Below, piece by piece: positions 1 through 64,000 of a stretch of 64,000 bases of DNA. The stretch's first letter is position 1; every line of letters begins with the position of its first letter. Where the stretch lies: assembly GCF_023091245.1 (NCBI RefSeq), contig NZ_JAHWXN010000001.1:1116001-1180000 (forward strand), given 5' to 3'. The stretch comes from Microbacterium croceum (GTDB lineage: Bacteria; Actinomycetota; Actinomycetes; Actinomycetales; Microbacteriaceae). The notes under the pieces are model-generated. The model was not told the DNA's origin. It saw nothing but the letters and a program-made list of their open reading frames with translations, and searched no databases. The translations under genes and the position numbers were made by a program.

Positions 1-2649
1 GACCCCGATGGGCTCCAGGCATCCGCGTTCATCTTCGTGCCATCGCGCGCCGACCTGCGCCCGACGCTGAGTTCCACCAAACCGGTCGAGGTCGTCAGCG
101 GCGAGACCAAGGAGCTGCCGCTCGACAAGTACGTCACCGTGGCCGGCGGGGGCGAGGTGACGATCACCGAGAAGGCGAAGATCACCGCGAACCACGCCAA
201 CGGCGACGATCTGCTCCTCGACGCGAGCACCCTCGTCTACACCTCGGCGGACGGGTTCTTCGGACCGGACTCGCTGACCTTCGAGGTCACGGACGGCACG
301 GGGCCCGACGACCCCGAAGGCCGCAAGGCCACGCTCAGCATCCCGATCAACGTGCTGCCGCCGGAGAACCAGCAGCCCACGTTCCTGCAGGGACAGGTAA
401 ACGTCGCGCCGGGTGAGGACGCGGTTCCGCTCGACCTGGCCGCGCTCACCGATGACCCCGATCCCGAGGACAAGGGCAAGCACGAGTACGCCTTCATCGG
501 TGGAGATGCCAACGGCATCTCTGCGCGAGTCGACGGCGATCGCCTGTACGTCGAAGCCTCGTCGAACGCCAAGAAGGGCGCGACGGCGACGCTGAAGATC
601 CGCGTCAGCGACGGCGAGACCGAGCCGATCGAAGGAACCGTGACCGCCCTGGTGACGGCGTCGACCCGCAACCTGGCCGCGGCGAACACCGACACGATCT
701 CCGAGGCCGACGCCGGCAAGACCATCACGGTCCCCGCGCTCGCGAACGACGTCAATCCGTTCCCCGAGACACCGCTGAAGATCGTCTCGGCCGTGACCGA
801 GTCCGGCGACGCCAAGGTGTCGAACTCCGCCTCCGAGGTCACCATCACCCCGGCGAAGAGCTTCGTCGGCACGCTCGTGGTGCGCTACCGCATCCAGGAT
901 GCGACCGAGGATGCCGACCGTGAGGTGAACGGCCAGATCATCGTCACCGTGCAGGACGTGCCGGGGGCGCCGGGTACCCCGACCGTCACCAGCGTGCAGG
1001 ACCGCACCGTGGTCATCTCCTATTCGGCCCCGACCAACAACGGAGCGGAGATCACCAAGTACACCGTGAAGTCGGTGACCGGCGGCGCCTACTCGAAGGA
1101 ATGCCAGTCGACCACCTGCACGCTCGACGGGCTGACAAACAACGTCGAGTACGCGTTCCAGGTGACGGCTACCAACCGTGTCGGCGAATCCGCGCCCTCC
1201 GGCACCTCGGAGATCGCTCGTCCGGACGCCCGCCCCGACACCCCCAACCCGCCGACCCTGGAGTTCGGAGACAAGTCGCTCAAGGTGGCGTGGAAGACCC
1301 CGACGACGCCCGGGTCACCGGTCGATCGCTACACGCTCGAGATCTCTCCGGCGCCGCCGTCCGGCATCACGCAGAAGGAAGTGACCGGCAACTCCCTGGT
1401 GTGGGAGGGCCTCGAGAACGGGTCCGACTATCAGGTGCGCGTGCAGGCCCACAACCGCGCTCCCGACCCCTCCAGCTGGAGCGGATGGTCGGCATCGGAG
1501 ATCCCGGCGGGCCCGCCGCTCGCGGCAGCGGCCCCGACCACACAGGAGCTCGAGCCGGTCGGCGGCCAGGCGCAGATGCAGGTGAACTGGACGCCGCCCG
1601 ACAAGAACGGCGACGCGATCCAGAGCTACCAGCTCGAGGTGCTCGAGGGCGGCAACGTCGTGCGCACCGTCACGCCCGGTGCCCAGGCGACCAGCCAGGC
1701 CGTGGTCGTGCCGACCTCCGAGTCGGCGTACACGTATCGGATCCGGGCGCAGAACAAGGCCGGGTGGGGCGAGTGGAGCGCGCAGTCGGCGCCGCGTCGT
1801 GGCGTCACCGCTCCCGGTGCCCCCACCAGCCTGCGCGTGACGAACGAGGGGGACCGTCAGCTGACGATCTCCTACAACCCGGGGTCGCGTAACGGCGCCA
1901 GGGCGGGAGAGGTCGCGTACCAGTACCGGTTGAACAACGGCGGGTGGACGGGAATCCCGGCCAACAACGTCATCGGCGGTCTCAGCAACGGCATCAACTA
2001 CAACGTGCAGGTGCGCGGAGTGGCCACGGTCGACGGCACGACCTACGCCGGTGCGGTGTCGAACACGGCATCGGGCAATCCGCACGGCAAGCCGCACACC
2101 CCGACGGGGGGCGCGCAGCAGCTGACCACCCAAGTGCGCCTCAACTGGAATGCCACGGGTTCGGCCAACGGCCGCGACATCGCCAACGTGCAGATCAGCA
2201 TCGACGGCGGCGGCTGGCAGGGCGTCGGCATCAGCGGCTCCACCGACGTCGGCAACGACTACGACCAGGCCCACAACATCCGGGTCAGGGCGCAGGACAC
2301 GACCGGTGCCTGGTCGGACGTCAGCCCGACGTACAGCGCACAGTCCAGCCCTCGGCCGCAACCCCGTGCCTGGGTGACCAGAGGCACCCCCGGCAACTGG
2401 CCAGGGCAGTGCACCGACGGCACCTGCGCGAAGTTCGTGATCAACACCTCGAACTTCCCCGCGGGCAGGTACCAGGTCTACTGCAACAGCAACGCGCCTA
2501 CCGCCGGCGCGCACTTCGCAGGCCCCTCGAGCTGGAACATCCCGGCCAACGGCTCGGTCGAGATCGGCTGCTTCCACGGCAACGGCGGTCGCGGTTACCA
2601 GGTGTGGGTCACGATCGGCGGCACGGATTATGAACGCAGCAACTGGTAG
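1..2649 (+). CDS. Ig-like/fibronectin type III repeat surface protein (5' end outside window)
   Basis: The frame is open from base 1, so the true start lies upstream; a GTG at 37 is internal. The visible part begins with bacterial Ig/cadherin-like repeats (about the first 310 residues). Five FN3-type repeats follow, recognisable by recurring SYSAP, WTPP and Y-x-V/I-R-V strands. A C-terminal domain of about 90 residues with four Cys (CTDGTC, YCNS, GCFHG) ends the protein. No membrane segment or LPXTG is present in this part. It probably acts outside the cell or at the membrane face, with any anchor in the missing N-terminus. It sits 45 bp upstream of the MoxR gene in the same orientation and is probably part of the secretion-linked operon. 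The repeat assignment is confident; the role is unknown. Confidence 0.8.
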   Translation, partial: DPDGLQASAFIFVPSRADLRPTLSSTKPVEVVSGETKELPLDKYVTVAGGGEVTITEKAKITANHANGDDLLLDASTLVYTSADGFFGPDSLTFEVTDGTGPDDPEGRKATLSIPINVLPPENQQPTFLQGQVNVAPGEDAVPLDLAALTDDPDPEDKGKHEYAFIGGDANGISARVDGDRLYVEASSNAKKGATATLKIRVSDGETEPIEGTVTALVTASTRNLAAANTDTISEADAGKTITVPALANDVNPFPETPLKIVSAVTESGDAKVSNSASEVTITPAKSFVGTLVVRYRIQDATEDADREVNGQIIVTVQDVPGAPGTPTVTSVQDRTVVISYSAPTNNGAEITKYTVKSVTGGAYSKECQSTTCTLDGLTNNVEYAFQVTATNRVGESAPSGTSEIARPDARPDTPNPPTLEFGDKSLKVAWKTPTTPGSPVDRYTLEISPAPPSGITQKEVTGNSLVWEGLENGSDYQVRVQAHNRAPDPSSWSGWSASEIPAGPPLAAAAPTTQELEPVGGQAQMQVNWTPPDKNGDAIQSYQLEVLEGGNVVRTVTPGAQATSQAVVVPTSESAYTYRIRAQNKAGWGEWSAQSAPRRGVTAPGAPTSLRVTNEGDRQLTISYNPGSRNGARAGEVAYQYRLNNGGWTGIPANNVIGGLSNGINYNVQVRGVATVDGTTYAGAVSNTASGNPHGKPHTPTGGAQQLTTQVRLNWNATGSANGRDIANVQISIDGGGWQGVGISGSTDVGNDYDQAHNIRVRAQDTTGAWSDVSPTYSAQSSPRPQPRAWVTRGTPGNWPGQCTDGTCAKFVINTSNFPAGRYQVYCNSNAPTAGAHFAGPSSWNIPANGSVEIGCFHGNGGRGYQVWVTIGGTDYERSNW

Positions 2650-2694
2650 CGGTTCGTCGCCCTTCTCCTCTTCTCACAGAAAGCAGAACAACCC

Positions 2695-3666
2695 ATGAGC
2701 ATGACCCCCGAACAGGCCGCCTGGTTCCAGGGCACATTCCAGCGTCTGGTCGACAACATCGACAAGGCGGTGCAGGGCAAGAAGGAGATCGTCGGCCTCG
2801 TGCTCTCGTCGATGCTCGCCGAGGGGCACGTGCTGCTGGAGGATGCTCCAGGCACGGGCAAGACCAGCCTGGCGAAGGCACTCGCAGCGACCGTGCAGGG
2901 CACCAGCGCCCGTATCCAGTTCACGCCCGACCTGCTGCCGTCCGATGTGACGGGCGTGACGATCTACGATCAGCAGTCCCACAAGTTCGAGTTCCACAAG
3001 GGACCGATCTTCGCGTCGATCGTGCTTGCGGATGAGATCAACCGCGCCTCGCCGAAGACGCAGTCCGCGCTGCTCGAGGTCATGGAGGAGTCGCGCGTCA
3101 CGGTCGACGGCGTCACGCACGAGACCGGTCGTCCGTTCCTCGTGATCGCGACGCAGAACCCCATCGAGCAGGCCGGAACCTACAAGCTCCCCGAAGCACA
3201 GCTCGACCGCTTCCTGATCAAGACGTCGATCGGCTACCCCGACCTCGCGATCACCGAGAGCATCCTCGCCGGGGCCTCGGACCGCAACCCCTCTGCGGGG
3301 CTCTCGGCCATCATCACCACCAGCGCGGTGGCCGACATGGCCGACCTCGCCGCATCCGTGCACGTCGAGCCGGCGGTGCTGCGCTACGTCGCCGAGCTGG
3401 CCGAGGCCACGCGCGCCGACTCCGCGATCCGCCTGGGTGTCTCGGTGCGCGGTGCGATCGCGATGATCCGCATGGCGAAGGTGTGGGCTGCGGCCCACGG
3501 ACGCCACTTCGTGCTCCCGGACGACATCAAGACGCTGGCCCGCCCGGTCTGGCAGCACCGACTGCTGCTCGACGCCGAGGCGGAGTTCGCCGGCACCAGC
3601 AGCGATGCGGTCGTCGCCCGCGTGCTCGACGCCGTCGCCGCACCGCAGGCGCGAACGGCGGCCTGA
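2695..3666 (+). CDS. MoxR-family AAA+ ATPase
   Basis: A 323-aa AAA+ ATPase of the MoxR type. Walker A is GTGKT with K56, and Walker B is LADEIN with D113-E114. A sensor region (ATQNPIEQ, then LPEAQLDRF) and the MoxR lid domain complete it, at typical family length. MoxR proteins act as chaperone-like ATPases and are commonly encoded next to DUF58 and transglutaminase-like membrane proteins, as here. ATG 2695 is followed in frame by ATG 2701, so the exact start is slightly uncertain. Its TGA overlaps the next ATG (ATGA). It heads the chain of overlapping genes that ends with the EccC-type ATPase. The specific client is unknown. Confidence 0.93.
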   Translation: MSMTPEQAAWFQGTFQRLVDNIDKAVQGKKEIVGLVLSSMLAEGHVLLEDAPGTGKTSLAKALAATVQGTSARIQFTPDLLPSDVTGVTIYDQQSHKFEFHKGPIFASIVLADEINRASPKTQSALLEVMEESRVTVDGVTHETGRPFLVIATQNPIEQAGTYKLPEAQLDRFLIKTSIGYPDLAITESILAGASDRNPSAGLSAIITTSAVADMADLAASVHVEPAVLRYVAELAEATRADSAIRLGVSVRGAIAMIRMAKVWAAAHGRHFVLPDDIKTLARPVWQHRLLLDAEAEFAGTSSDAVVARVLDAVAAPQARTAA

Positions 3667-4928
3667 TGACCGCGGAGGCACTTCAGGCGCCGCCGGCGCA
3701 GACGGAACGCGACGCCGGATGGCGTGACATCGCGGCCGTCATCGGCGCGCGTCTCCTGGCGCGCCTCCGAGTCATCGCGGCGGCAGTCCGCCCCCTGGCG
3801 TGGGTGCTGCTCGCCCTCGTAGCGGGCTTCTGGATCCTCGGCCAGGTCGCCGGCTGGTCGGAGTTCACCGTCGCCGCGGTCGTGATCGCGATCACGCTCG
3901 TGCTGTGCTCCCTGTTCCTCATCGGCCGCACGGCGTACGACGTGTCACTCGACCTCGCGCGCACCCGGGTGGTGGTGGGGGAGCGGGCGGTCGGCGCGCT
4001 GACCCTCGCGAACCGCGGAACACGCGCGATCCTGCCCTCTCGCGTGGTGCTGCCGGTCGGCGCGGGGCGTGGGGAGTTCGGCATCCAGCGTCTCGCCGCC
4101 GGAGAAGAGGCGGAAGAGCTCTTCGCGATCCCCACCCAGAAGCGCGGGGTCGTGAAGGTCGGTCCGGTGAGCGTCGTCCGTGGCGACCCTCTCGGGCTGT
4201 TCGAGCGCGCGCACCGTCGTGACGACCCTGTCGATCTGTACGTGCATCCGCGCACCGTGCTCTTCGACGGCCAGTCGCTCGGGTATCTGCGCGACCTCGA
4301 AGGACTCCCCGCCACTGACCTCTCGCGGGATGACGTCTCGTTCCACGCGCTGCTCGAGTACCAACCAGGCGACGACCTGCGCCACGTGCACTGGCGTTCC
4401 ACGGCGCGCACCGGAACCATGATGGTGCGTCAGTACGAGGAGACGCGCCGGTCTCACTTCGTGATCGGCCTCTCGCGCTCGGCGGGCGACTACTCCTCCG
4501 ATCAGGACTTCGAACTCGCGATCTCCATCGCCGGCTCCATCGGGCTGCGCGCGATCCGCGATTCGCAGCGCGTCGATGTGCGCGTGCAGGGCCGTGAGCT
4601 CGCGGCAGGTACAGGGAAGCAGCTGCTCGACTCGCTCGCCGCGATCGAGGAGAGCAAGCCGCGTGAGGGCGGCATCTCGGAGTTGGCCGGCGTGGTCTCC
4701 CGAACGATGCCCCTCGCGAGCGTCGTGGTGCTGGTGTGCGGCTCGAAGGTGCGCAGCGACGATCTCCGCCTCGCCTGCTCCCGCCTGCCCTATGGCGCGC
4801 GCGTCCTCGCCGTCGTCGCGGACGGCTCCGTGTCGTCGCCGGCGCTGCAACGCATCGGCGATGCCGACGTCGTGACGATCGGCGAACTCGCGCAGGTCCC
4901 CCTCGCTCTGCAGAAGGTGCTCGCATGA
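3666..4928 (+). CDS. DUF58 domain membrane protein
   Basis: A 420-aa protein. ATG 3666 is chosen because it overlaps the MoxR stop as ATGA; a longer frame upstream runs through moxR. Two hydrophobic segments lie at about residues 36-85. The DUF58 signature follows at about 230-255 (GDDLRHVHWRSTAR...), with a von Willebrand A-like C-terminal part. DUF58 proteins typically accompany MoxR ATPases and transglutaminase-like proteins. The biochemical function is not established; a scaffold or metal-dependent adhesion role is inferred from the VWA-like fold. It overlaps the next gene as ATGA, indicating translational coupling. Confidence 0.9.
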   Translation: MTAEALQAPPAQTERDAGWRDIAAVIGARLLARLRVIAAAVRPLAWVLLALVAGFWILGQVAGWSEFTVAAVVIAITLVLCSLFLIGRTAYDVSLDLARTRVVVGERAVGALTLANRGTRAILPSRVVLPVGAGRGEFGIQRLAAGEEAEELFAIPTQKRGVVKVGPVSVVRGDPLGLFERAHRRDDPVDLYVHPRTVLFDGQSLGYLRDLEGLPATDLSRDDVSFHALLEYQPGDDLRHVHWRSTARTGTMMVRQYEETRRSHFVIGLSRSAGDYSSDQDFELAISIAGSIGLRAIRDSQRVDVRVQGRELAAGTGKQLLDSLAAIEESKPREGGISELAGVVSRTMPLASVVVLVCGSKVRSDDLRLACSRLPYGARVLAVVADGSVSSPALQRIGDADVVTIGELAQVPLALQKVLA

Positions 4929-7345
4929 CCGCTCCGGCCACCGCGTCCTCCGCGCTCCCCGCGCGACGCTGGATCCTCGACCTCGGCGCCACGATCCTCC
5001 TGGTCGCCGTCTCGCTCATCGGGTTCTGGCCGACGTTCGGCGGGGCGTCGTTCCTGCCCGCTGTCGCCGGGGGCATCCTGCTCGGTCTCGCGATCGCGGC
5101 TGTCGCCGTCTGGCGGCGCTGGGGAATCCTGATCACGACGGGCCTCGTGGTCGCTGCATACTTCGTGTTCGGCGGCGCGTTGGCGCTGCCGCAGACGACG
5201 ATCGCCGGGGTCATCCCCACACTCGACACCCTGCAGCGACTCGCGTTCGGGCCGGTGACGGCATGGAAGCAGCTGCTGACGACCGTGGCTCCCGTGGCTG
5301 CCGGCGACGGCCACCTGCTCGTCCCCTTCCTGCTCGCCCTGGTGGTGACGGCGCTCACGGCGTCGCTGGCCCTGCGTCTCTCGCAGGTGGCGTGGGCGCT
5401 GATCCCCGCCGCCGCGCTGCTCATGCTCGTGATCGCGCTCGGTACGCCGGAGCCTGCTTTCCCGGTCGTGCAGGGACTGGTCTTCGCGGTCGTCGCCGTC
5501 GCCTGGCTCGCGCTGCGCCAGATCTGGGCCCCGCAGAACGCCGCCGTGTCGGTGAGCGACATCGATCCGTCGCGCGCCGCGCACATGCGCATGCGTCGGC
5601 TCCTCGCCGGTCTGGCGGTGCTGGCCATCGCCGGGGGAGCCGGGGTCGCGACGAGCGCGATCGCCTCGCCGGCAGAGAGCAGGCACGTCTTCCGCGACGT
5701 GATCATCCCGCCGTTCAACATCCGCGACTACCCGAGCCCGCTGCAGGCCTTCCGCAAGAACGTGCGTGACGAGGCGGAGGAGACGCTCTTCACCGTCCAA
5801 GGGCTGCCCAAGGGCGCACGGATCCGCACCGCGGTGATGGACCAGTACGACGGCATGGTCTACAACGTCACCGACGGAGGCCCGACGTCCTCGAGCGCCT
5901 TCACACCGCTGCGTTCCGACATGTCGCCGGATGCCGAGGGCGTTCCGGTGACCCTCAAGATCGCGATCGACAACTACCGCGGCGTGTGGATGCCCACGGC
6001 CGGCATCCTCAGCGACATCGAGTTCGACGGAGCCCGCGCCGAGGAGCTGCGGCGGAGCACTTACGTGAACAACGCCACGGAGACCGCGGTCGCCACGCCC
6101 GTGCTCACGAAGGGCGACCAGTACACGGTCGATGCCGTGATGCCGAACGAGTACACCGACGAGCAGCTCGCCGAGCTGGCGTTCGGAACCGTCCCGATGC
6201 CCAAGCAGAGCAACGTCCCCGAGGAGCTCACCACCCTGGCTGCCGAGACCGTCTCCGACGCGGAGACCGCGATCGAGCAGGCCAGGGCACTGGAGTCCTT
6301 CCTCTCCGAGGGCGGGTTCTTCAGCCATGGCCTGGAGGGTGAGGTGCTCTCGCGCGCCGGGCACACCGCCGAGCGCATCTCGACATTGGTCGGTGGCGAT
6401 CAGATGATCGGCGACGACGAGCAGTACGCCGTGGCCATGGCGCTGCTCGCGGGGGAGATCAACATCCCCGCCCGCGTCGTGATGGGCTATTACCCCGAAG
6501 AGGAGCGGGCGGGCGACGCGGTCTTCGAAGCCACGGGCGACGACGTGCACGCCTGGGTCGAGATCAACTTCGAGGGCGTCGGATGGGTGCCCTTCAGCCC
6601 CACCCCGCCCGAGGACCAGGTCCCCAACGACACGAACACCAAGCCGCGGGTCGATCCGAAGCCGCAGGTGCTGCAGCCGCCGCCCCCGCCGCAGGAGCCG
6701 GTCGACCTGCCGCCGACCCTGCCCGACGACCGCGAGTCCGAGGACGAGAACCTGAACCTCGCCGGGATCATCGGCGCGATCCTCCTGATCGGAGGCATCT
6801 CCCTCGCCATCCTCGCGATCCTCGCATCGCCGTTCATCGTGATCGGCGCCTGGAAGGCTGCCAAGCGCCGTGCGCGTCGTTCCGCTGCCCGCACCTCTGA
6901 CCGGATCAGCGGCGGCTGGGACGAGCTGACCGACCGTGCGGTCGACTACGGTGCGCAGGTCGGCACAGGCGGCACCCGCATCGAGGAGGCCACCGTGGTC
7001 GCGAGCAGTCTCGCCGTGCCGCAGGTCACCGCGTTGGCGGAGCGGGCCGACCGCGAGGTCTTCGGCCCCACCGACCCGACTCCCGAAGAGGTCGATGCCT
7101 TCTGGCAGGAGGTCGACGGCATCGTCGGGGGGCTCGGCAGGGAAGCAGGATTCTGGAAGCGGACGAAGGCGCGCCTCAGCCTGCGCTCCCTGCTGGGCGG
7201 GACGGCGGTCTCGAACGGCCTGCAGAACCTGAAGGACGCCGCGACCGCGCGCGTGCGCCGCGAACCTGGCACGATCAAGAACAACACCGGCACGCCCGGT
7301 GGCACCGGCACGACGTCCACCTCACCCGAGAGCGAGACCCCATGA
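4925..7345 (+). CDS. Transglutaminase-like membrane protein, catalytically degenerate
   Basis: An 806-aa protein starting at ATG 4925 (ATGA overlap with DUF58). An N-terminal multispanning membrane region (about residues 12-240, TgpA/DUF3488-like) precedes an extracytoplasmic transglutaminase-fold domain (about 420-565). A Pro-rich linker, one membrane helix (about 610-636) and a cytosolic tail of about 165 residues follow. In the family the core triad is Cys-His-Asp. Here the block normally reading G-x-C-E-Q is GDDEQ, so Asp498 replaces Cys. H542 (VHAW) is kept. The Asp of the usual DPTP is Ser558 (FSPTP). The domain should therefore be inactive as a transglutaminase or protease and may be a binding or sensor module. 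Its neighbours indicate a part in the MoxR/DUF58 membrane complex. Confidence 0.88.
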   Translation: MTAPATASSALPARRWILDLGATILLVAVSLIGFWPTFGGASFLPAVAGGILLGLAIAAVAVWRRWGILITTGLVVAAYFVFGGALALPQTTIAGVIPTLDTLQRLAFGPVTAWKQLLTTVAPVAAGDGHLLVPFLLALVVTALTASLALRLSQVAWALIPAAALLMLVIALGTPEPAFPVVQGLVFAVVAVAWLALRQIWAPQNAAVSVSDIDPSRAAHMRMRRLLAGLAVLAIAGGAGVATSAIASPAESRHVFRDVIIPPFNIRDYPSPLQAFRKNVRDEAEETLFTVQGLPKGARIRTAVMDQYDGMVYNVTDGGPTSSSAFTPLRSDMSPDAEGVPVTLKIAIDNYRGVWMPTAGILSDIEFDGARAEELRRSTYVNNATETAVATPVLTKGDQYTVDAVMPNEYTDEQLAELAFGTVPMPKQSNVPEELTTLAAETVSDAETAIEQARALESFLSEGGFFSHGLEGEVLSRAGHTAERISTLVGGDQMIGDDEQYAVAMALLAGEINIPARVVMGYYPEEERAGDAVFEATGDDVHAWVEINFEGVGWVPFSPTPPEDQVPNDTNTKPRVDPKPQVLQPPPPPQEPVDLPPTLPDDRESEDENLNLAGIIGAILLIGGISLAILAILASPFIVIGAWKAAKRRARRSAARTSDRISGGWDELTDRAVDYGAQVGTGGTRIEEATVVASSLAVPQVTALAERADREVFGPTDPTPEEVDAFWQEVDGIVGGLGREAGFWKRTKARLSLRSLLGGTAVSNGLQNLKDAATARVRREPGTIKNNTGTPGGTGTTSTSPESETP

Positions 7346-8649
7346 CACTGCTACCGTTCGGCCAGGTCGCGCCGGTCTCCCGGCGTGCGGTGGCCTACAT
7401 CATCGACGCACTGATCGCCGGAGGCCTCGGGGTCGTCCTCGGCGGGGGCCTGCTGGTCGCCGCCTCGCTCGCGGGCGGGATCGAGGCGACGCTGACCACG
7501 CTCCTGATCGGCGGCCCGATCGTCAGTCTGGTCCTGTTGGCCTGGTTCGTCGTGTACACGGTGATGCAGGCGGGTAACGGCTCGATCGGGATGCGGGCGC
7601 AGGGGCTGCGCCTCGCATCGGCGGTCGACGGGACGCCGGTGGGCTTCGGACGTGCCCTCCTGCGCAATGTCATCTTCGGTCTGGCCGGCGCGATCGTCGT
7701 CGGATACTTCAGCCCGTTGTTCGATGGTTCCGGACGCTTCCAGGGCTGGCATGACAAGGTCGGGAACGCCCTGATGCTGGACGCACGTGTCGAGGCGCCT
7801 GTGCCGTCCACGACGCCGGCCCCCGCCGCCCCGGCATCGCTCGCCTCCGCCGCGCCCGCGACCTCGGCTGCTCCGGTGGTCCCCGGCCTCCCGCATCCGT
7901 CTTCGCGCGCCGGGGCGCCGTTCGTGCCCCCCGCCGCGACGCCGGCGCCCGGGTTCGGACAGCCGACGCCTCCCGCGCCCGTGGCTTCGCCGCCTGCACC
8001 TGCTCCTTCGTTCGCTGCACCGGCTCCGGCGTCGGCGGGTCCGGCCGCACCGGCGGCACCGATCCCCGACGCCGGTGACCTGATCGCTTTCGTGCCCGGA
8101 ATCACACAGGACTCCGCGCCGGCTCGTGCGATGCCGGCGCCCGAGCCAGCGCCGCCGACCCCCGCTCCCGCTCCTGCCCCCTCCGTGCCTGCTGCGCCGG
8201 CTCCCGCTCCTTCTGCTCCCGCCGCTCCTGCTCCCGCTCCTTCTGCTCCCGCCGCTCCTGCTCCCGCGGCCCCAGCGTTCGAGGCGGAGGAATCCGATAT
8301 CGAGGACACCCGCATCAGCATCCCTGGTCACCGTCTGGTGTTCACATGGGATGACGGCACGCGGGTCTCGGTCTCGCGGCGCACGATCTTCGGCCGCAAC
8401 CCCGGTCCGGAGGACGGTGCGATCATCGTCTCGGTGCGCGACGAGACCCTGTCGCTGTCGAAGACGCACTTCGAGGCCGCGGCCGAGGTCTCGGGCGGCT
8501 GGGTGCTCGACAGGCACTCCACCAATGGCATGACCATCGTCCGGGACGGGCAGCGCATCGCCTGCCCTGCCGGACAACGCGTTCCCGTGCGGCTCGGGGA
8601 TGCCATCGAGATCGGCGACCGCATCGTGACCATCGGCGGGTACGCGTGA
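7342..8649 (+). CDS. RDD-FHA domain membrane protein
   Basis: A 435-aa protein with an N-terminal RDD-type membrane domain (about residues 8-150, several hydrophobic segments). A Pro/Ala-rich linker (about 150-315) with repeated APAPSAPAA units follows, then a C-terminal FHA domain (about 329-432). The FHA hallmarks are present: FGRNP, SLSKTH and STNG. FHA domains bind phosphothreonine, so this is a plausible target or docking protein for the kinase encoded downstream. ATG 7342 overlaps the previous stop (ATGA), and its TGA overlaps the next GTG. A second protein with the same layout is at 13277, so the operon carries a pair. The function of the RDD part is inferred only as membrane anchoring or transport. 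Confidence 0.88.
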   Translation: MTLLPFGQVAPVSRRAVAYIIDALIAGGLGVVLGGGLLVAASLAGGIEATLTTLLIGGPIVSLVLLAWFVVYTVMQAGNGSIGMRAQGLRLASAVDGTPVGFGRALLRNVIFGLAGAIVVGYFSPLFDGSGRFQGWHDKVGNALMLDARVEAPVPSTTPAPAAPASLASAAPATSAAPVVPGLPHPSSRAGAPFVPPAATPAPGFGQPTPPAPVASPPAPAPSFAAPAPASAGPAAPAAPIPDAGDLIAFVPGITQDSAPARAMPAPEPAPPTPAPAPAPSVPAAPAPAPSAPAAPAPAPSAPAAPAPAAPAFEAEESDIEDTRISIPGHRLVFTWDDGTRVSVSRRTIFGRNPGPEDGAIIVSVRDETLSLSKTHFEAAAEVSGGWVLDRHSTNGMTIVRDGQRIACPAGQRVPVRLGDAIEIGDRIVTIGGYA

Positions 8650-9458
8650 GGCCCGGACTCGTCGTCTCGACCGGTTCCGCGACGCATCCGGGGCTCCGGC
8701 GCGCGCTGAACGAGGATGCCCATCTGGCGGGCGCTCCGGTGTTCATCGTCGCCGACGGCATGGGCGGACACGAGGCGGGGGAGCGGGCGAGCGCGACCGT
8801 CATCGCGGAGTTCGCGCGCTTCATCGGCCGATCGGCCCTCGAACTCGACGATGTGCGCTTCGCCCTCTCTCGCGCGCGCGACGGCGTAGAGGAGCTCTCG
8901 ACGTCGGGCAACGGTCGAGCCGGGACCACCCTGAGCGGCGTCGTGATCGCCTCCGTCGACGGCATGGGCTACTGGTTGGCCATCAACATCGGCGACTCAC
9001 GCACGTACCGACTGGCCGATGGCGAGCTCGAGCAGGTCAGCGTCGACCACTCCGTGGTGCAGGAGCTGATCGAATCGGGCGAGCTGACCGCCGAGGACGC
9101 GCTCACCGACCGTCGCCGGAACATCATCACTCGGGCGATCGGTGCGAGCAGCACGGGCGACGCGGACTACTGGATGTTCCCCGCCGAGCTGGGCGATCGG
9201 ATCCTGGTGTGCTCCGATGGGCTCACCTCTGAGGTGTCCGACGTCCGAATCCGCGAGGTGCTCCACAACACGTCCGATCCGCAGGAGGCGGCGGACGTGC
9301 TCGTCGCCGACGCGGTGAGCGCCGGGGGACGCGACAACATCACGGTCATCGTCGTCGATGCCGTCTCGGTCGCATCGCGACCCGGGACGCTGCTCGAGAC
9401 CGACACAGACATCGACATGGACACGCGTCCGCGAGAAGCTGCAGGAGGGGTTCACTGA
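8646..9458 (+). CDS. PP2C-family Ser/Thr protein phosphatase
   Basis: A 270-aa PP2C (PPM) phosphatase of the PstP type, soluble, with no membrane helix. The metal-binding motifs are complete: N-E-D near residue 24, ADGMGGH with D37, NIGDS, CSDGL, and the terminal RDN with D230. It should remove phosphate from Ser/Thr residues using Mn2+ or Mg2+ and oppose the kinase encoded at 10909. The start is GTG 8646, overlapping the upstream stop as GTGA. Its TGA overlaps the next ATG (TGATG), behind a good Shine-Dalgarno at about 9443-9450. Phosphatase, kinase and FHA proteins in one operon indicate a self-contained phospho-switch. Confidence 0.95.
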   Translation: MRPGLVVSTGSATHPGLRRALNEDAHLAGAPVFIVADGMGGHEAGERASATVIAEFARFIGRSALELDDVRFALSRARDGVEELSTSGNGRAGTTLSGVVIASVDGMGYWLAINIGDSRTYRLADGELEQVSVDHSVVQELIESGELTAEDALTDRRRNIITRAIGASSTGDADYWMFPAELGDRILVCSDGLTSEVSDVRIREVLHNTSDPQEAADVLVADAVSAGGRDNITVIVVDAVSVASRPGTLLETDTDIDMDTRPREAAGGVH

Positions 9459-10912
9459 TGCAGACCATCTACCGACCGGGGACCTGGTACCTGATCGTGA
9501 TTCCGGGTGCGCTGGTCGCGCTCCCGCCGGATGTGCCCGCTGATGTCATCGCCCGGCTCTGGGCGCGGCTGCCGGAGCAGAAGACGCTGGCGACCGTGGT
9601 CGATGTGCTCACCGCGCATGCGGGCGGCTCCTTCGCCTCTCTCCCGCCGTTCGCCGCCGCGGTGGCGGAGGGCGACGACGTCCGCATCGCGCTGCGCGGT
9701 GGGGTCGTCGCGCGCGTGAGCGCGGAGTCGGGCGAGTCTCTCGAGCTGTCCGGCGCGGATGTGACGACGTGGAGCGAGCGCTTCGTCGGCCATGCCACCC
9801 GTGTCGAGATCACCGTCGAGGAGACCGCCTCCGCCGCCGCGCTGCCCGCGCAGGGCGGAATCGTCTGCGCGGCCGCCGTGAGCGCTGTACTCGAGCCCGG
9901 CGATGCCGCCGCGCTCACATCTGTCCTCGGCCCGGCGCCGCAGCTCGATGCCGCGGAACCAGGGGTATCCGCCAGGGTCCTCGCAGGCGGTGCGGTTCCG
10001 GCATTGGTGCAGTTCGGCGCTGCCGGCGCCTCATCCGCCGTGCCGGCTCCGGTACTCGGTGCTGCCGCGGATGCCGCCGTCGGCGCCGTGCCCGTGGTCG
10101 ACTCGGAGCCGTCGGCGGTCGCCGAGGGTCCGGTCGCCGAGGGTCCGGTCGCCGATGAGGTCTCCGACTCGCCGGCAGCCGAGCCCGCGCCCGAACCCGT
10201 GATCGAGCCCGAACCCGTGATCGAGCCCGAACCCGTAATCGAGCCCGAGCCCACGCCGGAGACGGAGCCCACGCCGGAGCCCGAGCCCACGCCGCAACCG
10301 GAGGCCGAGACCGACGCCGTCGCTGTGATCGAATCGCTGCTGAACGCGCCTGAGGTCACCCTCGCGCCGCCCGCAGATGAGGACTTCGACCAGTTGTGGG
10401 GAGCCACGGTGCACTCGGTACCCGCCGCTCCTGCCGCTCCTGCCGCTCCGGCGCTCGCGGGCGACCACGACGGAGCGACGATCTCCGCCGCCGAGCTCCG
10501 CGCCCTGCGGCAGCAGGCGCCGGTCGCCGATGACGTGCCGACTGCCGTGCTCCCGGTGTCTCACGCTCCGCTCGCCGGTCGCATCCGGGTCTCCACGGGG
10601 CAGGTCGTCTCGCTCGATCGCACGGTGATCATCGGTCGTCGTCCACGGTCGACCAGGGCGAGCGGCGCGAACCTGCCGCACCTCGTCGCTGTCGAGAGCC
10701 CGCAGCAGGACATCTCGCGCAGTCATCTCGAGGTCCGTCCGGAGGGCGACACGGTCGTGGTGATCGATCTGCACACGACGAACGGGTCGACGCTGCTGCG
10801 CCCGGGTGCCGATCCGATGCGGTTGCACCCCGGCGAGCAGACGCTCGTGCTCTCCGGTGACGTGGTCGACCTCGGCGACGGCGTCACGGTCGCCTTCGAG
10901 GATCTGCCGTGA
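9458..10912 (+). CDS. FHA domain protein with acidic Pro-rich linker
   Basis: A 484-aa protein. An N-terminal domain of about 130 residues (starting MQTIYRPGTWYL) is not recognised. A low-complexity middle with repeats of EPVIEP and PTPE (about residues 225-285) follows. The C-terminal FHA domain (about 372-484) has IGRRP, ISRSHLEV and TTNGS. No membrane segment is seen, so it is probably a cytosolic adaptor recognising phosphothreonine. ATG 9458 is favoured by the GGAGGGG about 8 nt upstream and by the TGATG overlap with the phosphatase gene. It lies between phosphatase and kinase, consistent with a regulatory subunit of that pair. Confidence 0.87.
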   Translation: MQTIYRPGTWYLIVIPGALVALPPDVPADVIARLWARLPEQKTLATVVDVLTAHAGGSFASLPPFAAAVAEGDDVRIALRGGVVARVSAESGESLELSGADVTTWSERFVGHATRVEITVEETASAAALPAQGGIVCAAAVSAVLEPGDAAALTSVLGPAPQLDAAEPGVSARVLAGGAVPALVQFGAAGASSAVPAPVLGAAADAAVGAVPVVDSEPSAVAEGPVAEGPVADEVSDSPAAEPAPEPVIEPEPVIEPEPVIEPEPTPETEPTPEPEPTPQPEAETDAVAVIESLLNAPEVTLAPPADEDFDQLWGATVHSVPAAPAAPAAPALAGDHDGATISAAELRALRQQAPVADDVPTAVLPVSHAPLAGRIRVSTGQVVSLDRTVIIGRRPRSTRASGANLPHLVAVESPQQDISRSHLEVRPEGDTVVVIDLHTTNGSTLLRPGADPMRLHPGEQTLVLSGDVVDLGDGVTVAFEDLP

Positions 10913-12558
10913 GTCGTCGTCCCTCTCCGCCACCCGAGCTGCCCGGCTTCACGTACGTGGAGCCGTTGGGCACGGGCGGCTTCGCCGACGTCTTCCTGTA
11001 CGAGCAGGAGATGCCGCGTCGTCGTGTCGCCGTGAAGGTGCTGCTGGCCGACCGCATCTCGAGCGGCGCCGCGCAGGAGTTCACCGACGAGGCGAACGTC
11101 ATGGCGATGCTGTCGACACATCCGGCGATCGTCACGATCTATCAGGCGGGCGTCGCCGGAGACGGCCGACCGTACCTGGTGATGGAGTACTGCCCGCGGC
11201 CGAACCTCCAGTTGCGCGCGCGCAAGGAGCCGTTCTCGGTGGCGGAGGCGCTGCGGGTGGGCGTGCAGGTGGCCGGTGCCGTCGAGACCGCACATCGTGC
11301 CGGGGTCCTGCACCGCGACATCAAGCCTGCCAACATCCTGGTCACGGAGTACAACCGGCCCGCTCTCACCGACTTCGGCATCGCGTCGACCACCGGCGCG
11401 ACGGGCGAGGCCTCCGGCATGTCGATCCCGTGGTCGCCGCCGGAGTCGTTCGCGGAGCCTCCGCAGAGCGGTCCCCGCACCGACGTCTGGGCGCTGGGGG
11501 CGACGCTGTACACGCTGCTGGCCGGACGGTCGCCGTTCGAGAGGCCGGGCGAGCGCAACTCGAGTGCCGACCTGATCGAGCGCATCGAGCGGGCGGCACT
11601 GCAGTCCCTCAACCGTCCGGACTCTCCCGAGAGCTTGCAGCGCGTGCTCGACCGCGCTATGGCGAAGAACCCCGACGACCGGTTCCCGAGCGCTGTGGCG
11701 TTCGCGCGCGCGCTGCAGAAGGTGCAGATCGAGCTGTCGCACTCGGTGACGCCGATCGATATCGTCGACGAGCACCCGTCGCAGGACGAGCTCGAGGACG
11801 ACGGCGACGGGCTCACCCGCGTGCGGGAGATCGTGAGCATCGACCCCGATGCCGCCTCGTTCACGCGTCCGTCCGCGACCACGCAGCCGCGTGGTTCGCA
11901 GTGGGCGCCCACCGACGTCCCGCGCTTCGATGCGCCGCCCGCCGCCGAGCCCGCGGTCGAGGCCACGCAGATCCGTCCGCCGCGGCCGCCGGCGCCTGCC
12001 CCCGCCGCCGAGGAGCGCACGATCCTGCGCGCCCCGATGGTGGTCGCTCCCGATGCGGCGGCGCCGTTCCCGACGGCGCCCCCGACGGCGGGTGCGCCGG
12101 GAGCCCCGACGCCGCCCCCGCCGGCGAGCGAGACCCCGGCGGCACCGCGCCGTCGCACGGGACTGTGGATCACTCTCGCCGCCGCCAGTGTCGTGCTGAT
12201 CGTCGGAGGCATCTTCGGGCTCAACGCCCTCGTCGCCGGCCTCGCTCCGGAACCGAACCCGCAGGCCTCGGATGAGCCGGAGGCGACCCCGCAGGATCCG
12301 ATCTCCGAAGCCGTGCCCAAGGTCGCCGATGCGACGGCCACTCGCACCGGCGATCAGGTCACGTTCACCTGGACGAACCCGAAGCCGCTCGAAGGCGACA
12401 GCTACCTCTGGGTGAACCTGGACCCCGCCGGCGACGGTGCCGTGAACCAGGTCTCGGAGGAGTCGGCGACGGTCACCGGCGCCGGGCAGGTGTGCATCGA
12501 GGTGATGCTGCGTCGCGCGAACGGCACGGCCTCCGACGTGGTGAAGGTGTGCGGATGA
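10909..12558 (+). CDS. Transmembrane Ser/Thr protein kinase (PknB-like)
   Basis: A 549-aa eukaryotic-type kinase. The kinase domain covers about residues 10-285: a Gly-rich loop (GTGGFADV), K43 (VAVK), the catalytic loop H135-R136-D137 with K139, DFG at D155, and a PPE in place of APE. A Pro-rich juxtamembrane stretch follows. One membrane helix (about 419-443) leads to an extracytoplasmic beta domain of about 85 residues with two Cys, and there are no PASTA repeats. All catalytic residues are present, so it should be active. Likely substrates are threonines in partners that the five FHA proteins then bind; that is inference. GTG 10909 overlaps the previous stop (GTGA), and the stop overlaps the next ATG. 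Confidence 0.95.
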   Translation: MSRRPSPPPELPGFTYVEPLGTGGFADVFLYEQEMPRRRVAVKVLLADRISSGAAQEFTDEANVMAMLSTHPAIVTIYQAGVAGDGRPYLVMEYCPRPNLQLRARKEPFSVAEALRVGVQVAGAVETAHRAGVLHRDIKPANILVTEYNRPALTDFGIASTTGATGEASGMSIPWSPPESFAEPPQSGPRTDVWALGATLYTLLAGRSPFERPGERNSSADLIERIERAALQSLNRPDSPESLQRVLDRAMAKNPDDRFPSAVAFARALQKVQIELSHSVTPIDIVDEHPSQDELEDDGDGLTRVREIVSIDPDAASFTRPSATTQPRGSQWAPTDVPRFDAPPAAEPAVEATQIRPPRPPAPAPAAEERTILRAPMVVAPDAAAPFPTAPPTAGAPGAPTPPPPASETPAAPRRRTGLWITLAAASVVLIVGGIFGLNALVAGLAPEPNPQASDEPEATPQDPISEAVPKVADATATRTGDQVTFTWTNPKPLEGDSYLWVNLDPAGDGAVNQVSEESATVTGAGQVCIEVMLRRANGTASDVVKVCG

Positions 12559-13280
12559 GCGCCGCGGCGGGCGTCACGGTCGAGTTCGCGGGAGAGTACT
12601 TCCCCGTGAGTGCCGGGGGACGGTTCATCGTGGGGCGCGAGGGCGACCTCGAGCTCGACGACAACCTGTTCCTGCACCGGCACTTCCTCGAGATCACGGA
12701 TGCCGATGGGTTGTGGTGGCTGTCGAACGTCGGTACCCGGCTGACGGCGACCGTGACCGACTCAGCCGGTGGGGTGCAGGCCTGGCTGGCGCCGGGCGCG
12801 CGCCTGCCCCTGGTGTTCGAGAAGACCACGGTGGTCTTCAGTGCCGGGCCGACCACGTACGAGCTGACCCTGCACGCTGCCGAGCCGACGTTCCGCGCCA
12901 CCCAGCGCGAGCACGACGACGGTGGGGCATCCACGATCGGCGACATGCCGCTCACGCTCAGCCAGCGGTTGCTGATCCTGGCCCTCGCCGAGCCGCAGCT
13001 GCGGCGCGACGGGACCGGGATGAGCGAGATCCCGACCTCCGCGAAGGCGGCAGAGCGACTGGGGTGGACGGTCACCCGGTTCAATCGCAAGCTCGACAAT
13101 GTCTGCGACAAGTTCGACCGCATCGGCGTTCCCGGGATGCGCGGCGGCCAGCGCAGCTTCGCCACGAACCGGCGGGCCCGGCTCGTCGAGCATGTGATCG
13201 CCTCGCGCCTGGTGACTCGAGCGGATCTGCCGCTGCTGGACGCCTCTCACGACGACGACGGAGAAGGAGAGCAGGAGTGA
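12555..13280 (+). CDS. FHA-like protein with C-terminal helix-turn-helix
   Basis: A 241-aa protein starting at ATG 12555 (ATGA overlap with the kinase stop). Residues about 5-100 form an FHA-like beta sandwich that keeps VGRE and a His (LHRHFLEI) but lacks the usual Ser and NG, so phosphopeptide binding may be altered. Residues about 130-215 are helical. They contain a stretch (SAKAAERLGWTVTRFNRKL) that looks like a helix-turn-helix, followed by a winged-helix-like end. The tail is acidic. An FHA-HTH fusion inside a kinase operon could couple phosphorylation to transcription. It is the only visible candidate in this locus to bind the inverted repeats upstream of the WXG100 genes; that link is inference. 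Confidence 0.8.
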   Translation: MSAAAGVTVEFAGEYFPVSAGGRFIVGREGDLELDDNLFLHRHFLEITDADGLWWLSNVGTRLTATVTDSAGGVQAWLAPGARLPLVFEKTTVVFSAGPTTYELTLHAAEPTFRATQREHDDGGASTIGDMPLTLSQRLLILALAEPQLRRDGTGMSEIPTSAKAAERLGWTVTRFNRKLDNVCDKFDRIGVPGMRGGQRSFATNRRARLVEHVIASRLVTRADLPLLDASHDDDGEGEQE

Positions 13281-14767
13281 TCTGGGAGATCGACGATCAC
13301 GCTCCTGAGATCGAGGGACTCGACAAGAACGGACGACCCGACCCGGCGTATGCCGCATCCCTCGGCCTGATCGCCGCGGGGCGCGGTGCGCGCGTCGGCG
13401 CGGCGGTGCTGGAATGGGTGTTGGCCGTGATCATCGCCCTGCCGGCGATCTTCACGCTGACTCCGATCCTGGTCGGTGCTGCCGCCGGCGGATTCGACCC
13501 GGAGAAGTTCTTCGCGCGCGACGATCTGGTCTGGATCATCGTCGCCGTCGCGGCGTCGCAGGGCCTCATGATCGCCTACATCGTGGTGCAGCTGGTGCTG
13601 CACGGACGCAAGGGCATCACGCTCGGCAAGGCCGTGTGCGGCATCCGCTCGATCAACGTCCGCACGCTCGAGCGCCCCGGCTTCTGGCGCGGCGCGGTCG
13701 TGCGCTACCTCGTCGCGTGCGCATCGTTCCTGATTCCCGTGATCGGGCCCGCGCTGGTCGTCGCGCTCTCCCCGCTGTTCGACATCGAGAGGAGAGGACG
13801 CGGGTGGCTCGACCTCGCCGCCGCCACCTGGTTCGTCGATGCCCGTCGCGGGCTGAACCCCTATGACCAGAAGCGGATGCGTATCGCGCGCAAGCGCGTG
13901 AAGACCCCGGAGCACGAGGAGAAGGCGCCGCTGCCGTCGCTCGCGACCCCGGTCGACCGTGATGCTCCCGCCGCCTACGTGCCGAGTGCGCGTCAGTCCG
14001 GCGGCGTGATCGGCGCGCACCGCAGCGGCACCGGGACCGTGCCGGCCGCGTCGCCGGAGGAATCCTCCGGAGCGGCGGTCGTGTCGGCTGTGCCGCCGTC
14101 GCTGGCCACCGGAGCGCCCGCCCCGACGTTCGCGCCGCCGGCCGCCCCGGCCCCGGTCGCTGCTCCGGTGTCCTCGTTCGCGCCGCCGGCACCCGCGCCC
14201 GCCGCCCCCGCGCCCGCTGCCCCCGCGCCCGCCGCCCCCGCGCCCGCCGCGCCCGCTGCGGTGCCCGTTGCCGCGCCGGCTGCCCCGTCGACACCGGCCG
14301 TCCTGCGCCCGGCGGCCACCCCCGCCCCCGCCGCGGCACCGTCGCCGTCGACACCGCCCTTGGCTCCGGCATCCGCATCCGCATCCGCCCCCGCACCGGC
14401 GGCCGCATCCGCACCTGCACCGACAGCTGCACCTGCCGGTGTGCGCGCCGTGCTGATGCTCGACTCGGGCGACCGCATCGAGGTGCGCGGCACCACGCTG
14501 TTCGGGCGCGCGCCCGCCGCCGCCGCCGGCGAAGGCGAGGCGCAGCTGGTGCGCGTGCCCGACGACACCCGCTCGGTGTCCAAGACGCACCTGGCCGTGA
14601 TGCCCGCCAGACGCGGTGTCTTCGCGGTCGATCGCGCCTCGACCAACGGCAGCGCGATCATCCGGAACGGGGCCGAGACCCCGCTGGTCGCCGGCCATCC
14701 GGCCGAGCTGCAGACCGGCGACACCGTGCGTTTCGGCGACCGGACGCTGACGGTGGAGTGGGTATGA
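13277..14767 (+). CDS. Second RDD-FHA domain membrane protein
   Basis: A 496-aa protein starting at GTG 13277 (GTGA overlap). The N-terminal RDD membrane domain (about residues 25-205) has at least three hydrophobic segments and the typical GITLGKAVCGIR block. A long Ala/Pro linker (about 215-390) follows, then a C-terminal FHA domain (about 392-495) with FGRAP, SVSKTHL and STNGS. The architecture matches the protein at 7342, indicating an old duplication within the operon. With FHA domains presumably on the cytosolic face, the pair could anchor phosphorylated partners at the membrane. Its stop overlaps the 16-codon ORF that bridges to the EccC gene. RDD function is not established. Confidence 0.88.
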   Translation: MIWEIDDHAPEIEGLDKNGRPDPAYAASLGLIAAGRGARVGAAVLEWVLAVIIALPAIFTLTPILVGAAAGGFDPEKFFARDDLVWIIVAVAASQGLMIAYIVVQLVLHGRKGITLGKAVCGIRSINVRTLERPGFWRGAVVRYLVACASFLIPVIGPALVVALSPLFDIERRGRGWLDLAAATWFVDARRGLNPYDQKRMRIARKRVKTPEHEEKAPLPSLATPVDRDAPAAYVPSARQSGGVIGAHRSGTGTVPAASPEESSGAAVVSAVPPSLATGAPAPTFAPPAAPAPVAAPVSSFAPPAPAPAAPAPAAPAPAAPAPAAPAAVPVAAPAAPSTPAVLRPAATPAPAAAPSPSTPPLAPASASASAPAPAAASAPAPTAAPAGVRAVLMLDSGDRIEVRGTTLFGRAPAAAAGEGEAQLVRVPDDTRSVSKTHLAVMPARRGVFAVDRASTNGSAIIRNGAETPLVAGHPAELQTGDTVRFGDRTLTVEWV

Positions 14768-14814
14768 CCGCACACGATGAGACGCGCCCCCGGCGCGGTG
14801 AGGACGGACGATGA
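14764..14814 (+). CDS. 16-codon mini-ORF coupling the RDD-FHA gene to the EccC gene
   Basis: ATG 14764 overlaps the stop of the RDD-FHA gene (ATGA). The frame encodes MTAHDETRPRRGEDGR and its TGA (14812-14814) overlaps the ATG of the EccC gene (again ATGA). Without it this would be the only non-overlapping junction between 2695 and 14811. It contains the GAGG used as the eccC ribosome-binding site. It may be a translational coupling device, a small arginine-rich peptide, or chance. No homologue is recognised. Confidence 0.45.
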   Translation: MTAHDETRPRRGEDGR

Positions 14815-17800
14815 GAGTCAAGCTGACCCTGCGTCGACCCGCAGCCCCCCTGACGGATGTGGTGGTGATGGCGGACTCGACGGCGACCATCGCCGATGTC
14901 GCTCGCCAGATTGCGACCACCGATCCGCAGCGGAGCATCGCGGCGGGTCCCGCCGATGTGCTCACGCTGTCCGTGGCGCCGCCGACGAGCGACCAGCTCA
15001 CGATGCTCAGCCCCGACCTGCTCGTGGGCGACGCCCCGATCGGCTCCGGGTTCCTCGCCGAGGTCGTCAACGTCGGACCTCACCACGCCTCGACCGGCAC
15101 CATCGGCGCCCGCCCCGCCGCCTTGCTCAGCGTCGTGTCCGGACCCGCGTCCGGGCAGGAGTTCCCGCTGCCGATCGGTCACTTCCTGATCGGTCGCGAT
15201 GCGGCCAACGACGTCACCGTGGCCGACCCGCTCGTGTCGAAGCGCCACGCCCGCATCGAGGTCGCCTCGACCTTCGTCGAGCTGGTCGATCTCAACTCCG
15301 CCAACGGCATCCTCGTCGACGGCGGGCTCGTGCAGCGCCTGCGTGTGATCCCCGGCCAGCGGTTCACGCTGGGCGACTGCGAGTTCGTGGTGCATCTGGT
15401 GAGCGATTTCGACGGCTCCGCCGACGGCGACCCCGTGCTCGAGCGGGGCGGCGCGCTCATGTTCAACCGCAGCCCGCGCGTCGAGGAGCGGTTCACCGGC
15501 GAAGACCTCGACGAGCCGCGCTACCCGCGCGATCAGGTGCAGCGGCTGTTCCCCTGGCCGATGCTGGTGGCGCCGATCCTGCTCGGCCTCGCGATCTTCG
15601 CCATGAGCGGGAACCCGCGGTCGCTGCTCATCGTCTTCATGTCGCCGCTGATGATGCTCGGGAACTTCATCTCGCAGAAGACCAACCTCGGCCAGCGTCT
15701 GCGCAAGGAGGAGGAGTCCTTCGAAGAGCAGTTCGAGCGCCTGGAGGAGAAGCTCTACCACGCGCACCCCCGGGAGCGGGAGGTCCGTCACAACGAGGTG
15801 CCGGCGGTCGCCGTCGTGTTCGACGAGGCGATGCGGCTCGGTCCGCTGTTGTGGACGCGGCGCCCCGAGCACTGGAACTTCCTGGCGCTGCGTCTCGGAG
15901 TGTGCGAGGACGAGTCACGCACCCGCATCAAGCGCACCGAGACGCCGGAAGCGCTCGTCGAGTACGTGGAGCGCGTCGACCGTCTGGAAGAGCGCTACAG
16001 GATGATCGCCGATGTGCCGATCCTGGAGTCGCTGCAGAGCGTCGGGTCGATCGGTGTCGCCGGGCCCACGTCGCTCGCGAGCGATGCCCTGCGCGGTATC
16101 GCGGTGCAGCTGTTCGGCATGCACTCGCCGAACGAGCTCGTCACCGTCGCGCTCACGGAGCCGGGCTGGGCGAACGAGCTGGACTGGTTGAAGTGGCTTC
16201 CGCACACCTCCAGCGAGCGCAGCCCCTTCAAAGATGTCTCGCTCGCCGATTCCGCCTCCACGGGCGCTGCCCTGCTCAGCGGTCTGGAGGAGATCGTGCT
16301 GCGCCGATCGCGCGAGGCGAAGTCGCAGCGTCCGCCCTACGGGGACGACTGGGACCCGATGCTGTACGGCACCGACGTCAAGCGTGCCGCGGAGGATGCG
16401 ACCTTCCCCGGCCAGACGGCCATCCTGGTGATCGTCACCAACGACGCCCCCGTCGATCGTGCCCGGCTGACGCAGATCCTCGAGCGCGGAGCGGATGTGG
16501 GGGTCTACGGTCTGTTCGTGGCTCCGGTCGTCGCGGCTCTGCCTGCCGCCTGCCGCACCTTCGTCGACGTGAGCGCCGGCCTCGAGCACGCCGTCGTCGG
16601 CACCGTCCGCAGCGGCGTCGGGTACGGCGACGTGCAGGTCGAGGGCGTGTCGCACGCGTACATGACCATGTTCGCCAAGCGCCTCGCGCCGGTCGTCGAC
16701 TCCAGCACGGTCATCGAGGACTCCTCCGACATCCCGAACTCGGTGAGCTTCCTGTCCCTCGTCGGATCCGAGGTGGCGGAGGACGCGAACGCGGTGATCG
16801 ACCGCTGGCGTCAGAACAACACGATCATCGACCGCTCCGGCGCTCGGCAGTCCCGGCTCAAGAAGGCCGGCAACCTGCGCGCCATCATCGGGCAGTCGAA
16901 GACCGATGCGATGACGCTCGACCTGCGCACGCAGGGGCCACACGCGCTCGTCGGCGGCACGACCGGTGCCGGCAAGAGCGAGTTCCTGCAGGCCTGGGTG
17001 CTCGGCATGGCCGCCGCACACAGCCCCGACCGCGTGACGTTCCTGTTCGTCGACTACAAGGGCGGATCCGCGTTCGCGGACTGCGTCGACCTGCCCCACA
17101 CCGTGGGCCTGGTCACCGACCTGAGCCCGCACCTGGTGCGGCGCGCTCTGACCAGCCTGCGTGCCGAGCTGCACCACCGTGAGCACCTGTTCAACCGCAA
17201 GAAGGCCAAGGACCTCCTCGAGCTCGAGAAGCGCCGCGACCCCGAGACCCCGCCCGCCCTGGTGCTCGTGATCGACGAGTTCGCCGCGCTCGCCGGCGAG
17301 GTCCCCGAGTTCGTGGACGGCGTGGTCGACATCGCCCAGCGCGGCCGTTCGCTCGGCATCCATCTGATCATGGCGACCCAGCGCCCGGCCGGCGTCATCA
17401 AGGACAACCTGCGCGCCAACACCAACCTGCGTGTCGCCCTGCGCATGGCCGACGAATCGGACTCGAAGGATGTCGTGGACGACCCGGTGGCCGCGTCCTT
17501 CTCGCCGTCGCTCCCCGGGCGCGGCATCGCGAAGACCGGGCCGGGGCGCCTCGTGCCGTTCCAGTCGGCCTACGCCGGCGGATGGACCACGGACGAGGCC
17601 CAGGTCGCCGAGGTTCGAGTGGCCGAGCTGCGGTTCGGCTCGATCCAGACCTGGGAGGCCGAACAGGCGCCGGAATCGGACTCGCACGACGAGGATCTCG
17701 GCCCCAACGACCAGAAGCGCATCGTCGCCACTCTCGTGAGGGCGGCACGTGAGGCGCGCATCCCCGCCCCCCGACGCCCGTGGCTCGACGACCTGGAGAG

Positions 17801-19310
17801 CTCTGTCGATATGCGCGACCTCCCCGTGCTCGGCGACGGACAGGTGCTGCTCGGCAAGATGGATGTGCCGGAGCGGCAGCTCCAGGAGCCGGCGTACTTC
17901 CACCCCGACAAGGACGGCTCCCTGCTGGTCTACGGCACCAGTGGATCGGGGAAGTCCACCGTGCTGCGCACGCTCGCGATCGCGGCCGGCTTCGACCCCG
18001 CGCACTCGAACGTCGAGGTGTACGGTCTCGACTTCGGATCCGGATCCCTCAAGAGCCTCGAGGTGCTCCCGCACGTCGGGTCGATCATCTCCGGCGACGA
18101 CTCCGAGCGCGTGCAGCGTGTGCTGCGCTCCCTCGCGAAGGTGCTCGACGACCGTGGCAAGCGCTTCAGCGCCGCCAACGCCTCCAGCCTCACGGAGTAT
18201 CGCGAGATCACCGGCACGGACGAGGCGCGCATCCTGTTCCTGATCGACGGGTTCCCGCAGTTCCGGGCGGAATGGGAGTCGACCACGGCGCGGATGCCGT
18301 TCTACCAGACGTTCATGCGCATCCTCGGCGAAGGGCGTCCGCTCGGCGTGCACGTGATCGCGAGCGCCGATCGCTCGGGATCCGTGCCGACAGCGGTCAG
18401 TGCGAACGTCTCGCGACGCGTGGTGCTGCGCCTCTCGGACGAGTCCGGATACGCGATGCTCAACGCCCCCAAGGACGTGCTCGACGAGCGGTCCGCCCCC
18501 GGGCGCGCGATCGTCGACGGTCTCGAGACGCAGATCGCGACGCTCGGCGGCACGCCGAACGTCGCCGAGCAGACCAAGCTCCTCGACCACCTCGCCGCGC
18601 AGCTCCGGGCGAGCGGTGCGCGGGAAGTGGCCGAGATCGGCGCCCTCCCGACACGGCTGTCCGTGCGCGACCTCCCGGACCGGATCGGCGAGTTCCCTGT
18701 TCTCGGCGTCGCCGAGGACACGCTGGCGCCTCGCGAGTTCGACCCGGTGGGGACGTTCGTGGTGGCCGGCCCGCCGCAGTCCGGCAAGACGACGGCCCTC
18801 AAGGCGATCATCACATCGATGCAGCGGCTGGACCCCGGGGTCAGGCTCTTCCACTTCGGCGGGCGGCGCGCGCAGCTCAAGGGCTATGTGGACTGGACGC
18901 GCAGCGCGGTCACCCCGGAGGACGCGAAGGAGCTCGCGAAGGAGATCGCCGAGATCGCTGTCGACGAGACCCTGCCGATGCGGATGCTCATCGTGGTCGA
19001 GGATGTGCCCCAGTTCGCCGACGGCCCCGCGGAACGTGAGATGAAGGCGCTCTTCCAGGCGATCAACCGCAGCGATCATCTGCTGGTGGGCGATGCCGAC
19101 GTCACTCAGGTCACGAGCGGCTTCGGCTTCATCGGAGACTTCAAGGCCGGACGCAAGGGCATCATCCTCAAGCCGGATGCGTTCGACGGCGATGCGGTCT
19201 TCAAGGTGCCCTTCCCCAAGGTCAAGCGCACCGACTTCCCGGAGGGGCGAGGCATCTTCGTGCAGGCGGGGCGTCAGGTCACGCTGCAGATGCCACTGGT
19301 GGAGGGCTGA
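14811..19310 (+). CDS. eccC: FHA-FtsK/SpoIIIE ATPase of a type VII-like secretion system (EccC/EssC type)
   Basis: A 1499-aa motor ATPase. A small N-terminal domain (1-95) precedes a canonical FHA domain (about 101-200: IGRD, VSKRHARI, SANG). Two membrane helices (about 246-290) and three FtsK-type ATPase domains follow. Walker A motifs are GGTTGAGKS (K722), GTSGSGKS (K1048) and GPPQSGKT (K1326). Only the first domain has a canonical Walker B acidic pair (VIDEFA); the others read LIDGF and VEDVP, as is usual for EccC D2/D3. The FHA N-terminus resembles EssC of Firmicutes more than mycobacterial EccC. It should drive export of WXG100-type substrates, which are encoded immediately downstream. 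The FHA domain suggests gating by the operon's kinase. No EccB, EccD, EccE or MycP gene is visible. Confidence 0.93.
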   Translation: MRVKLTLRRPAAPLTDVVVMADSTATIADVARQIATTDPQRSIAAGPADVLTLSVAPPTSDQLTMLSPDLLVGDAPIGSGFLAEVVNVGPHHASTGTIGARPAALLSVVSGPASGQEFPLPIGHFLIGRDAANDVTVADPLVSKRHARIEVASTFVELVDLNSANGILVDGGLVQRLRVIPGQRFTLGDCEFVVHLVSDFDGSADGDPVLERGGALMFNRSPRVEERFTGEDLDEPRYPRDQVQRLFPWPMLVAPILLGLAIFAMSGNPRSLLIVFMSPLMMLGNFISQKTNLGQRLRKEEESFEEQFERLEEKLYHAHPREREVRHNEVPAVAVVFDEAMRLGPLLWTRRPEHWNFLALRLGVCEDESRTRIKRTETPEALVEYVERVDRLEERYRMIADVPILESLQSVGSIGVAGPTSLASDALRGIAVQLFGMHSPNELVTVALTEPGWANELDWLKWLPHTSSERSPFKDVSLADSASTGAALLSGLEEIVLRRSREAKSQRPPYGDDWDPMLYGTDVKRAAEDATFPGQTAILVIVTNDAPVDRARLTQILERGADVGVYGLFVAPVVAALPAACRTFVDVSAGLEHAVVGTVRSGVGYGDVQVEGVSHAYMTMFAKRLAPVVDSSTVIEDSSDIPNSVSFLSLVGSEVAEDANAVIDRWRQNNTIIDRSGARQSRLKKAGNLRAIIGQSKTDAMTLDLRTQGPHALVGGTTGAGKSEFLQAWVLGMAAAHSPDRVTFLFVDYKGGSAFADCVDLPHTVGLVTDLSPHLVRRALTSLRAELHHREHLFNRKKAKDLLELEKRRDPETPPALVLVIDEFAALAGEVPEFVDGVVDIAQRGRSLGIHLIMATQRPAGVIKDNLRANTNLRVALRMADESDSKDVVDDPVAASFSPSLPGRGIAKTGPGRLVPFQSAYAGGWTTDEAQVAEVRVAELRFGSIQTWEAEQAPESDSHDEDLGPNDQKRIVATLVRAAREARIPAPRRPWLDDLESSVDMRDLPVLGDGQVLLGKMDVPERQLQEPAYFHPDKDGSLLVYGTSGSGKSTVLRTLAIAAGFDPAHSNVEVYGLDFGSGSLKSLEVLPHVGSIISGDDSERVQRVLRSLAKVLDDRGKRFSAANASSLTEYREITGTDEARILFLIDGFPQFRAEWESTTARMPFYQTFMRILGEGRPLGVHVIASADRSGSVPTAVSANVSRRVVLRLSDESGYAMLNAPKDVLDERSAPGRAIVDGLETQIATLGGTPNVAEQTKLLDHLAAQLRASGAREVAEIGALPTRLSVRDLPDRIGEFPVLGVAEDTLAPREFDPVGTFVVAGPPQSGKTTALKAIITSMQRLDPGVRLFHFGGRRAQLKGYVDWTRSAVTPEDAKELAKEIAEIAVDETLPMRMLIVVEDVPQFADGPAEREMKALFQAINRSDHLLVGDADVTQVTSGFGFIGDFKAGRKGIILKPDAFDGDAVFKVPFPKVKRTDFPEGRGIFVQAGRQVTLQMPLVEG

Positions 19311-19378
19311 GGGATGGTCGTGATCGCGGTGGGGCACGACGGGGCGAAGAGGCGGAACAGATCAGCGAGGATGGCGGA

Positions 19379-19879
19379 ATGAGCGGGAACGAGGGAAAGC
19401 GCGCGAAGTCGACGCCGTGCGATTGCGGATACGTGGAATCCGGGGTCCTGCCCGCGCGACTCTGCTACGCGTGCGGCGATCGCGCTCTGCGCGCCTGGGA
19501 GGCCGAGGAGAAGTCCGTTCTGGGGAGGATGCCGGGTTATGCCACGGCCGTGGCCGAGCTGGTGAGAGAGGCGGCGAAGAGCCAGGACCGTGCGCTCAAG
19601 GCGCGTGCCAACGAGCCGTTCGCCGACGCCGCGTGGGAGCGCAGCAAGGCGGCGCGGGGCCTGGCGCGAATCCGGCGCGCGCACAGACACGAACTGGCGC
19701 AGGTGCCGCTCGACCGCTGGAATGACGCGGCGGCGGTCGTGGCCCACGACCCCCGGGAGCTCTTCCGCAAGGAGTCGAAGCGGTTCGCGAAGCGTGGTCC
19801 CGGTGCGGCTGCGCTCACGGCCCTCGGCGCGGTGGCGATGGAGGATCTCCTCAAGGTCGTCCGTTCGCGGAACGGGTGA
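19379..19879 (+). CDS. Zinc-ribbon-type protein of the type VII locus (copy 1)
   Basis: A 166-aa basic, helical protein of unknown function. Near the N-terminus is a probable zinc ribbon, CDCGYVESG followed by LCYACGD (Cys spacing CxC...CxxC). The rest is predicted helical with many Arg/Lys and Ala. It is a paralogue of the protein ending at 24329, sharing the ribbon (CACGYAVDG...LCPECGD), an MPxYA segment and a KxGxGAAALT segment near the C-terminus. Each paralogue precedes a WXG-type gene, so it may be a chaperone or accessory of secretion rather than a transcription factor. ATG 19379 is chosen because no better in-frame start is seen; a GAGGAT six nt upstream could be a -10 of a leaderless message. 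Confidence 0.72.
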   Translation: MSGNEGKRAKSTPCDCGYVESGVLPARLCYACGDRALRAWEAEEKSVLGRMPGYATAVAELVREAAKSQDRALKARANEPFADAAWERSKAARGLARIRRAHRHELAQVPLDRWNDAAAVVAHDPRELFRKESKRFAKRGPGAAALTALGAVAMEDLLKVVRSRNG

Positions 19880-19885
19880 CCGAGG

Positions 19886-19931
19886 TGGGGAGTTCTCCCC
19901 ATCGCAGCACGTGGCGACGAGCGGCTATCGT
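19886..19931 (+). promoter_or_regulatory. Inverted-repeat operator and -10 element upstream of the WXG100-like gene
   Basis: A perfect inverted repeat, TGGGGAG-TT-CTCCCCA (19886-19901), ends in the conserved ATCG. TATCGT (19926-19931) fits a -10, with no clear -35 between. The distance from the end of ATCG to the -10 is the same as at 22961 and 24448. This supports an activator or repressor site abutting the -35 region. A strong AGGAGG and GTG 19955 follow. Confidence 0.6.
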
Positions 19932-19954
19932 CGGATCGGGAAGAGGAGGGTGTC

Positions 19955-20317
19955 GTGGCAGGCAATGACGGCATGTTGCTCCCAATGGGAGAGCTGCAGA
20001 CGATGGCGCAGCAGATCAGTGGGATCATCTCGGAGTTCGAGTCAGCAAGCGCGAGGCAGGGCGATGTGCAGGACGCCGTCGGCCGCCCCGCCGGGGACGG
20101 TCGCCTTCGCGACCGCTGCCATGCGTTCGAAGGCAGCTGGAACGACAGCCGGGACAAGCTGCTCACCAAGCTCCGCTCGGTGAGCGAGCGTGTGCAGGGG
20201 ACGATCGACGAGACGACCGCGGCGGATCTGGATCTCGCCGGTCAGATGGAGCAGGCTGCGGCGACGCCGCAGGCAGCAGCTCCGAGCGCCGGTCACGGCC
20301 AGCCGTACGCCAACTAG
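19955..20317 (+). CDS. WXG100-like (ESAT-6 family) small protein
   Basis: A 120-aa helical-hairpin protein. GTG 19955 is preceded by AGGAGGG 4-5 nt upstream, which fixes the start. Two long helices flank a turn near FEGSWNDSR, where the W resembles the WxG turn although the Gly is missing. The C-terminus is Ala/Pro/Gln-rich and ends HGQPYAN. It is probably a secreted or chaperone-like WXG100 relative and the partner of the larger protein encoded 10 bp downstream, as is common for type VII effector pairs. It follows the conserved inverted repeat at 19886. Confidence 0.7.
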   Translation: MAGNDGMLLPMGELQTMAQQISGIISEFESASARQGDVQDAVGRPAGDGRLRDRCHAFEGSWNDSRDKLLTKLRSVSERVQGTIDETTAADLDLAGQMEQAAATPQAAAPSAGHGQPYAN

Positions 20318-20326
20318 GAGGCACTG

Positions 20327-21643
20327 ATGCAGACCACGAGAGGGCGAAACGTCGAAGTCATCGCGGGAGACCCGGTCGGGATCGACACCCGTGCGACACA
20401 GATCTCCGAGCTCGCCGAGGACATGCTCTCCGCGGCCGCGGTGTTGCGCGGCATCGGTGACGGGAGCATTCGCGGCAAGGGCTATGCCATGGACAAGATC
20501 CGCGAGGTCGTCGACGACTCGCACAAGGATCTCAAGGAGGCCGGGGAGCGATACCAGCCGGCGGGCACCGTGCTCGGAAGGTATGCCGATGCCCTCAGCA
20601 CGGCCCAGCAGCAGATGTCGACCATCGTCAGCGACTGCGCGGACTCTCTGAGCGCGCTCAGTACGCGTCAGACCGCTGCCGCCGACGCCCAGAGCGACTT
20701 CACCAGTCACACCACGGCGCTCGCGTGGAATCCCCCGGCCCCGGATGCCGAGGACGCGAGCGCCCGCGAGAGCGACCGCCTCGAGCAGGCCGCGGCCAGC
20801 GCTGCCACTGCGCTCGCGCAGGCGCGTGAGGCCCATGACGCCAACCTCGCTCGTTTCGACACCGTCTACGACTCCTGGGAGAGCGCGTACGAGACGGCGG
20901 TCAACGACCTGGAGGACGCGAACAAGATCGGTGAGGACTCGACCTGGGAGGACATCGCGGGGGTGATCGCCGTGATCGCCGAGATCCTCAGCTGGGTCGG
21001 CCTCGGCCTCGCGGTGCTGGGGCTCATCATCGGCGGCCCCTTCATCGCTGCACTGGCGGTGATCGTGGCGGTCGTATCGCTCGTGCTGACGGTGGCGCTG
21101 ATGTTCGACGGGCGCAAGGGCATAGGCGATCTCCTCTGGTCGGTCGTCGGCATCCTTCCGATCGGAAAGCTGGGGATGCTCTTCAAGAAGGGTGGCCAGC
21201 TGAAGTTCCTCGGAGAGATCGGCAAGGGCATCACGAAGCCCTTCCAGCAGATCCGCGGGCTCAACAACCTGCAGTTCGCTCCCCGCTCCGGCTGGCGGGC
21301 GGACTGGCTGCCGAAGTTCGATGCCTTCGCCGGTCGCGTGTCAGGGGTCAAGATGACCGGTCCGTTCTCGCTGACGGGAATGCTCGACCGTCTCGTCGGC
21401 GGCACCAATCGGTCGTTCACCATCGCTTTCACGAATGCGGTGAACTCGGCACCCAAGCAGGCGATGGGGACGCAGCTCATGAGTCAGCTGCCGACAGCAC
21501 TGCAGAACGTGGTGGGCGGTGCGCCGACGGCGTTCGAGCAGGCCTTCAACGTCTACAAGTGGATCGACCGCGGCATCTCCGTGACAGGAGGACGCCCCAG
21601 CGGGGCCCTGTCGCCCGCGGGTGCCATCAACGGGGTGTTCTGA
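20327..21643 (+). CDS. Probable type VII-secreted effector with helical N-terminus and hydrophobic core
   Basis: A 438-aa protein; ATG 20327 has an AGGAGG Shine-Dalgarno. Residues 1-195 are almost entirely helical and resemble LXG/WXG-type targeting modules, ending in a YDSWESAYETAV block. Residues about 210-285 hold two or three hydrophobic helices separated by a short basic turn (FDGRKGIGD). The rest is Gly/Phe-rich with no recognised domain. The same N-terminal module, including the Y-x-x-W-x-x-A-Y block, is in the hydrolase at 25212, so the two may share a targeting signal with different C-terminal domains. The hydrophobic segments suggest membrane insertion in a target or in the producer. 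Function inferred from context only. Confidence 0.65.
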   Translation: MQTTRGRNVEVIAGDPVGIDTRATQISELAEDMLSAAAVLRGIGDGSIRGKGYAMDKIREVVDDSHKDLKEAGERYQPAGTVLGRYADALSTAQQQMSTIVSDCADSLSALSTRQTAAADAQSDFTSHTTALAWNPPAPDAEDASARESDRLEQAAASAATALAQAREAHDANLARFDTVYDSWESAYETAVNDLEDANKIGEDSTWEDIAGVIAVIAEILSWVGLGLAVLGLIIGGPFIAALAVIVAVVSLVLTVALMFDGRKGIGDLLWSVVGILPIGKLGMLFKKGGQLKFLGEIGKGITKPFQQIRGLNNLQFAPRSGWRADWLPKFDAFAGRVSGVKMTGPFSLTGMLDRLVGGTNRSFTIAFTNAVNSAPKQAMGTQLMSQLPTALQNVVGGAPTAFEQAFNVYKWIDRGISVTGGRPSGALSPAGAINGVF

Positions 21644-21644
21644 G

Positions 21645-22253
21645 ATGGCGACTGCGACACCCGCGATCACGTGGGGGCTGGACTACGACGCGGCACAGTT
21701 CATCCCGCTGCCCGCTGCCGGCGAGGGCGCGGAGCATCCGGACGGAGCCCGCGCCTGGATCGACACGGTCATCTCCCATTACGAGAGTTCCGCGCCGCTC
21801 ACCGATGGCGATCGTCAGGGGCTCGCTGTCACCGCTGAGGCCCTCCTCACGATGATCGAGCCGTTCGTGACGCGCCTGTGGTTCGCGCCGCCCGGGGTCT
21901 ACAGCGACGTCCTGGTCAGCGTCGTGGTCACAGACCTCGAAGGAGACTCGGCCCGCGAGATCATCGCGGAGGTCACCGCCTCGCCGGAGTCTACGGCGTC
22001 GGATGGCGTCGCTGTGGAGACCGACTCGCACGGCTCGGGCATCCTGGTCCGTCGCACCACCGGAGTGCAGCCGGAGGACGGGCGGGCGCTGTTGGTCGCG
22101 CAGTGGGATCTGCTCCTGCAGAACGGTGCCGTCCTGATCGCGATCAACGCGATGGGCACGACGCTCCCTGTCTTCGCGCGGCTCGAGGAGGAGCTGATGG
22201 GGCTCGTCGAGGGCATCGTGCTCCCTGCCGGCTCCGGGGCCGATGCGCAGTGA
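21645..22253 (+). CDS. Hypothetical protein of the type VII locus
   Basis: A 202-aa protein with no recognised family. ATG 21645 lies 1 nt after the upstream stop and is preferred; an in-frame GTG at 21621 would overlap the upstream gene. The sequence is mixed alpha/beta with a strand-rich C-terminal half and no signal peptide or membrane helix. It may be a cytosolic chaperone or immunity-like partner of the effector at 20327, since the genes are adjacent and nearly overlapping; this is guilt by association. The next gene product is also unassigned and soluble. Confidence 0.65.
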   Translation: MATATPAITWGLDYDAAQFIPLPAAGEGAEHPDGARAWIDTVISHYESSAPLTDGDRQGLAVTAEALLTMIEPFVTRLWFAPPGVYSDVLVSVVVTDLEGDSAREIIAEVTASPESTASDGVAVETDSHGSGILVRRTTGVQPEDGRALLVAQWDLLLQNGAVLIAINAMGTTLPVFARLEEELMGLVEGIVLPAGSGADAQ

Positions 22254-22286
22254 GCTCGCGCGCACGGCATCTGTGAGGATGGTCCT

Positions 22287-22952
22287 ATGAATGATCTCCG
22301 CGTCGAGCTGCAGTACGGGATCCCGCCGTTCCGCATCGCACTTCCCCCAGGGTGGCGTCGGAAGGCGGCATCCTCCGAGACGGAGAGATCGGACCTCGAG
22401 CGCGCAGCGCAGTTGTTCCGCCAGGCGGGGCGCCCCGACCTCGAGGCGCAGTACCGGGCGATGATGGCCCGCGTGCGCCAGGGCATGGCGCGGTCCAAGG
22501 TCTTCGCGATCTTCCGACAGGAGGAGGTCGAGGCCGAGGAACTGCTCCCCATGACGATCACGGCATCCGCGGTCGACGGAGAGGGCGGAGCGAACCTCGA
22601 CGGGTGGATCTCGGAGGCGTTCCGCACCAGGGGTGCCGACTTCCTCGAGGACGCCAAGCACATCGTGCGATGGGAGGCGGAGTCTTCGGCGATGCCCGGC
22701 GGGTCGGATATCGGCGCGGTGGCCGGACGCACACTCACCTACGTCCTGCCCGTACCCGCCACCAACAGGTCACGTGCCCTGGTGTTCACCACGACGATCC
22801 TCACGCCGGACAGCGCGGCGATCTCGGAGAGCGCGATCCGCGGCATGACGGTGCTCAGCGATCTGATGATCTCGACGGTGGCCTGGGAGCAGCTGGCGGA
22901 GGAGCCGGCAGTCCCGGAGTTGGCAGGGCAGACGCCCACCCACGGCAGCTGA
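22287..22952 (+). CDS. Hypothetical protein of the type VII locus
   Basis: A 221-aa soluble protein with no recognised domain. The N-terminus (FRIALPPGWRR) leads into a helical stretch (about residues 30-75) with basic residues. A strand-rich part (about 80-195) follows, and the C-terminus is Pro-rich. It is distantly reminiscent of EspG-like or other alpha/beta accessory proteins, but no motif proves that. ATG 22287 is preceded by GAGGAT with a 6-nt gap, so it may be leaderless. It ends 8 bp before the inverted repeat that precedes the first WXG100 gene. Confidence 0.65.
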   Translation: MNDLRVELQYGIPPFRIALPPGWRRKAASSETERSDLERAAQLFRQAGRPDLEAQYRAMMARVRQGMARSKVFAIFRQEEVEAEELLPMTITASAVDGEGGANLDGWISEAFRTRGADFLEDAKHIVRWEAESSAMPGGSDIGAVAGRTLTYVLPVPATNRSRALVFTTTILTPDSAAISESAIRGMTVLSDLMISTVAWEQLAEEPAVPELAGQTPTHGS

Positions 22953-22960
22953 GGCGCGGC

Positions 22961-23007
22961 ATGGGGAGTTGTCCCCATCGACGGCTTTGCCGGTTTGTCC
23001 GTAGGGT
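22961..23007 (+). promoter_or_regulatory. Inverted-repeat operator and -10 of the first WXG100 gene
   Basis: ATGGGGA-GTTG-TCCCCAT (22961-22978), followed by CG, then TAGGGT at 23002-23007 as a probable -10. The predicted start is near 23014, leaving an untranslated leader of about 48 nt. Spacing from ATCG to the -10 equals that at 19886. The element lies inside the 389-bp repeat and is identical in the second copy. Confidence 0.6.
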
Positions 23008-23061
23008 GGAGTTATTCGGGCCGGAGGGGTCCGTTCCAGTCGATTTGCGGAGGTGTGGACG

Positions 23062-23349
23062 ATGGCCGATTTCGGTGCGTCTTATGCGGAGATGGAGCAG
23101 GTGGCGTCGTCGCTGTCGCAGGCTCGTGATGACATTCAGGGTCAGTTGGACACGCTGAAGGGTCAGGTGGACACTCTTCTGGGTGAGGACTTCAAGACGC
23201 AGCACGCGTCGGGCAAGTTCGGTGAGGGGTACACGGAGCTGACGACGGGTCTGAAGACCGCGGTCGATGGCATCAATGACATGTCCGAGTCGCTGCTGGG
23301 CATGATGCGTGCGATCCAGGACCTGGATCAGCAGCTCGCCGGCAGCTGA
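23062..23349 (+). CDS. WXG100-family protein, copy 1
   Basis: A 95-aa all-helical protein of ESAT-6/WXG100 size. ATG 23062 is chosen over an in-frame GTG at 23053 because GGAGG lies 8 nt upstream of the ATG. The two helices flank the turn (LLGEDFKTQHASGKF), where the usual WxG is replaced by an acidic-Phe sequence. YxxxE occurs at residues 8-12 rather than near the C-terminus. It is probably a secreted substrate or co-secreted partner of the EccC-type system. The protein is identical to that at 24549. A strong hairpin terminator follows the stop. Confidence 0.88.
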   Translation: MADFGASYAEMEQVASSLSQARDDIQGQLDTLKGQVDTLLGEDFKTQHASGKFGEGYTELTTGLKTAVDGINDMSESLLGMMRAIQDLDQQLAGS

Positions 23350-23366
23350 CACGCGGCACTGTGTCA

Positions 23367-23401
23367 CGAAGAGGGGCGACCATGACGGTCGGCCCTCTTC
23401 G
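23367..23401 (+). terminator. Hairpin terminator after WXG100 copy 1
   Basis: Arms of 15 nt (23367-23381 and 23387-23401) pair with one mismatch around a 5-nt loop, beginning 17 bp after the stop codon. There is no long T-run, as is common in GC-rich actinobacteria. It would isolate the WXG100 unit as a monocistronic message. Confidence 0.7.
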
Positions 23402-23428
23402 TCGTTCGCGGACGCTTACCCTGGGAGC

Positions 23429-23581
23429 ATGAGTCCGTCTGAGGCTGTCGTGGAGTTCGAACGCGGCGTGCTTCAGGCGAATGCACCCCTGGCCGCGCTG
23501 CATGAGGCGGCGGGAGTCTCGGGTGATGCTCGGATGCGGGAACTCGCGGCCCACATCGCGTTTCCCGTCCTGGCCGGGCGC
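23429..23581 (+). other. 5' coding segment in a different frame from the zinc-ribbon gene (frameshift remnant)
   Basis: ATG 23429 opens a plausible reading frame (MSPSEAVVEFERG...) with a helical, Ala/Glu-rich product, preceded by TACCCT six nt upstream (possible leaderless promoter). After about residue 50 the protein-like composition continues only in the frame that ends at 24329. Removing one base near GGGCGCC (about 23578) would fuse them into a protein of about 299 aa. This is either a real frameshift mutation, a sequencing error, or a separate short gene that merely abuts. Confidence 0.5.
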
Positions 23582-23624
23582 CACCTCCGCCACCGTGTGG
23601 AAACGGGCGGCGCAGGAGGCGGAG

Positions 23625-24329
23625 ATGACTGCGGTGTTGGACGAGTACGCGTCGTCCGCGCGCCCGCTGATCCGACCGGCGGACCAGGAGCGTTGGGAGC
23701 TGCTGGTTGCCGACATGCAGCGCAGAAGCGGCGAAGGCTTCCTCGCAGACGAGCTCGGGCGCAGCGCGGTGGGAGCCGCGCTCCTGCGGGCGAAGCTCGG
23801 CGGACGTCCGCATCGGGCGCAGCAGCGCGGCGGCATCGACTGCGCATGCGGTTATGCGGTCGACGGTGTCATGCCGGAGAAGCTGTGTCCGGAGTGCGGG
23901 GATGTGCTCCTGCGGCGCTGGGTGGCCGAGGAGCGGCGACTGTTGCGGTCGATGCCAGAGTACGCGGAGGAGGTCACGCGAGTGATCGAGGCGACTGCAC
24001 AGAAGCAGGCCAAGCTGGCCCAGAGTCGCGGCGACGACACGGCCGACGAGGCGAGCGCGACGCGCAGAGCCGGCGGACGTCGGCTCGCACGTCTCCGCCG
24101 CACGTACCGCGTCGAGTCGATGAAGCTCGATCTCCGGCGTTGGTCGAGCTTCATCGAGGTGCTCTCGCGAGAGGCCCGCCCTGCGGTTCGGACCACCGCG
24201 GCGAAGGCGCAGAAGCGCGGCCTCGGCGCTGCGGCACTCACCGAGCTCTCTCTCCTCTCGATGGCCGACGAAGTCAAGATTGCTGAGCGCATCCTCGAGA
24301 AGCGCAAGAACAGTCGCTGGAAGGTCTGA
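23625..24329 (+). CDS. Zinc-ribbon-type protein of the type VII locus (copy 2)
   Basis: A 234-aa protein if started at ATG 23625, which has AGGAGG five nt upstream. A longer native form beginning at 23429 would need a one-base frame correction. Residues about 68-95 carry the zinc ribbon (CACGYAVDG...LCPECGD). The remainder is helical and strongly basic, with KRGLGAAALT near the C-terminus, as in the paralogue at 19379. It has an extra N-terminal helical region (ADQERWELL...) that the paralogue lacks. Function unknown. Its placement between the two WXG100 copies implies a secretion-linked role. The stop is 11 bp before another inverted repeat. Confidence 0.68.
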   Translation: MTAVLDEYASSARPLIRPADQERWELLVADMQRRSGEGFLADELGRSAVGAALLRAKLGGRPHRAQQRGGIDCACGYAVDGVMPEKLCPECGDVLLRRWVAEERRLLRSMPEYAEEVTRVIEATAQKQAKLAQSRGDDTADEASATRRAGGRRLARLRRTYRVESMKLDLRRWSSFIEVLSREARPAVRTTAAKAQKRGLGAAALTELSLLSMADEVKIAERILEKRKNSRWKV

Positions 24330-24340
24330 GGTTCAGCCAG

Positions 24341-24358
24341 ATGGGGAGCACTCCCCAT
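24341..24358 (+). promoter_or_regulatory. Further copy of the locus inverted repeat
   Basis: ATGGGGAG-CA-CTCCCCAT, a perfect 8-bp-arm inverted repeat followed by CG like the others. No TANNNT lies at the distance seen at 19886 and 22961. It could be a decoy, an extra operator for the unit at 24448 (107 bp away), or a terminator of the zinc-ribbon gene. The 24361-24447 stretch after it holds no convincing gene. Confidence 0.5.
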
Positions 24359-24447
24359 CGCGTCGCGCGGAGCTTCCCAGTGGGCGCCGAGTTCCGCACG
24401 ATGATGGCGCAGGCCAACCGGTGCCCGGGTCGCTGCGCCGCTCGTCG

Positions 24448-24494
24448 ATGGGGAGTTGTCCCCATCGACGGCTTTGCCGGTTTGTCCGTAGGGT
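24448..24494 (+). promoter_or_regulatory. Inverted-repeat operator and -10 of the second WXG100 gene
   Basis: Identical to 22961-23007: ATGGGGA-GTTG-TCCCCAT at 24448-24465 and TAGGGT at 24489-24494. Preserved without any base change although the coding part has four synonymous differences. Confidence 0.6.
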
Positions 24495-24548
24495 GGAGTT
24501 ATTCGGGCCGGAGGGGTCCGTTCCAGTCGATTTGCGGAGGTGTGGACG

Positions 24549-24836
24549 ATGGCCGATTTCGGTGCGTCTTATGCGGAGATGGAGCAGGTGGCGTCGTCGC
24601 TGTCGCAGGCTCGTGATGACATTCAGGGTCAGTTGGACACGCTGAAGGGTCAGGTGGACACTCTTCTGGGTGAGGACTTCAAGACGCAGCACGCGTCGGG
24701 CAAGTTCGGTGAGGGGTACACGGAGCTGACGACGGGTCTGAAGACGGCGGTGGACGGCATCAATGACATGTCCGAGTCGCTGCTGGGCATGATGCGTGCG
24801 ATCCAGGACCTGGACCAGCAGCTCGCCGGCAGCTGA
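24549..24836 (+). CDS. WXG100-family protein, copy 2
   Basis: A 95-aa protein, identical in sequence to the product of 23062-23349; all nucleotide differences are synonymous. Same GGAGG and ATG placement, same missing WxG turn. Two identical copies raise the dose of a structural or co-secreted component. Each has its own promoter-like element and its own terminator, so they are likely co-regulated but transcribed separately. This copy directly precedes the small YxxxD protein and the hydrolase effector candidate. Confidence 0.88.
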   Translation: MADFGASYAEMEQVASSLSQARDDIQGQLDTLKGQVDTLLGEDFKTQHASGKFGEGYTELTTGLKTAVDGINDMSESLLGMMRAIQDLDQQLAGS

Positions 24837-24854
24837 ACCACCGTGTTCCCGGTG

Positions 24855-24882
24855 AGGGGCTGACGGGAGACTGTCGGCCCCT
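24855..24882 (+). terminator. Hairpin terminator after WXG100 copy 2
   Basis: Arms 24855-24864 and 24873-24882 (AGGGGCTGAC / GTCGGCCCCT, one G-T wobble) with an 8-nt loop and a short T-tract. It begins 18 bp after the stop. It differs in sequence from the terminator of copy 1. Confidence 0.65.
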
Positions 24883-24921
24883 TTCCGTCACGCACATCCA
24901 ATATTCGTCGGGGGGCGAACC

Positions 24922-25215
24922 ATGAGCGATGTCGAGATCTTCTACGCCGAGTTGAACGACGCGTCCAGCGCGCTCACCGCGGCCACGTACGAGGTCCTGA
25001 TGGAGGCCGCGAACGTCATCGGCGAAGACACCGGGGTCGAGAATCCCGCGCAGCGCGCCGCACTCCGTCTCGAGATGCACCGACGCCTCACCGCCCTGCA
25101 CGACGCGGCGTACGACCGCAACGAAGCCGCCGATGCTCTCGCTGCCGCGATCACCGACATCGCGAACAAGTACACCGAGCTCGACACCGAGCTCACCGGG
25201 GGAGACCGCTCATGA
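24922..25215 (+). CDS. Small helical protein with YxxxD secretion motif
   Basis: A 97-aa helical-hairpin protein of ESAT-6-like size without WxG. The second helix ends with Y84-T-E-L-D88, a YxxxD motif, which is the established general secretion signal of type VII substrates in actinobacteria. The stop overlaps the hydrolase ATG (ATGA), so the two are translationally coupled and probably form an exported heterodimer: the small protein supplies the signal, the large one the activity. The pairing is inference based on known PE/PPE and EsxA/B logic. ATG 24922 is preceded by a GGGGGCG stretch. Confidence 0.75.
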   Translation: MSDVEIFYAELNDASSALTAATYEVLMEAANVIGEDTGVENPAQRAALRLEMHRRLTALHDAAYDRNEAADALAAAITDIANKYTELDTELTGGDRS

Positions 25216-26876
25216 CGCTCACCTCGCCGAACCGCGGCTACCCGCTCGAACGCCTCGAGGGCAACAGCGGATCGATGGCGTACTGGAGCGGCCTGTTCAC
25301 GCGCGTCGCGGATCGACTCGGTGACCTACGCACGGCGGTGCAGTCCGCCCACGACCTTCCCGGCGTCGGCAGGGCCGTCACCGCGGTGCGCACCGACGCG
25401 AGCGACCTCTCCGGACTGCTCCCGGCCGACATCGCCGAGGCGCAGCTGCTCGCCGGAGTCATGCAGCGCTACGCCGACGCCTTCGACGCGCACGCGAAGC
25501 CGGCCAACGACCTGATCGACGACATCGAGACCGCCCACGCGGAGTGGTCGCGCCTGAACATGGCCGCCGACCACGCCGGTCGTGCGGCGATGGCCGCCGC
25601 CTACGGCGATGACCAGGACAAGATCGACGACACGAACGATGCGGTGACCGAGGCGATCGGCGACCGGGATGCCGCGAAGGAGGCGCTGGACGCCCTCTGG
25701 ACGCAGTACGAGGGGTACTACGGCGACTGGGACACCGCGTACGCCGCCGCGCTCTCGGAACTCGCCGGTGGTGGTGGGACCGTGCTGACGAACGAGGCGC
25801 GCGATCTCCTCGACGCGCTGCTCGCGGCCACGAGCCCGGAGGACATCTACCGGCTCTGGCTGGAGAACCCCGAGCTGCAGGACGAGATCATCAAGAGCCA
25901 TCCCGAGATCATCGGCAACCTCGACGGCATCCCCTGGGACGTGCGGGCGACGGTCAACAAGGCGCGGCTGGACGAGCTGCTCGAGACCGAGCCCGAGGGG
26001 CCGCATCGGGATGAGCTCGAAGCGATCGTGCGGGCGCTGAACGCGGCGGGAACTCCGAAGCCGAACCTGATCAGCTTCGATCCGGACGGCTCGGAGCAGG
26101 TCACCGCAGCGCTTGCCTACGGCGATCTGTCCACAGCATCCGAGATCAACACGCTGATCCCTGGGATGAAGGGCAACGTAGGCGATCTCTTCTCCTGGGG
26201 GGAATCGGCGAAGGCGCTCAATGACTCGGTCGGTCCCGGGTCTGCCACCGTGGTGTGGTTCGGCTACGACACGCCGGAGCTGCTGGAAGAGCCTGCGATG
26301 GACCGGGCGCAGGATGGCGCGGCGGCGTTGCGTTCGTATCTGCTCGCGGTGCGCGCGCTGTCGCCCGATGCCGACGTCAACGTGATCGCGCATTCGTACG
26401 GGTCCACCACGGCCGCACTGGCGATCGGCTCGCAGCCGGACGGACTCGGTGTCACCTCGTTCATCGCGGTCGGTTCCGCCGGCTTCCCGAACGATCCCAC
26501 CGTGGTCGAGAACCTGACCAACGGCAAGCCGCCGCAGATCTATGCGACCATCTCCGAGGACGATGCGATCGCTCGGATCGGCCGGGCTACGGCCCCCGGG
26601 CATCCTGTCAGCCCCGAGCGGCTGCCGGGCACTACCGTGTTCGACAGCGATGGCGGAGTTGATTCATCCGGGGGGAGCCTTCCCTCGGCGACCGGGCACG
26701 ATGCCCTCGGGCCCGGTGCCTACCTGGAGCCGGGGTCCGAATCGTTCTATAACGTGTCGGAGATCATCCAGACCGGGCAGCCGGGCACGGAGCGCGGAGG
26801 CGAAGGCAGCACGCAGGGATTCTGGGATGCGGACAACTGGTGGATCAGCGATGAGTATGCGCTCATCGACTTCTGA
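25212..26876 (+). CDS. Helical-module alpha/beta hydrolase (DUF1023 type), candidate type VII effector
   Basis: A 554-aa protein. Residues 1-185 form a helical module similar to that of the protein at 20327 (shared Y-x-x-W-x-x-A-Y block near 175). A linker follows, then an alpha/beta hydrolase domain from about residue 280. The nucleophile elbow is AHSYGS with S395. A GHD near the C-terminus (ATGHDALGPG) supplies a probable catalytic His. Likely lipase or esterase activity; the substrate is unknown. No signal peptide is present, so export would depend on the type VII system and its coupled partner at 24922. A fossil of a second copy of its C-terminal region lies at 28359-28485. Confidence 0.85.
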   Translation: MTLTSPNRGYPLERLEGNSGSMAYWSGLFTRVADRLGDLRTAVQSAHDLPGVGRAVTAVRTDASDLSGLLPADIAEAQLLAGVMQRYADAFDAHAKPANDLIDDIETAHAEWSRLNMAADHAGRAAMAAAYGDDQDKIDDTNDAVTEAIGDRDAAKEALDALWTQYEGYYGDWDTAYAAALSELAGGGGTVLTNEARDLLDALLAATSPEDIYRLWLENPELQDEIIKSHPEIIGNLDGIPWDVRATVNKARLDELLETEPEGPHRDELEAIVRALNAAGTPKPNLISFDPDGSEQVTAALAYGDLSTASEINTLIPGMKGNVGDLFSWGESAKALNDSVGPGSATVVWFGYDTPELLEEPAMDRAQDGAAALRSYLLAVRALSPDADVNVIAHSYGSTTAALAIGSQPDGLGVTSFIAVGSAGFPNDPTVVENLTNGKPPQIYATISEDDAIARIGRATAPGHPVSPERLPGTTVFDSDGGVDSSGGSLPSATGHDALGPGAYLEPGSESFYNVSEIIQTGQPGTERGGEGSTQGFWDADNWWISDEYALIDF

Positions 26877-26890
26877 GCGGATGGTGACGG

Positions 26891-27598
26891 ATGCGCGGTA
26901 AGTGGCAGCGCGGACTGATGGCGGCAGCAGCCGTCGGATTGGTGATGACGATGACGAGCTGTGGGTCGGCGCCTGAGGGCGATGCGCTGTATCGCGAGGG
27001 GGAGAAGAACTACGTCGCTTATGCCACGGTCATGCACTCCGTGATCATGGCCGTGCATGAGGGGGACTGGGCCGTGGATCAGGGCTCCTTCGGCGCGTCG
27101 CCGATTCCCTGTCGCATCAACGGCGAGCTGACGGGGTACACGTTCTCCTGGGCGCGGGTGCTGGAGCCCGAGGAGGCGATCGATGTGGACGCCGTCGTCG
27201 CTGCCGCGACCAAGGCCTTCGAGGACGCCGGGGTGGAGGCCAGCACGGCGAAGTTCGGTGAGGGAGATCGCCAGGAGGTGAACGTCATCGGCACGGGCGG
27301 CGACGTCGGTCGTGGTGTGGTGACGATCCGTCCTGGTCGGAATCAGATCCGGGCGTCAGCAACCCCCGGCTGCATTCCCGGCGATGCTGCGGATCTCTCC
27401 GATATGGTCTTCGGTGGCGAGCTCGCCGATGACGGGGCGTCGCTGCGCTTCCCCGCGTTCGAGGGCCCGGACTGGCAGCCGCGGTTCTACTTCCCCGAGG
27501 GGAGCCCGATCTACGTCAACGAGGACGGTACGCCTGTCGAGCCGCAGCCGACGACCACCGAGTTCCCCGTGGCGCCCTACGGTGGCGCCGCGTCCTGA
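26891..27598 (+). CDS. Lipoprotein, family member 1
   Basis: A 235-aa predicted lipoprotein with a signal peptide ending in the lipobox MTSC. The mature part begins GSAPEGDALYREGEKNY, followed by an alpha/beta domain and a Pro-rich tail. No known domain. It shares the start of the mature region, the central GEGDR...N-VI block and the FYFPxG-PxYxNED segment with the lipoproteins at 27634 and 28500. Encoded 14 bp after the hydrolase. A surface-anchored protector against, or cofactor for, the hydrolase is possible (immunity lipoproteins are known for exported enzymes), but nothing in the sequence proves it. Confidence 0.78.
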   Translation: MRGKWQRGLMAAAAVGLVMTMTSCGSAPEGDALYREGEKNYVAYATVMHSVIMAVHEGDWAVDQGSFGASPIPCRINGELTGYTFSWARVLEPEEAIDVDAVVAAATKAFEDAGVEASTAKFGEGDRQEVNVIGTGGDVGRGVVTIRPGRNQIRASATPGCIPGDAADLSDMVFGGELADDGASLRFPAFEGPDWQPRFYFPEGSPIYVNEDGTPVEPQPTTTEFPVAPYGGAAS

Positions 27599-27633
27599 CA
27601 GCCGGGTTCTGCTTGGATACTAGGGTGGCAGCC

Positions 27634-28326
27634 ATGCGTTACGCGTGGGCGGTCGTGGCCGCCGGATTGGTGCTGGTGATGACCGGATGTGCTGCGCAGG
27701 CGGCTCCCGAAGGCGATGAGCTGTATCGCGACGGAGAGAAGCGCTATCTCACGATGGCGAACACGATGCACACCGTCCTGATGGGTGTGCACGAGGGCGT
27801 GTGGGACGTGCCGATCGGGGGCTACGGAGCCTTCCCGATCGCGTGCGATCTCGGCCATGCCGACGATGGCTACCGTTTCGCGTACCGACGTTCCGTGGCG
27901 TTGTCTGACGTCGACGGACAGGCCCTCAGCGACGCGGCCGTCAAGGCGTTCGCGGATGCCGGCTTGGAGTCGGATACGGCCGTCTACGGCGAGGGGGACC
28001 GCGCCGAGTGGAATGTCATCGCCGAGGACGACGCGGTGGGCCGAGCCGTCGTGACCATCCGGCCGGCAGAGGGCACGGTGACGGCATCGGCCGACACCCC
28101 GTGCATGCCGGGAGATTCTGATGCTCTCTCGGCGATGGTCGGCGATGACGAGAACCGTGGGGACGACATCCTGACGTGGCGTTCGATCCCGGCGACAGAA
28201 GGCGTGGATTCGGTGCCGCAGTTCTACTTCCCCGCTGGCGGACCGGTGTACTTCAACGAGGACGAGAGCGTGGTCGAGCCGCAGCCCGTGGTGACGGATC
28301 CGCCGAAGGCGCCCTTCGGGAGCTGA
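27634..28326 (+). CDS. Lipoprotein, family member 2
   Basis: A 230-aa lipoprotein starting at ATG 27634: MRYAWAVVAAGL then the lipobox MTGC. ATG 27634 is preferred over TTG 27613 and GTG 27625 because it gives a standard-length signal peptide and lies 7 nt after TAGGGT, a likely -10 of a leaderless transcript. It is closely related to the third member over its full length (FYFPAGGPVYFNEDES and the PVVTDPPKAP tail) and less so to the first. Function unknown. It may have arisen by tandem duplication of a hydrolase-lipoprotein unit. Confidence 0.78.
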   Translation: MRYAWAVVAAGLVLVMTGCAAQAAPEGDELYRDGEKRYLTMANTMHTVLMGVHEGVWDVPIGGYGAFPIACDLGHADDGYRFAYRRSVALSDVDGQALSDAAVKAFADAGLESDTAVYGEGDRAEWNVIAEDDAVGRAVVTIRPAEGTVTASADTPCMPGDSDALSAMVGDDENRGDDILTWRSIPATEGVDSVPQFYFPAGGPVYFNEDESVVEPQPVVTDPPKAPFGS

Positions 28327-28358
28327 GGCGGGCGAGCCGGTCGTTCCGGCAGTCGTCG

Positions 28359-28485
28359 AACGCGCCGCAGATCTACTCGACACTCTCGGACGATGCCGTC
28401 GCGCGGCTTGGTCGGGCCACATCGTCGGCGCACCCGGTCAGCCCGGAGATGTTGCCGGGCGTGACCGTGTTCGACAGCGACAGCG
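28359..28485 (+). pseudogene. Fossil fragment of a DUF1023-type hydrolase gene
   Basis: About 42 codons in frame match the hydrolase at 25212 (PQIYATISEDDAIARIGRAT there, PQIYSTLSDDAVARLGRAT here, then HPVSPE, LPG and TVFDSD in both). There is no start codon, nucleophile or upstream homology. It is open into the third lipoprotein gene but has no independent function. It is a remnant of a deleted hydrolase copy that once preceded the third lipoprotein. Confidence 0.8.
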
Positions 28486-28499
28486 ACAGGGGTAAGACG

Positions 28500-29207
28500 A
28501 TGATGCGAAGTGTGTGGGTGGCTGTGGCTGCCGGATTGGTGTTGATGATGACCGGATGTGCCGCGCAGCCTGTCCCTGAAGGCGATGAGCTCTACCGGGA
28601 GGGGGAGAAGCACTACGTGGCGATGGCGTCCACGATGCACGACATCATCATGGATATTCATGCGGGGGACTGGGAGATCCCGTTCGGCGGTCATGGAGCT
28701 GTCCCCGGGGACTGCGATGAGGGTGTCGCGGATGATGGTTACAGCTTCCATTACCGCCGCACAGTGGACATGGTGGACCTGGTGGATATGGATCCGCAGA
28801 CGATCAGTGATCGTGCTGTCGCTGCGTTCACGAAGGTGGGCTTGGAGCCGGTGACATCGATCTATGGGGAAGGGGGCGATCGGCCGCAGTGGAACATCAT
28901 CGCCGAAGACGACACCGCCGGCAGCATCTTTGTCGAGATTCATCCGGCCGAGGGGTGGGTCGGCGCGTCCGCCGACTCCCCCTGCTATCCCGGCGATAGC
29001 GATGACCTCGGCTGGATGGTGACTGATGACGGGAACCGGAGCAACGATGATGTGGTCTGGCAAACGCTCCCGGCGTTCGAGGGAGTCGATTCGGTGCCGC
29101 AGTTCTACTTCCCCGCCGGTGGCCCGGTGTATTTCAACGAGGACGAGTCACCTGTCATCCCGCAGCCTGTCGTCACGGACCCGCCGAAGGCGCCCTACGG
29201 GAGCTGA
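28500..29207 (+). CDS. Lipoprotein, family member 3
   Basis: A 235-aa lipoprotein; tandem ATGs at 28500 and 28503, either of which gives a normal signal peptide ending in MTGC. The mature protein begins AAQPVPEGDELYREGEKHY and closely follows member 2. A reading frame continues upstream into the hydrolase fossil, but the signal peptide fixes the real start. Together with 26891 and 27634 it forms a three-gene family downstream of the hydrolase. It ends 15 bp from the convergent resolvase-like gene. Confidence 0.78.
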   Translation: MMRSVWVAVAAGLVLMMTGCAAQPVPEGDELYREGEKHYVAMASTMHDIIMDIHAGDWEIPFGGHGAVPGDCDEGVADDGYSFHYRRTVDMVDLVDMDPQTISDRAVAAFTKVGLEPVTSIYGEGGDRPQWNIIAEDDTAGSIFVEIHPAEGWVGASADSPCYPGDSDDLGWMVTDDGNRSNDDVVWQTLPAFEGVDSVPQFYFPAGGPVYFNEDESPVIPQPVVTDPPKAPYGS

Positions 29208-29222
29208 GGCGGCGGAGGGCGC

Positions 29223-29696
29223 TCAGCGCGCCGCAGCGTCGGCCAGGTGCCGCGCGTCGTGGTTCAGGACCTTCACGATGATGCCGTGACGGCGCAGCTC
29301 CGCGGCCGTGCGAGCCCCCTCGTCGGCGTCGAGGCCGAGTGCCTTGATGTTCGCGACGACCACGACATCACCCTCTCGCAGGGTCGAGATGAGGCGCGCG
29401 AGGCGGTCGTTCCAGCTCTCCAGGATGTCGGGCGCCGGATGACGGAAGCCCTCGATCGGCACGCCGAAGCGGGTCAGGTCGTCACGCTGCTCGACGACAG
29501 ACGGCATCCCTTCGCGAGCGACGACCAGGCCGACCAGACGCGAGCCGGCGGGCCGCGCGATCCAGAAGTTGCGGTTCTGCTGCAGCTCGGTGAAGCACTT
29601 CGGGCACTGCGCCGCATCGTGGGGCAGGTGCAGCGGACTGGTGAGGGCGTCGTCGACGGATGCCGCCACCTTCGTGGGATCGATCGTCTCGCTCAT
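29223..29696 (-). CDS. Resolvase-fold-like protein lacking the catalytic serine, with CPKC
   Basis: A 157-aa protein starting at ATG 29696. Residues about 30-50 contain CPKC, possibly half of a zinc site. Residues about 55-150 follow the layout of the N-terminal domain of small serine recombinases: LVGLVVAREGM, then EQRDDLTRFGV, then STLREGDVVVVANIKALG, then AAELRRHGI. The catalytic Ser (in RVSTxxQ) and the DRLxR arginines are absent. It therefore cannot act as a normal resolvase and may be a repurposed fold. No DNA-binding tail and no mobile-element context are seen. It lies 53 bp downstream of mdh on the same strand. Confidence 0.6.
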   Translation of the reverse strand: MSETIDPTKVAASVDDALTSPLHLPHDAAQCPKCFTELQQNRNFWIARPAGSRLVGLVVAREGMPSVVEQRDDLTRFGVPIEGFRHPAPDILESWNDRLARLISTLREGDVVVVANIKALGLDADEGARTAAELRRHGIIVKVLNHDARHLADAAAR

Positions 29697-29749
29697 CGCG
29701 CACCTCCGCACCCATTCTGCCCTGTTCTGCCGTGATTCGGCGACCGGTG

Positions 29750-30748
<999 letters not shown>

Positions 30749-30790
30749 CTACGTCCGTTCCGGGTCGGCTGTCGGAGTACCCTCTCTCTC

Positions 30791-31669
30791 ATGACCTTCA
30801 ACCCCGACGCCGACCTCTCCGGCAACACGACGCGTCGCCGTGGGCGCACGGCCGCCGTCGCCGGTGGTGCGGGTGTCGGCGTGCTCGCCCTCATCGCGCT
30901 CATCGCCGGTCCGCTGCTCGGCATCGACCTCACGGGGTTGCTCGGGGGGATCTCGCAGCCGAGCGGGTCGGGAACCGGCGACAGCTCTGTGATCGAGAAC
31001 TGCGACACCGGGCAGGACGCCAATGAGAACGTCGACTGTCGCATGGCCGGCGCGCAACTCGCGCTCGACGCCTTCTGGGAGAAGAACGTCGACGGCTACC
31101 GCGCCCCGCAGCTCATCGTCGTCGATGGTGCCACAGGCACGGCCTGCGGCACGGCCTCCAACGCCGTCGGCCCGTTCTACTGCCCCGGTGATGAGACGGT
31201 CTACATCGATCCGACGTTCTTCGACCTCATGCGGCAGCAGTTCGGCGCATCGGCGGGCAACCTCGCGCAGCTGTACATCGTGGGTCACGAATGGGGCCAC
31301 CACATCCAGTACATCACCGGGGTCATGGACCGTTACCCGAACGACGGGACGGGGGCGGCGAGCAACGGCGTGCGAACCGAACTCCAGGCGGACTGCTACG
31401 CCGGAGCATGGATCGCGCGGATGTCGGAGGACGAGGGCCCGGACGGAGTCCCCTACCTCCAGCCATCCACTGAGGAACAACGTGTGGATGCGCTCAACGC
31501 GGCATTCACGGTCGGCGACGACCATATTCAGGCGCAATCCGGCTCCATCAACCCCGAGAGCTTCACCCACGGAACCAGCGACCAGCGGCAGGGGTGGTTC
31601 GCGAACGGCTACACCAACGGGCTCGGTGTCTGCGAGCAGGCACTCACTGCTGCCGACGGCGACCTGTAA
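30791..31669 (+). CDS. Neutral zinc metallopeptidase (YpfJ type)
   Basis: A 292-aa protein. A cytosolic basic N-terminus (NTTRRRGR) leads to one membrane helix (about residues 20-42) and an extracytoplasmic metallopeptidase domain. The zinc motif is H166-E-W-G-H170 in VGHEWGHHIQ, with a downstream ELQADCYAGAW that probably supplies the third ligand. Two Cys pairs could form disulfides. The start is ATG 30791, seven nt after TACCCT, which suggests a leaderless message; a longer upstream frame runs antisense to mdh and is rejected. Substrate unknown. Confidence 0.9.
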   Translation: MTFNPDADLSGNTTRRRGRTAAVAGGAGVGVLALIALIAGPLLGIDLTGLLGGISQPSGSGTGDSSVIENCDTGQDANENVDCRMAGAQLALDAFWEKNVDGYRAPQLIVVDGATGTACGTASNAVGPFYCPGDETVYIDPTFFDLMRQQFGASAGNLAQLYIVGHEWGHHIQYITGVMDRYPNDGTGAASNGVRTELQADCYAGAWIARMSEDEGPDGVPYLQPSTEEQRVDALNAAFTVGDDHIQAQSGSINPESFTHGTSDQRQGWFANGYTNGLGVCEQALTAADGDL

Positions 31670-31736
31670 TCCCCGCTGACCGGGTCCTCCCGGGGTAGCG
31701 TGGAATCCGTAGTCTTCTTTCCGGGCTGGGGGCACA

Positions 31737-32705
31737 ATGACGATGAACCTGGATGCGCTGTATCCGCCGATCGAGCCGTACGAGTCGGGCGAGCTCCTCG
31801 TCGGCGACGGCCACCGCCTGTACTGGGAGGTCAGCGGAAACCCCGAGGGAAGGCCGGTCGTCTTCCTGCACGGCGGCCCGGGCAGCGGTACCTCGCCGTG
31901 GCAGCGTCGCTTCTTCGACCCCGAGAAGTACCGCATCGTGCTGTTCGACCAGCGCGGATGCGGGAAGAGCACCCCGCATGCGGGAGAGCCTGGTGCGGAT
32001 CTGCGTCACATCACCACGGCCCACCTGATCGCCGACATCGAGCTGCTGCGCAAGAACCTGGGCGTCGAGCAGTGGCAGGTCTTCGGTGGCTCCTGGGGCA
32101 GTGCGCTCGCGCTCGCCTACGCACAGGCGCATCCGAATGCCGTCTCGGCGCTCGTGCTCCGCGGCATCTTCACGCTGCGGCGTATGGAGCTGGAGTGGTT
32201 CTACGAGGGCGGAGCCGCGGCATTGTTCCCCGACCTGTGGGAGAGCTTCATCGCGCCGATCCCGGTACTGGAGCGCTCGCACATGATCGACGCGTATCAC
32301 CGGCGGCTCTTCGACCCCGACCCCGCCGTGCACGTGCCCGCTGCGATCGCCTGGTCGACCTGGGAGGCCTCGACCGTCACGCTGCGTCCCGACACCGAGC
32401 AGATCGCCGCGATGTCCGACCCGCGCGCTGCCACCGCCTTCGCCCGGATCGAGAACCACTTCTTCGTGAACCGGGGCTGGTGGACCGAGGGGCAGCTGCT
32501 CGCCGGCATCGATGCGATCCGGCACATCCCCGCCGTCATCGTGCAGGGCCGGCATGACGTCTGCACGCCGATGATGACCGCCTGGGATCTGCACCGGGCC
32601 TGGCCGGAGGCCGAGTTCGTGGTGGTCGACGACGCCGGGCACTCGGCGGCAGAGCCCGGCATCCAGCAGGCGCTGCGCGACGCGACCGACCTGTTCTCCT
32701 TCTGA
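31737..32705 (+). CDS. pip: Proline iminopeptidase
   Basis: A 322-aa alpha/beta hydrolase of peptidase family S33, releasing N-terminal proline from peptides in the cytosol. It has the HGGPG oxyanion motif and DQRGCGKS, with the nucleophile S119 in GGSWGS. A late catalytic Asp is likely in GRHDVCTP, and the His in DDAGHSA. Length and motifs are typical. ATG 31737 has GGGGG about 5 nt upstream; a second in-frame ATG is at 31743. TAGCGT at 31696 is a possible -10. It ends 22 bp from the convergent aldehyde dehydrogenase gene with no obvious hairpin. Confidence 0.95.
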   Translation: MTMNLDALYPPIEPYESGELLVGDGHRLYWEVSGNPEGRPVVFLHGGPGSGTSPWQRRFFDPEKYRIVLFDQRGCGKSTPHAGEPGADLRHITTAHLIADIELLRKNLGVEQWQVFGGSWGSALALAYAQAHPNAVSALVLRGIFTLRRMELEWFYEGGAAALFPDLWESFIAPIPVLERSHMIDAYHRRLFDPDPAVHVPAAIAWSTWEASTVTLRPDTEQIAAMSDPRAATAFARIENHFFVNRGWWTEGQLLAGIDAIRHIPAVIVQGRHDVCTPMMTAWDLHRAWPEAEFVVVDDAGHSAAEPGIQQALRDATDLFSF

Positions 32706-32727
32706 CGTCGGCCGCTGCGCCCGGGGT

Positions 32728-34494
32728 TCAGGCCCGCAGCGCCTTCGTCAGGGTCTTCACGAGCCCGAGCACGCCGCCGTTCGCGCGGAAGCGGGTCAGT
32801 CCTTCGCTCACGGTCGCCCCGGTCCGGGACGACACGAACCACGGCGGCTTCGGCAGGATCGTCAGGCGTCCTCCGCCGTTCAGGATCGGCAACGACCGCG
32901 GCAGCGGGCGGAACGGTCCGCGGATGACGGAGCGCTCGACGTCGTCGAGCAGCAGCGCGTTGTGCACCACGCCGATCCCGCTGCCCACGTCATCGATCGT
33001 GTTCCCGGGGAACGCGCCCCAGGTCATGGTCGGGGTGATGAAGCCGAACGCCGTCCACCCGTTGATCGCGATGGAACCGTAGCGGAGGCTCGCGATCGCC
33101 CGCTCGAAGCCGGTGCCGAGTGCGCGCTCGGTGGCAGGCGCGATGATCAGATTCGCGCCGAGCGTGCCCTGGAGCTGATCGTTCGCGTACGCGACGGCGG
33201 CGTCGAGGAACTCCTGACCGGTGCCGGCCACGGCGACGACGCCGAGCACCGGCGCGAAGTACTCGGTGTTCTGCAGCGCGGTCGGGTCGTCGTCGCCGTC
33301 GATCTCCACGAGCACGCGGTCGCCGAGCACGAGTGCGTCGGGATAGTCGTCCGCGGCGCGATGCATGCGCGCGGGGGAGCCCGGGTACCAGATCGGCCGC
33401 TCCGGGGCGTTCGCGTAGGCGCGGCGGAGTGCGGCGCGGAAGGCGGGGCCCTGCGCCCAGTCGGACGAGAGGATCACGATCTGTCCGGCGATGCAGTTGT
33501 GTCCGCTGTTCTGCAGCCGCATCGTGGCGATGTGCTCGGCGTGATAGGTGAGATCCGCGTCGCTCCAGTCGCCGGGCACGACGATGATTGGCGAGACCCC
33601 GCCGAGCTCGGCAGTGATCGGCTTCTTCAGCTGTGGCCGCATCTCGCGTCGGCGGCGCTTCGCCGCGGCTCCGGTGCCCCACACGATCGCGTCGAAGGTG
33701 GCCGCAGACCCGGTGATGTGCACGTGCGCCAGGTCGGGGTGCCCGGTGAGATACGCGCCGACCTCGGGCCCGCCGCGCACGATGCGCACCAGACCGGGTT
33801 CGATCAGGGGGGCGAAGGCGCGCTTGTAGATCGGCACCAGAGCGTCCTGAGTCGGGTTGACCTTGAGCAGTGCGGTGCGGTTGTGGGCGAGGAGTTCGTA
33901 GAGCACATCGAGCACGGGGATCGAAGTGATGTTGCCGGCGCCGAGCACCAGGCCGACGCCTCCCGAGACTGTCGGCGTGCGCTGAGCGAGCCCCGCCGCG
34001 GCGCGCGCGGCGTTCGGGGTGACGCCGGGCTCCAGCCAGACCTCACCGGTGTAGCCGGAGAGCAGGAACCTGTCGATGCCGGTGAGGGGGAAGGCGTGCA
34101 CGCGCGCGCGTCCGCCCGGTGCCCGGTCGATCGTGATCCCGTCGAGGGGGTTGGTGCCCTCGGCCAGTCGCGACAGCGTCTCGATGTAGGCGTCGAGCGC
34201 GCCGAGCACGCTGTACGGTCCGCTGAGCCACTCCTCGCCGCGGAGGGGATGGCGTGCGTCGAGGCCCTTCGACGCGGCGGCGGTGTGCGCCCAGTCCTCG
34301 GCCGTCGCTGCCACGCTGGTCCGCACGGCGCGCAGCAGGGTGACGCGCTGGGCGAGGGTGAGCGCCGTCCACGTCCGCGCCCCGGCGTGCAGTTCGACGA
34401 TCGCGGAGTCGAGTCGTCCGCGTGCGTCGGCGCTCAGCTCGTTCGTCGGTGCGTTCGCGGCAGCTGGACTAGCCGTTGTGGTCGCAGAAGTCAT
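32728..34494 (-). CDS. Aldehyde dehydrogenase family protein
   Basis: A 588-aa member of the NAD(P)-dependent aldehyde dehydrogenase superfamily. ATG 34494 is chosen because AAGGAG lies just upstream; the longer frame is spurious. It is longer than classical members (about 480-500 aa). The catalytic Cys is C334 in SGHNCIAG. The general-base region is ELGGVSP and the cofactor-binding region includes ITGSAATFDAI. Divergent motifs indicate a distinct subfamily whose substrate cannot be read from sequence. The gene stands alone, flanked upstream by a repeat-containing intergenic region. Confidence 0.88.
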   Translation of the reverse strand: MTSATTTASPAAANAPTNELSADARGRLDSAIVELHAGARTWTALTLAQRVTLLRAVRTSVAATAEDWAHTAAASKGLDARHPLRGEEWLSGPYSVLGALDAYIETLSRLAEGTNPLDGITIDRAPGGRARVHAFPLTGIDRFLLSGYTGEVWLEPGVTPNAARAAAGLAQRTPTVSGGVGLVLGAGNITSIPVLDVLYELLAHNRTALLKVNPTQDALVPIYKRAFAPLIEPGLVRIVRGGPEVGAYLTGHPDLAHVHITGSAATFDAIVWGTGAAAKRRRREMRPQLKKPITAELGGVSPIIVVPGDWSDADLTYHAEHIATMRLQNSGHNCIAGQIVILSSDWAQGPAFRAALRRAYANAPERPIWYPGSPARMHRAADDYPDALVLGDRVLVEIDGDDDPTALQNTEYFAPVLGVVAVAGTGQEFLDAAVAYANDQLQGTLGANLIIAPATERALGTGFERAIASLRYGSIAINGWTAFGFITPTMTWGAFPGNTIDDVGSGIGVVHNALLLDDVERSVIRGPFRPLPRSLPILNGGGRLTILPKPPWFVSSRTGATVSEGLTRFRANGGVLGLVKTLTKALRA

Positions 34495-34572
34495 CGCAGT
34501 CTCCTTCGGACGGGATCCCAGCTTAGGCCGCGAGCCTGGGCGAGTTCGCGGGGCGGATGACGCCGAGAACGC

Positions 34573-34654
34573 GCGACGTGCAGGAAGAAGTGCGAGTTGT
34601 GGGAGCATCCGCCCCGGTTTGCTCCTGCACGTCGCGGATCCTCCTGCACGTCGC
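34573..34654. repeat. REP-like intergenic repeats
   Basis: The 13-mer GCGACGTGCAGGA (34573-34585) occurs once forward, and its complement TCCTGCACGTCGC occurs twice (34623-34635 and 34642-34654). This gives one inverted and one direct pair within 82 bp of otherwise gene-free sequence (34495-34741). It can fold into alternative hairpins. It resembles dispersed repetitive extragenic palindromes; no transposase is nearby. Confidence 0.6.
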
Positions 34655-34741
34655 GAGCCTCGTGGTCGCGGGTGGCGCTCTCTCGGCACGCACAGGCGAG
34701 GGCGCAGGCGTCGGCGTCATGAGCCCCCGCGGGTGAGCGAT

Positions 34742-36121
34742 TCACGGGCGCTCGATATCGCTCCGACGCAGCCGGTAGCGCCGCAGCGGGAGCAGGCTCG
34801 CGAGCATCAGCACGGCGGGGAGGATGCTGAAGCTCAGCACGATGCCGGTGATGGCCTCCTCGGGCTGCGCGACCGCGGTGCCGGCGACCGTGGAGATGTA
34901 GCCGGTGCCGGCGAGGGTCAGCGACACCGCGGTGGCGCCGAGCGCGAAGCCGACGGTCTCTCCCGCGGTCCAGATGCCGGTGAAGGTGCCGGCCTGCCCG
35001 CGTCCGCTCGTGCGCTCATCGTGCGAGATGACGTCGGGGAGCATCGCCATCGGCAGCGACTGCAGTCCGGCGTAGGCGATGCCGGCGACGGCGACCGAGC
35101 CGTAGATCCAGCCGCCTGGCGCCCAGAGCGCGACCGTGATGGAGGCGGCCGCCAGGGTGAACAGCACGCTCGCCATCGTGAATGCCCGTTCCTTGCCGAC
35201 ACGGCGGGCGATCACGGTCCAGCCGGGGGTCGCAAGGAGCGCGGGCCCGACGAGGGCGATGAAGACGAAGGTCACGGCGTCTTCCGAGCGCAGCACCCAG
35301 GTCGCCAGGTACTGCGCGCCGGCGAGCATCGTTCCCGTCGCCAGCGCCTGCAGGAGGAACGTACCCAGAAGGGCGCGGAAGGGCTGACTGCGGCGCAGAG
35401 CCCGGAAGCCGGAGAGGTACTGCTCGCGGATGCCGTTCGGTGCGGTGGCTGCCTGCCCGGTAGGGGAGGTGCGCGACGCTGCGATGTCGGCCGTGCGGGC
35501 GGCGATGAACATGCCGATGCCGATCGCGAGACCGGCGATGATCCCCATGAGCAGGTAGCCGATGACCTGATCAGAGCCGGCCTTGCGCAAGGCTGGTCCC
35601 CCGGCGCCGAACAGCAGGATCGAGGCGGTCAGCACGACGACGCGCCAGCCGAGCAGGCGGGTGCGTTCGTCATAGCTGTCGGTGAGCTCGGCCGGCAGCG
35701 CGACGTACGGGACCTGGAAGAGGCTGAACGCGGTGGCAGTGGCGAGGAAGGCCAGGAGCACGCAGATCGCCCCGGTCACCGGTCCCCACGACGGCGGTAC
35801 CGCGAAGGTGAGCGCGAAGAAGACGGGCAGCGCGAGCGCGCCGGTGATCATGAAGCCGCGGCGGGAGCCCGTGCGTGCGAGCTGTCGGTCGGAGGCCGCG
35901 CCGATCAGCGGATCGATCACGACATCCCAGATCTTCGCTGCCGTCACGATGAGGCCGGCGGCGAGTGCGGCGACGCCGAGGTTGTCGGTGAGGAAGTACG
36001 TCAGCACCAGCCCGGGGAGCGTGGCGTAACCGCCGGTGCCCAGCGAACCGATCGCGTATAGCACGATCGTGCGGGCGGACAGGCGGACGGATGCGTGTTC
36101 CGGGGGAGCCTCGGTGCTCAT
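34742..36121 (-). CDS. GPH-family (glycoside-pentoside-hexuronide) MFS transporter
   Basis: A 459-aa integral membrane protein with about 12 hydrophobic segments. The loop KIWDVVIDPLIGAASDRQ is the hallmark of the GPH/MelB cation:sugar symporter family. The typical FSLFQVPYVALPAELT segment follows in helix 4. It probably imports a sugar or glycoside with Na+ or H+. The specific substrate is unknown, as no catabolic gene is adjacent. The start at ATG 36121 is the only good one. Confidence 0.88.
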   Translation of the reverse strand: MSTEAPPEHASVRLSARTIVLYAIGSLGTGGYATLPGLVLTYFLTDNLGVAALAAGLIVTAAKIWDVVIDPLIGAASDRQLARTGSRRGFMITGALALPVFFALTFAVPPSWGPVTGAICVLLAFLATATAFSLFQVPYVALPAELTDSYDERTRLLGWRVVVLTASILLFGAGGPALRKAGSDQVIGYLLMGIIAGLAIGIGMFIAARTADIAASRTSPTGQAATAPNGIREQYLSGFRALRRSQPFRALLGTFLLQALATGTMLAGAQYLATWVLRSEDAVTFVFIALVGPALLATPGWTVIARRVGKERAFTMASVLFTLAAASITVALWAPGGWIYGSVAVAGIAYAGLQSLPMAMLPDVISHDERTSGRGQAGTFTGIWTAGETVGFALGATAVSLTLAGTGYISTVAGTAVAQPEEAITGIVLSFSILPAVLMLASLLPLRRYRLRRSDIERP

Positions 36122-36164
36122 CGCGCCAGTGTATCGGCGCGTGCGAGCGGTGCGACCGTGCGCG

Positions 36165-36428
36165 TCAGATCAGCGACAGCTCGCGGAGCTTGGACTCGAC
36201 GTCGGAGTTCGCGGGCTCGACGTGGTGGGTGGAGTCGGGGTAGACGACCACCGGGATGTTGGTGCGGCCCGAGATCTCCTTGGCCACATCCGCCGCAGAC
36301 GGGTCGGCGACCAGATCGACGTAGGTGTACTCCACGCCGAGCTCATCGAGCTGCTTCTTGGTGCGGATGCAGTCGCGGCACCAGTCGGCGCCGAACAGGG
36401 TGATCGTGGATTCGCTCGGAGAAGTCAT
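36165..36428 (-). CDS. Mycoredoxin/glutaredoxin-like protein
   Basis: An 87-aa thioredoxin-fold protein with active site C17-R-D-C20 (ADWCRDCIRTK) and a cis-Pro segment NIPVVVYP. Size and motif fit mycoredoxin-1 or NrdH-like glutaredoxins of actinobacteria, which reduce mycothiol-protein mixed disulfides with mycothiol. Assignment as mycoredoxin rather than generic glutaredoxin is inferred from lineage. It is divergent from the SIP-like gene; the shared 83-bp intergenic region carries an iron box close to the SIP gene. Confidence 0.85.
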   Translation of the reverse strand: MTSPSESTITLFGADWCRDCIRTKKQLDELGVEYTYVDLVADPSAADVAKEISGRTNIPVVVYPDSTHHVEPANSDVESKLRELSLI

Positions 36429-36476
36429 ACATCAAGGGTATGCCCGGAGAGGAGGGAGGGCTTCGCCGCCTCGGCA

Positions 36477-36505
36477 TTGTGAGTAAGGGTAGCCTTACCT
36501 ATACT
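36477..36505 (+). promoter_or_regulatory. DtxR/IdeR-type iron box overlapping a probable leaderless promoter
   Basis: TTGTGA (36477-36482) and TATACT (36500-36505) are separated by 17 bp, a near-consensus sigma-70-type promoter. The spacer holds TAAGGGTAGCCTTACCTAT (36484-36502), matching 17 of 19 positions of the DtxR/IdeR consensus TWAGGTWAGSCTWACCTWA. The -10 ends six nt before ATG 36512, so the message probably starts at the start codon. Iron-loaded DtxR/IdeR would block transcription. Confidence 0.82.
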
Positions 36506-36511
36506 TGGAGT

Positions 36512-36904
36512 ATGACTGGCGCGTGCGAACATCTGAGCGATCCGGATTGGGGCAATATCGAGGGCCCGGTCCTGATCGCCGGCGACGCCGCGGACGCGGC
36601 TGCCATCGCCGGTATCGCGGCACGTCTGCCGTGGGATGCCCAGGGCGCGATCGTTCTCGAGGCCGCTGCTCGGGTCCAGCTCCGTCACATCGACGTCCCC
36701 GCGGGCGTCTCCGTGCGGTGGCTGCTGCGCGGCGACGGCATCCGCGCGCACACCAAGGGGGAGCGCCTCGCGAACGCCGTGCACGCGTGGTGCGTCGAGT
36801 GGACCTGCGCCGAGCCGCCCGCGCACTGGACGGTATGGCTCGGGCCACACACGCCACCCCACGTGGCGCGCATGGCCCGAAGTCTGTTGGGCGTCGCGAA
36901 CTGA
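36512..36904 (+). CDS. SIP-domain protein (siderophore-interacting-like, C-terminal domain only)
   Basis: A 130-aa protein starting at ATG 36512. It matches the C-terminal domain of siderophore-interacting proteins: PVLIAGDAADAAAIAGIAARLP, a central WLLRGDG, and VHAWCVEW...WTVWLGP. It lacks the N-terminal FAD-binding half, so it is about half the length of ferric-siderophore reductases. It may be a partner or a relic. The iron box just upstream supports a role in iron acquisition. A longer frame beginning at 36440 is unlikely because it would run through the promoter. Confidence 0.75.
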   Translation: MTGACEHLSDPDWGNIEGPVLIAGDAADAAAIAGIAARLPWDAQGAIVLEAAARVQLRHIDVPAGVSVRWLLRGDGIRAHTKGERLANAVHAWCVEWTCAEPPAHWTVWLGPHTPPHVARMARSLLGVAN

Positions 36905-36934
36905 CGGTTCCCCGCCGGCGGTCGGGTCTCCGGA

Positions 36935-37390
36935 TCAGCGCGAGGCGGACGTCGTCTGCATGTTCGCCCCCGCGGTGATCGCGTCGAGCGCTCGTCGCAG
37001 CGACGAACTGGAGGTGTGCGCGGTGTACGGGAAGTACACGACCTCGACACCGACCTCCGCGAACTCGCGCTCGAGACGCAGGCCCTTCTCGGTGCCACGC
37101 CAGTCGTCACCCTTGAAGAAGTGCGTGAAGCGCACATCCTCCCACGCGTCCATCTTGGACGGGCTCGTCTCGACGTAGACGTCGTCGACGAAGGAGATGT
37201 GACTCACGATCTCCGCACGCTCCGCCGTCGGGATGACGGGCTCGATGCCCTTCACCTGGCGCAGCATCTCGTCGCTCACGACGCCGGCGATCAGGATGTC
37301 GCACTGCTGCTTGGCGTGACGAAGAAGGTTGAGGTGCCCGACGTGAAAAAGGTCGAAAGCTCCCGCGGCATAGCCGATACGCGTCCCCAT
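36935..37390 (-). CDS. Cytidylyltransferase-family nucleotidyltransferase (TagD-like)
   Basis: A 151-aa Rossmann nucleotidyltransferase with HVGHLNLL (HxGH) near residue 18 and the TagD-like ending TSSSSLRRAL. It resembles glycerol-3-phosphate cytidylyltransferases, which make CDP-glycerol for teichoic acids, but the exact substrate is uncertain. ATG 37390 has GGGGAG about 8 nt upstream. A CDP-alcohol phosphotransferase is encoded at 52156 in the same window, so a CDP-linked cell-wall polymer is plausible. Four TCCCCA motifs lie at and upstream of the start. Confidence 0.82.
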   Translation of the reverse strand: MGTRIGYAAGAFDLFHVGHLNLLRHAKQQCDILIAGVVSDEMLRQVKGIEPVIPTAERAEIVSHISFVDDVYVETSPSKMDAWEDVRFTHFFKGDDWRGTEKGLRLEREFAEVGVEVVYFPYTAHTSSSSLRRALDAITAGANMQTTSASR

Positions 37391-37432
37391 GCGTGATCTC
37401 CCCAGATCAGTAATCCCCAGAGCGGATCCCCA
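37384..37432 (-). promoter_or_regulatory. Periodic TGGGGA direct repeats upstream of the TagD-like gene
   Basis: On the minus strand TGGGGA occurs at 37389-37384 (overlapping the start codon), 37404-37399, 37419-37414 and 37432-37427, with steps of 15, 15 and 13 bp. TAGACT (37470-37465) is a possible -10 further upstream, which would place the repeats in the 5' leader. They may bind a regulator or act in RNA. The nearest upstream copy also serves as ribosome-binding site. Confidence 0.4.
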
Positions 37433-37599
37433 TCCGCCAGCGACTCCCACAGCCGCATCCGATCAGTCTAGCGGACCCGCGTCCGCCCATGCGACCCCCG
37501 ATCTCGCGACCGTGCACCGGCATCCGCGGGTTTCCCACCCCACAGGAACCCGTGCGACGATGGGTGCCGCAGGCCAGTGAAGCAGGGGGAGGGCGGCGC

Positions 37600-38769
37600 G
37601 TGGGGACAGCGGTGACGGTCATCGTGCCGACGTTCAACGAGCGCGACAACGTCGCCGAACTCGTGGAGCGCACGGCAGCGGCACTGCGTGGTCGTGACGC
37701 CGAGATCCTCTTCGTCGATGACAGCTCCGATGACACAGCTGATGAGGTCGCCCGCGTGGCCGCGGACGCCCCGGTGCCGGTGCGGGTCATCCACCGCACG
37801 GACAATACCGGGGGGCTGGGCGGTGCCGTCGTCGTCGGGCTCGCCGCCGCAGGCTCCGACATCTGCATCGTGATGGACGGCGACCTGCAGCATCCGCCCG
37901 AGTTGCTGCCGGCGCTGCTCGACCGGTTCGCCGAGGGGGGCGCCGACGTCGTCGCGGCCTCGCGCTATGTGGGCGGCGGTGACACCAGCGGCCTGGGTAC
38001 CGCGGTGCGCTTCGGGGTGTCGCGGGCGGCGACCTGGCTGACGCGGGCGATGTTCCCCATCCGACTCGCGCGAAGCACCGACCCCATGACCGGGTTCTTC
38101 CTCGTCGACCGCCGTCGGCTCGACGTCGCGTCGCTGCGCCCGCAGGGGTTCAAGATCCTGCTCGAGATCCTCGCTCGCACCGACCTGCGCATCGCCGAGA
38201 TCCCGATGGAGTTCGCCGAGCGCCGGCACGGCACCTCCAAGGCGAGTCTGCGTCAGGGCGTCACCTTCGTCGCGCACCTCGCACGCCTCCGCTTCGGCAA
38301 GATGTCGTTGTTCGCGATGATCGGCGTGATCGGAGCCGTGGCCAACATCGGCATCATGTGGCTCCTGGTCGCGCTCGGAGTCCCCTACATCTGGGCCGCG
38401 ATCATCGGAGCCGAGGTCACCATCGTCGGCAATTTCATCCTGCAGGAGCGGTTCGTCTTCGCCGACATGCGTACGGATGCCCGTGGCCTCGGCCTGCGCT
38501 TCGCGACCTCGTTCACGTTCAACAACGTCGAAGCGGCCGTGCGCATCCCGGTGATGGCGCTCATGGTGGAGAGCTGGCACATCTCCAGCGTGCTGGCCAC
38601 CGGGCTCACGCTCGTCGTGGCGTTCTTCGCCCGCTTCCTCTTCCACTCGCTCGTCGTCTACGCGCCGCGTCGTCGTGCTGCAGAGGGGCGAGAGCCGAGA
38701 GCCGACACGGCGACGCTCCGCATCATCCGTGCGGTCGATGCCGAGGCGATGAAGCCCGGCGAGCTCTAA
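37600..38769 (+). CDS. GT2 glycosyltransferase with C-terminal GtrA membrane domain
   Basis: A 389-aa protein starting at GTG 37600 (GGGGGAGGG about 7 nt upstream). Residues 1-225 form a GT-A glycosyltransferase of the polyprenyl-phosphate mannosyl/glucosyl transferase type: VPTFNERDN, VDDSSDDT, and MDGDLQHPP with D93/D95. The C-terminal part (about 235-365) is a four-helix GtrA domain, implicated in flipping the polyprenyl-linked sugar. It likely supplies a lipid-linked hexose for surface glycosylation. Its TAA overlaps the convergent rmlCD stop by four bases (CTAA). Confidence 0.9.
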   Translation: MGTAVTVIVPTFNERDNVAELVERTAAALRGRDAEILFVDDSSDDTADEVARVAADAPVPVRVIHRTDNTGGLGGAVVVGLAAAGSDICIVMDGDLQHPPELLPALLDRFAEGGADVVAASRYVGGGDTSGLGTAVRFGVSRAATWLTRAMFPIRLARSTDPMTGFFLVDRRRLDVASLRPQGFKILLEILARTDLRIAEIPMEFAERRHGTSKASLRQGVTFVAHLARLRFGKMSLFAMIGVIGAVANIGIMWLLVALGVPYIWAAIIGAEVTIVGNFILQERFVFADMRTDARGLGLRFATSFTFNNVEAAVRIPVMALMVESWHISSVLATGLTLVVAFFARFLFHSLVVYAPRRRAAEGREPRADTATLRIIRAVDAEAMKPGEL

Positions 38770-40180
38770 GCGTCCGTCGCCAGGTACTCCTCGAGGGAGA
38801 TCGCCGCGTCGCGCGGGGTCCAGCCCGTGGCAGTGATGCGGCTCAGATCGAGCATGCTGTTGAGGGGTCGAGGGGCCACAGGCCCCGCCTGACCCGCGAA
38901 GTACTCGGCCGTCGTCACATCGCTGACCCCGGCGGGGTCGTGGCCGGTCAGACGGTAGACGGCCCGCGCCACGTCGGCCCAGGACTGCGGCTCACCGGCA
39001 CCCGTGACGTTGTACACGCCGTACGCCGGACGCTGCGCGAGCAGGTGCGCGATCGCGGATGCGAGATCGGCCGTGAAGGTGAGCCGCCCGATCTGGTCGC
39101 CGACCACGCGTGGCGCGATGCCGCGCTCGGCGAGAGACGCCATGGTGCGCACGAAGTTCCTGCCCTCGCCGATCACCCACGAGGTGCGCACGATGTAGTG
39201 GCGGGGCACCGTGGCGACCACGGCATCGCCCGCTGCTTTGGTCTGCCCGTAGACGCCGAGCGGCTGCACGGGATCGGACTCGGCGTACGGCTCGGCCTGC
39301 GCGCCGTCGAAGACGTAGTCGCTGGAGACGTGCACGAGGGTGAGGCCGTTCTCGGTCGCGATGCGGGCGAGCGCGGCGACGCCGGTCACGTTCGCCGCCC
39401 AGGCGTCGCGTCGTCCGGCCGGTGTCTCGGCCAGGTCGACCGCGGTGTACGCACCGGCGTTGATGATCGTGCCGTAGTCGCGCCAGCGACGTGCGAAGTC
39501 GAGGTCGGCGGCCCCGAGGTCGAAGGTCTCGCGCGTGGCGTACTCGATGTGCGCCACGTCGCCGAGTTCTGTGCGCAGTGCGGTGCCCAGCTGTCCGGAT
39601 GCGCCGATCACCAGCGTCTTCCGCGGGCCGATCGGTGTCACCTCCGCCAGGCGCGGGTGGGCGAGGTCCTTGGCGGAGATCTCGACGTCGTCGAGCGGGA
39701 TCGGCCATGCGATCGCCGCGGTCTCGTCAGCCAGGTTCAGGAACGAGTACTCCGCGTCGGGCGACCAGTGGTCGTTCACGAGATAGGCGTAGGCCGTGTC
39801 GGGCTCGAGAGTCTGATACGAATTGCCCACCCCGCGCGGCACCAGGATCGCCCGCGACGGGTCGATCTCGGCGGTGAAGACGGTCCCGAACGTGGCGCCC
39901 TCGCGCAGGTCGACCCACGCGCCGAAGATCCTGCCGGTGGCGACCGAGACCCACTTGTCCCACGGCTCCGCGTGGATGCCGCGGGTGGTGCCGACGGCGT
40001 CGTTGAACGAGATGTTGTTCTGCACCGGCCCGAAGTCGGGGAGACCGGCGGCGACCATCTTCTCGCGCTGCCAGTTCTCCTTGAACCACCCGCGCGAGTC
40101 CCCGTGCACGGGCAGGTCCACCAGCAGGAGACCGGGAATCGGCGTCTCGGTGACCGTGAGCGTCTTGCCGAACTCGGTCA

Positions 40181-40181
<1 letters not shown>
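38766..40181 (-). CDS. Fused dTDP-4-dehydrorhamnose 3,5-epimerase / reductase (RmlC-RmlD)
   Basis: A 471-aa bifunctional enzyme. Residues 1-185 are the RmlC cupin (DSRGWFKENWQ, RGIHAEPWDKWV, PRGVGNSYQ). Residues about 190-471 are the RmlD short-chain reductase (VIGASGQLGTAL, NAGAYTAVDLAE, SSDYVFDG, and YGQTKAAGD as the YxxxK motif). Together they perform the last two steps of dTDP-L-rhamnose synthesis. The fusion is known in actinobacteria. ATG 40181 overlaps the rmlB stop (TGATG). It forms an operon with rmlB and rmlA, transcribed rmlA-rmlB-rmlCD. Confidence 0.95.
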
Positions 40182-42142
<1,961 letters not shown>

Positions 42143-42195
42143 CTAGCGCGGAGCGGTCCCCGACCGCGTGCGAGGATGTCTTCCGGGAGGGCGAC

Positions 42196-43413
42196 ATGAA
42201 ACGCCAGGCTGTGGGAGCCATCATCGCGCAGGCCGTGCAGGCTCTGATCGGACTTTTGATCCAGATCCTCGTCGCACGCCTGCTCGGCATCGACGACTAC
42301 GGGCGCTTCGCGATCCTCTACGGCGTCGTGATCCTCGCCACCGCGGTCGTGACGGGACTCGTCGGTGATTCGCTCGTCGTGCTCGACCGCTCGCAGCGCA
42401 CCGTGCGCGCCGGCCTCGAGGCGATGCTGCTCGCGTCGTCGGTGGCGCTGGGCATCGGTGCGTTCCTGATCGCCTGGGCGACCGGATTCAGCAGTGCGCT
42501 GGAAGCTCTGCTGTTCGCGGTCGCGCTCGCCGCCTTCTCGATCGAGGAGATCGTGCGGCGCCTGCTGATCGCGCACATGTCGTTCATCCGCGCGGCGATC
42601 ACCGACGTCAGCGGGTTCGTCGTCGCCTTCGCCGTGATCCTCACCGCCCAGCTCATGGGCGTCCTCAGCGTGAGCTTCTTCCTGGGAGCGATCGCGGCAG
42701 GGCAGGTCGTCGCCTCGGTCGTCGGATGGTTCCTGGTGCCGAAGAGAGACCGCGTGCTGGTGAGCCTGCGTGGCGCCGACATCGTGGTCGTCTGGCGCTA
42801 CGGGGTGTGGCGCGGCCTGCAGCAGGTGCTGCGCCCGAGCCTTTTCACGACCGTGCGTCTGCTGTCGCTCGCCGCCGCCGGTATCACCGCCGTCGGTCTG
42901 CTCGAGGCGGCCCGCACGTACACGTCACCGCTGATCCTCGTTATCGGCGGTCTGTCCTCTTTCCTCTTCGTGCGGTTCGCGGACCAGCGGCGGGGTGGCA
43001 CCGCGACGAATTCGGTGCGCGAGGCAGACCGTGCCGTCGTCTTCCTGCTCGCCGGCACCGTGGTGATGAGCATCATCGCCGTCGTGCTGATCCCGTGGGT
43101 GAGCCCGCTCGCGTTCGGGGTCGAGGTCGACCCGCTCGCCGTCATCGCCTGGCTGGCCTACGGCCTGTCTGTCGCGATCGTGACGCCCTACGGGGCACTC
43201 GGAGCGGTCGGCGGCAAGCAGATCGCCGTGTTCCTGATCCGCCTGTCCGACACCGTGCTGGCGGTGCTCATCGCCGTCGTCATGCTGATGCTCGGCGCCT
43301 CGGTGTCGGCGCTCCCGTTCGGCCTGGCGTTCGCGTCGATGCTCGGCGGTCTCGCCCTGCGGTGGCTCGTGGTGGCGTCGACAGGACGGGACTCGGAAGA
43401 CTCAGGGGCGTGA
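42196..43413 (+). CDS. Polysaccharide flippase (Wzx/MOP superfamily)
   Basis: A 405-aa integral membrane protein with about 12 hydrophobic segments and almost no long loops. The N-terminal block (VQALIGLLIQILVARLLGIDDYGRFAI, residues about 12-38) is typical of Wzx/RfbX flippases. These move undecaprenyl-linked repeat units across the membrane. ATG 42196 follows GGGAGGG. It is followed by the Wzz-like and polymerase genes, giving a Wzx/Wzz/Wzy set. Subfamily substrate cannot be read from sequence. Confidence 0.88.
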   Translation: MKRQAVGAIIAQAVQALIGLLIQILVARLLGIDDYGRFAILYGVVILATAVVTGLVGDSLVVLDRSQRTVRAGLEAMLLASSVALGIGAFLIAWATGFSSALEALLFAVALAAFSIEEIVRRLLIAHMSFIRAAITDVSGFVVAFAVILTAQLMGVLSVSFFLGAIAAGQVVASVVGWFLVPKRDRVLVSLRGADIVVVWRYGVWRGLQQVLRPSLFTTVRLLSLAAAGITAVGLLEAARTYTSPLILVIGGLSSFLFVRFADQRRGGTATNSVREADRAVVFLLAGTVVMSIIAVVLIPWVSPLAFGVEVDPLAVIAWLAYGLSVAIVTPYGALGAVGGKQIAVFLIRLSDTVLAVLIAVVMLMLGASVSALPFGLAFASMLGGLALRWLVVASTGRDSEDSGA

Positions 43414-43460
43414 CGCGCCCGAATGATACGTTTGGTCGCAGTGTGGGGGAGGGGAAGACG

Positions 43461-44804
43461 ATGGAGGACGTTCCTTACGGACGTATCTTGCGCGAGGGGT
43501 GGCTGATCATCGTCGCGCTGGCGATCTTCGGCGCGGGCGCGGCGTGGCTGGTCGCCAAGGCGCTGCCGGAGACGTATGCGGCGACGTCGACGATGCTGCT
43601 GCGGGTCGACTCGAGTGAGGCATCGCTCTTCGAACGCAACCAGTTCAGTCTCGCGCGCATCAAGTCGTACCCCGCGCTGATCGACAGCCCCGAGGTCATC
43701 GACGCCGTGCGATCCGATCTTGCGCTCGACGAGGACGACTACTCGGACCGCGACATCCGGCGGATGCTGTCCGCAGAGAACACCGCAGACACCGTACTGC
43801 TCGTGGTGCAGGCGGATGCGCCGTCCGCGAGTCTCGCCGCCGATGTCGCGAACTCGGCGGCGACGCATCTCTCCGAGCTCATCAAGACGACCGAGAACGT
43901 GAAGGGCGACACGCGTTACACCGTGAACCTCGATCAGGTGCTCCCCGCCGTCGAACCGCAGTCGCCCATCTCGCCGCAGGTCACCGCGATCACCGGACTC
44001 GGTGGTGTCGCCGGACTCGCTCTGGGCGCGATCGTCGCCGTGTACCGCACCACCACGAACCGTCGACTCCGCACGATCTCCGACGTCCGCCGTGCGACGG
44101 GACTCCCGGTCGTCGGCCAGATCCCTCGTCGCCGCCGCGTGCGGCCCGAGCCCGAATCCATGACGCTCATGGCTTTCGAGGAGACGGTCGGCAACCTGGC
44201 GGCGCTCGCCGGAGACGGTCTGCGCACGCAGCTGCTGGTCCCCGCATCCGCCGGCGCCATCGACGACGAGACGGTGCTCGGGCTGCTCAAAGCACAGGAG
44301 GTCGTCGGGCGCAGCGCCTGCGTGGTCGACACGCGCAAGGAGCACGTCACCGGCGGGGGCTACAGCCTCAACGCGCTGCTGGACCATGAAGAGGACGACG
44401 CCGACGGCGATGACATCGACGATCGTGCGGTCATCGTCGCCGACGAACCGATCCCGGTGGAGACCCTGCTGCGTCTGCTGCCGACCGCGGTCGAGCGACT
44501 GCACGAGAGCTTCGACATCGTCGTCGTCATCGCCGAGCCCACGGAGTCCGCACTGCTCGAGACCCTCGTCGAGGGCGGAGCGGGCATCATCGTCTCGGTC
44601 AAGCACAACAGCACCTCCGCGCCCGATCTGGTCGCCGTCGCCACGCGCTTGCGGGTGATGGGCATCCGTCCCGTCGGCGTGCTCATGATCCACACGGGGC
44701 GCGGTGCGCTCGGGTCCATCGCGGAGTCCTGGCGGGTATCGGACCGAGGGCACGGCGGATTGCACGAGGACGCCGGCGGAGCCACGCGTGCACATCGAGG
44801 CTGA
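43461..44804 (+). CDS. Wzz-type chain-length regulator with degenerate tyrosine-kinase domain
   Basis: A 447-aa protein; ATG 43461 has GGAGGGG about 8 nt upstream (GTG 43410, overlapping the flippase stop, is an alternative). One membrane helix (about residues 14-38) precedes the Wzz periplasmic domain with a Pro-rich end (VEPQSPISPQ). A second helix (about 175-195) follows. The cytosolic C-terminal half has the layout of a BY-kinase (FDIVVVIAEP, GAGIIVSVKH, GIRPVGVLMI), but the Walker A P-loop is replaced by PASAGAIDDET. It should regulate polysaccharide length without ATP hydrolysis. The overlap with the next gene is 17 nt. Confidence 0.8.
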   Translation: MEDVPYGRILREGWLIIVALAIFGAGAAWLVAKALPETYAATSTMLLRVDSSEASLFERNQFSLARIKSYPALIDSPEVIDAVRSDLALDEDDYSDRDIRRMLSAENTADTVLLVVQADAPSASLAADVANSAATHLSELIKTTENVKGDTRYTVNLDQVLPAVEPQSPISPQVTAITGLGGVAGLALGAIVAVYRTTTNRRLRTISDVRRATGLPVVGQIPRRRRVRPEPESMTLMAFEETVGNLAALAGDGLRTQLLVPASAGAIDDETVLGLLKAQEVVGRSACVVDTRKEHVTGGGYSLNALLDHEEDDADGDDIDDRAVIVADEPIPVETLLRLLPTAVERLHESFDIVVVIAEPTESALLETLVEGGAGIIVSVKHNSTSAPDLVAVATRLRVMGIRPVGVLMIHTGRGALGSIAESWRVSDRGHGGLHEDAGGATRAHRG

Positions 44805-46098
44805 CGCCCCGGTGAACCACCTGCACGGTTCGGCGCATACGCCCAGCCGTGCACGACTCGTCGCGGTCGGAACTCTCTACATCCTGCTGATCGCCAGCGT
44901 GATCCCGTGGCGCAGCCAGACGATCTACAGCGGAGGACTCGACTTCGTGGTGGTGGCGAAGGCGCTCATCGCGCTGGTCGCCTTCGGCTCCGCCGCACTG
45001 TTGGCGGTGCGCACCAGGGATCGGATGTCGATCGGCATCGGACCGGCGGCCGTCATGACGATCGTCATGCTGGTGAGCGCGCTGGGGGCTCTCGTCGCGG
45101 GGAACGGGGCCGCGACGATCGTGCTCGTGCTCCGCGTGTTCCTGGTCATGGCGACCATCCTCATCCTGCTCACGACCGTGCCGTGGACGGTCAGCATCCG
45201 CAGCCTCCTGACCGGGATGGCGCTGGTCGGCGTGGTCGCTGCCGCCACCGGTCTCCCCGGTCTCGTCTCGACCGGGCGGCTCGGCGGCGGCATCCCGGAG
45301 ATCCATCCGAATGAGCTGGCCGGCCTCGCCGGTGCCCCGCTGATCGGCCTGGTCATCGTGATGCTCCGCCGCGGCGTGCGCCTCAACACGCTCATCGCCT
45401 CGGTGGTCCTGCTCACGATCGCCGTCGCGACCGGCTCGCGCACGGGCCTCGCTGCCATCGTGTTCGGCATCGTCGTGGCCGTCTTCGTTAACGGCATCCG
45501 CGACCGCAGCGTCGTCTACGCGCTGCTGGGCTGCCTTCCGCTCGGCTACGCCATCGCCTCGTTCACGAACGTCTTCGGCAGCCTCGCCACTCGTGCCGGG
45601 TCCACCGATACCACCTCGGCGCTGGACTCCCGCTTTGACGCCTGGAAGGTCGTGCTCGGCTGGGGGTGGGACGAATGGCAGAAATGGATCGGGCTCGGAC
45701 TCTCCGCCAAGACGGTCCCCGTCGACATCAAGTGGCGCGACGAGCAGGTGCTCGACAGCAGCTGGGTGTCGATCCTGGCGCAGTCAGGACTCATCGGCGT
45801 CACCCTCGTGGCCGCGCTCCTGCTCTGGTGCGTCGTGACCGCGTGCATCTCGGCCAGTCGTCGGTGGCTGGTCCTGCCGTTGCTGGTCCTCGTGATCTTC
45901 CGCTCCACCACCGAGAGCGGTCTCGTCGACAGCGCAATACCGTTCTTGACGCTGATGGTGCTGGCGTCCGTGCTCACTCATCGCTCGCGGCACGGTGGTA
46001 GCGTGAGCGCTCATCAGGGCGCGGAATCGGCGACGTGGCAGTGGGACGCGATCGCCGATCGGCAGGCGGTACGTGCAGCCGGCGCGCGGGAGAACTGA
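44788..46098 (+). CDS. O-antigen ligase/polymerase-type membrane protein (Wzy/WaaL-like)
   Basis: A 436-aa membrane protein with about 11 hydrophobic segments and one larger extracytoplasmic loop (about residues 275-325: RFDAWKVVLGWGWDEWQKW...). This is the usual O-antigen polymerase/ligase layout, with STGRLGG and HPNELAG before it. Start GTG 44788 (GGCGGAG six nt upstream) or GTG 44812; both overlap or abut the Wzz gene. It probably polymerises or ligates the repeat units exported by the flippase. Family members are very divergent, so polymerase versus ligase cannot be settled. Confidence 0.8.
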   Translation: MHIEADAPVNHLHGSAHTPSRARLVAVGTLYILLIASVIPWRSQTIYSGGLDFVVVAKALIALVAFGSAALLAVRTRDRMSIGIGPAAVMTIVMLVSALGALVAGNGAATIVLVLRVFLVMATILILLTTVPWTVSIRSLLTGMALVGVVAAATGLPGLVSTGRLGGGIPEIHPNELAGLAGAPLIGLVIVMLRRGVRLNTLIASVVLLTIAVATGSRTGLAAIVFGIVVAVFVNGIRDRSVVYALLGCLPLGYAIASFTNVFGSLATRAGSTDTTSALDSRFDAWKVVLGWGWDEWQKWIGLGLSAKTVPVDIKWRDEQVLDSSWVSILAQSGLIGVTLVAALLLWCVVTACISASRRWLVLPLLVLVIFRSTTESGLVDSAIPFLTLMVLASVLTHRSRHGGSVSAHQGAESATWQWDAIADRQAVRAAGAREN

Positions 46099-46117
46099 AA
46101 AGCGAGGGGAGACGAGC

Positions 46118-46732
46118 ATGTCGGAGTCGGAGAGCACACCGCGAACGCGGCGCATCTGGATCTGGGTCGCAGTCGCGGTCGTGGCGATCGCTGTCGCGGT
46201 GGGCGTCTGGGCCTTCACTGCGGGGCAGCTGGCGGCCTCGCCCACGAGCACGGCCTCGGAGACGCCGACGCCGCAGCCCACCGAGGTCGAGACGCCGACT
46301 CCCGGAGCCACCGCGCCCGTCGAGAAGCCGGACGACGCCACCGAGACGCCGCTCGACGAGGTCGTCGAACTCGATCAGGGTGCGTCGATCAAGCTGGTGT
46401 CGGTGGATGCGGTGACCGCGGGCCGTGACATCCCCGGCGAGAGCAGCGGCCCGGCCGTCAAGGTGATCCTCAGTGTGACGAACACCGGAGACAAGCCTCT
46501 CGACACCGGTGGAGTGAGCGTCAACCTGACCTACGACGGCGACGATCGGACTCCTGCGCCCGCCGTCAGCGCGGATGATGCCACCGTCCTCCCCGCCTCG
46601 ATCGCGCCGGGCGAGAGCGCCGAGGCGACGTTCTATTTCGCAGTACCTGTTGCATCCGACGGGGATATCCGTATCATGGTCGATATACTGGCTGCAGCAT
46701 CAGACGTCGTGTTCGTGGGAGCGCGACCGTAA
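46118..46732 (+). CDS. Membrane-anchored DUF4352-like exported protein
   Basis: A 204-aa protein; ATG 46118 after GAGGGGAG. A short basic N-terminus, one membrane helix (about residues 13-35), a Thr/Pro-rich linker (ETPTPQPTE...) and an extracytoplasmic beta domain (about 85-204) make it up. The domain reads VKVILSVTNTGDKPLDTGGVSV, resembling DUF4352/telokin-like Ig folds. It is a paralogue of the lipoprotein at 60412-61059, and both precede a giant LamG/PKD gene. It probably assists or anchors the giant protein. No enzymatic motif. Confidence 0.75.
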   Translation: MSESESTPRTRRIWIWVAVAVVAIAVAVGVWAFTAGQLAASPTSTASETPTPQPTEVETPTPGATAPVEKPDDATETPLDEVVELDQGASIKLVSVDAVTAGRDIPGESSGPAVKVILSVTNTGDKPLDTGGVSVNLTYDGDDRTPAPAVSADDATVLPASIAPGESAEATFYFAVPVASDGDIRIMVDILAAASDVVFVGARP

Positions 46733-46738
46733 GCGCCG

Positions 46739-46786
46739 GTTGAGGGGAAATCACCGGCCCGGGCGTTGAGGGGAACGCCGTAGGGT
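46739..46786 (+). promoter_or_regulatory. Direct repeats and -10 upstream of the first giant surface protein
   Basis: GTTGAGGGGAA occurs at 46739-46749 and 46765-46775, 26 bp apart. TAGGGT at 46781-46786 is a probable -10, giving a leader of about 21 nt. TGGGGA recurs at 46803 (ribosome site) and 46822. The repeats sit at the -35 and upstream positions, fitting an activator or repressor site. Confidence 0.5.
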
Positions 46787-46813
46787 CCGGTTGATCATGG
46801 ACTGGGGAGTCTG

Positions 46814-49800
46814 ATGAATTCTGGGGAATTCAAGCGCGGCTATGCACGCCGCCTTGTCACCGTTCTCGTGACCATGCTCGCGATCATCGCGGGCTCATTC
46901 GTGGCGATGACGCCCGCAGCGGCGGACGTGAGCCCGCCGGAGGGTGATCCATCCACGGTGACGGCCGACGCGCTGCCGACCGTGCAGATCAACGGCATCG
47001 TCTGGGACCAGGAGGTCGTGGGCAACGTCGTCTACGCCGCAGGATCCTTCTCGAGCGCGCGCCCTGCGGGCGCCGCCGCAGGCACGAATGAGACTCCTCG
47101 TTCCAACCTGCTGGCCTACAACATCCAGACCGGCGCGCTGATCACATCGTTCGCGCCGACCATCAACGCGCAGGTGCGCTCGGTCGAGGCCTCGCCCGAC
47201 GGCACGCGCCTGTACATCGTCGGTGACTTCACCACGGTGAACGGCCAGACGCGCAACCGCGTCGCCGCATTCGATCTGCCGAGCGGGACGCTCTCGTCGT
47301 TCAACCCGAACTCGAACGGCACCACGATCGGTGTCGACGCCACGAACTCGACCGTGTACTTCACCGGCACCTTCGGCCGCGTCTCGGGACAGGACCGCTT
47401 CGGCGCCGCCGCCGTGAACCGTGACGGAACGCTGCTGCCGTGGGCTCCGGTCCTCGGGGAGCGCCGCGGGCGCGTGGTCGTCGTCTCGCCCGACGGCACC
47501 AAGGTGGTGCTCGGTGGGGACTTCCCGACTCTGAACGGCAGCTCCAACCCCGGCTACGGGCTTGGCATGGTGTCTGCCACCGACGGTTCGCTGATCGTGC
47601 CGTTCCAGACCAACAACATCATCCGCAACGCCGGCAACGACGCCGCGATCCTGTCTCTCAAGTCCGACGCGGATTCGTTCTACGGAACCGGCTACGTCTT
47701 CGGTTCCGGCGGAAACCTCGAGGGCAGCTTCCGTGCGTCGTGGGACACCGGCTCGTTGAGCTGGGTGAACGACTGCCACGGCGACCAGTACGACGTGCAG
47801 CCCATGGGCGACGCCGTCTACGCGGCCGGCCACTCGCACTACTGCGGAAGCCTCGAAGGCGGATTCCCGCAGAGCGACCCGTGGAGCTTCTACCGCGCGA
47901 TCGCGGTCACCAAGGAGCCCTCGCGCATCACGCCGAACGGCTTGAACCTCGGCTACTACGACTTCGGGGGCAACCCGGCGCCGAAGATGCTGCACTGGTT
48001 CCCGAGCCTCAACACCGGCACCGTGAGCGGCGCGTACCAGGGCCCCTGGACGGTCAACGGCAATTCCGAGTACCTCGTCTACGGCGGGGAGTTCACCCGG
48101 GTGAACAACGTCGGGCAACAGGGTCTCGTGCGCTTCGCCGTGCCCGCCAAGTCCACGAACGCGCAAGGACCGATCCTGTGGAACACGGACTGGCCGGCCA
48201 GCGCGCTGCCGCTCGACGGATCGATCCGTGTGACGTGGCCGCTCAACTACGACCGCGACAGCGAGTTCCTCAAGTACGAGGTGCTGCGCAACAACGTCGT
48301 GATCAAGACGTTCGAGAACGTGCGCTCCAAGTCCAAGGACTGGGGTCTGCCGCCCATGACCTACGTCGACTCCGCCGTGGTCAGCGGCACTTCGTACACG
48401 TATCGCATCCGCGCGACGGACAACGAGGGGCACAACATCCTGGGCGGCGCCGTGACCGCGACCGCGACCGGAACCGCGACGAGCAGCACGTATCGCAGCA
48501 CGGTGCTCGCTGACAGCCCGCTGGACTTCTGGCCCCTCGACGACACAGCCGGATCCGTCTCCTACGACTGGGCGGGAGCATCCGACCTCACGGTGAACAG
48601 CAACGTGAGCCGCGGTGTCTCCGGTGCGATCCTCGGCGACAGTCGCACGGCGGCCAGCTTCAACGGCGGCAGCAACGGCTTCGCATCGACCACCACCGCG
48701 GTCGCTGGTCCGCAGACCTTCGGCATCGAGGCCTGGTTCAAGACGACCACGACCGACGGCGGCAAGATCGTCGGCTTCGGCAGCAGCTCGACCGGCAACT
48801 CCGGCAGCTACGACCGGCACGTCTACATGCTTCCCAACGGTCGCGTCACGTTCGGCGTGTACCCGGGGTCCTCGCAGACCATCGAGTCGTCCGCCGCATT
48901 GAACGACGGGCAGTGGCACCACGTCTCCGCCGGACTCAGCTCCGAGGGCATGGTCCTCTACATCGACGGCGTCCGCGTCGCGCAGCGCAGCGACGTCACC
49001 TCCGCGCAGGGCTACAACGGCTACTGGCGCATCGGCGGGGACTCGCCGTGGGCAGGCTCGGACCGGTTCATCGGTCAGATCGACGAGGTCGCCATCTACG
49101 CGGCACCGCTGAGCAAGACGCAGGTCGCCTCGCACTACACGGCATCCGGTCGCACGCTCGAAGGAGCGACCGTTCCCTCCGACGCGTACGGCGCCGCGGT
49201 GTACGGCCTCGATCCTGCGCTGTACTGGCGACTCGGTGAGTCTTCGGGCAGCACGGCGGCTGACAGCTCCGGCTACTCGCAGCGCGGAACCTACTTCGGC
49301 TCGGTGACCAAGGGGACCAACGGTGCCCTGAGCGGCGTCTCCGACACAGCGGCGACGTTCAGCGGTGGACAGGTGATCAGCCAGAACTCGTTCTCCAACC
49401 CGCGCTCCTACTCGCTCGAGACCTGGTTCAAGACGAGCACGACCTCCGGCGGAAAGCTGATCGGCTTCGGCAACAGCCCCGACGGCAACTCCAACAACTA
49501 CGACCGCCACATCTACATGACGGACGCAGGCAAGCTGGTGTTCGGCGTATGGACCGGGCAGGAGCAGACGATCCGCACGGACGCCTCGTTCAACGACAAC
49601 ACGTGGCACCACGTGGTCGCGACCCAGGGCGCTCAGGGCATGCGGCTCTACGTCGACGGTCAGCTGCAGGGCACGAACCCCAACACCGATGCGCAGGACT
49701 ACACCGGTTACTGGCACGTCGGAGGCGACGTCACCTGGGGCCCGGGCGACTGGGAGTTCGACGGCGCACTCGATGAGGTCGCCGTGTATCTCGCGCCGCT

Positions 49801-52159
49801 GTCGGCAGCCGACATCTCGCAGCACTACGCGCTCGGGTCCACCGGAGCTCCCGCGAACGTGCCGCCCACGGCCAGCTTCACCCACACGGTGGACAAGCTG
49901 AAGGTGAACGTCGACGGCTCGGCATCCGCCGACTCCGACGGCACGATCGCCGGCTACTCGTGGAACTGGGGTGACGGTTCGCCCGCCACCGCCGGGGAGA
50001 CCAGCACGCACACCTATGCAGAGGGCGGGCAGTACACCGTCACGCTGACGGTGACGGACGACAGCGGTGCGACCGCGACGTCCACGGCGTTGGTGACCGC
50101 GGTTCCCAACCAGCTCCCCGTCCCGTCGTTCACGACGTCCACGACCGATCTCACGGTCGCGGTCGACGCCTCGGCGAGCAACGACACCGACGGCACGATC
50201 GCCGGCTACTCGTGGAACTGGGGTGACGGTTCGCCGGCCACGACCGGCCGCACGACGACCCACGCCTACGCGGCAGACGGCCAGTACACGATCACGCTGA
50301 CGGTCACTGACAACGACGGCGCCACCGCGCAGAAGACCGCCTCGGTCACCGTCACGGCTCCCGTCGGCGCGGTCACCTACGCTCGCGACGATTTCAACCG
50401 CACCCTGGCCACCGGTCTCGGCTCGGCGAACGTCGGCGGGGCGTGGACGCTGTCCAACACTGCTTCCAACTACCGGGTGGATGGCTCGTCCGGGGTGTTC
50501 GTGCAGCCGGCAGGCGGAGCGCAGCGGTACGCGTACCTCCCGTCCGTGTCGTCCACAGACACCGCGATCGACGTGGACGTGGCGCTGCCGCAGCGTCCGG
50601 TCGGCGGTAGTGCGTACTACACGTCGCACATCCGCCGGGTGGGTGCCGACGACTACCGGTCTCGCGTGGTCGTCGCAGCAAACGGCGCGGTGACGGTGCA
50701 GCTGCAACGCACCACGACGATCCTGGTGAACGTGCCCACGTCCCTCACCGTCGCCGCGGGTGACAAGCTCCACGTGCGCACCGAGGCGACCGGCACCTCG
50801 CCGACCACTCTTCGTGTGAAGGTGTGGAAGGTCGGCTCCGCCGAGCCCACCAGCTGGACGGCGTCCACCACGGACTCGACAGCGGGGCTGCAGGCCGCAG
50901 GCGATGTCGGACTCGGTGTCTACCTGGGCAGCGGTGTCACGAACGTGCCGTTCCAGACGGGCTTCGACAACTTCTGGGCCGGTTCGAGCAACGGTGGTCT
51001 GGTGCCGCCCGCCAATGAGGCGCCGACGGCCGCGTTCGTCGCCACGCCGAACGGTCTCGCGGTCGCCTTCAACGGATCCACCTCGAGCGACTCCGACGGA
51101 ACCATCGCGTCGTACGCCTGGGACTTCGGAGACGGGACCACCGGAACGGGAGTCACGGCGAACCGCACCTACGCGGCAGCAGGCACCTACACGGTGAAGC
51201 TCACCGTGACGGATGACGACGGCGCCACCGGGACGATCTCGCACCCGGTGACCGTGACGGCCCCGGTGCCGGGCAACCAGGCTCCGACCGCCGCCTTCAC
51301 GACCAGCGTCGCCGGGCTCACCGTGAGTGCCGATGCCGCGACGTCGACCGATCCTGATGGCAGCATCGCCTCGTACGCATGGAACTTCGGTGACTCGACC
51401 ACGGGAACCGGCGCGACTGTGAGCCACCCGTACGCGGCGGCGGGGACGTACACGATCACCCTGACCGTGACGGACAACGGCGGTGCGACGGCGACCACGA
51501 CGCGCAGCGTCACAGTGACGGCTCCGGCCGCCGCGGGGCTCGTCCAGGACGACTTCAACCGGGCCGACGGTCTGCTCGGGGCCGCGCCGCTCGGCGGGGC
51601 CTGGACGCAGACCGCCGGTGCGGCGAACGTCGGCATCGATGCGAACCGGGCCCGTCTCACGACGGCAGCGGCGAGCCAGACCCGCTCGGCCACGCTCAAC
51701 GCCACCACCTCAGACAGCACGGACCTGACGTTCTCGTTCTCGACGTCGACCGCCGTCACCGCAGGGCGCATGTACGTCTCGGCCCTCGGTCGCGTCGTCG
51801 GCGCGGACGACTACCGTGCGCGGTGGCTCATCGCCCCCAACGGTTCCGTCCAGGCGCAGCTGTCGCGGGGCGGCACGGTGCTCAGCTGGGTCGACATGAC
51901 CGGCATCACGATCACACCGGGCACCGTGTACAACGTGCGCGTGCAGGTGTACGGAACCGGCACGACCACCCTGCGCAGCAAGATCTGGGCGGACGGTCAG
52001 ACGGAGCCGCAGAACTGGCAGCTGTCGACGACCGACGCCACGGCTGCATTGCAGACCGCGGGATATACCGGAGTCACGACATATTCCAGTAGCGGCTATG
52101 GCCCACTGCCCTACAGTGTCTACGTGGACAACTACAAGGCAGTGAAGGTTCTCCCCTGA
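46814..52159 (+). CDS. Giant secreted protein: beta-propeller, FN3, two LamG, four PKD and two lectin-like domains
   Basis: A 1781-aa protein with a Sec signal peptide (cleavage near AAADVS, residue 38). Order: a propeller-like domain with repeated GDF/GTF-x-x-V-N-G strands (about 45-470), an FN3-like domain (about 470-565), LamG 1 (570-780) and LamG 2 (796-1010). PKD 1 and 2 (1015-1185), a jelly-roll-like domain beginning DDFNRT (1190-1400), PKD 3 and 4 (1402-1570) and a second DDFNR domain (1577-1781) follow. No LPXTG or membrane anchor, so it is probably exported or bound to surface glycans. It lies directly downstream of the polysaccharide genes and is a paralogue of 55883-60355. It may bind, present or cross-link the polymer. 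Confidence 0.88.
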   Translation: MNSGEFKRGYARRLVTVLVTMLAIIAGSFVAMTPAAADVSPPEGDPSTVTADALPTVQINGIVWDQEVVGNVVYAAGSFSSARPAGAAAGTNETPRSNLLAYNIQTGALITSFAPTINAQVRSVEASPDGTRLYIVGDFTTVNGQTRNRVAAFDLPSGTLSSFNPNSNGTTIGVDATNSTVYFTGTFGRVSGQDRFGAAAVNRDGTLLPWAPVLGERRGRVVVVSPDGTKVVLGGDFPTLNGSSNPGYGLGMVSATDGSLIVPFQTNNIIRNAGNDAAILSLKSDADSFYGTGYVFGSGGNLEGSFRASWDTGSLSWVNDCHGDQYDVQPMGDAVYAAGHSHYCGSLEGGFPQSDPWSFYRAIAVTKEPSRITPNGLNLGYYDFGGNPAPKMLHWFPSLNTGTVSGAYQGPWTVNGNSEYLVYGGEFTRVNNVGQQGLVRFAVPAKSTNAQGPILWNTDWPASALPLDGSIRVTWPLNYDRDSEFLKYEVLRNNVVIKTFENVRSKSKDWGLPPMTYVDSAVVSGTSYTYRIRATDNEGHNILGGAVTATATGTATSSTYRSTVLADSPLDFWPLDDTAGSVSYDWAGASDLTVNSNVSRGVSGAILGDSRTAASFNGGSNGFASTTTAVAGPQTFGIEAWFKTTTTDGGKIVGFGSSSTGNSGSYDRHVYMLPNGRVTFGVYPGSSQTIESSAALNDGQWHHVSAGLSSEGMVLYIDGVRVAQRSDVTSAQGYNGYWRIGGDSPWAGSDRFIGQIDEVAIYAAPLSKTQVASHYTASGRTLEGATVPSDAYGAAVYGLDPALYWRLGESSGSTAADSSGYSQRGTYFGSVTKGTNGALSGVSDTAATFSGGQVISQNSFSNPRSYSLETWFKTSTTSGGKLIGFGNSPDGNSNNYDRHIYMTDAGKLVFGVWTGQEQTIRTDASFNDNTWHHVVATQGAQGMRLYVDGQLQGTNPNTDAQDYTGYWHVGGDVTWGPGDWEFDGALDEVAVYLAPLSAADISQHYALGSTGAPANVPPTASFTHTVDKLKVNVDGSASADSDGTIAGYSWNWGDGSPATAGETSTHTYAEGGQYTVTLTVTDDSGATATSTALVTAVPNQLPVPSFTTSTTDLTVAVDASASNDTDGTIAGYSWNWGDGSPATTGRTTTHAYAADGQYTITLTVTDNDGATAQKTASVTVTAPVGAVTYARDDFNRTLATGLGSANVGGAWTLSNTASNYRVDGSSGVFVQPAGGAQRYAYLPSVSSTDTAIDVDVALPQRPVGGSAYYTSHIRRVGADDYRSRVVVAANGAVTVQLQRTTTILVNVPTSLTVAAGDKLHVRTEATGTSPTTLRVKVWKVGSAEPTSWTASTTDSTAGLQAAGDVGLGVYLGSGVTNVPFQTGFDNFWAGSSNGGLVPPANEAPTAAFVATPNGLAVAFNGSTSSDSDGTIASYAWDFGDGTTGTGVTANRTYAAAGTYTVKLTVTDDDGATGTISHPVTVTAPVPGNQAPTAAFTTSVAGLTVSADAATSTDPDGSIASYAWNFGDSTTGTGATVSHPYAAAGTYTITLTVTDNGGATATTTRSVTVTAPAAAGLVQDDFNRADGLLGAAPLGGAWTQTAGAANVGIDANRARLTTAAASQTRSATLNATTSDSTDLTFSFSTSTAVTAGRMYVSALGRVVGADDYRARWLIAPNGSVQAQLSRGGTVLSWVDMTGITITPGTVYNVRVQVYGTGTTTLRSKIWADGQTEPQNWQLSTTDATAALQTAGYTGVTTYSSSGYGPLPYSVYVDNYKAVKVLP

Positions 52160-52872
52160 GTTTCGCAGAGTCGTACCGTAGCCTTCGCACGGCCCAGAAG
52201 GGTCGTGCGAAGGGCGCGCCGGCATACTCTCTCTACGTCAACAGGCCGGCAGGTCGCGTGTTCGCGGCGTTCGCGCACACCATCGGGATGACCCCCAATC
52301 AGGTCACCATCGTCAGTGCCGTCTTCACGTTCACCGGCATCGTGCTGCTCGCCACCGTGCCGCCCTCGATCGGTCTGGGCATCGCCGTCTGGCTCTTGCT
52401 CGCGCTCGGATACGCGTGGGACAGCGCCGACGGCCAGGTTGCTCGCCTCCGCGGGGGAGGGTCGCTCGTCGGAGAGTGGCTCGACCACATCTTCGACGCT
52501 GCGAAGCTCGTCTCCCTGCATATCGCGGTGGCCATCGGGGCATACCGCTTCTTCGACCTCGACTCCGTACTCTGGGTGCTCGTCCCGCTCATCTTCAGCA
52601 TCGTGGCCACCACGACGTTCTTCGGGATGATCCTGAATGATCTGCTGCGTGCGCGTCAGGGTGTTCCTCAGGCCGCCCAAGCCGGAGGATCTTCGCCGTT
52701 GCGCGCGATCCTGGGCATCCCGACCGACTACGGAACGTGGTGCTTCGCGTTCGTACTGTGGGGCTGGACCGCGGGTTTCATGGTGGTCTACACGCTTCTC
52801 GCGCTGGCGGCGCTGCTGTATCTGGGCGCGGCCGTCGTCATCTGGTTCCGTAAGATGAAGTCTCTCGGCTGA
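52156..52872 (+). CDS. CDP-alcohol phosphatidyltransferase, probable CTG start
   Basis: A 238-aa membrane enzyme when begun at CTG 52156. The family motif D(x)2DG(x)2AR(x)8G(x)3D(x)3D is complete: D89, D92-G93, A96-R97, G106, D110, D114. About five or six membrane helices. The first ATG/GTG/TTG in frame is GTG 52258. But the 34 codons before it (SFAESYRSLRTAQKGRAKG...) read like the usual conserved N-terminus of this family, and the only possible start is CTG 52156. That codon overlaps the giant gene's TGA as CTGA, with GAAGG about 8 nt upstream. It likely transfers an alcohol phosphate from a CDP donor in lipid or cell-wall polymer synthesis. The acceptor is unknown. Confidence 0.82.
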   Translation: MSFAESYRSLRTAQKGRAKGAPAYSLYVNRPAGRVFAAFAHTIGMTPNQVTIVSAVFTFTGIVLLATVPPSIGLGIAVWLLLALGYAWDSADGQVARLRGGGSLVGEWLDHIFDAAKLVSLHIAVAIGAYRFFDLDSVLWVLVPLIFSIVATTTFFGMILNDLLRARQGVPQAAQAGGSSPLRAILGIPTDYGTWCFAFVLWGWTAGFMVVYTLLALAALLYLGAAVVIWFRKMKSLG

Positions 52873-52892
52873 GTAACATGGAGGCTGAGCGC

Positions 52893-52913
52893 AGTCAATC
52901 GATTCGATTGACT
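52893..52913. promoter_or_regulatory. Inverted repeat upstream of the beta-helix gene
   Basis: AGTCAATCG-ATT-CGATTGACT, perfect 9-bp arms, 20 bp after the phosphatidyltransferase stop and 142 bp before ATG 53055. It includes TTGACT, a good -35, but no -10 at proper spacing is evident (TATACG is 25 bp away). It is AT-richer than its surroundings. Operator or weak terminator. Confidence 0.4.
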
Positions 52914-53054
52914 ATCCAGGACTTACTCAGCAAGCGCTTATACGGTCCATCGCAACCCGACGCTGTAGCCGGGTGCCATCGCGCTTTCTCACGCCGCCCC
53001 CGACTGGCGCGAGGAAGTGTGGACAACTGCGAACCCGAGAAAGCCTCCCCCTCC

Positions 53055-55601
53055 ATGCGAACTCGTTCCCTGTCTACTGCCGTCGTGCTCGGCGCACTCA
53101 TCGCCCCGTTGATAATCGGGACCCCAGCTCTCGCCGCCACAGACGATCCCCTCACCCTCTCCGATGACATGAACCGCACGGTGAGCCGTGGCCTGGGTTC
53201 GTCGGCCGCCGGCGTCACTTATGACGCCGTGCCCGCCGCATCCTTCTCCGTCGCCGGCGGAGTCGCGAAACTCGCCCCGATCGCCTCGGGCGCGACGGCG
53301 ACCTTGCGCCCCCGTGCGGTATCGCTGACAGACGCCACGCAGTCCGTCGTCTTCACGCTGCCCACTTTGCCCAAGTCGGGATCGGGTGTGTACCTGAGCC
53401 TGCAGTCCCGCCTCACCGCAGCGGGCTTCTATCAGGTGCAGGTGCGCGTCGACCCTCGTGGCGTGGTGCTGCTGGAGACGCTGCGCGTGAACGGCAGCAC
53501 CCAGACCTCGCTCGGGCATGTCAACGTGCCGGAGCTGAGGGTGAAACCCGGTGTCCCCCTCACTCTCGAGACGCGGATCACAGGTTCGAGCGCCGTCACC
53601 ATCGATGCGCGTGTCTCCGCGACCGCTGCTGCCCCCGGTGCGGGGTGGAAGCTCTCGGTTGCCGACAAGGCCTCTGCGCGGTTGACGGAGGCAGGTCGCA
53701 CGGGAGCTCGCGTGTACGTGTCGCGTTCCACGCCCGCGCAGGCCGTTGCGTTCGATGATCTCCGGATCACCGAGAACGTGTCCGCGCCGACGACGCCGAC
53801 CGCGCCCACGACGCCGACCGCGCCCACGACGCCTACGACGCCCACGACGCCCACGACGCCGACGACCCCGACCGTGCCGACGACGCCGACCACCTCGTCC
53901 TCGATGCCCGCATGGGACCTCACCGGTTCTCGGATCAAGCCAGGGGCCGCAGTGCCTGGTGCAACTTCTTACGCGGTGCCGGCCGGCGCCGTGTTCGTGA
54001 ATGCGGCGGCGACCGCCGCGGGAACCGGCACAGCGGCATCGCCGTACTCGACTCTGCAGCGCGCGGTCACAGCGAGCCCCGCCGGATCGACCATCGTCGT
54101 TCGAGGTGGCACGTATCACGAGAATGTCACCGTGCCGGCGGGCAAGCGGGTCACCATCCAGTCGTATCCCGGCGAGTCCGTGTGGCTCGACGGTTCCGAG
54201 AAGCTCACCGGGTGGAAGGCCAGCGGGACTGCCTGGTACGTCAGCGGCTGGACGCACGACTTCGATTCGACTCCCAGCTTCACCAAGGGTGAGGCCGACG
54301 GCACCGCCGCCGGTTGGCGGTGGCTCAACGCGGACCGCCCGATGGCGGCGCACCCGGAGCAGGTGTGGATCGCTGGCACGCCGTTGCGCGAGGTCGGTTC
54401 TCTGGCGCAGCTGAAGGCCGGGACCTTCTTCACCGATACCGCGGCGGACCGCCTCTACATCGGCTCCGATCCGGGCAAGGGCGAGGTGCGGGCCTCTACC
54501 CTCACCAAGGCCATGTCCGTGCGTGCCGAGGGAACGGTCATCCGGGGGATCGGCGTTCGCGGCTACGCCACTTCGGTCTGGATGATGGGCGCCGTGACCG
54601 TCGAAGCACCCAAGACGACCTTCGAGAACGTCGCGCTCTACGACAACGCATCCACCGGACTCTTCGTCGGAGCGGCGGATGCCACGCTGAAGAACGTCAC
54701 AGTGGCGCGCAATGGTCTCATGGGCATCGGCGCGAACTACGCGGATCGCCTCAAGGTCACCGGACTGCTCGCGGTCGAGAACAACTCCGAGGGGTTCAAC
54801 TCCTCCCCGGTCTCGGGCGGGCTCAAGATCGCCAAGAGTCAGACCTTCAGCGTCACGGACTCGGCCTTCCTCCGCAACAACGGCCCCGGACTGTGGACCG
54901 ACCAGTCGGTGTCAGACATCGACATCGCGCGCAACGACTTCGCGTACAACACGGGAGCCGGTGTGTTCCTCGAGCTCTCGCATCGCGTGGACTTCGTGAA
55001 CAACCTGGTGCTCAACAACCAGGGCAACGGGGTGAAGATCAACAACACCGGCAGCGTGCAGATGTGGAACAACACGATCGTGGGTGGCAATCGCACGGTG
55101 AACATCGTGCAGGATTCCCGCTCTGCTCTCGACCCGTCGGTTCCCGGGCACGATCCCCGACGCCCGCTGGGCGACCCGGGCATGCCGTGGCTGATCAAGG
55201 ACATCACGATCGGCAACAACGTCATCGCGCAGAGCTCGGGCAACTGCACGCTGTGCGTCGAGGATTACACCGCGAAGTACACGGGCGCGCAGCTGAACAT
55301 CATCTCGAACGGCAACGTCTTCCAGCGCACCACCGCCACCAACCCGTCGTGGCTCGTCATCTGGTCGCGCGGTTCGGTGAACCCCAACCCGGCCATCTAC
55401 ACGTCCTTGAGCGCATACTCCACAGCGACCCAGCAGGACAAGAAGTCGGTCAGCGTGGATGCCCGCGCGGTCACCGGTGCGAACGGCGCACTGCTTCCTG
55501 CTGATGCGGCTGCGTTCGCCGCAGTGCCGATGGCACCGACGAGCGCCGTGACCGGATTGCTCGGCACCACGCAAGCGCGTCTGGGCGCGATCTTCCCCTG
55601 A
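53055..55601 (+). CDS. Secreted right-handed parallel beta-helix protein
   Basis: An 848-aa exported protein. ATG 53055 gives a Sec signal peptide (MRTRSLSTAVVLGALIAP..., cleavage near ALAATDD); the longer frame to 52878 lacks one. Residues about 35-240 form a lectin-like domain (DDMNRTVSRGLG) like the DDFNR domains of the giant proteins. A Thr/Pro linker of about 39 residues (244-282) follows. The beta-helix (about 310-800) begins AAGTGTAASPYSTLQRAV, typical of pectate-lyase-like/DUF1565 proteins, with Asn ladders (VNNLVLNN, MWNNTIVGGN). It probably binds or cleaves polysaccharide. Catalytic residues cannot be assigned. It ends with a strong terminator. Confidence 0.88.
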   Translation: MRTRSLSTAVVLGALIAPLIIGTPALAATDDPLTLSDDMNRTVSRGLGSSAAGVTYDAVPAASFSVAGGVAKLAPIASGATATLRPRAVSLTDATQSVVFTLPTLPKSGSGVYLSLQSRLTAAGFYQVQVRVDPRGVVLLETLRVNGSTQTSLGHVNVPELRVKPGVPLTLETRITGSSAVTIDARVSATAAAPGAGWKLSVADKASARLTEAGRTGARVYVSRSTPAQAVAFDDLRITENVSAPTTPTAPTTPTAPTTPTTPTTPTTPTTPTVPTTPTTSSSMPAWDLTGSRIKPGAAVPGATSYAVPAGAVFVNAAATAAGTGTAASPYSTLQRAVTASPAGSTIVVRGGTYHENVTVPAGKRVTIQSYPGESVWLDGSEKLTGWKASGTAWYVSGWTHDFDSTPSFTKGEADGTAAGWRWLNADRPMAAHPEQVWIAGTPLREVGSLAQLKAGTFFTDTAADRLYIGSDPGKGEVRASTLTKAMSVRAEGTVIRGIGVRGYATSVWMMGAVTVEAPKTTFENVALYDNASTGLFVGAADATLKNVTVARNGLMGIGANYADRLKVTGLLAVENNSEGFNSSPVSGGLKIAKSQTFSVTDSAFLRNNGPGLWTDQSVSDIDIARNDFAYNTGAGVFLELSHRVDFVNNLVLNNQGNGVKINNTGSVQMWNNTIVGGNRTVNIVQDSRSALDPSVPGHDPRRPLGDPGMPWLIKDITIGNNVIAQSSGNCTLCVEDYTAKYTGAQLNIISNGNVFQRTTATNPSWLVIWSRGSVNPNPAIYTSLSAYSTATQQDKKSVSVDARAVTGANGALLPADAAAFAAVPMAPTSAVTGLLGTTQARLGAIFP

Positions 55602-55613
55602 GCCCGTGGAGAT

Positions 55614-55648
55614 GATGGCCTGGCCGGGGCGCCCCTGGCCAGGCCATC
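55614..55648 (+). terminator. Terminator of the beta-helix gene
   Basis: Perfect 12-bp arms GATGGCCTGGCC (55614-55625) and GGCCAGGCCATC (55637-55648). The loop GGGGCGCCCCT can itself pair and extend the stem. It begins 13 bp after the stop codon and lacks a T-run. Confidence 0.8.
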
Positions 55649-55660
55649 GTCGGCTGATGC

Positions 55661-55702
55661 GCGGTGCGCGGTGTGCGGTGTGCGGTGTGCGGTGCGCGGT
55701 GG
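55661..55702. repeat. Tandem heptamer repeat (GCGGTGN)6 with degenerate extension
   Basis: Six contiguous 7-mers: GCGGTGC, three GCGGTGT, GCGGTGC, GCGGTGG. A decayed G/T-rich tail (GCGTGGTGCGTGG-like) runs to about 55775. The strand bias is extreme (almost no A). It lies between the terminators of two convergent genes, so it is non-coding. Likely a slippage-prone microsatellite. Confidence 0.8.
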
Positions 55703-55839
55703 CGCGTGGTGCGTGGCGGTATGCGGCGCGTGGTGGTGCGTGGTGCGTGGTGCGATCGACGGTGCTGACACAGAACCGGGCGGGTGTCGTCCATGCGACG
55801 GATCCCGCGCGGTTCGTCCCGTGACATCCGGGTGCCCTC

Positions 55840-55876
55840 GTCAGGACCCCGCCGGCCGCGCCTGCGGGGTCCTGAC
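55840..55876 (-). terminator. Terminator of the second giant surface protein gene
   Basis: Perfect 13-bp arms at 55840-55852 and 55864-55876 with an 11-nt loop. It begins 7 bp after the minus-strand stop at 55883. The stem is very GC-rich with no T-tract. Confidence 0.8.
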
Positions 55877-55882
55877 GTCGTA

Positions 55883-58800
55883 CTACTGGGCGGGACCCGC
55901 CCAGAGGTTGTCGTAGCTGTACACCAGCGGGACCGTGGTCGCGCTCGACGACAGGTAGCTGTTGACTCCGACGTAGCCGGGCGCCTGCAGCACCGCGGTG
56001 CTGTCGGTGATGGTCGAGGCCCACGCGGTCGGTTCCGTCGTGCCAGTACGCCACACCTTCGCCTTGAGCGTCGTCGCGTTCGTGCCAGTCACCTGGAACC
56101 GCACGTTGAGCGAGTCCGGGCCGGTGACGGTCAGACCGGAGACCGTCGTCGAGGCGAGCACTGTCTCGGTTCCGGCCACGGTCTTGGTCAGCCACAGCGC
56201 GACCGTGCCGTTCGCCGCCACGCGGAACTTCGCGCGGTAGTCGTTGGCGCTGTCGATCTGGCGTCCGATCGCGGAGAAGTAGTAGCCTCCGCCGGTCGAC
56301 GGTTGATTGAACGCGACGGTATAGCGTTCCTCGGTGTTCGCCGACGGCGTCGAGCCGGCCAGCACGGCGGTGTAGTTGTTCCCCGCCGAGAGCGTCACCT
56401 TGCCGACGCCATCAGCCACCGAGAACTTGCTCAGGGCGGTGGTGGTGCCGGGGAGCATGGTCCACGAACCGCTGGTTCCGGAGTTGCCCCAGCCGTTGGT
56501 GGCGGTGCGATCGAAGGTGTCGGTCGCCCAGACCGCGGGCGCAGTCACTGTGACCTGCGCCGTCGTCGTCGCCGAAGCTCCGCGGTTGTCCTTCACCTCG
56601 AGAGTGACGGTGTAGGTGCCCGCCGCAGCGTAGGCGTGAGTCGCGGTGGCTCCGGTGCCCGTGGTGCTGTCGCCGAAGTCCCAGGCGTACGAGGCGATCG
56701 CGCCGTCCGGGTCCGATGATCCGGAGCCATCGAAAGCCGCGCTCAGGTCGGTGACTGCAGAGGTGAAGGCCGCCGTCGGTGCCGCGTTCTGCGTGATCAC
56801 GACATCCTGTGTCACGGAGTGCGTTCCACCGCGGTTGTCGGTCACCGTGAGGCGCACCGTGTAGGTGCCGGTCTGCGCGTAGGTGTGCGTCGCGGTCGCG
56901 CCGGTCCCGGTGGTGCTGTCACCGAAGTCCCACGCGTACGAGGCGACGGTTCCGTCGGGATCGGCCGAGGCCGACCCGTCCACGCTCAGATCGCGCTGGT
57001 CACTGGTCGCCGTGAAAGCGGCCGTGGGGAGCTGGTTCACCGGCTCCGTCGCGGTGACGCTGCGCGTCGTACTGGCCGATGCGCCGCTGTCGTCGGTGAC
57101 GGTGAGCGTCACCGTGTAGGTGCCGGCTGCGGCGTACGTGTGCGACGCGGTCGCCCCTGTGCCGGTCTCGCCATCGCCGAACGTCCACGCGTACCCGGTG
57201 ATGGTGCCGTCCTGGTCCGCCGATGCCGACGCATCGACCGCGAGACCGAGGTTCGTCATGGTGGGCGTGAACGCCGCGGTCGGCGCCTGGTTCGCCGGCG
57301 TGCGTCCTGCCGCGGCGAAGTGCGCGCGGATCCGGTCGCCGCTCAGCGCCACGGGATAGACGGCCACCTCATCGAGGGTGCCCGCGAGATAGTTGCTCGT
57401 CGTGCCGCCCCAGGTGCGGTCTGCGCCGATGCGCCAGTAGCCGCGCTGGTTCAGAGCACCGGTGACCCCGTTGCTTCCGATGAGTTGGCTGTCGACCCAG
57501 AACTTCATTCCGGCACTGCCCTGCGTGGCGACGACATGATGCCACTGGCCGTCGTTGAAAGCGGTGGACGTGGCGATCGTGGTCTGCGTGCCGTTGTTGG
57601 CCCCGAACACGAGTTTGCCGTTCGACTGCATCGTGACCTGACGGTCGATGCTGCCCGTGTTGCTGCTGAGCCCACTCGTCGTGTTGCCGAACCCGATGAG
57701 GGTTCCGCCCTTGTTCGATGTGGACTTGAACCACAGCTCGGCGCTGTAGGCGGACGGTGCGTTCCACGCCTCCTGTGCGACGATCTGAGCGTTGGTGCCG
57801 TTGAACGTGGTCGCGGAGTCGCCCGTGACCGCGCCGGTGACATTGCGTGTCACTGTGCCGGCGAGGTTTCCCGTGGTCCCGCCGACGGCGGAGTCACGGA
57901 TCGTGCCGGACGTCGTCTCGTTCAGCCGCCAGTAGAGGTCGGGGGTGTCTGCGGACACCGCGGCGCCGTACGTGTCGGTCGGCGCGGCGGTCCAGGTGGC
58001 CGCGCGGCCGCTGGCGAGGTAGTGCGCCTGCACGTCGCTCTTCGGAAGTGCCTTGGCGTACACGGCGACGTCGTCGATCGTGCCGGAGAGGGCCATGTCG
58101 GTCGGACGGTTCGTGAAGCCGCTCGTCTGGTCGGCGCCGATGCGCCAGTAGCCGGAGTGCGACTTGGGTGCGGTGTACGACTGGTCACGGCCCACACGGT
58201 CGCCGTCGACGAAGAGCTGCATGCCTTCGCTGCCGACAGTGCCCACGATGTGGTGCCACTGGCCGTCGTTGATGCTCGTGCGGCTGAAGACCGTGCGGTA
58301 CGAACCGTCGTTGATCGCGAAGTTCGCGCGACCGGACGAATCGAGGTAGAGGACACGATCCGTGTTGCCGGCTGTCGAGGTGCCGGCCGCCGAGTCGCCG
58401 AAGCCGACGATACGACCGCCGCGCGAGCTGGTGGTCTTGACCCAGGCCTCGACGGACACGGCGGCATCCGCGTCGACGGCGTCCTGTGTCGTCATCTTCG
58501 GGTTGCTGCCGCCGGCCGACGTCACCGCCTTGTCGCCGTCGTTGGTCAGGGCGCCGTTCGCACCGAGGGTGAGTGTGCTCGACGAGCCGGGAGCGTCTCC
58601 GACATCATCGGCGAAGCGCGTCCCCGTGGTCTCGCCGAGACGCCAGTAGTGCGTGGCTCCGCTGGCCCTCACCGCGGCTCGGTAAGCCGACGTGGGGGTG
58701 CCGGACACGGTGATGTAGGGCGACCAGGCGCTCCACTGCACATTGCCGTCGGCATCCTTCGCGCGCACTTGGTAGCGAACCTGACTTCCTGGCGTCTGCC

Positions 58801-60355
58801 CGGTGTCGGTCGCGCTCAGGCTGGGCAGCTTCCAGAACTCGCTGTCCGTACGCGTGAAGGTCGCGATCTTGGTGGCGGGGCTGCGGAACACGTCGTAGGT
58901 GATCGCCGCGTTGTCGCGGTCCCAGACGCTGCTGAACGGGATGCGGACCACACCCGCTTCGTCGGAGTACGGAGCCGGAGTGAAGCCTGCCGAGTTGATC
59001 GGTCCGACCGCATGCGGCGACGTGGTGCGCTTCGCGAACCGCACGAGCCCCTGCTGGGCGACGTTGTTCACCTTCGGGAACTCGCCACCGAGCACGATGT
59101 ACTCCGAGTTGCCCGTCACCGACCATGCGGCCTGACGGGCCGAGGTGTAGGAGCCGAACTCCAGGTCGGGGTACCAGTGCAGCAGGCCCGTGTAGGGGAT
59201 GCCGGTGTAGTCCCAGCCGTAGGCGTCCTTCTTGGTCGTGATGCCGGTCGGGAAGGTGGGCTCCGCCGTCGCCTTCTGCCAGCGCGACCGCGGGTTGGTG
59301 TCGGGGAAGCCGCCGATCACGGAGCAGTCGTGGCGGTGGCTCACGGAGTACAGGACCTGTCCCTGGGGGAAGCTCGCGTACGAGTCGCCCAGGCAGTCGT
59401 TGACCCAGTTGATGCCGCCCGTATAGGGGTCGGCCGCGAAGGTGCCCTCGAACGTGGCGCCCGTGCCGAATGCGTATGCGGTGCCGTAGACCTGCACGCC
59501 GTCCGTGCTCAGGCTCGAGATCGCGCCGTTGAGTCCGGCAGTGCGGATGCGGTCGGTGGCGGCCCAGGCCAGCGCATTGCCTGAGGACGCCTCGAGCGAG
59601 GCCATTCCGTAGACGGCTGCGCCGTTGAGCTCGGTGAATGAGCCGCCGATGATGACGCGAGAGCTGTCGGGGCTCATCACCATGTCCCAGACGAATCCGT
59701 CGCCGCCAGCGGACGGCGCCCAGTCGGTGATCGCCTTGGTGGTGGTGTTCCACGCCGCGAGCTCGCTGCGAGGCTTGCCGCCGCTGGAGCGGAAGTTGCC
59801 GCCGACGTAGACCGTGTCGCCCGCGAAGGCGAAGCCGCGCACCTGCCCGTCGGCGCGGGGCGCCCAGTCGAGCAGGGCGCCGGTTGCGACGTCGAAGGCG
59901 GCGACGTGCGCGCGCGCCTGGCCGTCGACGGTGGTGAAGTCGCCGCCGAAATACACGGTCTTCCCGTCGGGAGTGCCTCGGACGACAAGTCCCTGCGCAT
60001 CCATGCTGTGGGCGAAGTTCGCGACCGGGTTGCCCGTGCGGATATCGAACGCGAAGATGTTGTTCGCGTCGATCTCGCCTGCGCCTCCCACGGCGACCCC
60101 CGGCGGACGCGCCTTCGTGAAGCTGCCGGTCACGTACACCGTGTTCCCTACGACGGCCTGGCTCCACACCACGCCGTTGATCTGCCAGGTCGGCAGGGCG
60201 TCGGCGCTGACGGTGTCGGGCAGCGCGGGTGTCTCCGCGGCGGAGGCGTTCTGTGTGGGGCCGGCGAAGACCAGCATCGCGGCCAGCATCGTTGCGGCGG
60301 TGGCGAATGCGGCCAGTGTCCGACGGAGGCGCTGTGCACCGGTCGCTCGGGTCAT
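55883..60355 (-). CDS. Giant secreted protein: beta-propeller, FN3-like, two LamG, three PKD and one lectin-like domain
   Basis: A 1490-aa protein; ATG 60355 with AAGGA about 8 nt upstream (the longer frame to 60412 is rejected). Sec signal peptide ending near ASAAET. Order: propeller-like domain (about 45-470), FN3-like region (470-565), LamG 1 (570-780), LamG 2 (790-1010), three PKD repeats (1020-1275) and a jelly-roll-like domain beginning DTFDRT (1280-1490). It is collinear with the 1781-aa protein at 46814 but lacks the fourth PKD and the second lectin-like domain. Shared features include ALPTWQINGVVW/ALPTVQINGIVW and the GQWHH segments of LamG. No cell-wall sorting signal. Probably a glycan-binding surface or matrix protein, exported by Sec. 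Confidence 0.88.
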   Translation of the reverse strand: MTRATGAQRLRRTLAAFATAATMLAAMLVFAGPTQNASAAETPALPDTVSADALPTWQINGVVWSQAVVGNTVYVTGSFTKARPPGVAVGGAGEIDANNIFAFDIRTGNPVANFAHSMDAQGLVVRGTPDGKTVYFGGDFTTVDGQARAHVAAFDVATGALLDWAPRADGQVRGFAFAGDTVYVGGNFRSSGGKPRSELAAWNTTTKAITDWAPSAGGDGFVWDMVMSPDSSRVIIGGSFTELNGAAVYGMASLEASSGNALAWAATDRIRTAGLNGAISSLSTDGVQVYGTAYAFGTGATFEGTFAADPYTGGINWVNDCLGDSYASFPQGQVLYSVSHRHDCSVIGGFPDTNPRSRWQKATAEPTFPTGITTKKDAYGWDYTGIPYTGLLHWYPDLEFGSYTSARQAAWSVTGNSEYIVLGGEFPKVNNVAQQGLVRFAKRTTSPHAVGPINSAGFTPAPYSDEAGVVRIPFSSVWDRDNAAITYDVFRSPATKIATFTRTDSEFWKLPSLSATDTGQTPGSQVRYQVRAKDADGNVQWSAWSPYITVSGTPTSAYRAAVRASGATHYWRLGETTGTRFADDVGDAPGSSSTLTLGANGALTNDGDKAVTSAGGSNPKMTTQDAVDADAAVSVEAWVKTTSSRGGRIVGFGDSAAGTSTAGNTDRVLYLDSSGRANFAINDGSYRTVFSRTSINDGQWHHIVGTVGSEGMQLFVDGDRVGRDQSYTAPKSHSGYWRIGADQTSGFTNRPTDMALSGTIDDVAVYAKALPKSDVQAHYLASGRAATWTAAPTDTYGAAVSADTPDLYWRLNETTSGTIRDSAVGGTTGNLAGTVTRNVTGAVTGDSATTFNGTNAQIVAQEAWNAPSAYSAELWFKSTSNKGGTLIGFGNTTSGLSSNTGSIDRQVTMQSNGKLVFGANNGTQTTIATSTAFNDGQWHHVVATQGSAGMKFWVDSQLIGSNGVTGALNQRGYWRIGADRTWGGTTSNYLAGTLDEVAVYPVALSGDRIRAHFAAAGRTPANQAPTAAFTPTMTNLGLAVDASASADQDGTITGYAWTFGDGETGTGATASHTYAAAGTYTVTLTVTDDSGASASTTRSVTATEPVNQLPTAAFTATSDQRDLSVDGSASADPDGTVASYAWDFGDSTTGTGATATHTYAQTGTYTVRLTVTDNRGGTHSVTQDVVITQNAAPTAAFTSAVTDLSAAFDGSGSSDPDGAIASYAWDFGDSTTGTGATATHAYAAAGTYTVTLEVKDNRGASATTTAQVTVTAPAVWATDTFDRTATNGWGNSGTSGSWTMLPGTTTALSKFSVADGVGKVTLSAGNNYTAVLAGSTPSANTEERYTVAFNQPSTGGGYYFSAIGRQIDSANDYRAKFRVAANGTVALWLTKTVAGTETVLASTTVSGLTVTGPDSLNVRFQVTGTNATTLKAKVWRTGTTEPTAWASTITDSTAVLQAPGYVGVNSYLSSSATTVPLVYSYDNLWAGPAQ

Positions 60356-60411
60356 GACGGGTCCTTCGGTAGTGGTCGTGAAATGGGGGGCGGTCATCGG
60401 TCTGCGCATCA

Positions 60412-61059
60412 TCAGCTCAGACCGCCCCGGAAGACGGCGGATGTGTGGACGGCGTCGAAGTCGACCACCAACGTGATCTCCGAACGGGCGTCGGACGGAA
60501 CAGCGAACGCGTAGAAGGCCTTCGCGGTCTTGCCCGGCTGTAGGGTTCCCGCGAAGTCGACCGCCTCGGCATCGGCGGCATAGACCTTCGTCAGCGGGGC
60601 GCCGTCGGCATCGAGCAGCGTCAGCACCGCTGTGCCGAGGTCGATGGCGTGGTCCGAACCGTTCGAGATCGTGATGGTGAGACGCGCGTACTCGCGCCCG
60701 GGGAAGCTGCCGGGCCCCTCGCTGGTCTCCTTGTCGAACGACACGTCCGCGATCGCGACCTTCACACTGTCCTCGTACGACACGGCGCCGGACGTCGACG
60801 CAGGCTTGGCGCTCTGCGTCGGCTTCGATGCCTTCCCGTCGCGCACGACCTTCGCGATCGGCTGATCGGGATCGGCGGCATCCGACGTCGCCGACGGCGC
60901 GGGAGAGCTCCCCGGCGACTCGGTCGGCGCGCTCGTCGATGTGCTCGACGACGGGCTCGGTCTGGCGTCGCTCTGCGGCTCACCTGTGCTTGAACACGCG
61001 ACAAGAGTCGCGCAGAGTACCAATGTTGCGACGCACGCGTACGCTCGAACAATCCCCAC
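60412..61059 (-). CDS. Lipoprotein with DUF4352-like domain
   Basis: A 215-aa predicted lipoprotein with signal peptide and lipobox LVAC (C22). A long Ser/Thr/Pro linker (about residues 23-90) precedes an Ig-like beta domain (about 95-215) with YARLTITISNGSDHAIDLGTAVLTL. This domain parallels the exported protein at 46118. Start GTG 61059, coinciding with a TGGGGA motif. It precedes the giant gene at 60355 on the same strand with 56 bp between, repeating the gene order seen at 46118-46814. A partner or anchor for the giant protein is plausible but unproven. Confidence 0.8.
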   Translation of the reverse strand: MGIVRAYACVATLVLCATLVACSSTGEPQSDARPSPSSSTSTSAPTESPGSSPAPSATSDAADPDQPIAKVVRDGKASKPTQSAKPASTSGAVSYEDSVKVAIADVSFDKETSEGPGSFPGREYARLTITISNGSDHAIDLGTAVLTLLDADGAPLTKVYAADAEAVDFAGTLQPGKTAKAFYAFAVPSDARSEITLVVDFDAVHTSAVFRGGLS

Positions 61060-61155
61060 GATTGCTATCCCCAGTTTTCCCCAATGGGGGAAGCCGCCGG
61101 ATCCGTGTACGGATTCCGCCGATCGGTGTCATACCCCTATGACACTCATTCCCCA
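61053..61155 (-). promoter_or_regulatory. TGGGGA repeats and CCCC-centred inverted repeat upstream of the lipoprotein gene
   Basis: In plus coordinates TCCCCA occurs at 61053, 61068, 61078 and 61150, two of them 15 bp apart. GTGTCATA-CCCC-TATGACAC (61126-61145) is a perfect 8-bp-arm inverted repeat about 67 bp upstream of the start. The remaining stretch to 61236 shows no gene. It is a candidate regulatory region for the lipoprotein-giant protein pair. Confidence 0.45.
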
Positions 61156-61236
61156 GATTTGATCAGGGTAGCGTGTCGCAGCCGGGAAATCCAGAGAAAT
61201 ATCTGAACAGCTCTGTGGTGGGCTCTCGCGAGCACG

Positions 61237-62397
61237 TCAGCGAGAGGAGAACCTCGACAGCACGGCGAGGATCTCCGACTGGTAGCGCGCCGTGTTGAAC
61301 CGCGTGCTCGCCTTGGCGGCATCGGCCAGCGCGAGGGCGCGGAATCGCTGCCAGTCGTCGCGGATCCGGCGGATGCCGTCCGCGAGTGCCGGCGCGTCAT
61401 CCATGGCGACCAGGACCGTGGAATCGAACCCGGATGCGGCCTCGCGCAGGCCCGTGTGATCGGCGACGACAACCGGTCGTGCGCTGAGAACGGCCTCGAT
61501 CACGACATTGCCGAACGATTCATCGGCACGGGAGGGCACGATCGCCACGTCGGAGGCTGCCACAGCCTCCCAGACGGACGGGAGGAAGCCGACGAAGCGC
61601 ACACGATCCTCGAGCGCCAAGGCCGTGACGCGCTGGCGGAGCTCTGCCTCATACCACTCGTAGCCGGGGAACACGTCGCCCACGATGTCGGCGTGCGCTT
61701 CGACGCCCTGATCGCGCAGCAGGGCGATCGCGTCGACCACGAGGTCGACACCCTTGCGTGGGGAGAGGCGCCCCACATACGCCACGCGAAGGGCGGAGTC
61801 GATGCTCTCGCGCGGAGGGGTCACGGCGGCGGGCCCCTCCACGCCGTTGTGGACGACCCATACGCCGCCGGTGCCCGCACGTGCCTTCGGACGGCACACG
61901 CGCAGACTCGTCTCGGAGTTGAAGACGATGCCGTTGGCGAGCCGTAGTGGCGCGGTGAGGAGCCGGCGGGAGGCGGGCGACAGCGACGCCTCCGCTTCAT
62001 GCACATACACGATCCCCGGCCGCCGCGACAGGCGCGCCGCCAGGGTCCAGAACGGCGTCGTGAGAGTGTTGGCGAACACGATGTCGGCGTTCACCTCGCG
62101 GATGAGCCGACGCATGCGGGGGAGAGCTGAGAAAGTCGTCCTCAGCAGGTCGATCATCCCGCGCGGGGAGAGCATGCTCTTGCGGATGATGGGCGCCGCG
62201 AGCACCCGCACCTCGGCTCCGGTCTCGCGGAGAAACGGGATGAGCGGACCGTCGACCGAGCAGGTCACCACCACACGATCGCCCGCGGCGCGGAACGCTC
62301 GCACGGCCTCCAGGACCATGCGGTCCGAGCCGTAGAGGTCCGCGGAGGGGTTCGCGACGAGGATGGTCCGCCCGCTGGGCGCGACGGCGTCTGTCAT
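61237..62397 (-). CDS. GT4-family glycosyltransferase
   Basis: A 386-aa GT-B glycosyltransferase. It has an N-terminal Rossmann half (ANPSADLYGSDRMVLE), a central AYVGRLSPRKGVDLVVDA and a C-terminal donor site PSRADESFGNVVIEAVLSARPVV with the family E-x7-E. It would transfer a sugar from a nucleotide donor onto a growing surface glycan in the cytosol. ATG 62397 overlaps the upstream gene's stop (ATGA), so it is cotranscribed with the two genes upstream. The sugar specificity is not readable. Confidence 0.92.
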   Translation of the reverse strand: MTDAVAPSGRTILVANPSADLYGSDRMVLEAVRAFRAAGDRVVVTCSVDGPLIPFLRETGAEVRVLAAPIIRKSMLSPRGMIDLLRTTFSALPRMRRLIREVNADIVFANTLTTPFWTLAARLSRRPGIVYVHEAEASLSPASRRLLTAPLRLANGIVFNSETSLRVCRPKARAGTGGVWVVHNGVEGPAAVTPPRESIDSALRVAYVGRLSPRKGVDLVVDAIALLRDQGVEAHADIVGDVFPGYEWYEAELRQRVTALALEDRVRFVGFLPSVWEAVAASDVAIVPSRADESFGNVVIEAVLSARPVVVADHTGLREAASGFDSTVLVAMDDAPALADGIRRIRDDWQRFRALALADAAKASTRFNTARYQSEILAVLSRFSSR

Positions 62398-63299
62398 CGT
62401 GCCGGGGTGCTCGCGCTCGGCCAGTACTCGTCGACCAGGCTCACCGTCGAGGCGATGTTGGCACGGCTGGACGCGCCGAACACGATCGACTCGAGGTTCG
62501 GGAGTCCGCACACCCACTCGATCGCTTCGCGCGGAGGCACCGCACCGCTGGCGAACACCGACATGGCGACCGCACGGAACGGGCGCTTGTCGATCGCGTC
62601 GAGATAGGCATCGACGCCGCCCGACATCCGGAAGCCGATCTTGTTGATGTTCGAGCAGACGATCGGGTTCTCCACGCCGACGGCGTCGAGGTCGTCGAGC
62701 AGGCGGGGCAGGTTCATCGTGATGAAGCCCGGCTCCGCGTTGTACCGCTTGCGGACGTGGTCGGCGAAGATGCGGAAGGCATCGCGGAATCCGAGTCCGG
62801 ACAGCAGATCGACCACGACGTTCTGCATCCAGATCACGGGCGTGGACAGTCCCGCGAACATCTTCAGCTCGGCATCGATGAGCAGGGTGGAGATGCCCTC
62901 GATGTCCTTGCGTGCCAGCGACGACGTGCCGCGGGCGATGCTGTCGAGCAGGCCGTCTTCCGGCAGGAACTTGCGGATGGCACCCAGGAAGCCGTCTTCG
63001 GTCACGGCGTTGGCGTACTTGTGCGCGTACGGCATGCCGGGGAAGAACTTCATCTCCGGATAGCGGTCCGGATTCGCGCGGACGCGGTCGGCGACCTCTC
63101 CGATGCGCTCATGCGTGGTGCACATGAACGTGTGCACGCCTTCGTCGTAGGCGGCGTCGAGGACATTCATGATGGCATCCAGGTTCTGGAAGCGCATCTG
63201 CTGCGCGCGGGCCTTCTCCTCGGACATGTGGTTGACGCCGAAGAACTGGTTGTCTCCGAACAGCAGGCGGTCCATCTTCGGTGCGACGGTCTCGGTCAT
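62394..63299 (-). CDS. Uncharacterised aldo/keto-reductase-like (barrel) protein
   Basis: A 301-aa protein (ATG 63299, with GGAGGG 8 nt upstream; ATG 63305, overlapping the previous stop, has too short a spacing). It begins RLLFGDNQFFGVNHMSEE. It continues with alternating strands and helices suggesting a TIM barrel: HTFMCTTHERI, PIVCSNINKIGFRM, VAMSVFASGAVPP, LESIVFGASS. The last segments resemble the end of aldo/keto reductases, but the catalytic Tyr/Lys set is not evident. It is found between an oxidoreductase and a glycosyltransferase, so it may modify a sugar. Exact function unknown. Confidence 0.72.
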   Translation of the reverse strand: MTETVAPKMDRLLFGDNQFFGVNHMSEEKARAQQMRFQNLDAIMNVLDAAYDEGVHTFMCTTHERIGEVADRVRANPDRYPEMKFFPGMPYAHKYANAVTEDGFLGAIRKFLPEDGLLDSIARGTSSLARKDIEGISTLLIDAELKMFAGLSTPVIWMQNVVVDLLSGLGFRDAFRIFADHVRKRYNAEPGFITMNLPRLLDDLDAVGVENPIVCSNINKIGFRMSGGVDAYLDAIDKRPFRAVAMSVFASGAVPPREAIEWVCGLPNLESIVFGASSRANIASTVSLVDEYWPSASTPAR

Positions 63300-63301
63300 C
63301 G

Positions 63302-64000
63302 TCATTTCCCTCCGCGCAGCGCGCGCCATGCTTCTTTGACTCGACCGGGGCGTTCCGCGGTCGCGGTGCCGGCGGCGGCGCTCTGCAGGCGAGCGTCGTC
63401 GCGCACGGCATCCTGGCTGATCATCGCGATGACCTCGTCGGTCACCGCGGCGGATGCGAAGTCGTTCTCGCTGCGGCTCTCGCGGCCCTGTGCGCGTTGC
63501 ACGAAGGCGTCCAGCTGAGCGCTGTACTCCTCGCCACGCAGATAGAACCAGGGAGCTTCGGTCAGTTCCGTCGTGTACCGCACGTTCCAGCCGGCGGTGT
63601 AGCCCTCGGGGATCGGCGCGGTGTCGCGCAGGTAGACCTGGATCTCCTGACGGTCCGCGTAGATGCGGCCGTGCTCGCCCCACAGGGTGATCTTCGTCGT
63701 CATCTTGCGCTGCGACTCGTCCGACCAGTTCGCGATGATCTGCGCCGTGCCGTTCGGGTAGTGCAACGTGCTCGCCACGGCGTCGTCGATCTGCGCCGAG
63801 AAGATGCTGGTGAGCTGGCTTCCGCTGACGGACTCCGGCTCGCCCAGGTACCAGGTGAGCAGGTTGAGCGGGTGCGCCGCGTAGTCGTAGAGGCAGCCGC
63901 CACCGGTCGCACGCTGGCTGCGCCACGTCGTGCCCGATGCCTTGAGCACCACGGGGCCGTACGCCTCGGCGAGGGCGGTGTTCACCTGTCCGAGTGCGCC
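63302..64000 (-). CDS. Gfo/Idh/MocA-family oxidoreductase (5' end outside window)
   Basis: The frame is open to the window edge, so about the last 232 residues are visible; a GTG at 63985 is internal. The visible part is the C-terminal half of a Gfo/Idh/MocA NAD(P)-dependent sugar dehydrogenase: WRSQRATGGGCLYDYAAHPLNLLTWYLGEPESV contains, in pieces, the family G-G-x-x-x-D-x-x-x-H motif. A beta-sheet domain (about to RGEEYSAQLDAFV) follows, then a helical tail. It likely oxidises or epimerises a nucleotide sugar for the adjacent glycosyltransferase pathway. The Rossmann half is missing from the window. Confidence 0.85.
   Translation of the reverse strand, partial: GALGQVNTALAEAYGPVVLKASGTTWRSQRATGGGCLYDYAAHPLNLLTWYLGEPESVSGSQLTSIFSAQIDDAVASTLHYPNGTAQIIANWSDESQRKMTTKITLWGEHGRIYADRQEIQVYLRDTAPIPEGYTAGWNVRYTTELTEAPWFYLRGEEYSAQLDAFVQRAQGRESRSENDFASAAVTDEVIAMISQDAVRDDARLQSAAAGTATAERPGRVKEAWRALRGGK

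Follow-up and report, generated by a model that had tools for sequence, protein, structure and literature searches.

We judged it an even call that the operon at 2695-19310 of the window encodes a WXG100 exporter resembling T7SSd and centred on one large motor, with which the operon combines a dedicated Ser/Thr signalling arm. The window is the whole stretch of 64,000 nucleotides of Microbacterium croceum DNA that was analysed; the genus Microbacterium is encountered chiefly in soil, in water and on plants. By computational analysis, ten genes were located on the forward strand in the order MoxR, DUF58, transglutaminase (TGM), RDD-FHA, PP2C, FHA, Ser/Thr kinase, degenerate FHA, second RDD-FHA (RDD-FHA2) and ATPase, the last being an EssC/EccC-like protein that bears an FHA domain. 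A preliminary description had outlined eleven units chained by 1-4 nt overlaps; the chained overlaps were found at eight of the nine junctions (1 or 4 nt), but ten genes were counted and the last junction leaves a gap of 43 nt (14767 to 14811). That description's eleventh unit would be the gene of an Ig/Fn3 surface protein, which ends at 2649, 45 nt upstream of the MoxR gene, and begins outside the window, about 3.6 kb upstream of it. The same gene order was observed in a genome of another family (G008) and in one of the same genus (G469), except that the second RDD-FHA gene was absent before the motor in both, and the order is therefore not due to chance.

Table 1. Location of the features in the window and the matches or observations behind each assignment.
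Feature	Coordinates	Strand	Evidence
Ig/Fn3 surface protein, C-terminal part	1..2649	+	fn3 116.8 bits, Big_9 43.4 bits (Pfam)
MoxR AAA ATPase	2695..3666	+	AAA_3 210.7 bits (Pfam)
DUF58 protein	3666..4928	+	DUF58 46.1 bits (Pfam); hydrophobic segments close to N-terminus (hydropathy)
TgpA-like transglutaminase-core membrane protein	4925..7345	+	Transglut_core 54.5 bits, TgpA_N 39.4 bits; hydropathy
RDD membrane protein, FHA-like C-terminal part	7342..8649	+	RDD 55.9 bits (Pfam)
PP2C Ser/Thr phosphatase	8646..9458	+	PP2C_2 40.5 bits; NF033484 187.5 bits (cut-off 230)
FHA protein	9458..10912	+	FHA match (Pfam); pThr signature retained
Ser/Thr kinase	10909..12558	+	Pkinase 141.2 bits; one TM, small outer part
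Degenerate FHA-like protein	12555..13280	+	marker of the signalling block in the genome survey
Second RDD-FHA membrane protein	13277..14767	+	RDD 42.9 bits and FHA (Pfam); pThr signature retained
T7-type motor	14811..19310	+	FtsK_SpoIIIE 208.3 bits
WXG100-like small protein	19955..20317	+	no family matched, W-N-D motif by eye; candidate partner: 20327 gene
Candidate substrate (putative T7SS signal domain)	20327..21643	+	27.4 bits (cut-off 27), marginal
WXG100 protein, candidate TsxA/EsxA	23062..23349	+	PF06013 40.2 bits (cut-off 27.3)
Second WXG100 copy	24549..24836	+	protein sequence identical to the 23062..23349 product
97-aa protein	24922..25215	+	no family match; overlaps the Abhydrolase_8 gene
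Abhydrolase_8 protein	25212..26876	+	

The kinase, the PP2C phosphatase, the MoxR and DUF58 proteins, the two RDD proteins and the FHA-bearing EccC/EssC ATPase named in the preliminary description were all borne out by profile matches. Five FHA or FHA-like proteins had also been counted. The Pfam FHA model matched three of them (those at 9458-10912 and 13277-14767, and the ATPase); in the 7342-8649 protein, to which this model gave no match, the phosphothreonine (pThr) signature G-R...S-x-x-H...N-G was recognised by eye only, and the 12555-13280 protein is degenerate, with Leu in place of the SxxH Ser (by eye). The latter had no match in Pfam or NCBIfam and no significant one among PDB sequences (best E 0.9). 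The catalytic Lys, HRD and DFG of the kinase were present (by eye). The Ig/Fn3 protein is 2069 aa long, with a single N-terminal transmembrane segment (TM) and no C-terminal TM by hydropathy, and is TsdI-like or like the fn3 product of the PFNA operon.

The motor presented a predicted ubiquitin-like domain (aa 1-95), an FHA domain (aa 126-188), a TM near aa 246 and Walker A motifs at three sites (aa 716, 1042 and 1320). EssC was its best-scoring single model at 546 bits, under the cut-off of 778, and EccC and FtsK reached 336 and 62 bits. These scores argue against an FtsK-kind DNA translocase lying beside unrelated WXG100 genes, as do the three P-loops, the FHA and predicted ubiquitin-like domains and the first WXG100 gene (PF06013), 3.8 kb downstream of the motor; the FtsK_SpoIIIE domain would suit a translocase, but we consider this reading extremely improbable. 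The pThr-binding residues of the motor FHA were retained in all ten rows of the motor's own clade, and phospho-control of the motor is therefore plausible. They were also retained in three genomes where the motor is unlinked from the signalling block (G268, G371 and G455), and were lost in the motor of Bifidobacterium mellis. In the motor tree, the window motor was placed outside the EccB-linked EccC clade; TsdC of B. mellis likewise fell outside it, but elsewhere in the tree, the deep forks of which are weak.

T7SSa/ESX systems comprise EccB-E and MycP, EccD being a 12-TM protein that carries a ubiquitin-like domain. The window has an EccC-like ATPase and WXG100 proteins in common with them, but here it is the motor, rather than a 12-TM protein, for which the ubiquitin-like domain is predicted. 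The EccB model had no match in the M. croceum genome, and matched in 18 of 296 genomes of the phylum, in 17 of them above the cut-off. Neither the YukD ubiquitin domain nor EssB/YukC, the latter among the searches proposed in the preliminary description, was found in the genome, and both controls matched in B. subtilis. The EccD search was empty in this genome and had no match anywhere, so it proves little. The best mycosin match in the genome (227.9 bits, under the 278.75 cut-off) is located at C1:1807174, 0.67 Mb away and not near T7 genes; it adjoins genes read by eye as enolase and NADH dehydrogenase. The preliminary description had noted EccB, EccD, EccE and MycP as absent from this stretch. 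A conventional T7SSa with its remaining parts elsewhere in the genome would be favoured by this protease and by a second T7-type ATPase (C1:2103193-2106069). It was rejected as very unlikely on the EccB and YukD searches and the motor tree, and the neighbours of the protease also speak against it. T7SSb has EssC with an FHA domain, EsaB/YukD and EssB; EssC is the best model for the motor, but under its cut-off, and the genome gave no match to EssB or to a free EsaB/YukD. A 2024 survey describes the FHA domain of T7SSb EssC as being without the pThr residues (PMC11217815), which the window motor retains.

T7SSd, described from Olsenella and Bifidobacterium, is composed of TsdA, C, D, H and I, and phospho-control has already been proposed for it in the same survey (Garrett, Higginson and Palmer, 2024; PMC11217815). 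The window shares with it a WXG100 protein (TsdA; 23062-23349), an EssC-type ATPase with an N-terminal FHA domain that keeps its pThr residues (TsdC), a membrane Ser/Thr kinase with an active site (TsdD) and a very large Ig-like surface protein (TsdI). TsdI has a C-terminal TM, whereas an N-terminal TM only was seen here by hydropathy. A hydropathy scan of the 22 listed proteins from the operon and the region downstream showed no counterpart of TsdH, a small protein with one TM and a short cytoplasmic part; TsdH of B. mellis has 147 aa. Since TsdH and the C-terminal anchor of TsdI are missing, the operon was not classed as T7SSd. It further differs by the addition of MoxR, DUF58, TGM, PP2C, two RDD-FHA and two FHA genes. 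The system is mainly a variant of ones already described, and the idea of phospho-control is not new; what is new is the ubiquitin-like domain predicted as part of the motor and the linkage of block and motor across genomes.

The ubiquitin-like fold was predicted for motor residues 1-95 and likewise for the same part of the B. mellis T7SSd ATPase, from folding alignments of only 18 and 17 sequences. According to the 2024 survey, T7SSd alone among the new subtypes lacks a ubiquitin-like component (PMC11217815). Because both ATPases carry the prediction, the component reported absent may be fused to the motor. The likeness of the domain to EccD and YukD comes from fold comparison (Foldseek) and one Pfam match, the window motor's own sequence having no match to the Pfam ubiquitin families. 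The domain profile retrieved 53 PDB sequences, with neither EccD nor YukD among them, and non-ubiquitin proteins (ribosomal L22) enter these matches from E 0.019 on. The Foldseek chains from 4kv2 and 7b7j were named as EccD or YukD in the output, and 7b9f_X, 6sgx_B, 6umm_B and 9qks_A were taken as such by complex and length only. We found no published account of a ubiquitin-FHA-FtsK fusion among the top matches of a search of main texts, mostly in openly accessible journals; the supplement of PMC11217815 may show it. If true, the fused domain would close the ubiquitin gap of T7SSd, and the EsaB/EccD role could be tested in a simple construct through a one-domain deletion.

The signalling genes resemble the PFNA operon of Bifidobacterium, given in two papers as pkb2, fn3, aaa-atp, duf58, tgm, prpC, a hypothetical gene and fha (PMC8430577; PMC6803598). 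In both operons, a kinase, fn3, a MoxR ATPase, duf58 and tgm occur together, with a phosphatase and FHA in the same operon. However, pkb2 comes first there, while the kinase is seventh of ten here, after PP2C and an FHA gene, and RDD-FHA genes and a T7 motor as last gene are added. Homologues of the block were present in the Bifidobacteriaceae genomes G327 and B. mellis, and those of G327 followed the PFNA order (kinase, Ig/Fn3, MoxR, DUF58, TGM, PP2C). A text search of the two PFNA papers returned no mention of FtsK or WXG100, and no PFNA/T7SS link was found among the top matches of a literature search of main texts, mostly in openly accessible journals.

For the survey, the degenerate FHA-like gene served as the marker of the block in genomes of the same order of actinobacteria; G296 has the marker, PP2C and kinase yet no TGM match, so the marker by itself is no proof of a complete block. 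It was present in 74 genomes, 47 of which also have the motor, and the two lay within 25 kb in 38 of these 47, counts that ignore shared ancestry. Outside the window's own subclade, all 35 genomes with both were linked within 25 kb on one strand. Inside it (60% identity or more), the linkage held in three of 12; among the unlinked genomes, the two were 0.54-1.73 Mb apart in five and on different contigs in four. The marker occurred without this motor in 27 of the 74 genomes, eight of which had no ATPase match at E 1e-60.

Such genomes, together with the nine unlinked ones of the subclade, would fit two adjoining modules, a reading that we rate as a real possibility short of even. One would be a PFNA-type envelope or cell-surface signalling block and the other would consist of the T7 motor, its RDD-FHA partner and the WXG100 genes; the two would share a promoter or neighbourhood only, and the kinase would not control export. 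It is also favoured by the PFNA-type block of G327, a genome without any ATPase match at E 1e-60, and by G371 and G268, where the motor is accompanied by RDD-FHA2 and WXG genes and not by the block. Against it stand the complete linkage outside the subclade, the FHA pThr residues kept even in unlinked motors, the overlapping genes of the window and, in G455, a second MoxR-DUF58-TGM set upstream of the motor. The phospho-switched motor suggested beforehand remains plausible given these residues, but the 27 genomes with the marker and no such ATPase argue against a strict switch. It had also been suggested that RDD or transglutaminase-like membrane proteins may take the place of the usual channel (EccB/D/E), which would agree with membrane proteins in the operon and with EccB and EssB not being found. 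This proposal gained no support and was rejected as very unlikely: MoxR-DUF58-TGM, kinase and PP2C occur without this motor in G257, which has a distant ATPase nearby, and in G327, and neither G008 nor G469 has RDD-FHA2 ahead of the motor.

In the T7SSd-like exporter that we favour, the predicted fused ubiquitin-like domain would stand in for EsaB/EccD and the motor FHA would read phosphothreonine. We infer that the membrane kinase responds to a signal from outside by phosphorylating threonines of its partners in the membrane, which may be the RDD-FHA proteins, the Ig/Fn3 protein, the transglutaminase protein or the kinase itself. The motor FHA and the other FHA proteins would then dock on these phosphothreonines, whereby the motor would be assembled or activated, and PP2C would reverse the phosphorylation. 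The cargo would be the WXG100 proteins together with the T7-signal and hydrolase products encoded downstream, and the Ig/Fn3 protein would span the wall or decorate it, a role already proposed for TsdI. A T7 motor joined to a PFNA-type block would connect two separate bodies of literature, and makes it directly testable in this genus whether phosphothreonine controls a type VII motor. A wider generalisation, which we put forward tentatively and regard as rather doubtful, is that the T7SS of this order is motor-centred, with ubiquitin-like and phosphothreonine-reader domains fused to the ATPase and the EccB/D/E or EssA/B core dispensable, and that the PFNA operon, known as a bifidobacterial host-communication cluster, is the exporter's phospho-signalling arm wherever both meet.

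Further downstream, the 97-aa and Abhydrolase_8 proteins may form a candidate partner/substrate pair. The WXG100 genes, the Ig/Fn3 gene in the operon, the ubiquitin-like domain of the motor and the second T7-type ATPase had not featured in the preliminary description. An anti-phage defence role was considered and rejected, as the PADLOC matches to the kinase (PD-T4-6 192 bits, mad6 193) and to the ATPase (mad8 153 bits, SspH 123) were read as a shared kinase fold and a shared FtsK/HerA fold, respectively. Further FHA-type matches were observed in the genome at C1:613718 and 2906302.

The ATPase motor, of the type VII (EssC/EccC-like) kind and FHA-bearing, ends a run of ten genes on the + strand (2695-19310), whose gene content, assigned with Pfam and NCBIfam models, is well supported. 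The preliminary description had counted eleven units chained by overlaps of 1-4 nt; the chaining stands for eight of the nine junctions, each overlapping by 1 or 4 nt, while the last is a 43-nt gap. The genome, of which the window covers 64 kb, comprises 3.68 Mb in three contigs (estimated completeness 100%) and, among the 120 matches listed, motor relatives that carry a name at ≥90% identity are Microbacterium proteins.

Read by eye, the kinase retains the catalytic Lys, HRD and DFG, and hydropathy gives it one transmembrane segment (TM). The PP2C phosphatase is recognised by two models, with a score below the NCBIfam cut-off. The Pfam FHA model matches three proteins of the operon, and a fourth candidate shows the signature G-R...S-x-x-H...N-G, a mark of phosphothreonine binding in FHA domains; in the FHA-like protein encoded at 12555-13280, Leu replaces the Ser. 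The 2024 survey (PMC11217815) interprets the signature likewise. Upstream, the Ig/Fn3 protein has by hydropathy a single N-terminal TM and none at its C-terminus.

Features in the window and elsewhere in the genome (C1, own-genome contig; L, fetched loci).
Feature	Position	Remarks
Ig/Fn3 gene	ends at 2649, start outside the window	2069-aa protein, read with L006
Fourth FHA candidate	7342-8649	signature read by eye
WXG100-like protein	19955-20317	downstream of motor; no family match
Putative T7SS signal-domain protein	20327-21643	downstream of motor; marginal, 27.4 bits against cut-off 27
Two WXG100 proteins, identical sequence	23062-23349 and 24549-24836	PF06013, 40.2 bits, cut-off 27.3
Third WXG100 copy	L102 7258-7554 (-)	0.34 Mb away; 96-98% DNA identity; adjoins genes looking like ribosomal proteins by eye
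Two genes near WXG100 genes, related by eye	19379-19879 and 23625-24329	each with zinc-ribbon-like CxCGY...CxxCG; no Pfam match
Diverged direct repeats (67-76% identity)	26558-29207	two lipoprotein-like genes; repeated pieces of an alpha/beta-hydrolase gene end
Very large ORFs	46814-52159 (+) and 55883-60412 (-)	1781 and 1509 aa; coding-like composition
Mycosin-like S8 protease	L101 7974-9317 (C1 1806973-1808316)	score below family cut-off; surrounding 17-kb stretch with no T7 gene recognised
Second, shorter T7-type ATPase	L004 6177-10070 (C1 2102176-2106069)	958 aa; scores 200.7 bits with the EccCa model (cut-off 509); FHA model gives no match; beside a PP2C gene, ~3 kb downstream of genes looking like ATP synthase subunits by eye

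The association of motor and signalling block was analysed in 198 genomes from the order, with the motor clade defined by at least 850 bits (next match 488) and the block scored by a marker, the degenerate FHA gene. The motor was found in 55 genomes, the marker in 74 and both in 47 (odds ratio 25, p 3e-18, Fisher's test uncorrected for ancestry). In 38 of these 47, spanning 11 families, the two lay within 25 kb, always on the same strand. Twelve of the genomes with both carry the window's own motor or one sharing at least 60% identity with it; of these, three were linked (the window's genome, G357 and G385), five had the genes 0.54-1.73 Mb apart and four had them on different contigs. The remaining 35, outside this subclade, were all linked. 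The linkage therefore looks old and mostly broken in the window's subclade, the window having kept or regained it. The marker is no proof of the whole block, as G296 has PP2C, marker and kinase and no TGM (transglutaminase) match in the genome. Motor without marker occurred in eight genomes; flanks were read in two of them, where the motor is preceded by Ig/Fn3, MoxR, DUF58, TGM and PP2C genes (G302) or by a PP2C gene (G355). Marker without motor occurred in 27, eight of them lacking an ATPase match at E 1e-60.

We give even odds to a WXG100 exporter resembling T7SSd (the TsdA/C/D/H/I system) with its own Ser/Thr signalling arm. The unlinked state of nine of the 12 close relatives, together with the limits of the marker, weakens this reading and strengthens the rival that block and motor are separate modules lying side by side, the kinase having no control of export, which we consider a somewhat less probable but serious explanation. 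The same evidence weighs on the boldest case, a motor-centred T7SS for which the Bifidobacterium PFNA operon (PMC8430577, PMC6803598) serves as phospho-signalling arm wherever both meet; this we regard as rather unlikely.

Across the phylum, an ATPase match at E 1e-30 was present in 56 of 296 genomes. Flanks were read for 20 of 29 loci besides the window's genome, some stretches being shortened by contig ends. Seven contained at least four block genes: G008 has the window's order minus the second RDD-FHA gene, G208, G097, G220, G134 and G171 have them in altered order or on the opposite strand, and in G257, of the same genus, the block lies close to an ATPase that is only distantly related (32% identity). 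In the remaining 13 the stretch covered showed no more than two. The second RDD-FHA gene lies directly 5' of the motor in the window, G268, G371 and G455, and its product is thus a good candidate for interaction with the motor.

In Bifidobacterium mellis, the T7SSd locus runs WXG100, kinase, a 147-aa one-TM protein, an Ig-like protein of 1798 aa that has a TM at either end, motor and FHA protein; PFNA-type Ig/Fn3, MoxR, DUF58 and TGM genes lie 32 kb from the motor, in a stretch ending before any kinase could show. G327 belongs to the same family; its kinase, Ig/Fn3, MoxR, DUF58, TGM and PP2C genes follow the published PFNA order, and the genome gave no ATPase match at E 1e-60. The window thus has the appearance of a single operon put together from a PFNA-type block and a T7SSd-like motor. 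This recurring union is new, as is the ubiquitin-like domain fused to the motor, a fold confidently predicted for aa 1-95.

In a motor tree of 37 rows, excluding Bacillota EssC, the window's clade (10 rows) is set apart by a branch with full support, and so are the EccC proteins from six genomes in which EccB lies no more than 20 kb away. The B. mellis TsdC is placed elsewhere and deep forks are weak; given this tree, the system is named T7SSd-like rather than filed as T7SSd. The FHA residues G-R, S, H and N-G were all kept in 13 of 18 motor rows chosen from fetched loci, including all 10 of the window's clade; they were lost in B. mellis, G199, G171 and G225, and G257 is without N-G. Phospho-reading by the motor would therefore hold for some lineages only, and the window's is one of these. 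The B. mellis motor (L081 14467-19038), having lost the phosphothreonine-binding residues, differs from what the survey (PMC11217815) states for TsdC in general. That phosphorylation switches the export motor, as proposed initially, remains a good hypothesis, one that the survey already puts in print for a sister system.

Of the other T7SS components, EccB was not found in the genome, its model matching in 18 of 296 phylum genomes; nor were EssB and YukD, whose models are both positive in B. subtilis. RDD or transglutaminase proteins as a replacement channel gained no support. PF06013 matches four proteins in the genome. Three near-identical copies of the WXG100 gene are present, two of them identical over 298 nt with upstream DNA included (in 22961-23349 and 24448-24836), a pattern suggestive of gene conversion or a recent copying event; the direct repeats further downstream may be an effector array that is decaying or undergoing recombination.
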